From Tribonema minus (lineage: Eukaryota > Sar > Xanthophyceae > Tribonematales > Tribonemataceae): 64,000 nucleotides of DNA. The notes under the pieces are model-generated. The model searched no databases and had not been told where the DNA came from. It was given only the letters and a program-made list of their open reading frames with translations. The stretch spans positions 1 through 64,000 of the forward strand of contig JAFCMP010000157.1 in assembly GCA_017506865.1 (NCBI GenBank), read 5' to 3'. The translations under genes were made by a program, and so were the position numbers. Below, piece by piece: positions 1-64,000 of the stretch (position 1 is its first letter; each line of letters opens with the position of its first letter).

Positions 1-639
1 CATTGCGCAGTGCGGTACCCATAGCTTGGGGCGCACAGTTGAGAGCAATCCGTGATCGATGGGTGCCCATATACATGCCTGAGCCAGTTGTCCTTGCTGA
101 GCTTCCGAGGCGGGCCTTAGAGTAGCTTGGGGGGGGGGGGGGGAGCGAGCTGCATCCGATTTTGTATCAGAACTTCAAGCCCAAGAGCGCGTATGAAACC
201 TTCAAGACCGAAGCGTGGTATCATGAGCGCACCATTCAGCAACAGTTCGAGAGTGAGTGGTCACGTACCTGAGCCAGTTTCCCGCACTGAGCTTTCATGG
301 CAGGCCTTGCGGATGCCGGATACGGGGGGGGGGGGGGGGGGGGGGTTGTACAGTATCGTGGACTGTATTCCTGCGGCCCACGCGCGCGCGCTGCAGAGGC
401 TGGGAAGGGGGGTTTGTGAGTTTTTTTTTCTATGTGTGTGCCATTGGCCGAAATCCATCGTGTCGTCCCTACACGGTGATGAAGTACTGCGAGCGATGAA
501 CGGGGACTCTGTGTCATAGAAGTTGAGCGAAGCGGATGTGCGCTGCCTGGCGTGTTCTACCTGAGACTCTTGCGTGTTGCATTCATAATGTGGTGTGCAC
601 TTGTCGGTTTCTTGATGCTCTTTGTCTCTTGTTTGTGCG

Positions 640-1265
640 TCTCAGTCCAGGCACACGGCATCACATTGCTGCAGTAGCATTACGCATGCTGATTGGCCCT
701 GCTCGAGCGTTTGCGCATACCTGCTCCTGACATGCGGGCACTGCCTGGATACCATTTGAAAAATGGTGCTGCAACTTCACAGCCTGGTGTGTGTTTGCGT
801 ATGCTCATTTGTAGGGTTGCCAAAACGGTATTATTGAAAAAATACGGTCAACGGTATTTGTAGCGTAAACCATGCTGATCTTGCCGACAGTTTCGGGAGC
901 CCTGAGGTTTATCTTCGGGCTTACTGTGCCAGACGCAAAAATGGTATCGAAGTTCTCCAAAACCTCAATAGGCAGGAGTTTACGGTCAAATTACGGTACG
1001 GTTTACGGAGTATTTGTAAAAAAGGTACGGTTTTGGCAACCCTACTCATTTGGTACACATCAGATCCATCCACAGAAAACATTTTCATGCTTCTTCTGCT
1101 CGTAATGTGCGCTTGTCATTTTTTCTGATTGCGTTTCGTCCCTTCATGCATCCCATTCCAGACACACGGTATCATGTTGCTAGCATTGCATGCCGACCGG
1201 TCATCGTGGCCACGCTCGTTCGCGCATACCTGCTCTTGATATGCGGTACTGCATGAAGAAACGTT
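640..1265. repeat. Diverged direct duplication flanking a MITE
   Basis: Bases about 645-760 and 1150-1260 are diverged copies of each other. Shared words include cagacacacggyatca, cgcatacctgctc and a trailing atgcgg. The MITE at 812-1044 lies between them. No protein is recognisable in the stretch. Confidence 0.6.
812..1044. mobile_element. Non-autonomous hAT-like MITE (233 bp)
   Basis: The element starts TAGGGTTGCCAAAACGGTA and ends with the near-perfect inverted complement (TACGGTTTTGGCAACCCTA). It is bounded by a perfect 8-bp direct repeat, CTCATTTG, at 804-811 and 1045-1052. An 8-bp target-site duplication with short terminal inverted repeats of the TAGGGTTGCC type is characteristic of the hAT superfamily. 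The interior has several near repeats of tacggt and no coding capacity. It was probably moved by a transposase encoded elsewhere. Confidence 0.88.
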
Positions 1266-4200
1266 CAGATCAGACGTCGCAACAGGCTGGTGTGTATTTG
1301 CACAGATGTTTATTTGCCACATGTTGCAGCCATCCTGAAGACCACTGTAAACAATAGCATGTGTTGTAGCACCGGAAGCTGCAGGCTTTCACCCGCCCGC
1401 CAGCCTCCAGCACGCTGGGCCCCTGCCCCCACCCCTCAGGAAGATGGCAGACTTCTCGATGAAGCTCAGCAAACGGCAGGCTGAGCACTGTGCCATTTGC
1501 TGAGCGCTGCCGATGAGCCCCCCCCCCCCCCCCCCCCCAATTACATGCGGCAGTCGCTGTGGCGACACGCGCGACTAGCTGGTGCATAGGCAGGCGCTGG
1601 AGAGTGTTGGCACCGCCTTGAGCGCTGCTGCAGGCTCGGCTGCAGCTGCCATCATCCGTGCACGTAGAGTCCCAATCGCAGCATTTTGCATGGCTGCGTT
1701 GCGCGCTTCGCGTGGTTGCATCAGCAGTGCTCAGCAGCCGCACCGTCCCTGCGACAAGGGGCTCTGGGGGGCGGGGGGGTGGGAACAGCGCCCAGTTGCC
1801 AGAGTGACATCACCTACTGTCCGGCAGCGGCAGTGCTCCGCAGCCCAGCAGCTGGCTACGCTAATCACACGCTACTGCAACTTGCCTAAGCTCGTGTGCT
1901 CATGGTAGTGTACAGGTGCGGCGCTGCCGCGTTTGGCAAAGCGCGCAGCCAAAAGCGGCCGCAAACGCCTGACTCTTGCTCTTGGCCGATTTCTTGCTGC
2001 AGTGATGTGGTGGCAGACTGCCATGACCATCGATGATTGCAACGACTGCAGTACACAGCAGCCGTACATCGCATCCTAGTCATGAGCAATCGCCCGGTGA
2101 GCAAGACTCAGCTATTTGCGGCCGCTTTTGGCTGTGTGATTCGCCACTCGCAGCAGCGCCACACCTGTCCGTCACCATGAGCACATGGACTCAGCAAGTT
2201 GCTGTGGTGCGTGATGAGCGGAGCAGACCACACTAGTGTGGGCTCGGTAGCCCGTCGGCAGCAGTGTTCAGCAGCCCAGCTCTGCAGCCCAACGGACGGC
2301 AGCAGCGTTCAGCAGCACAGCGGCAGCAGCGCTCCGCAGCCCAGCAGCAGCTCCGCAGATTAACAACAGCAGTGCTCAGCAGCCCAGCAGCAGCGTGTGC
2401 TGTCCGTGACGTGACCGGGGAAGGCGTGCGCGGCGTTCAGTGAAAGCTGCCGGAGTCACGAGTCATGAGTCGAGAGTCACTCACGGATGGCCCTCCTGCG
2501 CGTGAGTGTGCGGCGTAAGGGTGCGCGTGAGCGCGTGCGGACGCAAAACGCGCTGCGCGCGACGCAAGCGTCCATGCAGTGTAACCATCAACTCATACAG
2601 CGAACAGTGGCGCTGTTGTCTGCCGCAGTTCGAGCATATGCGTCGACGGGGGACAGACACACTATTGGCAAGCAGCACTGTCAAGGCTGATTCCGCATGA
2701 CGCCACACCGCAGCACTAGCGATTATGACAGTGTGTCTAGTAGCAGCGTTGCGCAGCGCTCGACCAGTAACCACGAAGCCCGCTTTGCCACCAGGGACGG
2801 TTCCCAGCGCTGTTATCCACGCGCAGGTCTTTACTGTTGAATGTGGAGCTTGCTCCGCCACCATGGACGTTATTTGACGCAGAAAGGGACAAAGGCACCC
2901 TACACAGCATGCTTCTGGTTCAGCTGATGCAGGCCAACGTAATTGACGCATTTACCCGTTTTTCCGCGTTGCAAGGCAGACCTATGCCTAATGAGACGCA
3001 CTATACTCAAGTGCAACTGGCGCTTGTTGCTGGAGTCATCTGCAGATGGTGAAGAACCTTCAGCATGTTCATCATGTGCTTTGCAATGGTGATGATCCTA
3101 TCTCTAGGGGCTAGTATATACGTGCGCGCTAATGGCAAGGTCCATTTGCAGATGATCTGCTTGACTGATTGAGAGTAGACTGTGCCTTGACAACATGTGA
3201 GGGCTTTAATTTGAAATCTGGCGTGCCATTGCCCAACATTTGTCATGTAAGTTACCTGAGCTTGTTGCACAGACCAAGGAACAATCAGCATGCCAACCAG
3301 TTGGGCATTACTTTGAACAATCTAGGTCCTGATAGCATACTGTGCTGCAACACTGTCAGCTCTGCCTGTGTCGTGTGCCACGTCTGCTGGACCTCTTTTG
3401 AATGTCACTCGCCTGAATGACGACCTCCAGCGCTTGCAACGCCACCAACCCTCCATTGTGAAGTCCAGGTCCCCTCCCTCGTGTCCAGGGCATGCTTTGG
3501 CTGCTGTTGGCGCCCTTGGTGTGCTGTTGCTACTCTGCAAACGCCGCTGAACCCCGCTGGAAGTTTTATTCCAACCGGCCAACGTCCCTGCGCCGCGAGT
3601 AGCCCTGTTCGAACCTTTTGCTTCCCTCTGCGGCGTCGAGGCGCTCCTGCTGTGATGCTCCTGCCTCTCGAGAATGGCGCTGCGCCGCCTTGCAGGTGTT
3701 CTCAGCCTCCGCCTAGTCAAGCACTCACGTGGAGCTCGCTGAGGACCAGCAACACCATTATCACACCACACAAGGCAACTCCTGCAGTAATTACTGCTGG
3801 CTGCTGTCCATCGTAGAAGCCCAGCACACCGCAGAGCGGCAAGCCGTGCGGCACTGGCAGCAGTATCGAGCTGCTTGACAGCGACACGCAGGCCTGGTGC
3901 GCGTCTGCGCTGTGCTTGTGGTTGGTGCGCCGGCTCTCGTGTTGGCACTTGAAAGATACATGGGTTGAAGCCCGGCTCATGCCGTAGCAAGCGCACCTCG
4001 TCAAAGCGTGCGTCTGGCAGCTGTTGTCCTGCTTCTACTGTCGCCTACCTCAGCATGACGCAGAACTATGCGGCTCTGCATGTCACCACAATAAACACGT
4101 ACGCCACGCACGCACTCGGTGAATAACCTGTGCTGCCTTGCTGGTACTCGAATGCGCTAAGTCTATCACGCAGCGCCGCCGGCGTAGCCCGTAGCGCGTC

Positions 4201-5062
4201 GTGTCATGCAATGACTGACCATCATATTTCACAGGCTCGACGGTTCCGTGTCGGTCCGAAGTCGCTGATTTTTGAGATCGCCGAAAACAAAGAGAAACTC
4301 CTGGATCTGAAACACACAGAGCAGCGAGAGTGTGCCGAGGCCAGAGGCGAGATAGATCACGGCGTTTGTGTTGGCGTAAGCGACTCAGCAGCACACAGGG
4401 CGGGCATAGCGGCGGCGAGGCTGGACAGCGTACATTCGAGGTGTAATCCTCCATATCAGCGACAGGTTTCTCACAGGTACAAGGTGCATTGCACGCTACA
4501 GCAGAGGCGGCGGGGTTGGCGCTTGCATAGGAAGCTCATCAGACGTCGTTTGCTCTGCAAACGCGCATGACGGCAGCAGGGCTGGGCGCTTGTAGCGTCG
4601 CTTAAGCGTTGGCTGTCAACTTTCAAAGGGAGGCAGTTGTTTCACTGTGAGTGGATTGCGTCGCTGTCTAGCGCTTGGCACACACCAGCACGGGCGCATT
4701 GCCTAGATGTTCGCATTGTCTGTAATTGGTGGCGCTCTAAAGCCGCCGCCAGAGAGCTATCATGGAGATCTGAGCAAAGAACACACAAGGCAATTTCGAC
4801 TTTGGAGGCTTGGCTGACCACGAACAACTTGCCTTGCAGTGCCTCTCCACAGATTGCGCGCTTTGCCCTGCTTATAGAATCCTCAAGCCTCATCTGATGC
4901 GATGTTTACCCATTCAAGGGTGCCCTGAGCTTACGTTCACATTGCCCTCGATGTTGCAACAGGCCTGCTAAAAAACCTCTGGCAAGAGGCTGCGTTTGAG
5001 GCGGCGGCAGCAGAGCCAAGGTAGATCTACACAATCTTTTGGGGCCAGCTTCAACCTCAGCA
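1053..5062. other. No recognisable gene
   Basis: Apart from the fold-back repeat, I see only short open frames without recognisable motifs, CAG-rich words (about 2250-2400) and a C tract (about 1518-1538). The longest frame, on the minus strand at 3322-3996, has a composition expected by chance in GC-rich DNA. No telomere-like repeat is obvious here, unlike the rest of the window. Confidence 0.5.
1862..2222. repeat. Fold-back inverted repeat, arms about 125 bp
   Basis: The arm at about 1862-1985 is, in reverse complement, closely similar to about 2097-2222. Both arms share the core tttgcggccgcttttggct and, further out, accatgagcaca and gcaagttgc. About 110 bp lie between the arms. The transcript would form a long imperfect hairpin. 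It could be a fold-back transposon or a small-RNA hairpin precursor. No target-site duplication was identified. Confidence 0.6.
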
Positions 5063-8000
5063 ATGAGGGCAATGCGGCTGATCATCGCCTTGCTCATCGT
5101 GCTCGCAATGGTGACACGCGGGGCGTACGCGCGCAAAGGTATGACACATGGTCACTATCCTCAACTCAATATATATACTACACGGCTCAGCATGAGCCTG
5201 AGTGAGTGCCAGCTGTATTATCATAGTGGTTTCACAGATACCGTTAAATGCGCGGCTCTCCAACTGAATGAAAGAAAACATGTTACATGATGATCTCGCA
5301 AGGTGGCACGTCACTTCAACTTGTTCAGCTGCGTGAAGAGCTTCATCATGAGGTGCTCAGGCTGCAGTGCGCCACGGCGTGCGCGCTGCGCGTGGTCACA
5401 TGCGCCCAGATGCATAGGTATGTAGCGCGCCATCACATACATACCCCTGTAAGCTACGCGACGCCGCGAGCGACAGGGCGCCGCGCACGTTTGACGCGGC
5501 GGTCTTACCTGCTGACTGAGCACTGCCACCTGCAGCAAATTCCAACAAGTTGAACTTGAAGTTACAACAGTGCTCATCAGTGCCGCATCGGCGCCAAGCG
5601 ACCTTAGCGGTTTTGTTCCGATAAGGCGCCCGCTGTTAAAGTCGGCTGATGACTCTGACCCTTGCTCTGATTTGCGCGCCGCATCTCACAGTCTTGTCCG
5701 CAAGCGTGCGCTCTCCCGCCAACTTCAACTCAGTACAGCACCTCGTTAATGTTTTCATACACCTCGCCACCTCTCACGCCGCGCGCAATTCAAATCACCC
5801 GTGCTGCAGCCCCCAAGGAGTCCCCCGAGGACGTCCCCGTCATGGACGCTATTAGGCCCTTTCTGGCGGCGAGTCTCGAGCTGGGGAGCGTCGCCCTTGA
5901 GTTTGGCGACGAGACGCTCGCCGTGTGGGCCGTCTACCGCCGCGCCGAGCGCTTCTTCATGTTGAACAAGCAGCAGGAGAGCGAAGCGGAGAGGGTCGCG
6001 TGGGACCTGTGGCGCAGGGGGCGCAGGTGGTGGGGGGGGGTTTCCCCCTGTGCAGCACCGCTCAGCAGGGCGGCGCATCTCAGGGCGGCTTGGTGCGCGG
6101 GGCAGGTGCGCGCAGTGAATCTCAAAATTGTGGTTCATAGACCACTAGGATTCTGTTTCAAGTTTGCATGTGCATGGCCTTGCACAAACTTCAAACTTTG
6201 GTTGAAGCACACACGCCAAGGGTTGAGTGCGTTCACTCTTTGTGGCTGCGCCCGTGATGCACATGGTGGCACAAGGCTCACTGCACTATGCTCATCGCCA
6301 ACGAAACATTTTCGCGCTTCGAGCTGATGTGCGCTTTGTTGAAGTTGAAGTTCACCAATGAGAGGCACGTCACTTCTGCTGTTCTCAGTGCACGCAGGCG
6401 TCGCCCTGCGGGGCTACATGCGCGTCAGGCGCGTGGCGCACAGGACGTGGCACGAGTACGGCAGGCTGCGCAGCGTGCTCGCAGCACGCTTCAGCATGCT
6501 GGCCGAGGTGAGCCACCTGCAGCGAGTATGCATTGTACTTCAACCTGAAGTATATGTTCACGGCGTATATGACGGTGCGCGAGTACGGCAGGCTGCGCAG
6601 CGTGCTTGCAGCACGCTTCAGCATGTTGACCAAGGTGAGACACCTGCAGCGAGTATGTGTGTACTTCATTTTGAAGTATATGTACTTAAATTAAATATTA
6701 GTATATGTACATACACAAGTGGCGTCCCAAGCTCGTTAACGCCGAAAGGCGTGGCAGCGAATGCGGCTGGTTTGGTGGGTGGGCTGGGCTGCAGGGCTTG
6801 CAGGAGCTAGCACCAGCGGCCCCCAGGTGATGCCAGCGTGCGTAGCCCCTTCGAGAGAACTTCAAACGTGTGGTGGTGTCTCGGAAGCCCTGGCTGGCGT
6901 GCGGAGGAGGGACAGGGAGCGGCTTGGCGTGCTTGGAGAGCAAGCGGAGTCGGCTGCACGCCACGGCACCAACCACAAGTTACTCGCAGCGGTAAATGGC
7001 AATATCTTGTCAGGCTTGCAGCCTGCGGTGAGCCGTGACCTCGCTCATCAAGGAGGCGATGCTTTACTTAGTTATATAGCCTTTCTCTCTAGCGTCAGCG
7101 CCTGGCGCCCAGTGACTCCCTCTGCTTATCTCTATGATATCGGGGTTCACGTAGATAGCCACAATCTCCAGTTCAGGGCCCATCATGGTGACCTTGGCCT
7201 GCATGAAAACTTTGAGATGGAGTCTGCGTGGAGCTGGGTGGCCCTTAGAAGGGTCTGTCTGTGGGGGGAGAGTCTTGCAGCTTTGTTTGGTATCCCTGCT
7301 AGTGTGTGGGGGACAGTCGCTTGCGGATGCTTTGTTGGGGGTGATATGGGAGGCCCGGTGAACCACCGTCCCGCTCATCAAGGAGGCGATGCTTTGCTTA
7401 GTTATATAGCCTTTCTTTCTAGCGTCAGCGCCTGGCGCCCAGTGACTCCCTCTGCTTATCTTTATGATATCGGGGTTCACGTAGATAGCCACAATCTCCA
7501 GTTCAGGGCCCATTATGGTGACCTTGGCCTGCATGAAAACTTTGAGATGGAGTCTGCGTGGAGCTGGGTGGCCCTAAGACGGGTCTGTCTGTGGGGGGAG
7601 AGTCTTGTAGCTTTGTTTGGTATCCCTGCTAGTATGTGGGGGACAGTCGCTTGCGGGTGCTTTGTTGGGGGTGATGTGGGGGGCGGGGTGTGGCGTGCAA
7701 GCTTTGCATGCTACATCCAAGAGTGAGAACAAGGCGACACACCTACAACATGGCATTTCCACAGCCACAAGTGGAATATAATAAAAGTACATACGCAGGA
7801 TGCACAGCGTGCTCGCAGCACGCTTCAGCATGCTGGCCGAGGTGAGTCACCTGCAGCGAGTATGTATTGTACTTCAACCTGAAGTTTATGTTCACGGCGT
7901 ATAGGACGGTGCGCGAGTACGGCAGGCTGCGCAGCGTGCTTGCAGCACGCTTCAGCATGTTGACCAAGGTGAGACACCTGCAGCGCGTATGTATGTACTT

Positions 8001-10969
8001 CTCATTAATTCTCGCTCAGGGCGCGAAAAAGCCCAGATGATTGGCATCTAGCTGTAAAGAATCTACATGTCGTATGACAGTCTGAAAGTGTCGCAATGAC
8101 AACCACTCAAACGCCGCCGCCGCCAAATGGCATCTCGGGGTCCTCCCCTTCGTCCTCCTCCATGTGCCCCCCCCCCCTGGATTCTGCCATGTGTGTCATG
8201 ACACGGCCAGAGTACGCCATGTGGAGCGCTGCCGACAGTGCCGAGCGTAAGCGCGCCAGGGCGATGCCCTTGAGAGCTTTAGGGCGCGCTCCTCCGGGCA
8301 CTGACATCCTGCTGGCATACTCCGTCGCCACAGCCTCCAGCAGCTTCCGCCCCTGCTCCCCGATGCTGCCAAATGACCCTATTGCCAATGTGGCAAGTTT
8401 GTAGCAATTCTGATCATAATGACCAGAATATGTATGTACTTTTTATTAATTCTCGCTCAGGGCGCGAAAAAGCCCAGATGATGGTCTAACTTGATGCTGC
8501 TGTACGGAATCTGCATGTCGTGTGACTTCTGAAAGTGTGTACTTCATCTTGAAGTATATGTACACACGCAGGATGCGCAGCGTGCTCGCAGCACGCTTCA
8601 GCATGGTGACCGAGGTGAGTCAGCTGCAGCGCTTACGGAGGTATGTACTGTGCTTCAAAGTACCCAGGCTGATACTCCCTTGGGCCTTTATAAACACAAG
8701 TCCATACGTACTTCGAGGTATGCTTGTTCAGGCTGACAGCCGCGCTCGCAGCAAACTCAACTCCAACACGATGTGCGCGTGTGACCTTGTCAACATCGTG
8801 CCCACCTACAGAGCACACTAGTAGTAGAACTAGTGTATGTAGACCATGACATGGGCTTGCTGTGCGCGCACTCCTGACCAATGCCCTGGTTGTCATGCTG
8901 CTGAGAAGTCCCCACGGTCGGACGCTCTGTCAGTGGTTCATTCACGTGCCAATGCGCTGCAGCTATTCTCAGCAATGCACGCGCACATGTACACTGCAAA
9001 TAACACTCGCTCTGTTCTTTCTTGATCGCGCCACCCGTTGCTCTGCGTCTGGCGCTGCTTCATTCACGTGCCAATGTGCTGCAGCCATGCTCAGCAATGC
9101 ACGCACGCGTACTGTGACACTCGCTCTGTTCAACGTTTTCTCTCTGTTGCGCCGCGCGTTAGCAGTACACGCGCGCATAGTGTAAATCACATTCGCTCTC
9201 TTCTTTCTCGATCGTGCCACGCATCGCTCCGTGTACTGTAAAAGTGACACGCACTCTGTTGCCTTCTCGTTCGCGCCACGCGTTTCTCTGCGCGCAGCTG
9301 CTGCGGGAACTGATGGACGCGCTGCTGCTGCTGCTGCTACTGCTTCATTTATATGCCAATATGAAGCAGCTACGCTCAGCAACGCACTCGCGCATACATA
9401 CTGTACTTTTTATTAATTCTCGCTCAGGGCGCGAAAAAGCCCAGATGATTGGCATCTAGCTGTAAGGAATCTACATGTTGTATGACAGTCTGAAAGTGTC
9501 GCAACGACAACCACTCAAACGCCGCCGCCGCCAAATGGCATCTCATACTGTACATAACGCTCACTCTGTTCTTCCTCGATCGCACCACGCGTTGCTCTGC
9601 GCGCAGCTGCTGCGGGAACTGATGGACGCGCTGCTGTCCTTCAAGGTCGCTGCCGCCTGCACGTTCGTGTACGTCTGCGCGCCTGAAGCCATGCGCCAGC
9701 GCTGGGTGAGTGCTATTGGGGGTATGTATGCATGTCCCTGCCGGTAGGTATCATGGGTATAGGTAGGTATCACGTGTATAGCTGAGGGGGTATGTATGCA
9801 TATTCATGTGTACGCCCGCGCGCCCGAGGCCACGCGCCAGCGCTGGGTGAGTGGTACGGGGGGTACGTATGCATGTCGGTGCGTAAGGTGGGTATCAGCG
9901 GTTGCTTTGCCTCGCGCCAGGCTGATGCTCATGTGTCTTCAGGAGACGAGTACTTCAGGCGTGTCAGCGAGGCCACGCGCCAGCGCCGGGTGAATGCTAC
10001 GGGGGGCATGTATGCATTTCAATGTGTAGGGTAGGTGTCCATGGTCGCTTGCTCGCGCCAGGCCTGATGATCATGTGTAGCACGCATCAATTTTTCAGAT
10101 AACAAGTACTTTAGGCGTGTCACCGAGGAGACGCTCCGGTGCTGGGTGAGTGCTATTAGAGGTGTGTGTGTATGTTCCTACGTAGGGTAGGTATATGTGG
10201 TCATTTCCTCGCGCCGGGCCTAATCAGGAGATGCGAGCGGACTTTGTTGTGTGTGTAGTGTAGCCTGCTGTGCATAATTACAAAGATATTGCTTTGCACG
10301 TGATCACGATGTCTTGTTATTCTCGTCAGTTCAAGCTTGCCATGGTGTATGAAAGGGGCATACACATATGTGTACCACTCTGTAGAACATTAAAGCAGGC
10401 AGCAGCGCTCAGCACACGCACGTTCCAGACCATCAGAAGCCATGGGTACAGGTGAAGGCTGTGAAGTGATATTGAAGTTTATGATGAACGGTTGCTTACA
10501 ACAATTTGTTGCATAAATATTACTGACACATCACGTAAAAATTTGTGACAAGTGCTATGTGTCGCAACAACCATTCCCATACTTGAAGCGCACATCACTG
10601 ACACGTAACTGCTCACTGCGCCCCCTGACCCCGCAGCGGCGCTACACGACGGCGGCGGCGGCAGCGGTGCGCAGGCTGCTCCAGCGGCACTGGCTCCTGC
10701 TCCTCGAGACCGCGTCGCTGCTGTGGCAGCTCTTCATACTGACGGCGGCGGCGGCGCCGGCAGACGAGGAGCTCCGTGCGATGCTTGAGCTTGTCGCCAC
10801 TTGCTGCGGTGTAGATGGCGGCGGCGGCTGCGTAACTTCAACATCAAGTTCAAGCACCGCACGCTGCCACCGCCGCCGCTGCCTCCCGGCATGGCCAGCG
10901 CCGCAGCAGAGGCCCAAGCGGCGGCGGCGGCGGCAGCAGCGGCGCCGGCGCCGGCGATGGTGTCTGTGA
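5063..10969 (+). CDS. Unrecognised secreted or membrane protein, multi-exon
   Basis: I do not recognise this family. Exon 1 (5063-5138) encodes a strong signal peptide: MRAMRLIIALLIVLAMV, then TRGAYA with a likely cleavage point. It ends at donor AAAG|gtatga in phase 1. Exon 2 starts at 5810 after ctgcag, and its phase fits exactly (ARK-APKESPEDVPVMDA). It continues SLELGSVALEFGDETLAVWA and ends near 6026 or 6105. Exon 3 is about 6398-6507 (RSVLAARFSMLAE). Exon 4 is 9607-9705 (LLRELMDALLSFKVAAACTF). Exon 5 starts at 10637 and holds a hydrophobic stretch, HWLLLLETASLLWQLFI. The exon 2/3 phase does not match, perhaps because of the G tract at 6032-6040 or a missed small exon. The 3' end is uncertain: the exon 5 frame stays open to 10969, but another frame ends at 11038. 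Exons 2-5 are supported by consensus splice sites, by flanking junction echoes for exons 3 and 4, and by amino-acid-like composition. Expected location is the ER or secretory membranes. Confidence 0.55.
7040..7795. mobile_element. Retroelement fragment with internal duplication of about 315 bp
   Basis: Two nearly identical copies (about 7043-7360 and 7370-7690) lie head to tail, sharing gcgcctggcgcccagtgact. The block is followed by ggaatataataaaagtacat, which resembles the tail of the element at 39.0-39.83 kb. The minus frame through each copy reads KVTMMGPELEIVAIYVNPD. This resembles the GxELxIVAxYxxP strand of endonuclease/exonuclease/phosphatase domains in non-LTR retrotransposons. That match is by eye only, and the plus frame is also open (to 7726). 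I call it a decayed, probably LINE-derived repeat. Confidence 0.5.
8011..8400 (-). mobile_element. 3' end of a retroelement, minus strand
   Basis: A minus-strand frame (about 8400 to 8107) reads GEQGRKLLEAVATEYASRMS, then PKALKGIALARLRSALSAAL, and ends EDPEMPFGGGGV-stop. A short trailer follows, ending in a hairpin (gctttttcgcgccc) and an A/T-rich tail close to aattaatgagaagtac at 8011. The same trailer recurs at 8430-8530 and 9403-9545 (minus) and at about 39.79-39.82 kb (plus). This suits the C-terminal end of a retrotransposon ORF plus a 3' UTR that is copied repeatedly. I cannot name the superfamily. Confidence 0.55.
8430..8530 (-). mobile_element. Truncated retroelement 3' tail
   Basis: This is a copy of the hairpin-plus-tail trailer seen at 8011-8095. 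It contains tattaattctcgctcagggc, gcgaaaaagcccagatgat and ctgaaagtgt, and breaks off before the coding part. A 5'-truncated copy of this kind is expected from target-primed reverse transcription. Confidence 0.6.
9403..9545 (-). mobile_element. Truncated retroelement 3' tail
   Basis: This copy is nearly identical to 8011-8135, including ctgtaaggaatctacatg and caaacgccgccgccgccaaa. It breaks at catctcatactg, so it keeps the last few codons of the ORF plus the trailer. It lies in the intron before exon 4 of the unrecognised membrane-protein gene. Confidence 0.65.
9790..10150 (+). repeat. Echoes of the exon 4 / donor junction
   Basis: Copies of the exon 4 end (gccacgcgccagcgctgggtg) recur at about 9806-9852, 9945-9992 and 10105-10150, each followed by a gtga- or gtgag-like donor and then ggggg(t/c)atgtatgcat. 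A 5' echo of exon 4 (cagctgctgcgggaactgat) lies at about 9294-9335. Confidence 0.75.
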
Positions 10970-13900
10970 CGGCAGCAGCGCCGCTTGCGCTGCCTGCTGC
11001 GTCGCGCCGCTGTGCGGCCTGCCATACGACGCAGCACTGAGCAGCACGGCGCATGCGTGGCATCAGGCGGCAGCATATTGGTGCGGGGCATTCTGCAACG
11101 GCAGTGCCTCCAGCTCCCTGAGGCGCCGTGCGCTGCGCTGGAAGGCACCTGGCAGCAGCGGCAGCAGCGGCGGCAGGCATGCCGACCAAGACAAGAAGCC
11201 GTCTCAGCGGCAGCGCCGCCGCTGCCGGCGCGCTGCCGCCGCCGCCGCCGCCGCTCAAGCCTTCGCTGCTTCACAAGAGGGAAGCCGCGTGCCCGCTGCG
11301 GACTGGTAACAGCGCGGCTGCGCACGGGGCAGCAACGCTCAGGCGGCAGCGCTCAAGTCGCATCGCTCAACACCGGCCAAGGCGTACCCACACAGCGGCA
11401 GCGCAGCCACGGCGCCGTTGGCGGCGGCGCTGCGCAGCAGCGCTCGGCGCCACTGCCGGGCCGCGGCGGCAGCGGCGCCGCAACGACTAGACTATATATG
11501 GCGCTCTTGCACAGCGGCAGGCGGCGCAGGGCCGTTGGCGGCGGCATTGCGCAGCAGTGCTCGCCAGAGCCGGATGGCGGCGGCGGCGGCGGCTAGACTA
11601 CAACCCGCTCAGATCCGCGCGCGTGCCATGAACGGCGCCGCGGCGATCGGCGGCACGGGGCAGCAGCACTGCTCAGCAGCGATGTAAGCTGAGCGCTGCT
11701 GCCTATAAGAAAAACGACTGATGGAGCGTCACCGCGTGACGGAGCGTCACCGCGCTGGCCCCCCTTAAGCCCCCCCTCTATACACCCAGCTGCAAGCTGT
11801 AGAAGTTTGTCGGCCCTTCAGGCCTGACGTATGAGCTAGCAGCTTGCAGGGGTCTCGGGCATGCGTTCGCGTGTGATTTCTCGTGTGCGGCCAGTTCGAA
11901 GCATGCGCAGCGGTGCCCTCAGTACAACTGCCCGCTGTGGTGTGTGTGTGTGTGTGTGTGCGTGTGGCGAACTTCAAGCGATGAAGAGGGGTGGATAACT
12001 TTGTGTGGCTCGTGTGCGCCTGTCCAGTGCAGTGGGCGATGCGCAATCTGGCAATTTGGCGCGGTGCGTTCTGGCAATTTGGCGCGGTGCGTTGCGCAGT
12101 TGAGTGCAGCGCACGTCTGAGTTTGGGCTGTAGTTTCTCTCGAGTGTGTGTGCAGGCCTGGAGTGCCTTGCTCTGTAAGTGCGGCATGAGTGTGTGTGTG
12201 CGCGTGCGCGGTGTGCGATGTAGTTTTCATATCCAGTAGGCGCATGGGTGGGAAGGTCGCTAACTCCCCTTGCAGTGTTCCTTTGGCTCTGTAGTAGCCA
12301 GTTTGAAGTTGGCATTCTGTAGGCATGCCTACCTTGCCACTGTTTGATGTTTCTTTGCAGTAATGCCACGTTTATTGGCCCATATTCTGCAGCGTCTGTT
12401 GGTGCCAACTCTATGCCTGTCGCCTGTGCCACTTGGACATGTGATGTACTACTACCTTGAAGCTTCACTGAGTGAAGTAGCACTTGCCAAGTCAGAGCCT
12501 TCCTATTTGACTCCACCGCCAGCTTCAAACCGGCCTTGACAAAGCGCCCAAGCCTCACTCAGGTTCTTGTGGATTTGCTGATGGTTGCATGCTGTAGTGG
12601 GCCACACGTGGCTGCTCACCTTCAGTAGCTGTGCTTCGCGCCTCAAGTGCATGTTGAAGTGCATGTTGAAGTACAAAATATGCCCCCGCACATGGACAGG
12701 CCTTGAGACCATGCCAACCTTAGCTGTAGCCCTGATTCCAAAGGCCACCTGAGTGTGTGTTCTTTAGGGTACCGTGTTGTTCAGGGTACAGTGAGGATGT
12801 AACTGACAAAACCAGCAGATCAAGCACGAACAGTGACCTCTCAGTGTTGGAGTCGCCAGAAATGCTGCACTACATTGAGTCGTGATCATTGTGGAGGTTA
12901 GGCTAGACCACCCTTCTCCCGCCCCCCCCAAACACACATTCATTCGAGAGCAGCCGCACTGTGTTTACTGAACCAGAGCAAACAGCTGCCTGACAGTGTT
13001 TGTGCTGATGCAGCAGGCTCATGCAGCACACAAGCAACCCCACTGTAAAAAGGCAACTACCACACATGAGGTGACACGTAAGCATGGGATCTATCCCGCT
13101 CTGCTTCTGTGGCTCTCCCTGCAGCTGAATGCTGAGCGTTGACACTCATGGGGTGACCTTAACCCTAATTCTAACCCCTGATTGACACAGCAGCTCTTTC
13201 CCCCAACCCCAAGTGAGATGCATACTCTCCCGGGGCCCCTACCTTCGGCAAAGATTGAATCACCCAGTGTCTGAATGCGTTTTGAACACATCATCAGTGA
13301 TGTGGCCAGTTACACAGCCAGAATCAAGCACATGTTGTTGGGCCTTTGCAGGCTGCATGCGTTCGTCAGGGCTGCCGCAAGCAGGCAGCAGCATGATGTG
13401 ACACGTACCATGAGATGGCTGTATTTTGGTTATGTTTTAACAGCAAATACGTCACAATGTATGGAGGTGTGGATGACGTGAGCGCAGGAACGGCGACTAC
13501 CGTCATCAGGTGAACTGGTACGCGCGCTATACAGCTGATCATACGATCATGCAACACGATTTGTGGAATCCTCAGTGCGCGCCTACTGAGCACTTGCAGT
13601 ATCGTGCTTCACCACAGATGGTCACGTAACATGAGATGACTGTGGTTTTGTGACGTTTTAGCAGCAGATACGTCAATGTATGGGGGTATGGATGATGTGA
13701 ACACGGGAACGGTGATATCAGAAATTGTGTTGCATGATGAAATGATCGGCTACCCAAGAAGTGCATACATACCATTTCACATGATGACGGTGAAATCCGC
13801 AGTGTGGGCCTACTGAGCAGTGCCACGAGTAATCACAGTTTTGAGGATATTTATTGTGCTTCACCACAGATGGTCATCACCTGCCCGCTTGATGCCACTG

Positions 13901-15390
13901 TGCTTTGACTCCAGTGTCCATCACGCCAAGCATGGGCGCCAACACAATGCTGATTACACGCAGGTGTGCGAGGCAGCAGTAAGTAGCAAGCACACAAACA
14001 AAGCCAGACGATCACCCTCAGTCCTAGAAACAAAGGTCACTCATTTGTCAGGGAAAGGCTACAGGCAATCGCTCCGTTCTCAAAATGAGAGGTGAATGTG
14101 AGGCTGACTTGGCCAGCGAAGGGGGGGGGGAACAGGGGACCCACTAGGGGGACGCCCCCCCCCCCCCCCTGCTGACCGTTCACTGAACCCTCCCACACGA
14201 GAGTGCGGCTGTCAAATCCCCACCTTTCTGGAAAATGCTGCAGCTGTAAACGGCTCTAGTGTATAGTAGCGCCTGTTGGCCCCGTGAGACAGGGCGCAGT
14301 GCGCCCGCGGTGAGAAGAGGTGTGTGTGTGTGGGGGGGCGGGGGGGGGGGGGGGCGTGGCAACACACAGCGCGGGCTGCGAGCAGCGGCGCAGCTAGGGC
14401 TTCAAGCCCTGACTTTAGGGCTATGAGGCTCATTTGCTTGCGGTGTGAAAGCCTTGGCCCTCAGTCGAACGACTCACTAAGGGTTCACCCAGGTTTGAGC
14501 AGGGCCGCAGCCTAGGGTTAGAAGGCCTGGCCCTAGCGCCGGAAAGCAACCGCAAAGTGCCAGCCCCTGCAGCCGCTGCCCCAGTCACTGCAAGTACTTG
14601 AAGTTGCAGACTGTGACTTGCAGTTGCATACCGCCCCCGCCTCTTCACTGCCGCTGTTGAGTCCCAGAGGGGGCGCATCGGGGCAAAACTTGTGCGCGCG
14701 TGACCGGAACGGACAGCGACACCGCTCGCGCCTTCTATAAACACATAGAATACTAAAACCTACTCAAGATTTCCTACGTGCGTTGCCTAAGTGTGCGGGC
14801 GGGGCGCAAAGCTCCGGGTGGGGGGGGTATTAAAGAGGGGGCGGGGGGCAGGGGGTGGGCGTGGGGGTGGGGGGGGGCGGGGGGTCACGTGTGACACCGC
14901 TTAGCGTGTGCCGCGTAAGCGTCATCGGCCCGCGACTTTGATGCGTGCTTGCATAGCCGCGCAGCTGGAGGCGGCGGAGCCGGAGGAGTCGACGCTGGTG
15001 GCGTAATCGCTGGCGCCGCCGCTGCGCAGCAAACGATGACACACGACGGAGAAGAGGATGGTGAGGCACGGCTCTCAGTTACGATGAGCGGTGAACCTGA
15101 GGTTCTAAGCAACTAGGCCAGGGGTGCCGCAGAGGCGTGCAGCACGTTGATCATGCAGGTCTCGGTGTGGTTTGAACTAGCTGTGAGAGTGCTGGGTAAG
15201 GTATTACGTTGAAGAATTTGGTGACCAACATCGCCAAGCCTGCAACGCGCCCGCGAGAGGTTCGTTCGAGCATGATTGGCGGGCAGTCACAATGCGCTGT
15301 GGCAGCAATGCTCAGCAGTCCTGAGAGATGCAGCAGCTACGCCGCTGGCACCCAGGAAAAGAGCGTGTGCTATGTGCCTACTTCAGCTAT
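10970..15390. other. Repeat-rich stretch without a recognisable gene
   Basis: 10.63-11.70 kb is dominated by GCC/CAG-type repeats, so its long frames on both strands are compositional. A TG run lies at about 11938-11965. A tandem duplication lies at 13.39-13.87 kb, and G or C tracts lie at about 14120-14170, 14325-14355 and 14818-14885. A minus-strand frame (about 15112-14890, Ala/Pro-rich) might be an exon of the 17.9 kb gene, but I could not join it. Confidence 0.45.
13390..13880. repeat. Tandem duplication, unit about 220 bp
   Basis: 13400-13590 and 13615-13810 are diverged copies. Shared words are catgagatgRctgt, gtatggRggt and tacgtca, ending in gtgcttcaccacagatggtc at about 13605. A partial third copy begins with the same word at about 13855. 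Confidence 0.7.
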
Positions 15391-15765
15391 GCTAGTTCAA
15401 CATGTCGCCACTTGCGGAGGCGCACTGCAACGCGCCGCACTGCACGCAACGCTGCTCACGCCGGGAACAATTCGAGCGCGCAGCGCACGACTCGGCTCCA
15501 TCTCTGAGAGCATAAAGTTTAGAGTTGGAGTGCGCCCCCCGTCACACCGCCACCTCTGTGCCCGCAGCCCAGCACCCCCCGCCCCCCCACCCCCACCCCT
15601 GTGATGCAGCAGGGGGCGTGCCGCCTGCCAACGACAATGACGCAGTTGAATTGACCCCCCCCGCGACGCAGCAGGGGACGTGCCACGACGACGGTGACCA
15701 CAGTTGAAGTTGAATTTGAAGTTGCCCCCCCCCCCGCCGAGCGCCGCCGCCGCGCCCGCACGCAC

Positions 15766-17885
15766 CTGGCCGTGTCGTCGTCGCCCGAGTTCGACGACCC
15801 CTGGCTTGAGCTCGACAGCGGCGGGCGCCGCCCCGCGGCCTGGTGCGCAAGCGCCTTGAGGCGCTTGGCCTGCCGCAGGTCCTCCGCGAACTTGGGCCGC
15901 AGGTGCAGCGCCTCCCTGCCGCCGCTGCCGCCGCCGCTGCTGCCGCCGCTGCCGCCCGCCGCTTCGTCGCCGCTCGTCAGCATGCCCGCGTCCTCCTCGT
16001 CGTCGCTGGCGCGGCCGCTGCCGCCGCCGCCGCCCTCCGCGATGCACGGTAGCTCCGCCATGCGCCGGCGCGCGCGCGGCGGAGCCTGATCCTGCGCGGT
16101 GCCGCAGCCTCCGCCGCCGCTGCGGTCCGCGGCGGACCTGGCGCTGTCCGGCGAGTTGCCGCCGGAAGACGAGGGCGACCGCGCGCGCTTAGCGATGGGC
16201 GCGGAGCCGTTGCCGGTGGCACGCGCCGCCTCCGCCGCCGCCTGCACCAGCTTGCTGTCGCCGCTGCCGCCGCCGCCGCCGGAGGCGACGGAGCCGCTGC
16301 CGGTGCTGCTGCTGCTGCCGGCGGAAGAGGCGGAGGTGGCGGCGCTGACGCTGCTGCCGCGCGTGGCCGTCGACGACGACGACGAGTTGACGCTGCCGCC
16401 GCCGCTACCGCACTCGCTGCCGTCGGCGCTGCTGCTGCCGCCGTTGCCGTTGCCGGCACGCGCGCGGCCGCCGCCGCCGCCCGCGGCCGCAGGCTTGTTA
16501 ATGCCCGCCGCTACGACGGCGGCGCGCAGCGCCATGAAGTTGTCGATGCCGCCCGCGGCGCCGCCGCTGCTGCCGCTCTCGACGCCGCTGCCGGCGCTGC
16601 TGGCGCTGGGCGCGGCGGCGGCGGCGGGGACGATGGGGTCGGTGCGCGTGCGCTGCTTGAGGCGGCGGTCGCGGCGCGCCTTCGCCTCCTTCTCGCGGTA
16701 CCCGATGGGGTCCGCCTCGCGCAGCCGCCGCCGCGACTCCGCCTTGCGGCGCCGCTGGTTGGCCTTGCGGCGCTCGTCCTCCGCCGTGTCGGCAACACTC
16801 GCGTCGCCGCCGCCGCCGTCGCCGCCGCGCCTGCGGCCGCCGCCGCCGCTGCCGCCGCTCTCACCAGCGGCAGCGGCGGCGGAGGCTGCCATGTGGAAGC
16901 CGTTGGCCAGGTCAGGGAAGCTGCCGACGCCCGGCAGGCCGACGTGGTGCATGGGGGGCATCTGGGGGAACCCCGCCGCCCCCCCGTACACCGCCGCCGG
17001 CGAGTAGCACCCGTTCGCGCGCAGGAAGTTGAGGTTCGGGGCCTTGACGGAGGCGCTGCCGCCGCCGCCGCCGCCCGCGGCGGCGCCGTGCTGCAGCGGC
17101 AGCAGCGGCGGAACGCCCAACCCCCCCATGCCCATGGGGAAGTAGGGGGACGGCCCCAGGGGGGGCGCGCCGGGGGGCGAGGGGACCCCCCCGTACATGT
17201 GCAGCCCCGCAGCGAACGGCGCCACCGGCTGCGCGTACGGCCAGTACGCCGCCATCTGCGGCAGCGGCAGCGCGACGGGCGTGGGGACGGGGCTCGGGCG
17301 CTCGCTCTTGACGAAGCGCGCCGCCGCGGCGTGGTGCCCCGGGGGGTAGATGGGCATATTGGGGTCCCACGGGCTGCCCGGCAGACCGTCCGCCATGGAG
17401 GGCATCGGCACCCCAGGCGGCGGCACCAGGTGCGATTTGTTGCTGTTCTGGCTGGCGGCGGAGCCGCTTGAGGCGTCGCTGGAGAAGCCGCTGCCGCAGC
17501 TGCCGAGTTTCATGGTGTCCAGGACGGCGGGGGGGGTGCCGCTCTGCGCGCCGGGGGGCAACTGCCTGCCGCTGCCGTCAGCGGCAGGGGGGTCGTCGTT
17601 GCCGTCGTCCGAACTGCTGCTGCTCGCGTCGCCGTTCAGCATGTTCTGCTGCTGGGCTGCCTTGAGAGCCTGCTGAAAGTTGAGCTGAAGGCCTACGGGC
17701 ACCGCTGATGGGAGGTGGTCTAGGCCTTGAACGTGGTTTGCGGGCTGCAAAGGGGAGCCCGTGCCAGCGGGACCACCGCTGGCCTGTGAAGGATAGCTGC
17801 TTTGATAAGCGGGCTGCATGTTGCTCACGGCAGCCCAGTTACTCTGGTCCGCGCCAGGCTCCTCCCATGTCGCTCTTCTTTCCAT
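15766..17885 (-). CDS. Ser/Gly/Pro/Ala-rich protein with an arginine-rich basic region
   Basis: One long open frame starts at ATG 17885, with an in-frame stop just upstream. It reaches a likely donor (GCCAG|gtgcgt) at 15766 after about 706 codons. The product is mostly disordered: Ser runs, Gly runs and Pro-rich stretches (GVPSPPGAPPLGPSPYFPMG). Near the middle is a dense basic block, EDERRKANQRRRKAESRRRL, then GYREKEAKARRDRRLKQR. A second basic helix near the end reads FAEDLRQAKRLKALAHQA. This architecture suggests a nuclear or nucleic-acid-binding regulator, but I do not recognise the domain. A possible terminal exon is 15503-15392, which joins in phase after ctctcag and ends at TAG; this is weak. 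The exon is much more GC-rich than its flanks. An upstream first exon is possible. Confidence 0.6.
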
Positions 17886-20339
17886 CTCGCTCTGATGGCC
17901 GCCGCTGCAGCTGACGAAATGCTGTAGAGTTCCTTAATGTTATTAGCACGCTTGCCGGTGGAGCTGATCTCGATGCCTGAAAAGCAGGGCACCAAGTCAA
18001 GAGCAGCAATGAATGAGGTCGATGTCCCCAGCAGCATAAGCTTGTGCGCTGGTACGCCCACACACGCACTCAGGTGCGGAGGCGAAACGCCAGCTGTGCG
18101 GACCGCCAGGCTACCGCTGCCTAGGCTGCTGCCCGGCAACTTGCAGGATCTTAACGACACTCTGTGGCGCGCTGCTAGCCCTCACCAAAACACGCACGTG
18201 CCGAACACGCTCTCTGTGCCTTTGCTGTTTTGTTGTTGCTCCTCCCACGCAGCTCTCCCGTCAGCACAATCCCTTGCAAAGTAGATGAGATTATTTGTTA
18301 GCGGCGACTACTACCGCTGCAGGCCATCCACGCCTCGCCTCCTCTCACCTTGCTTCGCCGCTTCCTCGATGCTTCCTCTCGATGCGCTGTCTAGTTACGT
18401 CAGCTCAGCTCGATCGATGAGAGGGCGTAAAAAGAAACATTTCTGGGTACGTCATTTGTGATGACCCTTAAGCCCAACCCTATATTCGCCAAGCCCTACC
18501 TTTCAGGCGGTAACATTGCTTGTGAAACCGTTACCCAAGCCCAAGCATGTCAGCAAGACGTGCCATGGCTTACAGCCACAGTAATGTGCTTTCCCTTCCA
18601 CAAAGCGAGTGTCTGCGAACACAAATTCCCAACATTGACCCAAGAAGGGGCATGTGGGCCACCGCCGCTGCACCGACACCTCCTGTGCAAGAGGCTCGAC
18701 AGCCATGCAGTGTCAAGCCATCCCTTTGAGTTTGACCTCCCCAAACACATGTGGCTGGATTCAGTGGGATAGGCAGTGCTCAACGCAAATCACGTGGCAG
18801 GCTCAGAGGAAGGGGGGGTGCTGACAGGATGACACGTGGATAAGCTCAGAGAGCTTCAAGCTCCGAATGGGCTGTGGCTGTCACAGAAGACATGCATGCA
18901 TACATACTGTTAGCCTTGTTCAACAAGTTGTTCCCCGACATGTCCCCTGAGCGTAGAATCTAACCTTGCAGCTTCCAAGCTAATTGGCAGCAGCATGCTG
19001 CAGCTGCCTCAGGGGCAGGGAGGCGCGCGGGAGGGGGGGAGGGGGGGGGCAACCCGAAGTTGGGATTAGCAACTCATGAATGACGATAGAATAATACACA
19101 CAATGGCCATTCTTCACAGGCTCTCTGTTGCCATGCCTGCAAAATTTTAATGAAATCTTGATTAAGTTGAGCAGATAGGCGACAGTGCTGGCTACCTAGC
19201 TGGTGTTGCCGTAATACTATCTACGAGAGCTTGGCCTGGTGCGGCCTAGCAGAATGTGAATGGCTGCCACGCTCGCCTCCTCCTTTCTGTGCCCCTTGCT
19301 GGTTCCTGGTTTTTGGCCCCAATTTTTCCCGAAATTGCCGAAACTCTGAAATCAGGCTTGCTCTCCATATATGCAGCGTCCTGAAGCGCTTCCTCTCATG
19401 TCTAGTCTGAGCAATTGTTGACAGGCACAGAAGTATTGAGGTACACGCAGGGCACAAGCATTTGCGCCATACAGCCAGCAGCAAACCTTACAACAGCCGG
19501 ATGTTAGACAAGAAGTGGCACAGCATGCTGCTGGGCTTCAAACGCTACTTGCCAATGCCATTGTTGTACACTCACCGCACGCGTACAGTGGCTGCGCATA
19601 TGCGCAAGTGGACAAGGCAGGTGGATGTGCAACTCAGGGGCGCAGCAATCGAGTTAACATCACGACTTCAGCTCTTGAATGCCAGCGCTGGCTTTATTAG
19701 GTGATGGGTGCAAACTCATGTGGTTGGTACCCCCCTAGCATTCTGCGATGCGTGGGGCACTGCCATCAACCTGGGCAGGCTGAGCTTTCTCCAACTTGCA
19801 TACTTCGAAGTATGAAGTATATCTTACTTCAAGTTGTGTCCCCGCTGCAGCGGCCGCACTGCTGGCAGCATGTCGAACATCAAACCCCAGATGGTGCAAG
19901 ACATTGTGAGCGGCGAGCGCTGCGGGGTGCAAGCGTAAAGCACGCGTTGGACTGCAATACCAGCGATGTGACTCTCCCATGATTGAAGCTGTCTTGTGAC
20001 GCGGCCCTGTGCGACGTCACTTGCAGCTCTCCTTTGACTGTAGCGGCTCTGTGCAATGTCACGGTACGGCAGCTGCTGAGGGAATGCGCACTGCCCTGCG
20101 GGGCTGCAGGCGGCAAACAGCACGCGCGTTTGGCGGCAGCCGGGGCGCCTTCCCGCACGCCGCCAGCGAGCATCATCATACCACGCTGTACCAGCGTGCT
20201 GCGCGCTGTGTCGGCACGCAAGCATCCAGCATCGCCGTCACCGCTGGGTTGTGGTCAGAGAGCCTGCGCTGCAACTTCAACTTGAAGCAGAGCCCACAGC
20301 GTGGTAACGCATGTGCACTCAGAGCAGAGGCGCCGCGCT
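17886..20339. other. Intergenic; no recognisable gene
   Basis: This lies between the start of the Ser/Gly-rich gene and the 3' side of B9D1. Short frames exist on both strands (for example plus 19462-19704), but none shows a familiar motif or convincing exon structure. At about 19802-19835 there are palindromic words (tacttcgaagta) typical of the introns in this window. Confidence 0.4.
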
Positions 20340-20430
20340 AAGAGTTTGCAGACTTCAGGCAGCACCCCACGCCGTGCCGCCGCTGGATGAGGCTCTGTGC
20401 AAACGACGGCGACAGCTGCACGCTGCACAA
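20340..20430 (-). repeat. Echo of the B9D1 terminal exon end
   Basis: The last coding bases of B9D1 (tttgcgcagagcctcat and the adjoining Leu-Pro codons) are repeated here, downstream of the true stop. In this copy the stop codon has become CAG. The same ladder pattern therefore also affects the 3' end of a terminal exon. Confidence 0.65.
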
Positions 20431-20498
20431 CTTGAAGTAGTGCCCCGCGCAAGTTCCACCAGCGCCTGGCAGCGCGCCGCCGCCGCCGCCGCCGCCGC

Positions 20499-23400
20499 CT
20501 AGATGAGGCTCTGCGCGAACGACGGCAGCTGCACGCTGCGCGGCGGCTGCGGCGACAGCGTATCGCCGAAAACGGCCGTGCCGCTGAGCGACGCCGCGGA
20601 CGCGTGTTGGCTCGTCGCGCCAGCTGCAGCGGCAGCAGCAGCAGCAGCGCTCAGCTCCGCGGGCGGCGCCTGCGGCGGCGGCAGCGCGGCGCCGCACACC
20701 GGCGCGGCGTCGACGTTGTAGCCCATGGCGCCCATGCCCCTGCGTGCGGAGCGTCGGTGATGATGAAGTTGAAGTTGAAGTTGGACAGCTGTTTTTCGAT
20801 GCATCCTTAGCGTGCGCGGAAGTTCGCTGCGCTTTTTTGCACGAAGATTTCGATCGCTTCGGGTGTTTCGCGTTCAAATGTAGTGTAGGGCTATGGGGCT
20901 ATTAGGTGTGGAACGACAGGCGCGTTGCGAGCGCAGGCTGTGCTACCCTACCTACCCCCTGTGACAAACGCTGATCAGAACCAATCACAGCGCGTCCGAC
21001 AACCTCGATCACATGCACACACTTGAAGTACACACATGCGCGGCTGTACATATGTACATACTTGCGCGTCCTTGCCACCAGTGCTCAGCTAGGGCTAGCG
21101 CACGCCCCGTGTCATGACATACTTCATAGCATCCTACAGCTACCCCATACTTTGAAGTAAGTCGGCTCTCACCGTGTCATGACATTGAGGCTTACGCGCA
21201 CATACCCCCTGCGCTGCAAGCGCGTCCTACAGGTGTTGCCCCTGCTCTCAAGTAACTAGCTCTCAGTTTTCCATAACATGACCCGTATACGTGCTGCGTC
21301 GCTCAGCCCTTCCCCATGAGTCACCCAGCTGTCACCTTTGGTCGAGGGTCGCTCATTTATCACCAGGTCATGACGTTAAGGCTACCGCGCACTCGCCCCC
21401 TGCGTTGCACGCGCGTCACCTCTAGAACTTTCATCACCTCGTCATACAGTCGAGGCTGCTGCGCTACGCGAGCAAGCAAGTCGGCTCTCACCGTGTCATA
21501 CCATCAAGGCTGATGCGCACGCGCCCCCTGTGCTGCACGCGCGTCCTACAGCTCTTGCCCTTGCTTTCACGTGAGTCGGCTAAGTAGCTCGGCTCTTAAC
21601 GCGTCTTGCAGGTCACTCAGCACTTGCCGTGTCATAGCATTACGGTTCACGCGTATGCGCCTGTTGCCCCTACACGCAAGCAGCTCCGCTCTCACCTCGC
21701 CACAACAGCCACCGCCCCTATCTGCGAGTAGGTAAGTCAGCCAAGTAAGTCGGTTCTCACCGTGTCTCGTACGTAACTCATCTCTCACCTTGTCATGACA
21801 GTGAGGCTCACGCGCACGCGCCCCCTGCGCTGCACGCGCGTCACCTCGCGCCCCTCCGACCGCGCCACCAGCTTGGGGTCGAAGAACTCGGGGTACGCGC
21901 CCGCTATCCACCCCCGCACGCGTTGCAGTATCGACGACGCCTGAAACGGAATTGCAATGTCGAGGTGAAAATGATTTCTTCAGTTTGTCGGCGAGTTCTC
22001 AGCGCCTGCAGCTCCCCACACGCGCACGCGCCGCGGTGCTGAAGTTGCTTCTGAAAGTGCAAGTTCTTACTGTTGAAGTAAGGTGTAGTGCGCACGAAAG
22101 GACTCTGGGTACGTGCCCGCGATCCACCCACGCACGCGCTGCAGTATCGACGATGCCTGAAACGTCAACGAGATAAACAGGATGTTGAGGTGAAGTTGAT
22201 TTCAGTCCTGTTATCGAGTTCTTCAAGCCTGCGACTCCGCACCCGTGCACGCGCCGAGGTGCTGAAGTTGCTTCTGAAAGCAAGTTCAGTTGAAAGGGCT
22301 CGGGGTACGCGCCCGCGATCGACCCGCGCGCGCGCTGCAGTGTCGGAGGGCGCCCTGAAACATCAACACGGTGTTGAGGTGAAGTTATTTTCAGTCCTGT
22401 TGTTGAGGTCTTAGTGCACGCTCTCCAACTGCGAACGCGCTGCAGCATCCAGGGTGTCTGAAGACGGCGGTGGTCAAGGGAAGGGCTGGAATTGGGAGTT
22501 CCCATACGTGCTCGACACAACCTATGCAGACCCTGCGCCGACCAACACACAGGTGAGGAAGCCTAGGCTGTTGGCGTAACAAAAACAAGAAAAAACGTGT
22601 GCTGGCGCGAATCAGATACCTTGCCAATGGTGATTGATTCGACATGTGACACAAACTTCAACTTCAATGACTTGTGCATCAAGAGTTTATTTGGAGACCA
22701 AGGAGTTGTGCATTCTGATCTGCTGCATTGCACTGGTGTGCTAGCACAGCAAGAAAATTCATATACTTCGAAATTGACAGAAAATGTGCAACTGAAGTCA
22801 TTTTCAGTCCCTTTTGTGGAGTTCTTCGCGCCCGCGATCCACCCGCGCGCACGCGCTTGTGGTATAGAGGACGCCTGGCAACACAATGTTGAAGTGAAGG
22901 GTATGTTCAGTCCTTCGGCGTTCAGCCGCAGCAGCGACAGTATTGACGCAGTAGCGCCCATCCAAGCCTGAACTACTGCGCTCGCGCTTGGCCTAACCCT
23001 AACCCTAGCTGACACCCCTGTCGTCGCCAACCATATAAAGGCGTATCTCTATCATCTGCAGTGTCCATCCATGCATCCACGCTTCGATAGGAGGCACTTT
23101 CGGCCCTCGCCACCTCCCCCCCCGCACACACAAACACACATGCACACACAATGCCTCACTATCGGCCGGCGCACATGTACAGACCTGCTGTGCGCGCGCC
23201 GACCAGCAAACGCAAGTATTCGAGCACTGACACACCGGCGGCGGTATGAGCACTGCCCTCACACTGGAGCGCGCGCGAACGCGCGTCAGCAACAGCCGCC
23301 AGAACCTTGTTAATAAGAATTTTGATCATCGCACCAATGCAGGAGCGCCCCCCTACAACACCCCCATACACGCCGCCCTCACCAAGGGCGCGTACATGTA

Positions 23401-26039
23401 GACCTACTGCGGTGGCATGATTGGCTGCTCAAAGTCTACTCTGAGGTAAGAGAGGCTTATTGTTCAATTATCTATCAACCTGTCAGTGACAGTGAAGCAG
23501 TGGCCCCCTACAAACCCCTCTCACCTTGGGCGCACACATGTAGACCCACTGCTCGTGGCGTCGGCGGCACGAGCACTGACGCGTAGCCCACTCTCAATAT
23601 ACTTCGAAGTATGTTGCCATAGCTGTCAGCCTACCAGTGCCCTACATGAGCACCGATCCTACTTCCAAATGCCCCCCATCTAGCCGCTCAGCTTAGGCGT
23701 GTACATGTAGACCCACTGCGCGTGCAGCCTGGGCGTCGGCGGCACGGCACGAGCACTGACGCGTAGCCCACACCCAAAGTTTCCATCGATGCCTGTCAGC
23801 ATAAGAGTGCCCTACATTAGCAACTCTTCTACCTACAAAGACATGTAAACATGCAAGATTGTAGGCGATCAAATACTGTTTATTTAGAAATACCAACCCC
23901 CGCCCTCACCTTGGGCGCATACATGTAGACCCACTGACCATGCGGCCCCGGCGCCGGCGGCACGAGCACCGACGCGTAACAGACAACCACACTATACGTC
24001 CGAATCTGTTGTCAGTATACGAGTGTTGTACATCAGCCAATATCCTACTTTGACATGTCAACATTCAAGATTGTTTACGATAATCATGAATGTACTGGGC
24101 CCGTCCTGACCTTGGGCGCGTACGTGTAGACCCACTGCGCGTGCGGCCCCGGCGTCGGCGGCACGAGCACTGACGCGTAACCGACAACGGCGTCGCGACC
24201 GAGCGCGTCCACCGCATACACGCTCAGCGCCAGGCGCGGCCACCCAAATGCGCACGTCGACTTGAGGGCCACGTCGATGGGGAAGTTCCAGACCGCCTCG
24301 CCGCCGCTGGCGGCAAGAGGGAGGGGGGGGGGGGGGATTGGTGGGCGAAGATGTCCTTCTAAAGACATACTTACTGTGCACATTTCAGACAAACTCTTGT
24401 ACGTTTTTATGACAAATAGTGGGGGTGAACAGTCTGCATTTCCACCGCGTACACGCTCAGCGCAAGGCGCGGCCACCCGAATGCGCACGTCGACTTGAGC
24501 GCCACATCTATCGGGAAGTTCCAGACCGCCTCGCCACAGCTGCGGTGGAGGGGGTGGCGAAAGGGGGTGGGGGGGGGAGGGGGGGGGGCGGTAGGCGAAG
24601 CCATACCTAGTGATATGTTATGTGCACATTTCAGACAAACTCTGACACATTATTATGATATATGGTGTGGGTGAACGGTGTGCACTTCCACCGTGCGTAC
24701 ATGTCAAGCGACTTGCCATTTGGCACAAGAGCAAAGCATCAGAGCATCAGCAGGGCCACGTCTAATTGGAGGTGGAGTTTCACACCGCCTCGCCGCCGCT
24801 GGTGGCGAATGCAGCAGCGCAGGGGGGGGGGAGGGGGACGGAAAGACGTCTTTGGAATTATTTCATGTGCAAGTTTCAGGCAACGAGCTGTGTTGTACTG
24901 TGGGTGGCGGTTTGCGATTTCATCATGCGTATTCCTCCAACTACTCGGCATGTCTGCCGCGGCGGAGGTGGCGGCGAGGGCCGGGGGGGGGGCCGGGGGG
25001 GGGGGGGGTGTCTTTGAAAACATGGTCAATGCACGCCTCAGACGGGCATTACGGCTTTTGATTCGTTTCCATGTACACAGTGGAGGTATGCGTTGCAGTG
25101 CTTGCACTCAAAGGTTCTTTGCAGCACTTCACTGAATTCCGCTCACTGTTGAGCCTCTGTTCAATACTTGAAGTTGAGTGATCGTCAGTGGTAGCGGGGC
25201 ATGCGGCGGCGCGCGCCGCAGCTGCATGACGCACAGCCATTCGGCAGCTTTCCCGCTGCATGTGTTCCTCAGATGCTGTCTTCAGGGATTCGAACGCAGC
25301 TTCAGTCGGGATGCACACCAGCGCATCTGACACTCCTCCTGTGATCTTCTACGGCATTTTCAGACACCGACCGCATCACAAATAGCCACTTGGCACATCA
25401 CCGCTTATCTGCCTGACCGCCGTGCCATCTGGCTGAGTCCTGTCTCCAGTGCACGACAGCGCATCCGACACTTCTTCCGTGACGTTTCGGAGCGTGGTCG
25501 GACACCAGCTGCATCACAATTGCTACTTGTAATCTCTCAATGCTTACCTGCCTGACCGCCGTGCCATCTGGCTCAGTCCCGTCTCCAGACCGTGCAGTAC
25601 CGTCCAGTCGTGCCCGAAGCTGAGGGCGTAGCGGACGTACAGGTTGTCGTAGCCCGAGAACTCCCCATACTCCACCTGAGCCACCAGTCGAAGAGCAGAC
25701 ATCAAGTGCTAAGCGCTACAATAGAAAGTGTGTGCCTTTGGAGTGCAGCAACAACTGCCATGACACAGGTGTCAACAGTTGAGTAGAGATTTTTTAGAGG
25801 ATGGAGTAATCACGAAGTTGAGTTACTGCAGACTGTTTCCGCTTCAAGAAAAGCCGTCTCTTTGGCCAGCCGTGTGCAGGTATGTGCTATTAGAGACACT
25901 CACACACCTGTCCTGTCACCATCACCAGGAAGTTGGCTCCGTTGGCTGGTCCCTCGAAGGACGCTGGGTCCCTGTTCTGCAAGCCTGCATCGGCGCCCTT
26001 GCCCTCGATAAGGCTCTTGGCAAGAGTGGACAACATCAT
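20499..26039 (-). CDS. B9D1: B9 domain-containing protein 1 (ciliary transition zone)
   Basis: Five exons on the minus strand: 26039-25908, 25675-25548, 24306-24111, 21940-21789 and 20739-20499 (TAG). All junction phases agree, giving 282 residues. The product follows the B9 family throughout: [91 protein letters not shown]; and a final MGYN. B9D1 works with B9D2 and MKS1 in the tectonic-like complex at the base of cilia, gating ciliary membrane proteins. The family is usually about 200 residues; here an Ala/Pro/Ser-rich C-terminal tail of about 70 residues follows the B9 fold. The start is the first ATG of an ATG-ATG pair. An in-frame ATG at 26192 exists, but using it would leave only 16 bp before the divergent gene. 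It shares a short promoter with the FMN-protein gene. Confidence 0.93.
21960..22870 (-). repeat. 5' echoes of B9D1 exon 4 (acceptor plus exon start)
   Basis: Copies of the acceptor and first exon bases (caggcatcgtcgatactgca, then gcgtgggtggatcgcgggc) occur at about 22105-22165, 22290-22360, 22425-22465 and 22815-22870. The first three have a preceding cgtttcag- or gtttcag-like acceptor. They decay in both length and identity with distance from the exon. Confidence 0.8.
23170..23990 (-). repeat. 3' echoes of B9D1 exon 3 (exon end plus donor)
   Basis: The exon 3 end (Gln-Trp-Val-Tyr-Thr-Tyr-Ala-Pro-Lys then gtcagg or gtgag) is repeated at about 23905-23985, 23693-23775, 23520-23590, 23375-23405 and, weakly, 23165-23220. 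Each copy contains cttggRcgYRYacatgtaga on the plus strand, followed by the gcacgagcactgacgcgtag segment in the longer copies. Confidence 0.82.
24425..24985 (-). repeat. 5' echoes of B9D1 exon 3
   Basis: The best echo (about 24430-24545) matches roughly 100 bp of the exon start, including the Trp-Asn-Phe-Pro-Ile-Asp and Gly-Trp-Pro-Arg-Leu codons, with an agctgtgg-type intron end. Weaker copies lie at about 24680-24800 and 24935-24975. G tracts of 8-16 bases sit next to each copy. Confidence 0.82.
25330..25545 (-). repeat. 3' echoes of B9D1 exon 2
   Basis: Copies of the exon 2 end (ctgagccagatggcacggcg, then gtcaggcag|gtaag) recur at about 25405-25460. A diverged copy of the sequence before it lies at about 25320-25395. 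Both copies are followed by similar text (catcacaa, then cacatcaccgctta or taatctctcaatgctta). Confidence 0.75.
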
Positions 26040-26208
26040 GGCGCGGGCTGCAGCCTGCTGCGCTCCACTCACTTGCCTGATTGCTGCAAGGCGACAATCT
26101 TCTTTCCTCGTAGTATATACAGTTCCAACTGCCCGTGTACGCACGTACGTACTCTCTTCTGGCACTTGCCGTGACTCACTGAAGTTTTGCATGCAGTGCA
26201 GGCTAAGG
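26040..26208. promoter_or_regulatory. Bidirectional promoter region, B9D1 / FMN-protein gene
   Basis: Only 169 bp separate the two divergent start codons. The interval holds an A/T-rich word, tagtatatac (26111-26120), which could serve as a TATA-like element. The close head-to-head layout implies shared regulatory DNA. No transcription start can be read from sequence. Confidence 0.5.
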
Positions 26209-27259
26209 ATGAAGGCTGTCTCGGCGCTGCTCGCACTGGGATCCTCTTCCCTGGTACTGCAAGGAGCAAGGGGCTTCGCAGCTGTGGGTGGCGCACATTT
26301 GGCGCGTCAGGTACAGCATTTCGGATTCTAATATCTTCTGACAGACGGCAGGATCTTGTTGGTCTCAAGTCCAAAACCTTTATCAACTAGTCGTGCAGCC
26401 TCGCAATCTTATGCAACAAATACGTCTGCGTCAAGTGGACCATTAACACCAGCGGCGCGTCACGAGAAGTGTTTAGTTCCACCACGTAGTTGCAGCCTTG
26501 CACGCGATCTTGCTCAACATTAGGGTAGCTGAGGCAATGCAGTCAATCAGAATGCGACCTCGGAGATAGCAGCTCAACAGCTGCATCGACATGAGCTGTC
26601 TGCTGTTATGATGCGATGGTTCTGCTGGATAAATGAAGCAGCATCAACACCTACACTTCCACGAAACGATACTGTAGCTAAGATAAATACTGGCAACCCT
26701 CACCTCACAGCGGCTTGGGCGTAGGTTCCACCCATCTCTTGCTGGTGGCGCACGTTGGCTTTATACTATAATTGCCCTGTAGCATCTGATCATAGCACTT
26801 GCCCCAGTTCTTTTTTAAAGTAGGTACAGTGGGTGTTGTCCTATTAGGCATTCAATCATACTGCATGTGGCCATCTTCCCTTGGGCAGTCGGCAGCATTT
26901 ATTCGCACGCATGTACGCAATGAAAATGTTGCGTTGCACTTGGAGCCAGCAATTGCAGAAGAAAGCTGATCGAGCTGTTTGTACGACCACGCTGAACAAA
27001 TTGGCTGCTGAAAGCCCAGTTGCTGCAAGCGCAGCAGCTTCGCTGTTCCTGGCGCAGGAATTGCAGACTCGAACAGTACATGCTTCAACTACGCATTGCC
27101 GGTTGCTTGATAACTGCAAGAAGTGACTGAGAGCGCTCGCTTTCTCACTGGCTGCAGAGGCACAAGCTCTCGCTTCCTCACTGCAGCAGTGGCACCTATG
27201 ACCTGTCATATTCGCGCATACACAAATACACACACACACACTCACACACACACACACAC

Positions 27260-27315
<56 letters not shown>

Positions 27316-30300
27316 ACACTGTGCATGCGACGTGCAGCAGGCGCACCGCACCGTTAGCACGTGCCAGATGCTGCGCATGAGCACTGCCAAGGAGGAGCAG
27401 CCAACAGGCCGGAACAGTCGGCACCTGTCGATTAGACACACATACAAACACACACATGCGCGCGCGCGCGCACACACACACACACACACACATCACGCAC
27501 AAATGCACCCACCCACATACACGCACACACACACACAAATGCACTCGCGCATAAACACACACAAATGCACGCACACTTCACACGCGCCTCGCAGCAGCAC
27601 CGTAGTACCGTTGGCGCGCGCCAGACGCTGCGCATGAGCACTGCCAAGGAGGAGCAGCCAACGGGGCACCAGCCGCGGGGAGGGGGGCCGCAGCGCACGC
27701 CGGAGCAGGAGGCATTGTCCGCGAGGATACAAGAGCACCAACGCTCAGCGGCGCGGCTCACTAAGGCGGAAGAGGTGAGCCAGCGATCCTTTATAGGAAG
27801 GAAGCTTTTTGAAAAGATCAACTGAAATGAGTTGCATCTACCTCGTCCTCGTATATCATGATCTGCTACCCTTTTGTAGAGGTGAGCATGTTCCGGGGTC
27901 GGTAAACATACATCGCACACATGGCATCCATACTATACAGGAGCACCAGCGCTCAGCTGCGAGGCTCACTAAGGCGGAAGAGGTGAGTCACCGCAGGCTG
28001 TGAGTGGGACAGGTAGGCATTGCTACCATTTACAAGGTATGTATGTCATCTACATGGGCCAGGAGCAGTGCTCAGCTGTGCGGCGTTACAAAGGCGGAAG
28101 ACGTGCGTCGTTACCACGTAGCCTTTAGGGAAAGGTAGGCATACATATGAGGGTATGTATGCTATCTCTGTGAGATTTATGCGCATCAGTGCTCAGCTGC
28201 GCAGCGTCACAAAGGCGGAAGAGGCGAGTTAGGATCCACGGTCATGGGGCTATCTGTTGTAGCGAGCAAAGGAGGGGCGAGCAGAGCAGGGCACAAGCGC
28301 CCCATTTTTCCCCCACTGCCAGCGCTACACATAAGTGGCGCCTGTTTGCCTCCGAATGTGGTCAAGAGTTTGAGCAGCAAAACCCAACCAGGACTCTTCG
28401 ACACTGAAGGCGCAGGACTGCTGATTTTGGTTGGGCAAGCTCAATGCGGCTACGCCCGGATCGTGAGGGTGATTTGATCTGTCCAGTAGAAATTCCTGTG
28501 TATGATGATGGATCGTGTACTATTAATGCTAAAAACCTTCCAGTTCCGATTGTGTTGTCAAAAGCTGCAAATCGAAGAATACGCATCAGCAATCAGGAGC
28601 ATCAGCGCTCAGCTGCGCGGCTTGCGGCGAAAGTGGAGAGTCACTGCTGCAGTTTTGAGGAGCAGGTGGGCATTGCTGCACGCTCAGGAGCATCAGCGCT
28701 CCGCTGCACACCATTTAAAGGCAGGGGATGTCCATCGCAGCTCAGGTTGCAAGGTGCAGGTACGCATACAAGGGTATGCATGTCAGCTGCTCTAAGGTAT
28801 GTACCAGCATCAAGTGACTCGCTCCATGAGAGTCAGGAGCATCAGCGTGCCAGCTGCGCGACTCACCAATGCTGACGATGAGGGTCAGGAATTGAGTTTT
28901 ATAAGGCGTCGTGAGGTGTATTCCGTGACACGGCGTCTGTAGTGCTGTATATATTTACATACATGTATAAGCAGTGCGGCAATGCGCGCCCCAACACACC
29001 CGTGGCTGCTCCCACTGCCTACCCTGCCCCTTGCGGCTCCTCATCGCTCAAGTGAAGACGCTGGTCGCATACAGCTCGGGCTGTAGCGCGCCGCATGCTA
29101 CCTGCCTACCCTGCCCCCCGCCCGCCTCCCCTTATCGCTCAGATGAAAGTGCGGGTCACGCACAGCATGGCTGTGGTGTGCATGATACCCTGACCCCCCC
29201 CCCTCCCCCCATTGGGGCTCTTTATCATTCAGGTAAAGACGCTGATCGCTTGCAGCCGAGCTCCAGCGCACACCATTCTACGTACCTACCCTGACCCCCC
29301 CCCCCATCGCTTAGGTGAAGACGTTGGTCGCCTACAGCGTGGCCCTACAGCACAAGCTTCGGCGTGTATCACTTACCTACCTACCCTGCCCCCCCCACCC
29401 ACCCCCCCTCCTATCGCTCAGATGAAAGTGCGGGTCACGTAGACCATGGCTACAGCGTGGCTTTGGTGTGCATGGTACCCTAACCCATCCCCCCCCCCCA
29501 TCCGGGCTCCTATCGCGCAGGTGAAGACGCTGGTCGCCTACAGCACGGGCTTCGGCGTGCTGTCCACCAACTCCAAGAAGCTTGAGGGATACCCCAATGG
29601 CTCGGTGGTGGGGTTCGGCCTGGATGATGCAGGGCGGCCGCTGTTTGCGTTCTCTACCATGTCGGCGCACACCAGCGATCTGGGCGCAGGTGAGAGAAAA
29701 TTCTGGAAATGTCCTTTGATGATGATGATGCAGAGTGGCAAGTGAAACTTCCAGAACTTTCCTGAAATTAACTGGACAATTTGATGCGGGGTGGCCGCTG
29801 TCGCTCTTGCTGATGCTGTTTGCGTTTTCCAACATGTCTGCCCACACCAGCGATCTGGGTGCACGTGAGAGAAAGTTCTGGAAAATTCATTGATCATCGA
29901 TCTGGCGCGCAGTTTAGAGAAATTCCAAGTCTGAAAGCTTTCACACCTGCAGTGCCGCTTACGCCTTGCCTCGATACCAGTGCGCTTGAACTTCGGTTTG
30001 TAGATGGCCGCCTGAGCACCTAGCGTGAGCATTGCAGCAAGAAATGAATGGAAATGAGTCAAAATATCGTAGAGCTCTTTTGTAGGTGACAAGGGATGGT
30101 TAGCCACAATTGCCTTCCACCAGTAACCGTGGTCGTCCCTGCTGCAGCAATTGGCCATGGGCCAAACAGCGCCACCATATGCACGTTAGTCAAAAAGACT
30201 TATGTAATGCAAGCCTGTAGCGTTCGAGGCATATTGTACACGATGCGCAAGCCCGTGTGATGTTGTGGCATGTCAATGCTCTTCGCGGATCTACCGTGAC

Positions 30301-33300
30301 ATGTGCTGCTTTGCATTCTTGCTGTAAGTCAATACATAGCATGTGCGGGCGCACATGCAGGTTGCTGATGGCTGCGCGATTATATACTTCAAAAGTACAT
30401 ATATATGCGTATGCACTGACAGACGTGCAGTTGCGAATTAGGTTCGCACACGTATGCCTTGCTTCTGTGCTCATGCAGACGCACCTTAGGGTTAGGGTTA
30501 GGTTAGGATTAGGGTCAGGGTTAGTGTTAGTGAGCATGTGCTGCTAACCAGAAGTGAAGGAGTCACATCGTGCGCAACCCTTCTGATCACCAAAGGGCAA
30601 CCTCAACATGTGCTGAGCTCTGCTCGCTCTCTTAAATCGTTCATTACCAATGCACTTGAACTTGCGGTTTGCAGACGGGCGCGCCAGCATGACCATCATG
30701 GCTGCCAACTTCAAGGGCGCCAGCGACGGGCGCGTGACGCTGATTGGGGACGTGGGGCGCGTCCCGGAGGATGAGGTACTTCAACCTGAACTATAAGTAC
30801 TTCAACTTGAATGAGAAGTACGCACACACACAGTGTTCTAGTAGGGACGAGGTGGGGCGCACAGTGCTACTTCAACTTGAACTCGGAACACATCATTGTT
30901 GATTGATTGCAATTAAACCTCTGGGTGTGAGAAAAGCGATAACAATTGGTGACAGAAGTGCCACAGCAGGCCAGAGACAAGGTGGGACTCATGATGCTGT
31001 AATCCGACCTCGCGACACAACAGAAGTGCTTCAACCTGCAAGTATCTGAACTTGTTGAGTTGTGAAAGACCTCATTGCAGCCCTGAACGCCGGCAATGGA
31101 TTGTTCCCAAGCTCACCTCGCTCCTCAAGCTCACACCCGTGTGTGTTCATGCCAATTGTTATCGTAGACCTGTGTACAAGCTTATGGCTAGGGATAGGTC
31201 TAGGACTGGGGTTACGATTAAGGCTAGGAGAAGTTATAGTATCACGGTTAGCATTAGGGGGGGTAGGGTTAGGGTTAGGGTTACTCCTGCTTACAGACAG
31301 ATGATGGTGTGTCGCCAGCTGCGTGATGCGGCAACGGCATACCCACTGTAGTCACACTGAACTGCACAGCTCATTGTATTGCCAGAGAGCTGTCCGTGCA
31401 TGTCACGCATGTACATGCGTGACGCTGCACATGCACATTGCGGCTCTGTCAGAACGAGATATGCAAGGGAGAGTAATCGGTTTTCTTCAAGATGATGAAA
31501 GTGTGCTGCATTTACGCACATGCGCTGCGCTGCGTATGCAGATCGAGGCTGTCAGAACATCGTATGCAAGGAGAGAGATGTGTTTCCCCTCAAGATAATG
31601 GATGTGTCTTGTGGGATCTGCATACAAACATGCGCTGTGCGTGCAGATTGAGGCTGTCAGGACACCATGTATGTGCATACACGCGCGAGGCACAGTGAAC
31701 TGTACAACGAGGCGAGTGAACCTTGTGGCGAGGAGAGTGAACTGTACAGTTCAGTGCATCGCCAGAAACAGCTGTGTATGCATGTGACGCATGTACATGC
31801 ATGCCGCTTGCACATGCAGATTGGGCCCGCAATGAGGCATGCGAGGAGAATGCGGTTTTCTTCGAACCAATGAATGTGTGCTGCGTGGACGTGCATGCAT
31901 GCGCTGCGCTGCGCATGCAGATCGAGGCTGTCAGGACATCGCATGCAAGGAGAGAGATGTGTTTCCTTTAAGATAATGGATGTGTCTTGTATGGACGTAC
32001 ATACATACTTTGCATTACAGATCGAGGCCGTCAGGACGTCGTACAAGGTCAAGCACCCCAATGCGTTCTGGGTGGACTTTGGGGATTTCTCGTGGTTCAG
32101 GATGGACACCATAAAGGTGAGAGAATGCATCGTGATACATACAGTAGACGCAAATGACGGCAGCTGAACGTCTTCCGTAGCTTCTGGAAACTTTTTGGGG
32201 GAGCAGTTCGGCGTGAGCGTCACAATTTTGAAATAGAATCACTTGAAGTTGACTTTGGGGACTTCTCGTGGTTCAGGATGGACACCATAAAGGTGAGAGA
32301 ATGCAAGTGATCAACGTGATACTTAGTGGTATATATATACACATGCCGGCTCCTAAACATATTCAATGGGATGTTGGAAGCTTTGGGGGAGCATTTTTGC
32401 AGTGCTTCAGCTTTATAAATAAGTAAACAGGGAGAGTTGGTTATGGGCGTCACACCCTTGAAGTACAGCATTACTTGAAGTTGACTTTTGGGATTTCTCC
32501 TGATTCAGGATGGACACCATCAAGGTGAGAGAACACAGTGTTATACTTTTAGTATACTTCGAGGTATACAAAGGGCAGCTTCTAAACATTACTGACCTCT
32601 AACAGAGCTTGGAAACTCTGTAGGAGCATATTTGCACTGCTTCAAATTTGTACTTCCTATACATATATACACAGAGTTGGGAGATTTGGGCGTGGGCGTC
32701 ACACCCTTGAAGTAGTCTACAGCTTTACTTGAATGTGACGTTGGGGACTTCTCGTGGTTCAGGATGGACACCATAAAGGTAGGAGAACGCAACGTCATGG
32801 GTATCAAGAACGGCTCCCAAACATTCTGCTTCTACCGTAGTAGACTTTGGAAACTCGGGGAAGCATAGGGAGAGTTTGGGCGCCGGCATCACACGCCTCA
32901 CAGTGTTACTTGCAGCTGGGTAGCGTGCCACGCTGCCGGAACTGAGAGGCAGAGGCGGTATTGCCGGCTCCGAACAGAAGCCAGCGGCACACCTTTCCAA
33001 GTAACTAGTTCGCGTTTTCATGCGCTGCGGGGCGCATAGGCGAGTCGCATTCGGGCATCACCCCCTTGAAGCAGCGGCAGTCGTACTTGAACTTCATTTC
33101 GCGCTCCATGTCACTCTTTTCCAGCAAACAGTGATGGTGGTGTTTGCCGTCCTGTTGAACTCTTCGCGCAATTGTCGCCGCTGCCGTCCTCGCAAACTTC
33201 AAGGCCTTGCAAACTACCACTTTGCCGGCGCTGGTAGTCAATCAGCAACTGCCCCCCCCCCCCCCCCCCCCCCCTCTCTCATTGCTTGGACGTGTTGTTG

Positions 33301-36180
33301 AGTCTGTACCAGGATGCCCTTGGCCGTGATTTTATTCAATCATTCATGAATTGGCGCAGGCCACACGGTTTGTCGGGGGCTTCGCAATAGCCGGGGCCCT
33401 TACCACGGAAGACTACCTGGCCACAAAAACAATTCCATCATCAGCTTTGTCTCCTATGCTGCCTGAAGGCCAAACCACAATGTTTGGGCGCTGCACACCA
33501 CCTTTTCATGATTTCCTTTCTTTAACCCATGAATTTGCACAGGCCATTTGTTTTGTCGGGGGCTTCGCAATGGCCGGGACATCACCGCGAAAGACTACCT
33601 GGCCACAAAACCATACTATATCACCCAACTTCGTTTCGTTACTGCCTGAAGCATTGTTGTCATCAAGCCTGGACCGTGATGATTGGATGCAGCAGAAAAA
33701 CTGTGCTGCGACCATGCTGGCACCTCACACACCACTTTCTTCATGCATTCGTGAATTCATCCATGAGTATGCAGGCCATTCGGTTTGTAGGGGGCTTTGC
33801 AATGGCCGGGGACATCACATCGGAAGACTACCTGGCCACAAAACCGGACCCCATCGCAGGCTTCGCAGAGCCCATCATGGTGAGCACTGCTGCTGACGAG
33901 CCTGCAAATGTTGAGAGCAGCAGGCAGAACATGCACTTTCTCACTGCTTGGAAGAATTTGACGGGCCAGTAGGCGTGTGTGTGCTTGTTGCACGAGGCCC
34001 CTTGGGTGGTTCTTTCTTGCAAGGACAGGGGTATGTATCTGGTACAACTGTGCGCACAAATCAGCAGAGGGTAGAAGTGTGCGCCAGGTATGATATGCCA
34101 TGTTGCACATCTACACAGTGCTCATGTCGGATGGACGGGGTGTGTGTTGAAGTTTGGACGGGGTGTGTGTTGAAGTTTGGACGGGGTGTGTGTTTGAAGT
34201 TTAGGAAAAGGCCATGTCGCTCGTGTGGTTTGCCATAATGTACTGCGGAAAAGCATGCGACCGACAACATGATCCAGCTGTTCAGCTCACTCAACAGCCA
34301 GTGTTTGGATGAGAATGTGTCCTGCGCAAGCTTGTTGTTGACCACTCCAGGGGGCGCAGCATTATTTGCATGTCATTGTGGTAGCCGTAAGTTTATACGC
34401 AGTGCACCTGAAATTAAACCCCACAAGCTTTCTGCCAGGTCCGATGGAACAGTACATTTTGCGGTACGTGTCGCTGTGTTTGTTGTCCCTACTGTAGTGT
34501 CAGCAGTTGTTGCTCAGACGCAGTTGCAGTTCTGTACATCAACATGACATGCACTGTGCGCAATGCAGCAGCTGCTGCGAACGTCAGCACTGCCAAGCCC
34601 ATACGCGCTGCGCATGTATGCATGCGTGTGAAGATTTTTGACCGCTCCACGTGCAACTTCGTTGTAACTGCCTGCAACTGCCCTGCCCGTAACTGTCACG
34701 CCTGCGCAGACGCACATGAACAGCGACCACAGTGACAGCACCGCGGCCATGGTGGAGCATTACATCACAGGTGGCGCAAAGGTGCGTGGATATGAAGGAC
34801 TGCATGAGCTACCGCGCTTATAATGAAAGTTCACAGCGTGCCACCGTCATTAGTGGGGCATTACATCACGGGAGGCGCAAAGATGCGTGGAAATGAACAA
34901 CTGCCTGAGCTACCGCGCTCATGATTGTGAAAACTCGCAGCACGTGCTACCTTTAATAATGGAGCTTTGTATCACGGGAGGCGCAAAGGTGCGTGCATGT
35001 GAAGGACTGCTCGCGACCGGGCAATCAATTGTAAAGGTTGTGCCGCTTGCTACCTTTGCTAGCCTTGTGTGAAATAACCAAACGCATTTTTATGATTGAA
35101 GTGAAGCAAGGGAGCGTTGCACTTGTCGCACACGACTTTGCTTTTACAAGGGTTAGGGTTAGGTTCAAGGGCTAGGGTTGCCTACATGTACCCCTAACCC
35201 TAACCCTAAGTGCCGGTACTGCACATCAGCGGTGTTTTTTCAGACAGCTTCGACCGTAGTCTAGGAATATATAGATATGGGCACTTGGGACGCACCAGAC
35301 GACATACTGCAGGACGGTGACAGAGCACCTGATTTTCAAAGCCCCTCCTTGCACACATGTAGCGGTGGCTTTGGGGTTACGGCAGGGTTAGGCAGGCCGC
35401 AAATATCATGCTTCAGCAAGTACCTAAGGTAAACCCTAGGCTTGTATTGTGAGTATCTGCTTGGGGTCCCTGGTTCCACGGAGGTGAGCCATGCGATGTC
35501 AGGCGGAGGAGCTCGCTGTCCTTTAAGGGTTAGGGTTAGGGTTAGCCTAACCCTAACCCCAACCCTAGCCTAATCCTAACCCTGACCCTCCGCTTTGCAC
35601 CGCAAGATCGTCATGCCAAGCGCTGCTAGCTGCACGAATCCACAATGTGCTCTGACCATGGGATGCTCTAGCACGCTGATAGTCCCATCGTCATTCATCT
35701 GCTGAGCACTGCTGTGCTGTCGCCGCGCGGTGCAGGTCGACTCCGTTGACAGGAAGGGCATGAACGTGCTCATGTGGACCATATATCAATGGCAAATCTG
35801 GCAACCTCTAGTGTTCGGTCTTGGGCTGGGGCTGCTCTTGTGCGTGCAGGTGTTGTCAATAAAACGCATCTCGGTACTTGTGCAACAACACCAGGGCGCA
35901 TGCTCCTCAACCAACCTCCCATTCTAACCGGTTTTAGGCTCGGCTATTTCTCAAGCCCTCTGAACAGGAGATTTGCTGAGCACTGCTGTGCTGCCGCCGC
36001 GCGGCGCAGGTGGACTCTGCGACGCTCGTCGGCGTTGACAGGAAGGGCATGAACGTGCTCGTGGCCATGGGCGGCGAGTCGGGCAAGCTGCGCCTGCCCT
36101 TCCCGTCCCCCGCCGATGACCGCAAGGCCGTCAAGGACAGGATCGTGGAGATGACGCGCGCGGCGGCGCCGCCCAGCTGA
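26209..36180 (+). CDS. Plastid-type FMN-binding split-barrel / DUF2470 protein
   Basis: Eight exons: 26209-26310, 27595-27774, 29521-29689, 30675-30775, 32021-32116, 33775-33879, 34710-34781 and 36010-36180 (TGA). All phases agree, giving 331 residues. Residues 1-20 form a signal peptide (MKAVSALLALGSSSLVLQ) followed by GARGFAAVGG, reminiscent of the ASAF-type cleavage site of bipartite leaders for complex plastids; plastid targeting is an inference. Residues about 95-250 match the pyridoxamine-phosphate-oxidase-like split barrel: VLSTNSKKLEGYPNGSVV, GRPLFAFSTMSAHTSDL, then HPNAFWVDFGDFSWFRMD and VGGFAMAGDITSEDYLA. Residues about 252-331 are the DUF2470 domain: HMNSDHSDS, then VDRKGMNVLVAMGG and KLRLPFPSPADDRKAVK. 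Relatives bind FMN or haem and include regulators of tetrapyrrole metabolism. The exact reaction here is unknown. Confidence 0.92.
27230..27560. repeat. (CA)n microsatellites before FMN-protein exon 2
   Basis: Two long CA runs (about 27229-27320 and 27470-27560, with an intervening CG run) flank a 5' echo of exon 2 at about 27331-27420 (ctgcgcatgagcactgccaa, then ggaggagcagccaac). The second run ends about 35 bp before the true acceptor, gcctcgcag. Long open frames on either strand here are purely repeat-derived. Confidence 0.9.
27935..28875 (+). repeat. 3' echoes of FMN-protein exon 2
   Basis: At least six copies of the exon 2 end (gagcaccaacgctcagcggc, then gcggctcactaaggcggaag and gtgag) lie at about 27940-27990, 28058-28105, 28185-28230, 28593-28640, 28686-28730 and 28832-28870. 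The nearest still encodes EHQRSAARLTKAEE with an intact donor. Spacing is irregular (about 90-360 bp). Confidence 0.88.
29040..29520 (+). repeat. 5' echoes of FMN-protein exon 3
   Basis: Five copies of the acceptor region plus exon start (tatcgctcag, then gtgaagacgctggtcgc) occur at about 29040-29085, 29130-29175, 29218-29260, 29308-29345 and 29410-29460. They are separated by similar filler (cctacctaccctgccccccc). Their period of about 90 bp looks like a tandem array that ends in the true exon at 29521. Confidence 0.9.
29811..29880 (+). repeat. 3' echo of FMN-protein exon 3
   Basis: This repeats the last ~50 bp of exon 3 (gctgtttgcgttttccaaca, then accagcgatctgggtgca) and about 20 bp of intron (gtgagagaaagttctgga). 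The exon part carries substitutions. Confidence 0.85.
30484..30532. repeat. Interstitial telomere-like TTAGGG repeats
   Basis: This is a short degenerate array of TTAGGG units in the intron before exon 4 of the FMN-protein gene. Similar arrays lie in the same gene at about 31185-31285, 35150-35212 and 35524-35585. The last two contain both orientations close together. Confidence 0.88.
31440..31960 (+). repeat. 5' echoes of FMN-protein exon 5
   Basis: Copies of the acceptor and exon start (gcagatcgaggctgtcagga, then catcgYatgcaagg) lie at about 31440-31475, 31536-31580, 31643-31675 and 31915-31960. The first lacks the acceptor part. Intervening DNA repeats acatgcgctgcgctgcg and gtgtgctg. Confidence 0.85.
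32245..32790 (+). repeat. 3' echoes of FMN-protein exon 5
   Basis: Three long copies (about 32248-32298, 32476-32530 and 32737-32785) repeat the exon end coding for DFGDFSWFRMDTIK, followed by gtgagaga or gtaggaga. They also carry about 60-100 bp of similar intron (ttggaaactt, gggcgtgggcgtcaca), so the duplicated unit extends well into the intron. Two of the three still carry a full-length frame and a donor. Confidence 0.9.
33350..33620 (+). repeat. 5' echoes of FMN-protein exon 6
   Basis: Two copies, about 33356-33430 (RFVGGFAIAGALTTEDYLAT) and 33540-33612 (a broken frame in its second half), keep a cag acceptor and the exon start. The exon end and its donor are missing. Both are followed by similar intron text ending in cttcatgatttc or cattc-gaattcat. 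Confidence 0.88.
34840..34995 (+). repeat. 3' echoes of FMN-protein exon 7
   Basis: The exon 7 end (ggagcattacatcacaggtg, then gcgcaaag and gtgcgtg) is repeated at about 34852-34892 and 34958-35000. The following intron bases (gaaggactgc, gctaccgcgctYat) are carried along. Confidence 0.85.
35700..35790 (+). repeat. 5' echo of FMN-protein exon 8
   Basis: The copy ctgagcactgctgtgctg...gcgcggtgcag, then gtcgactccgttgacaggaa, precedes the true acceptor at 36009. Between 35700 and 35790 it reproduces about 35 bp of intron end and 45 bp of exon start. A stretch equal to about 9 bp of exon (acgctcgtc) is deleted in the echo. Confidence 0.85.
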
Positions 36181-38310
36181 GCACTGCTGCCGCTGCTGCC
36201 GCCGCTGCCGCTGCCGCTGCTGCTGCGGCTGGCGCTGCGGCGGCGGCGGCGACGGCTGCTGCTGCTGCTGCTGCTGCCGCCGCTGCTGCTGCTGCCGCTG
36301 CTGCTGCTGCTGGCGCTGCGGCTGCCGCCGCTGCTGGCGCTGCCGCTGCTAGGTTTGCGGCATCGGCAGCAGCTCAACGCGAACGCTGCGGGCGCGGGGG
36401 CGCTTGCGGGGCGGCGGCGCGGTCTCTGCTGCTGCCGCTGTGACAGCGATCCGTTGCTGTGGCGAGCGCTGCCGCGGCGGCAGCCCGTCGCGCCGCTGCT
36501 GCTGCGGCGGCGCCAGTGATCGGCGCTGCCTTTGCCCACCACTGTTTAGGGGTCGAGCAGTGCTGCACAAACGATCCGTGCATCATAGCGGCGCTGCAAT
36601 AGTTGCGTGGCCCTTCACTCGCAGCAGCAGTCCGGTGCAGCTTAAGTGCGGGGCCGTGATCACACAGCATTGCTGCATTCTGTTAGTATTGTGATACAGG
36701 CGCTAGGGACTAGGGTGAGGCTGGCCTAAGCCGTCCGTGAACCCACACTGCACTGCATGTAGTAGGAGGCCGTGCACGGCTATCGGATACTTCACTTCTT
36801 GAAGTAGGAATACTTACATCAGCAGTTGCTGGAGAGGCAGCCTTTGGTGCGAATGTTTTTGCTGCTGTTCTGCGCCGTGCTGTGAGCATGCTGAAGCACC
36901 TCAATCGGGGGCAATTGCGAAGCCGATGACAGGGATGCACTTGGTCTCTACCTAGCCCTACTGCCAGTGCGCCAGTTCATCGAGTCGTGTCGGTTCTGAT
37001 ACAAGACTACTCCGAACACCCTACGTCAGCTCAAACGCCCCGCATGGCACTTACACTTCAGATGCATGCCCGACGTTTCAACAACCAACCTCTCCCAGCT
37101 GTATTGGCGGCATTGGCTCTGCAGCTGGTGCGTGCACGCGCCCGCAGGCCGCACGTGTGCTTGTACCTGGGGGAATAACCTGCCCCTGTTTGCCAATGTC
37201 GGCTGTCCCAGCTCTCTTGGAGACGACACATTCTCTTCCGTCGGTGACTACTGCCGCTGGATGATTGCCAGTGTCATGGACAGACACACGCAGTGCGGGA
37301 ACGCGTGCATCGCAGCAAACACAAATGGAGCAGACTGCACACCAAAGACGAAGGAATTTTAGTTACACCATTACTGGTAGCGGGCAGTGTGAGGCGTTGA
37401 AGGCCGATGAGGGTTACACCCACGCTCTACCTTCAAACGACTTGATGATAACCCATGACATCATCATGCCATTTCAAACATGCCTGTCACGCCCCTCCCA
37501 TGAAAAGTCCATCACCTGCACACACACAGTGCGCATTGCGTGTCTCCTCGAAACTGGTCACAGTTACGAAAACAATTGTATCGTGAGCACCTGCCACCAC
37601 TACAGCCCTCGCAGTGCTGCAGCGGTGGCAGCCTCGCTGAGAGCCAGGGCTACTGCAAGCCCTACATACCCCCAGCGCAGACTTCCGACACGCTTAGGCC
37701 GGAAATAGGTTCAAGGCAAGCCCTAGTTGTGTGCTTGGACCCCCCCCCCCCTCGCACTGTAGCCCTAGGCCTGATGACATCCTCCGTCCGGATTTAGTGC
37801 CAACACCGGGTGTGTGGTTGGCGCAACATGATCAGCTCTGGGTGTCGGCGGCGGCGCCGGCGTTGTTGCGAAACGTGGCGCGTGCCGCCGTTGCGAAGCG
37901 CGGCGACTTGGGCTGCGTTAGAGCCCTGCGCAGTGACAATGGCACAATCAGGCAGCAGAGAGATTCGTTGAGCGGCAAAGACAAGCGCGAATTTGCACAA
38001 GGTCTGTGCTGGCATCTTATACCAGCGGCCTGGTGTGCCTCCGCCTTGTGTACAGTGGCAATCGCGTGTGAGCACTGAGCACTGTCACTCACTTGCTGGC
38101 ACGCCCAAACAATGAGCTGGACCTGAACGTCAAATTTGATGCTTCAAAGTCGTAAGTAATGCACTGCCGAAGTACGCGGTGCGCTGGCGCCGCAGCAACT
38201 GCTAGCAATTCCAAAACAACGAGCTGAACCTCAAAGCCTACACAATAGTCTTTAAAAAATGTGGTGTGGTGTACTTGAAGTTGTAAGTGATGAACTGTTA
38301 AAGTACGCAC
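36181..38310. other. Convergent 3' region of the FMN-protein and TPX2 genes
   Basis: 36181-36350 is a CTG/CCG-rich run directly after the stop codon. The rest, to about 38.1 kb, shows no recognisable exon. The TPX2 gene should end here, because its last identified exon stops at 38311 in phase 2. Repeated words at 38110-38300 (gagctgRacctSaa, gatgaactgttaaagtacg) look like junction echoes, so a short terminal exon probably lies in this interval. Confidence 0.5.
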
Positions 38311-41300
38311 CTGCGCGCTGGCGCCGCGGCGACAGGCGCAGGCCTCAGATCGATGGGCTTCGCCACGAACTTGAAGCCGCCTTCGCTGGCAGGCTTCAAC
38401 CTCAACATGCGCAGCTCTTCCGCATCCTTCTGAGCCCTGGCGGCCGCCTCTGCTTGCTTGGCATCTGCACGGCAGCAGCGCAAAAGAGTTTATGGTCAGG
38501 TTACGCATATGTTGAACCGTCGTCAAAATCCTCTGGTTCGACTGGAAACGCCCAAGTACAATCTCTGGCCCCAACTGCTGCATCGGCGACTGTGGACATC
38601 GGACCTGCGCTGCCTCCACCAGCACTTGCCGCCGTACACCGCATTTGCTGCCCCAGCACCTCACATCTGGACACTATCTTGGGACTTAGCGGTACCCTTG
38701 ATTGTTGTTACACACACTCTTTCAGAGTCTTGTCCGTGGGGAGGGTCAGCGATGCGGCGACGGCGCAGGCAGATGGCGGCTTCGCCTGCTTGGTGGCCTA
38801 CGCCGACGCAGCGACCGAGTGTCAAGCCTGCTGCCTGCTGCGGCAAGATCACAACGCGAACACCAACACCTGCAACCACACCGTCGAAGACCGGAGCCTA
38901 TCCGCCGCCGTCCCTGCCGCCGGCGATGGCGCACGCCTTCAACCCACAACCGACACAAGGACACTATCTTGGGGCCTCGCGGCACCCTTGATTGTTAGTC
39001 ATACAACTCTGCGGAGTGTTGTCCAAGGCATGTGGATAGAGAGCGGCGCCTGTGCGCGGCGACGGGGCAGGCGGCGGCAGCTGCTTGGCGGGAGCGGCGC
39101 GGAGGAGCAGGAGCAGGAGCAGCAGGAGGAAGGAGTTCGCAGCAGGGGTTCCAGTGTGCGGCCGGGGACACCGGGGGGGGTGACACTAGCAAATAGAGGG
39201 CGGGTTTTAGTAGATATGCTTGCTGGAGTGACAGCATCAGCCTTTGCAGCACCAGTGCCTGGCACTTAGTGATCCATGACCATTGTCCTCAGTTCTGGGC
39301 GCTGCTACCAGTAGCCCAGGCCTGCACAAAGCTGTTCACGGTTAGGACCATTTTGGCAGAGACACGGGAGGCCTCAAAGTGGGTCTGGTCGTGTAGAGGC
39401 AGTAGCTTAGGCACTTTGGTGCAGCATGATAGTGGGGACTGATCGGGGTTTGGGTGGGGTTTGTTGGGGTTGGGTTGGACTCTTCGTAGCAACAGCATTG
39501 ATACCCTTAGCACCAGTGCCTGGTGCCCAGTGATCATTTTGCCTAGAGGCGTGATTCAGACGTGTCAGCATGGTCCTCAGTTCTGGGCGCTGTCAAAGGC
39601 GACCCAGGCCTGCATAAATATTTTCCAAGACGGGACAAGTGTGCCTCACGACTGGGCAACCCTAAGTAGGGTTTGGTTGTGGGGTGTTGGTGGTAGTGTG
39701 AAGAGGGGGAAGCCTGTTTGTGGTTGAGTCTCTCTTCGGAGAAGGAATGTTGCATTGAGTGCACATCCAAAGAGAGGGCTTTTCGCGCCCCTTGCGAAGC
39801 GAAATTAATAAAAGTACAATCATCAATACATAGATGTATCAACGCAAGTGTCATCTCAAGAGCTGCAGGCCGACTTCACTTTCCAGTGTGCCTGACTGTA
39901 CGCGCTGCAAATTCAACCGAGCCACGCTCTTCTCACAAAAGGACCAAAGGCTCCTTCAAACCGCCAGACAAATGTTACTTCAAGCAGAAAGAAAACTTCC
40001 AATGCTGGCCTTGTCCTCCACAGAACTAACCCTAACCCTAACCCTAACCCTAACCCTAACCCTAAGCGCTTCCCCTCCGCACTGACAGCACTCACCAACT
40101 CTTGACTCCGCCGCACTACTCTCACAACAGTTCATCGCCATCTAGTGCGACAGCATCTGCTGTTCGTCGCGATTTGCGCATGTGCGCAAATGTCACACAG
40201 CGCGAGAGCTGAGAAACTTCAACACTGACCTTCCACTTCCTTGTTGCGAGCACTTGCCCAGTGCCACCCCCTGCTACCTCGAGAAACCAATGGTATGTTT
40301 GACATCTCGCCTTTGACATCTGACTCAATTACAGAACTTCAACACTGACCTTCCACTTCCTTGTCACGAGCCGCCTTCTCTGCCTCCCACTGGTGCCTCT
40401 GGAGCATGCGCCCCTCCGAGCTGATTGGTCAGAGCGGCAGAGGAGGCAGATGCATGGTGCAACAGGGCAAACATGAACATGGTGTATGTATATATGGAAA
40501 TGATTTCTAAGATCATAGAGCTCTAGGTGACAAGGTGTGGTGAGCATATATATTGCAATCATTGCAGGTAGGTATGAAGCATGCGCCCCTCCGAGCTGAT
40601 TGGTCAGACAAAGCGACAAAAGTACGCGAATGCGTGGTGAGACAAGGCTAGGTAATCATGTAGAAGTACGCATGTGTGTATATGTTTTAGCATGGTAGGT
40701 ATATATATTACTGGAAGGAGGGGTAGTAGAAAAGCAACAGGTGGAGCACGCGCCCCTCCGAGCTGTTTTGTCAAGGCGACAGAGGCAGGCAGGTGCACGG
40801 TGAAACAGGGCAAACATGAATATGGTGTGTATGTATGTCATTTGCAGACATGGTAGGTAGGTATGCACATAACATGCGCCCCTCCGAGCTGATTGGTCAG
40901 AGCGACAGAGGCAGGCAGATGCATGACCAAACAAGGTACTTTGGTGAGCAAAAAGTACATTCAGGCATAGTAGGCAGCAAATATTGTATATTCAAACACA
41001 ATAGGCAGGTAGGGCATGCACTGGCATGCAGTGTTGTTAACCACGGGAGAGCAGTGAGTAAAGGGAGTGAGAGTGAGTAAGGGAGTGAGCAGGATCTGAG
41101 AGGTGCTCACGGCACTCACGGCTAACCCTAGTTGCCGACCAGCTAACCCTAGGGGTAGGGTTAAGGTTAGGTCAGATCAAGCTAAGTCCTTGAGCATGTG
41201 GGGGCAAATGAAGCAGGTCTCACACTACGTGAATGTAGAGTTCAAGTTGCTGGTGCATAGACTCATACGGTCAAAGTAGTGGCCCATCGCTCTGCTTCGG

Positions 41301-44300
41301 CTGTTGCCGCCCTGCTGCAGTGCAGGCGTGCTTCTCGTTCCTTGATGTCAGTACCGGCCTTGCGCTTTCTTGGCCGTTGCTGCCACTTCATCGTCTGATG
41401 GCAGGACTTCCTTGCTGCTGCATTGTTTGATGCCGTGCCCTGCTGTTCTCGTGATCGTGATGCGATGCAGCTGTTTCTTGAACGAACTCTCGCAGACGAT
41501 GCACGCCACGTATCAGAATCAGTGCGCTTGTGGTGCACAAGGTGCTTTCCTCTTCTTTGGGCATGCTTTCATAGCGCTTCCACCACCACGCGCCCTCCCA
41601 GCTCGCTCCCAACCACCGTTCAAAAAAGAAATGAAGTTAAAGTTCAAGTTGAATACAAACTTCAAGTAGGTCTTACGTCAACTTCAACCCCAACCCGGGA
41701 GTGCCGGGAGTGAGTGGGATTCGGGGTCCTCACGGGGGGGCACGGGAGTGAGAGCCTCAGAGTGCAGTGATTAACAACACTGCTGGCATGTGTATTGATG
41801 CAAACATGCTTGGAGGTAGGGCTTGGGTGTTGCGTATGCTCGCAGCGCACCCGGGCATACACAAGCCACGGAATGTGGCAAGTGCACAACTGCAAGAGTA
41901 GTAGCAGGAAAGGCGGCTTGGGTTCAAGCATGTTCATAATCATGGATTTACACTACTATTCATCATTTTCATTCATGAATTCACCTGAATGCGTTCGCCT
42001 TGGCCCTCGTCGCGGGGCGCGCCTCCGGCCACAGCCCTCGTCACACGATATTTGTTTACGATCATGTTCATTGTCACAGAGATGAATTTACGAAATCATA
42101 CATTCAAATTCATGAATGAATTTACCTGAACGCGGGCTCCACGGCCCTCGTCGCGGGGCGCGCCTCCGGCCGCTTGTCCTCCTGCGGCACGAACGTCGTG
42201 TTCGGCAGCTGCAGCGCTCGGAAGTGGGCATCGTGCGCCGCGCGTTCTGTCTCCGCCTCTATCTGTTGTTGGCGGAGCGTACACACAAGAAAGAGGGGTA
42301 GAGTTAGGGGGGAGCGGGATGTGACACCATCAGCCCATGGAATCACTTGTATTGATGCCGTCGTGTTCGGCAGCTGTAGCGCTAGGAAATGGGCGTCATG
42401 CGCCGCGCGCTCTGTCTCCGCCTCTATCTGTTGTCGGCAGCGGGGGCATGCGCAGAAGTAGGTAGGAGTAGGGTTAGGGGTTTGGGTCAGGGGCACGCGA
42501 TGTGTGACGAAATCAGAAACGTGTTCGGCAGCTGCAGCGCTCGGAAGTGGGTGTGCGCCGCGCGTTCGGTCTCCGCCTCTATCTGTTTGTCGGCAGAGCG
42601 TACACACAAGAAAGAGGGGTAGAGTTAGGGGGGAGCGTGATGTGACACCATCAGCCCATGACGTTCAAAAAACGTCATGGCAGTGCTCTGTCTCCATCTC
42701 TATCTGTTGTCAGCGGCGGGGGCACGCACGGAACAAGTAGGGGTAGGGTGAGGGTTTTGAGTTACGGGGGAGTGTGGCATGAGGTTTTGATGCGAAGCTG
42801 ACATAAGAATGGCAGTGCTCAGTCTCCGCCTCCATGTGTTGTCGGCGGCGGGGCGTGCGCGAAATAATTAGGGTTAGGGGTTGGGTCAGGGGGGCGTGTG
42901 ATGTGCGACACCATCAGCCCATGGCGCAAAGCTGATGAATGAAGTTGTCGCCAATGTTTAAAAATGGCAGTGGTCGCTCTCCGCCTCTATCTGTTGTCAG
43001 CGGCGGGGCATGCGCGCAATAACTAGGGTTAGGGTTGAGGCGAAGCGTGATGTGACACCATCAGCCCATGACGCGAAGCTGATGAGTTTTCAGGAATGCC
43101 TGGTATGTGAGAGTCGCACTTACAAGACTCCGCAACACACATGCTAGTCGTATGTCCTTGAAGTATGCAAAGTAGCGATTCGCGCATGCTCCGCCTCCGC
43201 GGCGAAGTGCCTATCCATGCCCGGCATGTTGAACTTGCGCTTTACACACTGCTGCTTAATGATACTCAAGCATGTACTACCTTCTAACTTCAATGTCTAA
43301 GTTCAAGTGCGTACCTCTGCGGCCACCTCCGCGGCGAAGTGCCTTGTGCCTGTGTCCAGATGAGACTCGTGCCTGTGTCCAGATGAGACTCGTGCTATAC
43401 GCACTGCTGTTCATGATGCTGCGGATGGCTATAACTTTAATCTCAAACTTCAAGTACGCACCTTGGCGGCCAGCTCCGCCTCCGTGGCGAAGTGCCTGTC
43501 CATGCCCCGCATGTTGAACTCGTATAACGTCACACACTTCCCCCATCACGCACACACTGCCATTCACTTTTTAAGTAAAAATAAATCATATACTTCTATT
43601 TTTAAAAATGACTTAACACTTTAAAAGTAGTACAGTACGCACCTTGGCGGCCAGCTCCGCCGAAGTGCCTGTCCATCCCCGGCATCTTGAACTCGTGCGA
43701 TACGCACTACTGTTTCATGATCCTCAAGTATGTACCGTGGGATGGCATTCTTATGACTGCAAATATTCAACTTCAAGTGTGACTTGGCGGCCAGCTCCGC
43801 GACGAAGTGCCTGTCCAAGCCGGGCATGTTAAACTCGTATAACTCACCTACTTTCCCCATCTCATACATACTGCTACTTCGAGTATGTACCCACAAAACA
43901 AGATTTACTTTAACTGCACACCTTGGCGGCCAGCTCCGCCTCTGCGGCGAAGTGCCTGTCCATGCCCGGCATGTTGATTTCATGCTATACACACTGCTGC
44001 ATTATGATACTCAAGTATGCACCTTGGAACGGCCCTCTCAAAACTTCAATGTTGAACTTCGAGCTGTACCTTGGCGGCCAGCTCTGCCTCCGCGGCGAAG
44101 TGCCTGTCCATGCCCGGCATGTTGAACTCGTGCGTCTCCGTCAGCGGCCTGTCGCTCGCGTGCACGCGGAACCCCGCTGCCGACATGTCCGGCATGGGGC
44201 GCGCGACCACCTGCTTGAAGTTGAAGGTAGATGCAGAACTAGGGTTAGGGTTAGCATCAGGGGTTTTGTTGCTGGAATGCACGCGGAACCCCGCCGCTGA

Positions 44301-47300
44301 CATGTCGGGCATGGGGCACGCGACCACCTGCTCAGGGTTGAAGTTCGAGTCAAAACTAGGTTAGAATTAGCATCAACGACCTGCGGGTTTAGCGTCTCCG
44401 TCAGCGGCCTATCGCTCGCGTGCACGTGGAACCCCGCCGCCGACATGTCCGGCATGGGGCGCGCGACCACCTGCACAGGGTTGAAGTTTTAGTCAGACCT
44501 GGGTTAGGGGTTTCCATCAGGAGCTAGTTGATCGTGCACAGGGTTGAACTTGAGTCAGAGCTAGGGTTAGGGTTAGTATAAGGGGTCTGTCGCTGGCGTG
44601 CACGCAGAAACCCACCGCCAAGATGTTAGGCATGGGGCGCGCGACCACCTGCGTAGCATGGAAGTTGAAGTATGAGCTAAGGGCTAGGGTTAGCATCGGC
44701 ACCCTGCATCAGGGGCCTGTTGCTGGCATACATGTTTAGCCTCGCCACCATATGTTGGGCAAGGGGCGAGCGACTACGGGCGTAGGGTTGAAGTTGGAGT
44801 CAGGGCTAGGGGGTCAGAGCCAGCATCAACGCCTTAGGCTGATGCTGATTGGCGATCTGACCTGTGTGGCAGCGAGCGAACCCCAACCCTACATGACTCC
44901 TAACCCTAACCTCAACCCTAACCCTGGCCCTCTGAAAAGAGTAAGCCGGATTGTTATCCTTGGCGTGATTTGACACCTGACTCGATATAGCTGCAACAGC
45001 CCTTACCATTTTTATCAGTGGGTATCCGCAAGCTTGGCAACCTGCTGTAGCCCTGAACCAACCGTAAGCTTGGCTAACCCATCTCACCACAAGCGCGCTT
45101 GTGAACTCCATGTCCAATTCGTGAAACCATCTCAAACCTACCTGGAACAGTCCTAACCCAAAGTGTGAATGTTACCTCCTGGGCAGCGAGTGCAGCTGTA
45201 TTCTCAAACCTAGACTTGCTAGCCCTGACCCTAGTTGCAATACCTACGTACCTCTTTAGCAGCCAGCGCGGCTGCCTCCTCGATTGCGATGCGCGCCTTA
45301 AGCCTCTCCACCTTGACGTCCCCCCTGCTCAAGCGGACATTAAGCCGATGTGTCAACAGCTAGCACCTGGAGCATGCGCCGATTGCAGGTGTGCACATGC
45401 GTACAGTGTTGAAGTAGGATTGTTGAAGTAGGGGCGTCACCGGCATGCAGTTTGCTCTGCCTCTACGATAGCGATGCGCGCCTTGGGCCTCTCCCACTTG
45501 ACGTCCCCCCTGCTCAAACAGACATACAGACGATGAGTCAACAGCTGGCGCCTGAGCACACGCAGGTTGTAGGTGTGCAGGTATGCACATATGTACCATG
45601 TTGAAGTAGGGGCGTCACCGCGATTCGCGCCTTGAACCTCTTCACCTCGACCTTCCCCCAGCTCAAGCGACTAGGCAACAGGAGCTAGCGCCTGAGCATA
45701 TGCTGCTGAGCTAGTCGTGCGGCTTGCACATGACCACAAAGTGGGTGAGTGAGAGAGTGAGTCATCTGGTCATTTGCCTGTATTGCAGACACGCAGACAA
45801 CAGCTGACGCCTGAGCACTGCTGCACTGCTGATCTATACAGGTTTGCACATGCGTTTAGTGTTAAAGTTGGGGCGTCACCGGCACCCACTTCGCTCTTGA
45901 GTTGCTAGGCGCAGGCGGTGCCACCAGCTCCGTAAACAGCATCGATCAGCGAGCAACACGAAGCACTGGCCCCACAAGCAACTGAATGAGTGAGTAAGTG
46001 AGTCAATCTGAGGCACTTGTCTTGAACCGCCAGGCGCAGCGCTACCAGCTGCGTCATAACTAATGAGCGGCATCAAGCACTGGGCTTTCAAGTAACTGCG
46101 TGAGCAAGTATTTGAGTGAGTCATGTGATGTTTTTGCATCACCGAGCGCAGTGCCGCAAGCTCTGTCAGCATCACAAGTAATCGCATTATCAGGCACTGA
46201 CCCTCGAAGTGTTTGAGTGAATGAGTGACTCATCTGAATCACCGGTCGTGCGCCACCGGCGTCGTCACTACCTGACGAGCAATATCAACAAGCACTACTT
46301 GTTATCTGATGCGTGAACAAGTGAGTGAGTAAGTGAGTCACCTGTCTTGCGTTGCCAGGCGCGGCGCCACCGGCTCTGTGAGTGTCATCAGACCGCTCGC
46401 CTCCGCGCGATGGCAGAACCCCGCCGCCGCCAGCCGCGAATAGTCTGGCATGGGAAGGGCCCTGCTCAGCAGCAAAAGGCATAGGGTCAGTCATCCACCA
46501 ACACTGTCTCGACGTTTTGTTTCCATTGCAGCAGCGCCGCGCTGCTTGACCCTACCCCCATGCCCATGATTCAAATTCAACTCCAAACATACGTGCCTTC
46601 ATCTCCTCCAGCTCACGCTCCTTCAGTGCGTATCGCCGCCGCGCGCCCGCGCGCTTGCGCTACACTGCCTGCCTGCCCTCACTGCAAACCTCAACTTCAA
46701 CTTCAACAGACTCACTTGACAGTGTGCGCCTTCATCTCCTCCAGCTTGCGCTCCGCAGTGCTCAGCGGCGCGGCATGCACGCACAAAAGCACCACGCATA
46801 CGTACCCCCACTGTGTGGACTTCAACTTCAAGTTCAATAACTTACTTGACGGGGTGCGCCTTCATCTCCTCCAGCTCGCGCTCCTCGGTGCTCAGCGGCG
46901 CGGCATGCACGCACGAACGCCACTAAAGCCTACCCACCCTTACTGTATCAAACTTCATCTCCTTCAGCTCTTGCGCCTCGTGCTCAGCGGCGCGGCGTGC
47001 GCGTACGAGCGCTGCTTTGTGTACTTCAACTTCAACATCAGGAGACGCGGCGTACACGCATCAACGCTACCTAATTAGTGATTACCACCCCATAGTGTCC
47101 TTCAAAAACATCTTCAACTTCAAAAGACTCACTTGACGGGGTGCGCCTTCATCTCCTCCAGGTCGCGCTCCTCAGTGCTCAATGGCGCGGCGTGCGCGTA
47201 CGAGCGCTGCTTCGTGTGCAGCTTGGGGCTCACGGGCTGCGTCGGTCCGCGCAGCTGCGCCCTCTTGGCGGCGGCGGCGCTGCTGCTGCTGCCGATGGAG

Positions 47301-50300
47301 CCCTGGGACGCCAGCAGCTGAGGCGGGGTCATGCAGAAGTTCAAATGTGAAGTTGTTGAAGTTCAAATGTGAAGTGCAGCGCGAAGACAGAGCCCTGGGA
47401 CGCCAGCAGCTGAGGTGGGGTCATGCGGGGAAGTTCAAATGTGAAGATGTGATGTGCACACATGCGAAGTGGTGTGTGACGTGTCCGCAAGGCATAAACG
47501 GCGTCGCTGTCGCATGCACCGGCAGGCACAGGTACCAGCGCGAACAACCCCTGCCCTAATCGCAAGACCCCTGGCTAACCCTAACCCTAGGTGGTGCTCG
47601 ACTGCCAGGCTTGCACTGCCGCGGGCAGCTGCAGAGACGCGCAGAAATCGAAGGAGAGCAGAGGCTTTAGGCCACTTTCCTTGTAGAAGTGGTGTGTATC
47701 AGATGCTGTAGCCCAAGGCAAAGCTCAAGTTGTCATTGTTGGCGCCGGCGGGTGGCCCGCGCATGCGCGCGTCGGTGGCAAACTTCAAGAACCTTGGGTC
47801 CAGCAACATGTTGAAGCACATGTTCAGTACCTGGATACGCGTTGACATGTGTGCAATGCGGCTCTGTAAGCTGGCGTGCTGTACACAAGCCTCTCACTTT
47901 CAATTGCGTAACGCAAAGCTCGCTTTTCCAACGTTGACCATGTACGCAGGTCATGGCTTGATTCACGTCGGCATGTATGAAATGCATACATACTTCTCGC
48001 GAGCTGTACATAAGCATTACAGATCCGAGTGCACCACACAAAGCTCGCATTTGCCTGGTGCCGCAGTCATTACACTTACAAGTGCATCACACAAAGCTCA
48101 CATTCTCATTGCTGGCACCGGCGGGTGGCCCGCGCAAGCGCGCGTCCGTCGCAAACTTGGGCTCCTTAGGGACCGTCAGCGGCTTGCTCTGGAAATCCTT
48201 GCGGAAAACGCCAACATCTCCACACATGCCCATGGCCTTCCTGCTCAATTGCATGTGACAGTAGTGGGTTGGGAGTTGCGGTGAGCAAGGCGTTTGCAGC
48301 GCTGGAAAGGTGAACTGTGCGTGCTCTGCGGCAACGCCATTGGTCGCCGTAAACAGCGGTGATCCGTTGTTGCAGCATGAGATTAATGCGATCCGCCTTG
48401 TTGCGCGTGTGTATGGTTGTCGGCGCTGGCATGCGGTGCGTGCATGCCCCTACCAGCGGTTTGTATGTTCGACTTGTTGCTGCGCAAGAAGGAGCTGGTA
48501 GGTATGTTCGACTTGTTGCTGCGCAAGAAGGAGCAGAGCACAAGAGGCAGACTACAGTAGGCGCGATGCTCTCTTGTTGCATGGCAGCGCCTTGAACTTG
48601 TAGGTACCCATTAGGATGAGCCGAGCAAGACGGCAGGTCTCTGATCAATGCTCACTTGCTGAAAGGCAGCAAATGAAACTTGCAGTTGTACAGAAGCAGG
48701 GGCAGAGTAAAGTACAAGTGGCAGATGCCGGAGCAACGCCTGCGTGTTAAATTGCAGCACCTTGAACCTGTACATCACTACAGTTCAAGTGGCAGTTTAC
48801 TGGAGCAGCGCTCACTTGTTGAATGGCAGCGCCTTGAACTTGTAGTCGTGCACGGAGAGGGAGTACATGAGGCGGATTACGGAGCATGGCTTACTTGTTG
48901 ACTGGCAGCGCATTCAACTTGTAAACGAGCAGCAGAGTAAAGTTCAAGTTCACTGAGCACTGCTCACTTGTTGAACGGCAGCGCCTTGAACTTGTAGTCG
49001 CATAGAAGGACGGGGGGGCAGAGTACTGTTGAAGTGGCACCGCATTGGGCAGAGCAAAATTCAAGTGGCAGGTTACTGAGCGCTGCTCACTTGTTGAACG
49101 GCAGCGCCTTGAACTTGTAGTTGCGCAGCTCCTCCGCCTCCAGCGCGACCTTCTCTGCGTAGCTCATCGGCAGCTTCCGTTTCTGCGCCCAAGACGAGAG
49201 ATACGTCAAAGCATCCATCAGCATACCGCTTCAGGTGTGTAATGCCTGCTGTCATCGCATTTGGGCTGGGGGGGTGCTCTTGCGCGAGCTGAGAGGTAGG
49301 GTCCAGCTTCTAGGCGTAGCTCATCGGTAGCTTCCGTTTCTGCGCACATGAAGCTGAGGTGCATCAAAGGGGCCATCAGCATACCGCGTCAAGTGTGTAA
49401 TGGCATGCTGTTGGCACATGTGGGCCGGGGGGCTGCTCTTGCGTGAGCTTAGGGTTAGGGTTACGCTTACTGATGGAGCTCACTGGCAGCTTCCGTTTCT
49501 GCACGCCAAGTGACAGAGGGTTAGGGTTAGCTAACCCTAAGTGACAGAGGTGCCCCTGGCGTATATCCGTTCAGGGGCGTGCTCCACGATGACGTAGAAG
49601 TGTACAATCAGTAATCATCAACGCTGCACAGGCCATCCAACCCTCACTGTGACCCCCAGCGATTCATGTGCAGCAAGCAGGCCAAGTCTGAACTCTGTGA
49701 CAGTGTCATCTCCTGCCCCAAGGCTGACTTCAGCATGAAGGTCAGGGCTAGGGTTATCCTCGCTTGCTTGAGGTTAGGGTTAGATCAAGTTGGAGGTTTG
49801 CTTGAGGTTAGGGTTAGGTTAAGTCGAAGTTAGTGTTAGGAAACCCTAGGTCAGAAACGCCGCCATGATCAGTTCTCTAAGCTCAAACAGTGGACTCCAT
49901 GGTGGACAAGCAGAGCAAGAAGCTGACGCTGACCCCAACCTACAGGCAGGTGCTGCGCGCAGTGCGTAACCCTAAACATAACCCTAATCAGGGTGTCATC
50001 CAAACCCTGACGCCTGATGCAAAATCTAAATTGTCGACACCAATGCTCTAACTTCAAATGATGTCAACTTCAAATACGCACACGCGTGCGTCGGTCACAC
50101 TTGCGCACTCCGCTGCAGCAGCTGCCATCCAGTAGACACGAGGCGGCGGCCGCTGCTGGTCGGGCATTACGTCAGAAAACCCCCTTTACCGCAGTAGCAG
50201 TGTCTTTGTCGGCGCTGACACTCGGATTTCGAGTGAGGTCAACTTCAAATGCGCGCGCGCAGCGCACACGCTGCCTCGCGCACCATATTGTTGTTAAGGG

Positions 50301-53300
50301 GCAGGCCGCTGCCCGCGCCGTGCAGGCTGAACGCTCAAACTCCAAACGAAATCTCAAAATTCAAGTGAAAGCAACTTCAACTGCACGTACAGGCCCTGCC
50401 GGTTACCGTGTTGGTCTCCTGGGGTCGTTACAGCAGGAAACCCACGATGACGCAGCAGCAGTGTTTCTGTCGGTGCTGACACGCAAACTTCAAGTGATGT
50501 CAACTTCAAGCGTGCACGCAACACTCGCGCACCGTGTTGTTCTTGAGGGGCAGGCCGCTGCCTGCGCCGTGCAGGTTGAACGCGACGGGGACGGTGAGCT
50601 TGGGCACATACGGCTCCGCGCGCGCGGGCGCAGCAGCAGCAGCAGCGCTCAGCGCCTCGGGCTCCGTGGGGCGCCGCCCGAGTCTCTGGTTCTGCGGCAG
50701 CGCGCGGCGCGAGGGGCGCAGAATGAGGTTTTTCTTAAGTGATGACATTGAAGATGGGGACATGTGCCAGCCCCAAATCTTTACGGCAGACAGCCGAGTC
50801 TCTGGTTCTGCGGCAGCGCGCGCGGGCGCGGGGCGCAGAATGAGTTTGTTGAATCGATTGATAACAAGCGCTGACACGCCGCCGCTGCCGACGCTAACCC
50901 TTGAGTAACTGCCCGCCACCACCGCTGAAACAATGACGGACACTGCAGTACCCGCCGTCTTGAAGTGGGCAGATGTGGGGTTGGTGAGCGGCTTGTCGCT
51001 GTGCGTATGCACGCCGACGAGCGCTGACGCGCCGCCGCTGCTAACCCTAACCCTAATAATCAGCCCAAGACGGCTGCTGCCGCTCCGACGCGCACTGACT
51101 CACCGTCTTGAAGTTGGGAGAGGTGGGGTTGGTGAGCGGCTTGTCACTGTGCGTGTGCACGCCCACGAGCGCTGACACGCCGCCGCTGCCGGCGCCCGCG
51201 GGAGCCCTCACGCCCGCCTCGTTCCTCACACGCGCTACCTCGTTGCGTCTCCGCATGGCCCTGCGTCAGATTGGCACACCGCATTATTGGGCAAGGCTTA
51301 GGGTGAGGATGGTGAATGTTGGTGCTATTCCATACTGGCGTTAGGGTTGAAGTTACCCATGCCGGGGCAGGGTTTGAAATTACCCTCGTTGCGCACGCGC
51401 GCCACCTCATTACGCCTCCGCATGGCCCTGCACCAGACAGTGGCGTATGGACGCATTGTAATAAAATTCTACATAATACCTCAATGGCGCATGTAGTCCT
51501 TTGATTTTACGTGCATTATCGGTGGGGTTGGGTGAGTGCTGAATCAGTCAGCGTTCCTCACGCACGCCACCTCATTTCGTCTTTGCATGGCCCCGCGTCA
51601 GATCAAGAATCCATCATGGGCGAGGGTTAAAACTAAGGTGTAGAACGCTACCGCGGTTTGGGTCAGCAGCCTTTTAGGTTTGAAGTTATCCTCGTGCGTC
51701 ACGCGCGCCATCTCGTTGCATCTCTACATGGCCCGGCGTCAGATTGGGCCATTACTGGTCGAGGGTTAGGGTTACCGTGGATGGTGCATGTTCCTCAACA
51801 TGTGGGTCAGGGGTGGGATTGCGTTTGAAGTTTGTTTAGAGGTACCCTTGTGCCTCACGCGCGCCACTCCGTTGCGTCTCCGCATGGCCCTGTGACCGAC
51901 GATGACAGATGGATAGATTGTGTTCTGCAGTTAGTCACTGCATCTACAAGCGCCACCCTCTAAACTCACTCACAAACTCACCCGCGATGTAGACGCGCTG
52001 CCCCCCTCTTGAGTCAGTCAAGAGGGCATCTCGACTCACTCACTCACTTCATCTGTTTGCATATCAGCGCCGCCCTCTCGTGTCAGGAGTCCATCTCGAC
52101 TCACTCACTCACTCGCATCTGTTGACGTATGAGCGCTGCCCTCTCGAGTCATCTTGACTCACTCACTCACTCACTCACTTCATGTATTCGCGTATGAGCG
52201 CTGCCTTTCTCGCTGGTCTCCGGCAAGACCCTCTCTCTCATTCACTCACTCACTTCATCTGTTCGCGTATAAGCGCCGTCCTCTCGAGTCAAGAGGCCAC
52301 ATCAACTCACTCACTCACTCGATCACCCAATCTGTTCACGTATGCGCGCCGCCCTTTTGAGTCAAGAGGCGTCTCGACTCACTGACTCACTCATCTCAAT
52401 CACTCACTCACTCACTCACTTCATCTGTTCGCGTATGAGCGCTGCCCTCTTGAGCTCCGCCTCCTCGCTGGTCTCCGGCAGCAGCGCGCGCCTGCCGCTC
52501 TCTCCCGAGCCTGCAATGCCCCAACGACGCGGTGTGTCAACGTCACCACAGAAAAAAATTATGGACATGATGGTGCACGAGATGTAATCATCTGCTGTGA
52601 GTGGGGCGTTGCAAGGTTGAGCTTGCTGTACTTGAAGTTGCACGCGCGGTGTGAACGTCACCACAAAAGCAAATACAAGACATGTCAACAATGAAGCAGT
52701 AGAGGTGATGCGATGGACGCGAGCAATGGGTGTGGACTGGGCAGCCAACGCTTTCCATGGTGTCAACGCAAATGCGCGAACGCAGGGTGCGTCCGTTTTA
52801 CACAGAGATTTGCTTCACTTGAAGTCAAAGTTGAAGTGGAGCCAGCTTCAGAGCCTGGAATGCGCCGAATGCCCCAGCGGAATGAGCATCACCACAATAG
52901 CGGTGGACGTGGTGCGCCAAGTAGATGGGATCATTTACTTCGAGTGGGGCGTTTCAAATTTGAGCAGGCGGGCCGTGTCATTTGATGGCCGCTCGCTGCA
53001 GACAGCAGTACATAAAACTTCATGATGAAGAGACTTCATTCACCTGTGCTGGCGGCGCCGCCATGCTGCCTGTTGGCACTGGCGATCGAGCCTGCACACA
53101 ACAAGAAAAAAGGCAAGCAGAGGAGTCTTGTGATTACCATGATCATGCAGCTTTATGCAACATTGAGCTTCGCGGCCGTGTGCTGCAACGTACGACTGGA
53201 TATGCAGGTTATGACAAGGGCACCGCTGCCTTAGATGCACGCACGGGCAGCATTCGTGTCCAGCAACAAACGCCATAGACAGAGTCTTACAGTCTGAGTC

Positions 53301-54918
53301 ACAGTCTGAGTCACAGGCTACGTGCCTGCGCTCACCTAACCCTAGCCCTAAACCTTGACACACCCCCAACCCATTTCAGTCGCTGCCAGACCGCACCTGT
53401 CCCTTGCAGCCCTCCCTGCGCCTGACCCTTCTAGCTAATTGCTAACCCTAGCCCGAATTGCTAGCCCTAGCCCTAGCCCTCAGTCCGTGCCAGCATGCGC
53501 GCGCGGCACACACGACCACTTGCCTGCGCTGTCCACGCTGCGGCTGCGCACGCGACGCGCCCTGAAAGCATCTCAGTCGACATTCGATCCGCCAGAACCC
53601 ACCAAGCCCTAATTTAAACCCTACCCCACCACAGCCAGTTGAACCTTGAACTCTACGCCTATACGCCCGCTCGAGCGCTCGCAAACCAACCATTCGCCTG
53701 CGCTGTCGACGCTGCCAGACCGCACCTGTCCCTTGCCCCCACCTCTGCGCCTGACCCTACTTGCTGATTGCTGCCGCTAACCGTGGCTGCCGACCCTAGC
53801 CCTCATTCCGCGCCTGACCCTAGCCCTGACCCTCATTCCGCGCCTAACCCTTGCCCTGACCCTCAAGCTGCGCCTGACCCTAACCCTCGTCTCGTGCGCG
53901 CCGCGCGTCACGCCAACCACTCGTTTGCGCTGTCGACGCTGCGGCTGCGCTTGCAACGCGCCCTGAGACCATCTCAGTCGACATTTGATCTGCCAGACCG
54001 CACCTATTTCTTACCCCATCCCTGTGCCTACCCCTACATGCCAGCCCTAGGCCGAATCGCTAGCCCTAGCCCTAGCCCTCATCCCGCACCAGCGCGCGCG
54101 CGCAGCACACACGCCCCCTTGCCTGCGCTGTCGACGCTGCGGCTGCGCACGCGACGCGCCCTGAGACATTTGATCTGCCAGAACACACCTAGCCCTAACT
54201 TGATTAAACCCTACCGCACCGCACCCAGCCCAATCTGCATTCTACCCCCCTACGCCTGCGCGAGAGCTCACAACACCGCAAGTCTTGCCTGCGCTGTCGA
54301 CGCTGCGGCTGCGTGTGCGACGTGCCCTGAGACCATCTCAGTCGATCTTGTGATCTGTCAGACCGCACCCATTCCGTACCCCATCCCTGCGCCTACCCCT
54401 ACTTGCCAGCCCTACCCCGAATTGCTAGCCCTAGCCCTAGCCCTAGCCCTAGCCCTGAGTCCGCGCCAGCGCACGTGCGCTCAAACACACGACCACTCGC
54501 CTGCGCTGTCGACGCTGCGGCTGCGCGCGCGCGACATGCTCGACGCCGTCGGCTTGCTGAGCGATGAGGACGAGCCCGACAACGACGGCGCGCGCCCCCT
54601 GCCGCCGCGCCGCTCCCCGCTCTGAGCGCTGCTGCTGCCACTGACGCTGCCGCCGCTGCTGCCGCTGCCGCGCGGGGCCGGGTCTGCGCTGGCGGGCCTT
54701 CGGCCGGCCACCGCATTAGAAGCAGTGCTCGGCGTAGCGAGGCGCCCTGTAACCGCACACGGGGCAGGGGTATGCGCGTCATGCGTTGATGACCGTTTGT
54801 GTCGCGAGTGTGAAGGAGAGCGAGCGGCTGCTGAGCGCTGCTGAATACGCGTGTGGCGCGCGAGCGTTCCAGTGGGCGTGCCGGCGTGGCGGAAGGGGAG
54901 CGCAGGCCGCGTGTTGAG

Positions 54919-54949
<31 letters not shown>

Positions 54950-56059
54950 ACTGCCGCTGCTGCCGCTGCCGCTGCTGCTGCTGCGCATTGCTGCTGGTGC
55001 TGCGCGCACTACTGCTGCTGCTGAGCGTCGCTGCCGCCGCGTGCAAAGCGGCGTCACACAGGCAGCGCCGCCAGCGCCGTGCAGCAATCCTGTTGCGCGT
55101 GCTGTTGTCCGTGGCACACGCAGCTTCTGCACGAGCCCATCCGTGTGGCAAGGGCGAATTTCTACGTAGCCCTCGACATGACCCCTAGCCAAATCCTTTT
55201 CCGTAGTTCCAGGCAGTGCGCACAACGAAGCTGACGACTTTCACGCACGCGCAGCACTGACGCGTGTGCGGATGCACAGTGCATCGGTGATCCGGCTTGT
55301 GCTGCACTAGCTCAACTAACACATATTCACAGGGAAGAAAACTGGTCTGATGTGAAGGGCATCGAGCTCGGTGCGTCAGCCATAACCAGCTAGTCACTCC
55401 AGAACTGCTCACCATCAGATACATGCGTGATGTAAATGCGAGGCAGGATTGGCGCAGTCCAGCAAAATTTGACACGTTTCGAAAGTCAAGGAAACCAACG
55501 CTCAGGCCCAGATACAGAATCATCAGTATTGCTTGGCCCTGCCTTGTAGTGATTGCTGCACACAATGAGTCGACTATGAGCAATCGCCATTGAGCGCATA
55601 ATGAGCAGGTGGTTCACCTCGTGTTTTGGTGCTGTTGTTGAAGGAGGCGCCGGTCGGCGCCGAAGTATTAGAGGGCCTCAGGCGCAGATCTCCACTGACA
55701 GACTGGCTGACAGCTGACTGACTAGACGCAGCAGCCAGCATCTCCTTCCCGCTGCTCTGCACCTGCACCACCGCGCCCGCTCCAGCGTTCTCCTTATCGC
55801 ACGAACCCTCGCTGTCAACCGCCATTTTCTCAAGTGTGTCCGATTCTGGCACCATGGGGATCGCATCGCCCCCTGCTAAATCCATGGCTACATCTGCGCC
55901 TAGATGTGCCTCCGTGCCGCTCTCCGGGGAGGTGTACCTGCCAAACATGCGAAGCATTTGGCTGCTGCGAGGCTGTCTCGCTTCTGGCGCGAAGTCAATT
56001 TGAGCTCTAGAGGATGCTTGAACAGCAGATATCGTCCTCGCTGGCGATGCCCTACCCAA
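38311..56059 (-). CDS. TPX2: TPX2-family spindle assembly factor (3' end unresolved)
   Basis: Fourteen minus-strand exons join in phase: 56059-55618, 54683-54501, 52510-52420, 51260-51104, 50691-50533, 49182-49091, 48186-48102, 47317-47133, 46461-46342, 45324-45252, 44210-44070, 42262-42126, 40420-40350 and 38464-38311. They give at least 696 residues; vertebrate TPX2 has about 750. TPX2 hallmarks recur: LSKPTASSMSRARS; DKPLTNPTSPNF; YVPKLTVPVAFNL; EELRNYKFKALPFN; KPLTVPKEPKFATDARLRG; KALPMPDYS; LTEPVAPRLATQDR; ARPMPDMS; RPLTETHEFNM; KFVAKPIDLRP, with charged coiled-coil stretches between. The family binds microtubules and activates Aurora kinase downstream of Ran. The N-terminal exon (MGRASPARTISAVQ, later DKENAGAG) is acidic and disordered, and its link to the family is by phase and position only. 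Exon 2 appears to use a GC donor. The acceptor of exon 7 (ccagag) is the weakest site. Confidence 0.85.
38995..39830 (+). mobile_element. Retroelement fragment with hairpin and A-rich tail
   Basis: Two diverged direct copies (about 39230-39330 and 39500-39610) share caccagtgcctggYRcYYag, then gtcctcagttctgggcgctg. The sequence ends in gggcttttcgcgccc and aattaataaaagtaca, which matches the tails of the elements at 8.01, 8.43 and 9.40 kb. A further 35-bp direct repeat (gacactatcttggg...acccttgattgtt) lies upstream at 38662 and 38962. It sits in the TPX2 intron and is antisense to it. Confidence 0.5.
40022..40070. repeat. Telomere-like (CCCTAA)n array
   Basis: About seven uninterrupted CCCTAA units, the cleanest telomere-type array in the window. 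It lies inside a TPX2 intron and not at a chromosome end. Clear coding sequence continues on both sides. Confidence 0.93.
40205..40920 (-). repeat. Echoes around TPX2 exon 13
   Basis: Upstream copies of the acceptor and exon start (ctgaccaatcag, then ctcggaggggcgca) lie at about 40583-40615, 40745-40785 and 40873-40915. Each carries the same intron tail (tgcctctgtcgctct). A downstream copy of the exon end and donor (acaaggaagtggaag, then gtcagtgttgaag) lies at about 40212-40250. Confidence 0.88.
41955..42035 (-). repeat. 3' echo of TPX2 exon 12
   Basis: The exon 12 end (cggaggcgcgccccgcgacg, then agggccaaggcgaacgcatt) and donor (caggtgaattcatgaatg) are repeated here. The surrounding intron consists of repeated tcatgaat words on both sides of the true donor. 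Confidence 0.82.
42350..43030 (-). repeat. 5' echoes of TPX2 exon 12
   Basis: Five or more copies of the acceptor plus exon start (ccgccgacaacag, then atagaggcggagacagag) occur at about 42360-42450, 42520-42605, 42680-42725, 42815-42860 and 42975-43020. The first two extend through most of the QIEAETERAAHDAHF region. TTAGGG-type words separate the copies. Confidence 0.9.
43190..43985 (-). repeat. 3' echoes of TPX2 exon 11
   Basis: At least six copies of the exon 11 end, coding GMDRHFAAEAELAAK, then gtRcg or gtg, lie at about 43190-43235, 43320-43350, 43462-43515, 43640-43690, 43785-43830 and 43922-43975. They alternate with similar intron words (catactgctgYttYatgat, ctcaagtatg). The period is roughly 140 bp. 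Confidence 0.92.
44235..44790 (-). repeat. 5' echoes of TPX2 exon 11 with TTAGGG spacers
   Basis: Four copies of the acceptor and exon start (gcaggtggtcgcgYgcccca, then tgccYgacatgtcgg) occur at about 44275-44335, 44405-44475, 44597-44655 and 44735-44780. TTAGGG-type arrays lie next to them at about 44236-44255 and 44560-44580. The nearer copies retain the ASDRPLTE codons. Confidence 0.92.
45180..45665 (-). repeat. Echoes around TPX2 exon 10
   Basis: Upstream copies of the acceptor and exon start (gaggggggacgtcaagtggg, then aggcccaaggcgcgcatcgc) lie at about 45465-45515 and 45615-45665. A short downstream copy of the exon end (cgctgcccaggagg) lies at about 45178-45200. Confidence 0.8.
45885..46275 (-). 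repeat. 3' echoes of TPX2 exon 9
   Basis: Copies of the exon 9 end (cggtggcgccgcgcctggca, then acgcaagacag and gtgac) lie at about 46238-46275, 46130-46175, 46022-46075 and 45890-45945. They are joined by gagtgag microsatellite, which resembles a run of reiterated donor sequence. Confidence 0.8.
46725..47012 (-). repeat. 3' echoes of TPX2 exon 8
   Basis: Copies of the exon 8 end, coding PLSTEERELEEMKAHPVK, then gtaag or gtgag, lie at about 46845-46910, 46718-46785 and 46955-47010, with a weaker one at about 46590-46640. The cgcgccgcgcccattgagca segment upstream is included in each. Confidence 0.88.
47385..47425 (-). repeat. 5' echo of TPX2 exon 8
   Basis: This repeats the acceptor and first codons of exon 8 (catgaccccacctcagctgc, then tggcgtcccagggctc). 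The adjoining intron word (cttcacatttgaactt) is duplicated too. Confidence 0.85.
47700..47800 (-). repeat. 3' echo of TPX2 exon 7
   Basis: The copy encodes KFATDARMRGPPAGANND, against KFATDARLRGPPAGASNE in the exon. The true donor (aatgtgagc) has become acttgagc in the copy. The next intron bases (tttgYctt) are also retained. Confidence 0.88.
48570..49000 (-). repeat. 3' echoes of TPX2 exon 6
   Basis: About six copies of the exon 6 end (tacaagttcaaggcgctgcc, then Rttcaacaagtgag) lie at about 48578-48605, 48645-48690, 48750-48775, 48808-48850, 48893-48925 and 48965-49005. The nearest copies preserve the donor. Confidence 0.88.
49305..49535 (-). repeat. 5' echoes of TPX2 exon 6, with TTAGGG words
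   Basis: Copies of the acceptor and exon start (tgcgcagaaacggaagctac, then cgatgagct) lie at about 49308-49345 and 49475-49505. TTAGGG words flank the second copy (49446-49462, 49515-49538). Further TTAGGG words occur at 49746-49835. Confidence 0.85.
50265..51035 (-). repeat. Echoes around TPX2 exons 4 and 5
   Basis: About 50265-50345 repeats the exon 5 end (gcacggcgcgggcagcggcc, then tgcccctta and the donor region). About 50795-50850 repeats the exon 5 acceptor and start (gctgccgcag, then aaccagagactcgg). About 50950-51035 repeats the exon 4 end (agcgctcgtcggcgtgcata, then cgcacagcgacaagccgctc and gacggtg). Confidence 0.85.
51395..51900 (-). repeat. 5' echoes of TPX2 exon 4
   Basis: Four copies of the acceptor and exon start (gcagggccatgcggaggcgt, then aatgaggtggcgcg) lie at about 51395-51440, 51555-51605, 51690-51740 and 51850-51895. 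They are separated by similar filler with tagggttgaagtta-type words. Confidence 0.88.
51975..52420 (-). repeat. 3' echoes of TPX2 exon 3 with (GAGT)n donor repeat
   Basis: Five or more copies of the exon 3 end (gagggcagcgctcatacgcg, then aacagatgaa) are each followed by gtgagtgagtgag. They lie at about 52060-52085, 52110-52150, 52180-52215, 52240-52300 and 52315-52375. The tetranucleotide microsatellite is in register with the donor sequence gtgagt, which suggests that the donor itself seeded it. Confidence 0.9.
53330..54460 (-). repeat. 3' echoes of TPX2 exon 2 with CCCTAR spacers
   Basis: Copies of gcgcagccgcagcgtcgaca, then gcgcaggcRagtgg, occur at about 53515-53580, 53700-53735, 53910-53985, 54110-54180 and 54280-54345. 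Between them lie CCCTAG and CCCTAA words and gcgcctRacccta. The copies extend about 70 bp into the exon part. On the plus strand the block is an open frame ending at 54624, which I regard as less likely to be the coding sense. Confidence 0.75.
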
Positions 56060-56557
56060 GAATCCCTAACCAAACGCCTTCGCCTAACCGCACACCACGC
56101 TCCGTCTGCTGCCGAGCGCTGTCTGCCCTTCACTCACTGCCAGCTAAATTTCAATAATCGCCAACTGCCAAACCTTCGGCTGCCCCGATATAGGGCGCTC
56201 GCGTTTTAAAGCGGAATGTAACTGTAAAATGTGTCAGTCAAGAAATCAGCTTGTGATTGGCTGTCAGCTCACCAATCTCGCGCTTCTTTACCGGTTAGTG
56301 TGCAGGAATCTTCGCTGATTGAGAGATGGTAACATGTCGCGGCAATCCTACAGGAGCTGGCGATGGATGTATGCGAAACTCTTGGCAGGAACTGCATGTT
56401 GCCTCCAGCGCCGGGAGGCTGCAGCTCTACAACAGGAGGCGCACCTGGCAGCAAACACACAATCACCAAGGCGGCTGATACCGATAGCACCGTTGATTCA
56501 GCGCTGCTGCATCGATATCGTCGACACAGCGCTGCTGCATCAGTATTGGCTTGAAGC
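56060..56557. promoter_or_regulatory. Bidirectional promoter region, TPX2 / kinase gene
   Basis: 498 bp separate the divergent start codons of the TPX2-family gene and the AGC-kinase gene. It contains cgatatagggcgc (about 56187) and gttttaaagcgg (about 56203), A/T-rich words that could act as core elements. Tandem copies of gcgctgctgcatcRatat lie at about 56500-56545, just before the kinase start. Confidence 0.45.
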
Positions 56558-59500
56558 ATGAGCACCGCTCGTTGCAATGGCCGCTGGGCAGAACTTTTGT
56601 TCGGCAAGCTGGCCGCGAAGGCCAAGGGAAAGGACGAGAGAGACGAGGAGGGCGAGCTTGGTGCGTCCAAGCACAAGAAAGAGACGCCTTCCAATAAGAC
56701 CAAGGTGAGCCTCGAGCGACAGTACATGTGTTGACCTGTTGAAGGTGTGCACCTAAACGTTAGCTCTGCTCCGAGAAGCCAGCGGACTGCGAGCTTTGTT
56801 TTGGCGAGGCGAAACACACTAGCTCAATGCTCAAGGCTCCCCTCGAGCTGTTTGATCGTACTTGGCACCGTCAATTATATCAGCGGTTCCGGCAGTAGTA
56901 CTTCTTCTGTGCACATGCGCATGCAGCCGATGATCGGCATTCAGCTGGACACTGTGTCCTTTGCATGACATGCAGTCATGCATACCGCCAAGCCCATCAC
57001 ATGGCGCAACGTGAGCTGCCGCTCACTGGTGATGCCATTCATGATGCTGGTACATCAGGTTGATGATACTTCCATATGATACATGCCGTTCTGAGTTGTC
57101 TGAAATTTTATGTGCCGCAAGGCGCCATGCTCACTTCATGTACTTGCAATTTGAACTTCTGCGCAGCGTTCGCTAGCTGTTGGCATGGCCTCTCCTGCTA
57201 ATAATATACAGGCGTTCGCATACACGTGCTGTAGTGCGTGCCATTCTGATAGCACCACTGCGCGCTGATGTTGGTCTCACACTTATACTATGCACGTGGA
57301 GGAAGTAGAGATTGTTACTTCAAGCGGTGCAAAAGTACAAGTGATTCACCTACTTAGTACGCTCTCGAGAGGCCCACACCCCACGAGTCCGCAAGAACAC
57401 TCACAATACTCTCTGCAACGATGCGAATGTGTTGATGAAGTACGTGTGTCCCAACCCACACAGCTGGTTCGACTGAGCAGTCTTGAGCGCCGCTGTGCTG
57501 AGCGCTGCTGTGCTGCATCATAACCGAAGCGCCATGGCGTGCGCATCTACGTGTGCTACTCATGCGCGTCCGCAGTACTGCAACACCCGCTGGCACATAC
57601 TGCCCCCGCTGTTGTCAGCCGGGTTATGCTGGCCTCACGGGTGCTGAGCGCTGACGATGCAGCCCCAGTCAGGATGGTCACTGGTTCAATGCACTCTCCA
57701 ATTCAAAATCCCCAGTAGCTGAGACCGAGTATTGTGCACTTCAGGGTACTTGAGATGGACTACACACGTCCCGCACACAAGCACCGCAGCTGTACCGCCG
57801 TCAGGGTTGGTTGGAATTATCGGTGCCTCTGGAAGTTCACATCACTAATGTCTGGGTGCCACGCGCTTTGAGTCCGCAAGCCTCTAAATAAGCACAGAGC
57901 TGCGGCAGCATCGCTCAGTCACAAAAGCGCATCAGCGCTCCGCAACAGGCAACAACTCGTTGAGTACTGACTGCCTTCGCACCTGAGCACTGCTGCTGCT
58001 GCTGCGAGAAGTACTTGCGCTTCTGAGCGCTGCTGTCATCTTGCCGACCCGCTGCACGCAAGCGAGCCGCTGCGCCCTCTGAAGCAATCATTGAGCAGTG
58101 CTGCGCACCGACTGCGCGCAGGAGCGCTGGAGGTGGAGGTTAGGGTTAGGGTTAGGGTTGAGGGTAGGGGTAGGGTCAGGGTAGGGTTGGTATTAGGGGC
58201 CGATTCTCGTTTGCTTCTCTCTCTGTCGCACAGCGGCCATTTCTCAGTGTCCCTTCTATGCTGATCCTCTTGTTGAGCAATAATGCAGCTTATTACCTAC
58301 ATACCCATCGCACCATGCGTCCTCCGCTACTGCTGACCCTGACCCTACTGGTGCCGACCTTCCTAGCTTTACATGCCACTTCCGTGTCCGCGTGCGCACT
58401 GGTTCGTTCGTGAAGGCGCAACAGTGCTCAGCCGTGCCCGCATACGTACGCCTGTCACACATATCGCCGTTTTGTCCATTCCTGTGACAACGGGGGCAAG
58501 CGGCCCTCCCACGCCAGATACCTTCGCAGCAACATTGCTCAGTCGTGCTTGCATACCTACCGTATGCTCGTCTCATCCGCACTAATGTGTGCGCGAGCGC
58601 AACGGACTAATGCGCACGACGGCTCGCGTGACCCGTGCCGAGGGCCAAGGTTACCTCGTCACTCAGTAATCCGCAGCTGTCATTTCTGGGGGCACCCGAT
58701 CTCCCTCACCTCTGTACGCATACACTAGCGCTGAACCTCACCCCCCTGCCCTAACCTTGAACGCTCGTCGGTGACGGCCTTGCATGCAGCCACAGCAGGG
58801 GGCAAGGACGGGCACACTTCAGTTGCCACTCGACTCGGGCGCTTACGTTAAAACCCTCCACCCTCATCGGCGCTTGCCATCACAGCTCTAACAAGGGACT
58901 GCACACCAAGCTTCTGGGCGCGCGCCGCGACCTCGGCGTAACCCTAATGATAACCTAACCCTAACCCAAGTCCACCCCTAACCCCTTGAGTGCCCCCCCC
59001 CCCGCACGCAACTGCAGCCGAGCAAGGGCCTGCGCGCCACGATCCTGGGCAGCGGCGCGCGCCGCGACCCGGCCGACGCCTGCTGCAACACAGTGCTCAG
59101 CACCTACACACAACCTTCAAGCCTAGTTTCAACCCTAACCCCCCAATCCTGACCCCCGGCAGTGCTCGTCCTCCGCACGTAACCGCAGCCGGTCAAGGGC
59201 CTGCGCGCCAAGATCCTGGGTGGCGGCACGCGCCACGACCCCCTCAACGTGACCATACTTATAACACCACCCTACACCCTACCCCCCTAACCCCAACTGC
59301 AACCCTCCCCCCCGCACGTAACAGCAGCCGGGCAAGGGCCCGCGCGCCAAGATCCTGGGCGGCGCGCGCCGCGACCCCGCCGACATAACCCTAACCGCAA
59401 TTCAATCTCTAACCCCAACCCCCTAACCCTCATAAATGCTTGCTCCTGTCCGTAACCGCAGCCGGGCAAGGGCCTGCGCGCCAAGATCCTGGGCGGCGGC

Positions 59501-62500
59501 GCGCGCCGCGACCCCGCCGCCGCCGCCGACGCCTGCGGCGACACTGCGCTCAGCCCCTACACACAACTTTAAACCCTAATTTGGACCCTAGCCCCCAATT
59601 CTAACCCCCGGCATTGCTGGTCCCTCGCACGTAACCGCAGTCAGGCAAGGGCCTGCGCGCCAAGATCCTGGGCGGCGGCGCGCGCCGCGACGCCGCTGAC
59701 GCCGACGCCTGCGGCGACACCGCGTTCAGCCCCCGGTCCAACGCGCGCACCGGCAGCTTCAGCAGCGACAGCGGCAGCCACTTCAACTTCAACATCAGCA
59801 CGCCCACCAGCGACGGCAGCCTGGACTTTGGCAGCGGCGGCGGCGGCGGCAGCGGCGGCAGCGGCTGCGGCGGCGGCGCGGCGGCGTGGTCGCACAGCGC
59901 GCACCCTGCTCTGACGCCGCGCAGCGCGACGCGGGACGCGCTGCTCAACCCGAATATGTGAGTTGAAGTTGAAGTTGAAGTTGCAGCGACAGTTGGGCAG
60001 GTAGGTGTTGCACACGGTACGCCCTGCTCAATCCCACATGTGAGTTGATGTGATCTTGCCCCTACAGTACATCCCCTAGAATTCTTGTAGTGTAGGTGGG
60101 TGTGCCTGACAGCGTGACACGCACGGCACCCTTATTTACGCCGTTCTCTGTGCCGCTCTGCCTCGCGACTCAGACTCAGCCCGCCCAGCAGCGTCAATCA
60201 ACGCAACAACGATGTGACACTAATGGTGCTGTTGTTTATGTTGTTATCAACGTCTTCTCCCCGCGACTCTGCCTCGCGACTCAGAGACTCAGCACCCCCA
60301 GCAGTGTCAATTCAATGAACCGACACTCACGGCACCATTACTTGTGCCGTTCTCCCGTGACTCTGCCGTGACTCTGCCTCGCGACTCACACTCAGCCCGC
60401 CCAGCAGCGTCAAGTCGACGCAACACCCTTTTGGCACTGCCCCCCCCCCCCCCCCATGTATCAACGCTGTTCTCCCTGCGACTCTGCCTCGCCACTCAGA
60501 GACGCAGCCCCCCCTAGCAGCGTCAGCTTGATGAACCAACACTCCCGGCACCATTTATCAACGCTGTTCTCCCCGCGACTCTGCCTCGCGACTCGGACTC
60601 AGCCCACCCAGCCGCATCAAGTCAACGCAACACCATTGTGACACTGATGGTGCTGATGATCTCCCCGCCATTGCCGCAGTCAACGCAACACCGTTGTGAC
60701 ACTGACGGCATCATTTATTTACGCTGTCCTCCCGCGACTCTGCCCCGCGACTCAGGCTCAGCCTGCCCAGCAGCGTCAAGTCAATGCAACACCATTGTGG
60801 CACTGACGTTACTGTTATCAATGCCGTTCTCCCCGCCACTGCCTCGGTCAACGCATTACCTTGGTGACATGTATGGTGCTGCTGCTGTTAATGCCTCCCA
60901 TCTATCAACACTGTTCTCCCCGCCACTCTGCATTGCGACTCAGACTCAGCCCGCCCAGCAGCGTCAAGTCGACGCCGGCGCGCCGCGGCAGCGTCAAGTG
61001 CCTCGAGCGCGACCAGCGCGCGCAGGAGCAGCAGCAGCAGCACCAGCGCGAGCGCCGCCACTCGCGCAGGGTGTCCGTGCGCGCGCGCGACCTGTCCAAG
61101 CTCACGCCGCTGCGCATCCTCGGCACCGGCGGCTTCGGCGCCGCCGTCCTTGTGGAGGACAGGTGGGCGATGAAGTTTGATTTGAAGTTTGAGTTGCAGT
61201 TAGTATTTATAAGCGCAGGGTGTCCGTGCGCTCGCGCGACCTGTCCAACCTCACGCCGCTGCACATCCTCGGCACCGGCGGCTTCGGCAGCACCGTTTTG
61301 GTAGAGGACAGGTGCGCATGAGGGCTATAGATCTTGGCTGCGGTCAGGGCTTGAGTTGTTGTGCGGGGTGGGCTTCGACCTAGTGCAGGATGTCCGAGAG
61401 CTGCAGCGCTCACAAGCTGCACCGTAACCGTAGCCCTCTGCTGGCGCAAGCGCAGCAAAAGTGACGGCGCGCGCGCTTGGCCCTGAGGGCCTCAGTGATC
61501 AGTGCTCACATGCCGCACCCTAGCCCTAACCTCGACCCCCAACCTCCCAGTGCGAACCCGGCACGATTTTTGTGCGCAGGGTCTCAGTGCGCAGCATTGC
61601 TAACCCTGATTTCGACCGTTGTTGAGTAAACACTTGCGCGGACGCCGCAGGCGCGACAGCACGCGTTTCATGCTCAGGAGCTCAGCACTCGTGCGTCGTG
61701 CGTCACACTGTGGACCTCATCTCAACTCTACCCTTAGTCCTAATCCTACTGTTGTGCTAACTGTAATCCTCGCCGCAGACGCGACGACGCGCGCTTTGCG
61801 CTGAGGGCACCAGCGCTCAGCACTCGTGTCACACCCCAGCCCCAACCCTAACCCTACTGCTTGTGCTAACCCTAAGCTCAACTCTAACCCTTGCCGCAGA
61901 CGCGACGGAGCGCGCTTCGTGCTCAAGGCACCAGTGCTCAACACTCACATAACACCCCAACCCTGATCCTACCCCTACACCTTAGAGACCTAACCCTAAC
62001 TCAACTCTGATCCTTGCCGCAGACGTGACGGCGCGCGCTTTGTGCTCAAGGCCGTGCGGAAGGCGCGCCTGCAGGCAAACGAGACCTCCGCGGCGACCGC
62101 GCAGACTGAGAGGCGCATCCTGGAGCAGGTAGCTACCCCTAACTCTCACCCTAGCCCTAACCCCAACACTAGCCTACCAAAAAAAGCAACCCTAGTGTTA
62201 GGGCGAACGAGACCTCCGCAGCGACCGCACAGACGGAGAGGCGCATTCTCGAGCAGGTATTGAACCCCATACCGTCGCTATCATTTTCAGCCTGCGTCAA
62301 ATATGAAACCTAACCCTAGCGTCAGGGCGAACGAGACCTCCGCGGCGACCGTGCACACGGAGAGGCGCGTTCTCGAGCAGGTCAGCCAGCAATATCTAAC
62401 CCTAAACCCTGGCCCTCGTCTAACCCTGAGGCCAAGAGGCGCATTTTGGAGCAGGTAGCCAACCCTCCCTTATTTTGACCTTAGCCCTAGCCAAACCTTG

Positions 62501-64000
62501 TACCTGGCCATAGCGTTAGGGCGGTTAGCGTTAGGGTTAGGGTTAGGGTTAGGGTCCGCGGCGACCGCACAGACAGAGAGGCGCATTCTCGAGCAGGTCA
62601 GCGAGCGAACCCTAATTCTCACCCGTGACCCTAGCCCTCATCTAAGCCTAAGGCTAGCCCTAACATTAGGGCCAATGAGACCTCCGCAGCGACCGCGCAG
62701 ACTGAGAGGCGCGTTCTCGAACAGGTCAGCGCGCGAACTCTACCCTTTACCCTAACCCTAACACTAGCCTACACAAAAAACGCAACCCTAGTGCTAGGGC
62801 GAGCGAGACCTGCGCGGTGACCGAGCAGACTGAGAGGCGCATTCCTGGAGCAGGTAGCTAACCCTAACCCGAACTCTAAGCCTAGCCCTAACCGAATCTT
62901 ATACCTAGCACTAGCGTTAGGGCGACCGCAGAGGCAGAGAGGCAATTTTTTTCAAACAACGAGCAGGTCAGCGAGCTAACCCTAGACCTATCTCTGACCC
63001 CGAATTCCAGCCTAACCCTACGAGTAACCCTAGTGTTAGGGCCAACGCGAGACCTCCGTGGCGACCGCACAGACAGAGCGGCGCATCCTGGAGCACGTCA
63101 GCGAACTTATTTCTCACCTTAAACCTAGCCCTAGCGCTAGCCTAATTTTGAAAGTAGCCCTAGCCATAGGGCCAATGAGGCTTGTGCGGCGACCGCGCAA
63201 ACCAAGAGGCGCATCTTGGAGCAGGTAGCTAACACAAACTCTCAATGTAGCCGTAGCCAAAACTTATGCCTGGCCCTACCATTCGGGCTGATGAGACCTT
63301 CGCGGCGATTGCGCAGACAGAGAGGCAGGTCAGCAAGCTGCCTCACCTGAGCCCCTAGCTCTAGCGCTAGCCTGATTCTGAAAGTAGCCCTAGCGTTAGG
63401 GCCAACGAGGCTTGTGCGGTGACCGCACAGACAGAGAGGTACATCCTGGAGCAGGTAGCTAACCCCTTGCATGTAGCCCTAGCCACACCTTGAACCGAGC
63501 CCTTGCTTAGGTTGACCTCTGTGGCCAGCGCACAGACTGAGAGGCGCATCCTGGAAGCAGGTAGCTAACGCTAACCCTCACTCTGAACTTAGCCCTAGCC
63601 AAACCTTAACCTAGCCCTGAGTAGCGCCAGGGCAAACGAGACTTCCGCGGCGACCGTGCAGACAGAGAGGCGCGTCCTGGCGCAGGTCAAAGCGCTAACC
63701 CTAACTTCAACCCTGACCATACCCTGAGCGTACCCTTATTTTTGCCCCAAGCCCTACCCCCTGCCGTGCGCGCGCACATCTCGCACCCGCTCAAAGTGGC
63801 CTTCCACGGCGCTATGCAGGACAAGTCCAACGTGTACTTCCTGCTGGCGTACTACCCCTAACCCTAAGTTTCTAACCCTTACTCCCTAACCCTGCCCCCT
63901 GCGTGCACGCGCAGATCTCGCACCCGCTCATCGTGGCGTACTGGCGCCATGCAGGACAAGTCCAACGTGTACCCTAACCTAAACCTAACCTGAACCCTAC
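56558..64000 (+). CDS. AGC-family protein kinase (PKG/PKA-like), 5' part
   Basis: Four plus-strand exons join in phase: 56558-56704, 59641-59957, 60950-61162 and 62023-62128, giving residues 1-261. The next exon is represented only by echoes at the window edge. The N-terminus is charged (GKLAAKAKGKDERDEEGEL). Exon 2 encodes a Ser/Gly-rich linker (KGLRAKILGGGARR, SDGSLDFGSGG). Exon 3 leads from a Gln/Arg-rich helix into the kinase domain: DLSKLTPLRILGTGGFG, whose glycine loop is at residues 213-218. Exon 4 carries the catalytic lysine (FVLKAVRK, Lys235) and the helix-C region QTERRILEQ (Glu255 likely). The edge echoes read ISHPLKVAFHGAMQDKSNVY, the following beta strands. The motif order fits AGC kinases, nearest by eye to cyclic-nucleotide-dependent kinases. 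Any cyclic-nucleotide domain, activation loop or C-terminal tail lies outside the window. Confidence 0.83.
56705..59010 (+). other. First intron of the kinase gene; no recognised exon
   Basis: This holds telomere-like repeats at about 58138-58200 and several TGAGCRCTGCTG words (about 57490, 57643, 57985, 58025). A short duplication lies at 58430-58580 (gcccgcatacgtacgcctgt against gcttgcatacctaccgtatg). A plus frame at 57290-57520 starts HVEEVEIVTSSGAKVQV, but I cannot link it in phase or to a family. Confidence 0.45.
59010..59640 (+). repeat. 5' echoes of kinase exon 2
   Basis: Four copies of the acceptor plus exon start (aaccgcagccgggcaagggc, then ctgcgcgccaagatcctggg) lie at about 59015-59095, 59180-59250, 59315-59385 and 59450-59560. 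The last is about 100 bp long and reads KGLRAKILGGGARRDPAAA. The true exon follows at 59641. Each copy is preceded by CCCTAA-type words. Confidence 0.92.
60115..60945 (+). repeat. 5' echoes of kinase exon 3
   Basis: At least six copies of ccgcgactctgcctcgcgac, then tcagactcagcccgcccagc and agcgtcaagtcgacg, precede the true acceptor. They lie at about 60155-60195, 60255-60315, 60360-60422, 60475-60535, 60570-60630 and 60725-60790. Shorter remnants fill the gaps with caacgcaacaccattgtgac. Confidence 0.9.
61205..61315 (+). repeat. 3' echo of kinase exon 3, glycine loop preserved
   Basis: About 100 bp repeats the exon end with roughly ten substitutions and an intact frame: DLSNLTPLHILGTGGFG, then STVLVEDR and a gtgcg donor. 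A possible acceptor (taagcgcag) lies at its start, so use as an alternative exon cannot be excluded. The pattern otherwise matches the neighbouring echoes. Confidence 0.88.
61640..61945 (+). repeat. 5' echoes of kinase exon 4
   Basis: Copies of the acceptor plus exon start (ccgcagacgcgacggagcgc, then gctttgtgctcaaggc) occur at about 61645-61685, 61770-61825 and 61893-61945. Telomere-like CCCTAA words lie between them. Confidence 0.9.
62205..63690 (+). repeat. Thirteen 3' echoes of kinase exon 4 in a CCCTAR-rich array
   Basis: Copies of the exon 4 end, coding NETSAATAQTERRILEQ, lie at about 62205-62257, 62328-62381, 62428-62456, 62558-62598, 62685-62726, 62805-62854, 62920-62967, 63046-63098, 63175-63226, 63290-63330, 63410-63455, 63515-63562 and 63640-63687. 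Nearly all keep gt straight after the exon-derived part (gtagct or gtcagc). The spacing is about 100-130 bp, with CCCTAA/CCCTAG words as filler. Confidence 0.93.
63765..64000 (+). repeat. 5' echoes of the next kinase exon, at the window edge
   Basis: Two copies (about 63768-63858 and 63908-63975) share atctcgcacccgctcaWMgt, then tgcaggacaagtccaacgtg. The first reads ISHPLKVAFHGAMQDKSN through VYFLLAYY but has cac in place of the acceptor cag, and runs into CCCTAA. The second has an acceptor, gcgcag, but a disrupted frame. The true exon is expected beyond 64000. Confidence 0.85.

What the first reader, a model, noticed from the sequence alone, without database searches (positions are those of the whole stretch)
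6398..64000. Splice-junction echoes: introns apparently built by serial tandem duplication of their own exon boundaries
In all four recognised genes and in the unrecognised 5-11 kb gene, exons are flanked by ladders of partial, decaying copies of their own junctions. Copies of acceptor plus exon start lie only upstream. Copies of exon end plus donor lie only downstream. This is seen for about 27 exons on both strands. It is what repeated tandem duplication across a splice junction would leave if selection keeps one junction and lets the others decay. It offers a mechanism for intron lengthening that differs from introner elements or transposon insertion, and it fills introns with decoy splice sites. 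I know of no described system with this pattern across whole genes, but I could not search.
Basis: partly seen in the sequence, partly recalled or inferred. Interest (0 to 1): 0.93.

Follow-up and report, generated by a model that had tools for sequence, protein, structure and literature searches.

The report
Introns built from exon-edge copies
In this alga-like genome, introns of several genes are largely filled with decayed tandem copies of the neighbouring exon's own edge, so the introns seem to have grown outward from their splice sites; similar copies sit beside some tRNA genes, so splicing itself is probably not the cause.

Summary
Four spliced genes (27 exons modelled) carry 113 direct copies of exon edges around 25 of 27 exons. 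Of 51 upstream copies, 48 span the acceptor side and none contains the donor; of 62 downstream copies, 55 span the exon end (52 donors, 3 gene ends) and none contains the acceptor. Exon cores elsewhere in the same 158-Mb genome agree. Of 40 local direct-repeat arrays inside these genes, 37 contain exactly one exon edge; 17.1 kb taken as intergenic has one array. Substitutions show that the exon is the constrained copy, that echoes decay neutrally, and that echoes left the exon at different times. Splice dinucleotides are lost at about the background rate.

The pattern is not confined to splice junctions: 6 of 30 tRNA loci carry one-sided echoes of the tRNA 5' end; 16 histone loci carry none. 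Selection explains the direction; concentration at edges does not follow from uniform duplication unless introns began at about 150 bp or less. Five literature searches on the phenomenon found no description. Species unknown; no RNA evidence.

The parts
20499..26039 (-). Gene A, B9-domain (ciliary basal body) protein, exons A1-A5: 25908-26039, 25548-25675, 24111-24306, 21789-21940, 20499-20739
27625..36180 (+). Gene B, CREG beta-barrel/DUF2470 protein, exons B1-B7: 27625-27774, 29521-29689, 30675-30775, 32021-32116, 33775-33879, 34710-34781, 36010-36180
38301..52510 (-). Gene C, no Pfam hit (TPX2-like only by eye, recalled), exons Ca-Cl: 52420-52510, 51104-51260, 50533-50691, 49091-49182, 48102-48253 (start uncertain), 47133-47317, 46342-46461, 45252-45324, 44070-44210, 42126-42262, 40350-40420, 38301-38464 (end uncertain)
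59641..62128 (+). Gene D, protein kinase, exons D2-D4: 59641-59957, 60944-61162, 62023-62128; upstream start not modelled; continues past the window in L112
20376..20539 (-). echo of the A5 stop-codon edge (not a splice site)
21155..21847 (-). A4 donor echoes
21882..22914 (-). A4 acceptor echoes
23373..24188 (-). A3 donor echoes
24208..24883 (-). A3 acceptor echoes
25312..25588 (-). A2 donor echo
27213..27665 (+). B1 start side echo (inferred acceptor, contains the ATG)
27727..28677 (+). B1 donor echoes
29018..29557 (+). B2 acceptor echoes
29640..29884 (+). B2 donor echo
31358..32048 (+). B4 acceptor echoes
32072..32798 (+). B4 donor echoes; a genome search with the exon found matches only here
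33345..33845 (+). B5 acceptor echoes
34752..35010 (+). B6 donor echoes
35697..36063 (+). B7 acceptor echo
40215..40371 (-). Ck donor echo
40400..40936 (-). Ck acceptor echoes
41968..42171 (-). Cj donor echo
42194..43085 (-). Cj acceptor echoes; with the Ci donor array they make up nearly the whole Ci-Cj intron
43188..44134 (-). Ci donor echoes
44132..44831 (-). Ci acceptor echoes
45272..45881 (-). Ch acceptor echoes
46595..47217 (-). Cf donor echoes
47298..47471 (-). Cf acceptor echo
47719..48158 (-). Ce donor echo
48536..49127 (-). Cd donor echoes
49150..49502 (-). Cd acceptor echoes
50167..50583 (-). Cc donor echo
50678..50850 (-). Cc acceptor echo
50864..51195 (-). Cb donor echoes
51217..51892 (-). 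Cb acceptor echoes
51956..52454 (-). Ca donor echoes
58892..59733 (+). D2 acceptor echoes
60114..60975 (+). D3 acceptor echoes
61064..61321 (+). D3 donor echo
61759..62052 (+). D4 acceptor echoes
62074..63724 (+). D4 donor echoes (12 copies)
63746..63972 (+). acceptor echoes of the next kinase exon (K5), which lies beyond the window

Best explanation
Introns of these genes have grown at their ends. A segment of about 140 bp (middle half 116-179 bp) that straddles an exon edge is duplicated in tandem (shown by the anatomy). The stretch that stays joined to the rest of the exon remains the real edge because selection rejects the other outcomes; the partial copy is left in the intron, upstream for starts and downstream for ends, and decays neutrally (shown). 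The exon-bearing unit has been copied again at different times, mostly in the same register, so arrays of 1 to 12 copies build up; in-register unequal exchange or repeated template slippage is the likely machinery (inferred). The spliceosome presumably ignores the copied sites because only the true sites pair across a short exon (inferred). The same edge rule acts at some tRNA genes, so the duplication process is probably general DNA damage or repair read through selection, not splicing. Why copies concentrate at edges rather than spreading through introns and intergenic DNA is not explained by selection alone; an edge-localised source, or growth from introns first about 150 bp long or less, is needed.
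For: Direction: all 103 copies that pass an edge point the predicted way; 10 more do not pass an edge by 4 nt. Outside the window, 53 tubulin-family and kinesin exon cores give 24 UP hits with the 5' edge, 26 DN with the 3' edge, 10 reaching neither, none contrary; kinase exons K5 and K6 beside the window agree. Anchoring: 37 of 40 arrays inside genes A-D contain exactly one modelled edge. Exonic breakpoints stay within about 10 nt in most arrays; Cj UP, D2 UP, A3 DN, Ci DN and A4 DN also hold clearly different ones. Units repeat with their intron part. Copies neutral, parent constrained: codon-position counts 85/71/111 private to a copy, 4/2/23 where the parent stands alone, 23/21/86 shared by some but not all copies, as expected if copies left the parent at different times. 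GT kept in 40 of 52 donor copies and AG in 40 of 48, against 0.73 and 0.78 expected from neighbouring identity. tRNA edges: 6 of 30 loci, 11 hits, all 5' edge upstream.
Against: No transcript data. 16 histone loci show no edge echo; one (L103) has a downstream copy of the whole core, a neighbouring histone gene. Most kinesin cores fetched (the 30 best of 132 matches, which favours long exons) show none. tRNA echoes are all at the 5' side and about 4 are independent. Age does not rise with distance. Free local repeats exist in 11 of 30 tRNA loci and 3 of 16 histone loci, which weakens the claim that duplications arise only at edges. Two hits lie inside one core, L046. Breakpoints show only a weak excess of two motifs, so no mechanism is identified.
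Confidence: 0.72

Rival explanations
1. Uniform short tandem duplication everywhere, with selection alone producing the pattern: exonic and whole-exon duplications are purged, edge-straddling ones survive in one orientation, and introns were short when it began, so nearly all intron DNA descends from edges.
For: Explains direction with no special mechanism; with ancestral introns of 120-150 bp, 1.7-3.5 detectable free arrays are expected per 35 anchored, near the 3 of 40 seen, one of which belongs to an exon outside the window; tRNA echoes and free arrays occur too.
Against: At 300 bp 15 free arrays are expected and at 500 bp 32, while about half of the present noncoding DNA in these genes is not in recognisable arrays. 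By my arithmetic, the rate implied at edges (37 arrays over about 50 edges x 120 placements) predicts about 50 detectable arrays in the 17.1 kb taken as intergenic; 1 was found. Sensitivity for free arrays was taken as 19 of 37 from a masking control and may be too high.
Confidence: 0.35
2. Selection ratchet: unequal exchange between exon edge and echo can add a unit harmlessly, but removing one often pulls decayed sequence into the exon and is purged, so arrays grow only beside selected sequence.
For: Accounts for edges of any selected element, tRNA included, for mostly constant register and for mixed ages.
Against: A birth-death estimate (mine, no call) gives only a two- to threefold excess for arrays of 2-4 copies; histone loci show no edge echo.
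Confidence: 0.25
3. The copies are alternative or mutually exclusive exons.
For: Most copies keep GT or AG (40 of 52; 40 of 48).
Against: No copy has both splice sites (0 of 113); 28 of 39 indels break frame; private changes are nearly flat over codon positions.
Confidence: 0.05
4. Introner-like or transposon insertions at splice sites.
For: The genome has dispersed repeats.
Against: Each array repeats its own exon; a genome search with the B4 exon found matches only in its own array (one exon tested); only 10 of 184 window pairs are farther than 3 kb apart, and I did not examine those 10.
Confidence: 0.02
5. Assembly artefact.
For: Tandem repeats are hard to assemble; reads were not available.
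Against: Copies are 3-32% diverged from the parent, and the pattern recurs on many contigs.
Confidence: 0.02

Closest known systems
Short tandem duplications from break repair (CST/Pol alpha fill-in; PMC8355091, abstract and section list seen)
   Same: Tandem duplication of short DNA stretches as a general mutation class.
   Different: There single events at breaks; here arrays of up to 12 units filling introns and anchored on exon or tRNA edges.
Novel introns by tandem duplication of coding sequence with a proto-splice site (Drosophila; PMC2891723, abstract and section list seen)
   Same: A duplicated exonic stretch becomes intronic and the open frame is kept.
   Different: That makes a new intron; here an existing intron is lengthened at both ends.
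Tandem exon duplication and mutually exclusive exons (recalled)
   Same: Tandem copies of exon sequence in introns.
   Different: Here every copy is partial, one-sided and decaying.
Introner elements (PMC9860276, search listing with start of abstract)
   Same: Account for intron sequence in some eukaryotes.
   Different: Introners are copies of one element inserted in many genes; the echoes here match their own exon.
Haematococcus lacustris tandem repeat patterns (PMC7617258, section 3.5 and find passages seen)
   Same: About 150-Mb alga genome, AACCCT telomere motif, 47.3% repeats, most of the interspersed ones short and organised in tandem over tens of kb.
   Different: The passages seen do not relate the repeats to exon edges; identity of our genome with this species is a guess.

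Membership tests
Tandem exon duplication / mutually exclusive exons | copies contain a whole exon with both splice sites | tested here: not met
   0 of 113 copies carry both edges
Tandem exon duplication / mutually exclusive exons | copies stay coding | tested here: not met
   28 of 39 indels not a multiple of three; private changes 85/71/111
Introner elements | same element in many introns | tested here: not met
   B4 exon search found only its own array genome-wide (one exon tested)
Tandem (minisatellite-like) arrays | head-to-tail units, same orientation, spacing of one unit | tested here: met
   174 direct against 0 inverted pairs within 3 kb; unit median 140 bp, n=113
Break-repair short tandem duplication | end-joining or fill-in signature at breakpoints of fresh duplications | tested here: inconclusive
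   breakpoints listed, no clear signature seen by eye; weak motif excess
Intron gain by exon duplication | a new intron absent from relatives | not testable with these tools
   no related genome held

The most novel reading that the evidence does not exclude
The genome has an edge-localised growth zone: new sequence is added to introns almost only at exon edges, by repeated copying of the exon-bearing unit, so an intron is a record of past versions of its flanking exon edges, donor history from one side and acceptor history from the other.
Probability: 0.4. Interest if true: 0.85.

Novelty: new variant of a known kind. Interest (0 to 1): 0.77.

Why it matters
It offers a concrete route by which introns lengthen without transposons, leaves fossils of exon edges inside introns, and poses a sharp test for how a spliceosome finds the true site among many near-identical decoys. 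Because each array keeps a constrained parent beside neutral copies, it also gives an internal clock for neutral mutation at individual exon edges. The tRNA cases point to a general rule: duplication seen through selection leaves one-sided echoes at the edge of indispensable sequence.

Tried and rejected
Splice-specific origin: weakened by tRNA echoes. Breakpoint motif: ACTTCAA is 20-fold and AACCCTA 15-fold over base-composition expectation in noncoding DNA, but within 25 nt of breakpoints CTTCAA is 8 of 113 against 5% and TAACCC 12 of 113 against 4% at random intronic places, so not a site-specific signal. Age ladder: not found. Selection on copied splice sites, for or against: not found. 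Generic edge of any gene: histone loci negative. Haplotype comparison: C90 and C179 look collinear (kinase matches), with 1353 and 1666 bp between two matched exons of a histone-fold gene (coordinates), but the DNA could not be fetched. Among loci held, L109/L110 look allelic (98.2% over 1.6 kb) and show no arrays. In one search exon K5 was first placed on an echo by mistake; one search corrects it, with its end still one base short. My notes say 24 of 27 exons and 35 of 38 arrays; the calls give 25 of 27 and 37 of 40. One search's '40 of 55' for GT includes 3 gene ends that have no donor; one search gives 40 of 52. Rfam found nothing at gathering scores in the window. Papers of which I saw passages without use for the argument: PMC10400597, PMC12702839, PMC6330051.
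Full report
What was checked. The window is bases 1-64000 of contig C157 in an unnamed 158-Mb, 554-contig genome that can be searched but has no relatives held. It is eukaryotic: spliced genes, GC about 57%, TTAGGG-type repeats. A flagellate green alga such as Haematococcus lacustris would fit (B9-domain gene; published size 151 Mb and telomere motif AACCCT, PMC7617258, passages seen), but the species was not established.

Anatomy. I built exon models by hand for four genes, 27 exons. Splice sites are GT/AG except at gene starts and ends and the unfound start of Ce; the frame stays open across all joins except Cd-Ce. Gene C has no Pfam hit. The 23 introns between modelled exons have a median of 1049 bp. 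Each exon with 100 nt on either side was compared with 2.6 kb on either side. There are 113 direct copies around 25 of 27 exons. Upstream: 51 copies, 48 passing the acceptor side by at least 4 nt, 3 not, 0 with the donor. Downstream: 62 copies, 55 passing the exon end (52 donors and 3 gene ends), 7 not, 0 with the acceptor. Ten inverted hits fall at A5, B7, D2 and after D4, in simple or telomere-like sequence. Controls with regions of other genes give 26 hits in 135 searches, all from five exons with low-complexity stretches.

Arrays. Clustering all local direct repeats gives 47 arrays: 40 within the gene spans, of which 37 contain exactly one modelled edge (one of them the A5 stop-codon edge, one the inferred acceptor side of B1). 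The three others are 38669-39024 and 39281-39618, in one intron of gene C and perhaps transposon-related, and 63746-63972, which belongs to the next kinase exon beyond the window. Anchored arrays cover 49%, 38%, 49% and 66% of the noncoding DNA within genes A, B, C and D. The intron between Ci and Cj (1807 bp) is almost wholly a donor array plus an acceptor array. In five stretches that I took as intergenic (17.1 kb; one may hold an unmodelled gene) there is one array. Masking exons and exon-like parts still leaves 19 of 37 anchored arrays visible, so arrays without exon sequence would often have been seen.

Rest of the genome. I tested 53 loci of 3-4 kb, several overlapping: 23 of the tubulin family and the 30 best of 132 kinesin matches. 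16 loci have hits: 31 UP (24 with the 5' edge of the core, 7 inner), 29 DN (26 with the 3' edge, 3 inner), none contrary; 2 hits inside one core (L046) and 7 inverted. Core ends are profile-match ends, not modelled splice sites, and some hits overlap. Most kinesin cores have none.

Which copy is real and how the copies evolve. Parent and copies differ by 11% in exon parts and 21% in intron parts; copies differ from each other by 17% and 28%. Sites where the parent stands alone: 4 of 391, 2 of 390 and 23 of 392 at codon positions 1, 2, 3. Changes private to one copy: 85 of 1404, 71 of 1401, 111 of 1410. Changes shared by some but not all copies: 23, 21, 86. So the parent is under coding constraint, copies are not, and copies carry different past states of the parent. 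In the exon parts 28 of 39 indels break the frame. GT survives in 40 of 52 donor copies (0.77; neighbouring identity squared 0.73) and AG in 40 of 48 acceptor copies (0.83; 0.78). Many decoys look usable: 41 of 54 donors and 39 of 50 acceptors score at or above the weakest real site. Divergence does not rise with distance (rho 0.12, p 0.23). Counts pool related copies, so they are not independent events.

Is it splicing? I fetched 30 of the 60 tRNA matches. Six (L066, L073, L074, L086, L093, L094; about four independent, since L073/L086 and L093/L094 share flanks) have upstream tandem units that align to the first 28-49 nt of the tRNA and not its 3' end: 11 hits, none downstream. Local repeats not touching the tRNA occur in 11 of 30 loci. 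Sixteen histone loci (of 52 matches) have no edge echo; one has a whole-core copy that is a neighbouring histone gene, and 3 have free repeats. The edge rule thus extends beyond splice sites but is patchy.

Mechanism. Direction needs nothing special: a tandem duplication straddling an edge leaves one copy joined to the rest of the exon, and selection keeps that one. Concentration at edges is the open point. If duplications fell uniformly and introns were 120-150 bp at the start, 1.7-3.5 free arrays per 35 anchored would be detected, near what is seen; at 300 bp 15, at 500 bp 32. The scarcity of arrays in the stretches taken as intergenic argues for an edge- or gene-linked source, but tRNA and histone flanks show that free arrays are not absent elsewhere. 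A ratchet in which unequal exchange can add units freely but cannot remove them without damaging the exon would help, by my estimate (no call) two- to threefold. I cannot separate these without relatives or haplotypes.

Literature. Five searches on the phenomenon and two on Haematococcus listed no paper that by title or start of abstract describes exon-edge echoes filling introns. Nearest are Drosophila introns gained by tandem duplication (PMC2891723, abstract and section list), short tandem duplications by fill-in synthesis (PMC8355091, abstract and section list), and the description of short tandemly organised repeats in H. lacustris (PMC7617258, section 3.5 and passages). The library holds open-licence papers only, so absence there is weak evidence.

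Verdict. A real, strong and, as far as I could search, undescribed architecture.

Noticed in passing
introns of genes A-D: Telomere-type TAACCC/GGGTTA words are about five times denser in these introns (2.53 per kb) than in the stretches taken as intergenic (0.47 per kb).
   Followed up: partly
noncoding DNA of the window: The 7-mer ACTTCAA/TTGAAGT occurs 95 times against 4.7 expected from base composition; function unknown.
   Followed up: partly
7042-7690 and 38669-39618: Tandem units that share phrases by eye and may be a dispersed repeat family rather than exon echoes.
   Followed up: no
G000 C90:1235689-1237281 and C179:591183-593100: Apparent allelic copies of a histone-fold gene with 1353 and 1666 bp between two matched exons; could show recent gain or loss of echoes.
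   Followed up: partly
L066-L095: Several tRNA loci share a dispersed repeat in their flanks, mostly 3', which suggests an element that inserts beside tRNA genes.
   Followed up: no
16620-17885, minus strand: Long open frame rich in Gly, Ala and Pro; no Pfam hit for 422 residues as typed and no local arrays there.
   Followed up: partly
53381-54531: An array of nine repeat pairs before a frame ending LLSDEDEPDNDGARPLPPRRSPL, perhaps acceptor echoes of an unmodelled exon.
   Followed up: no
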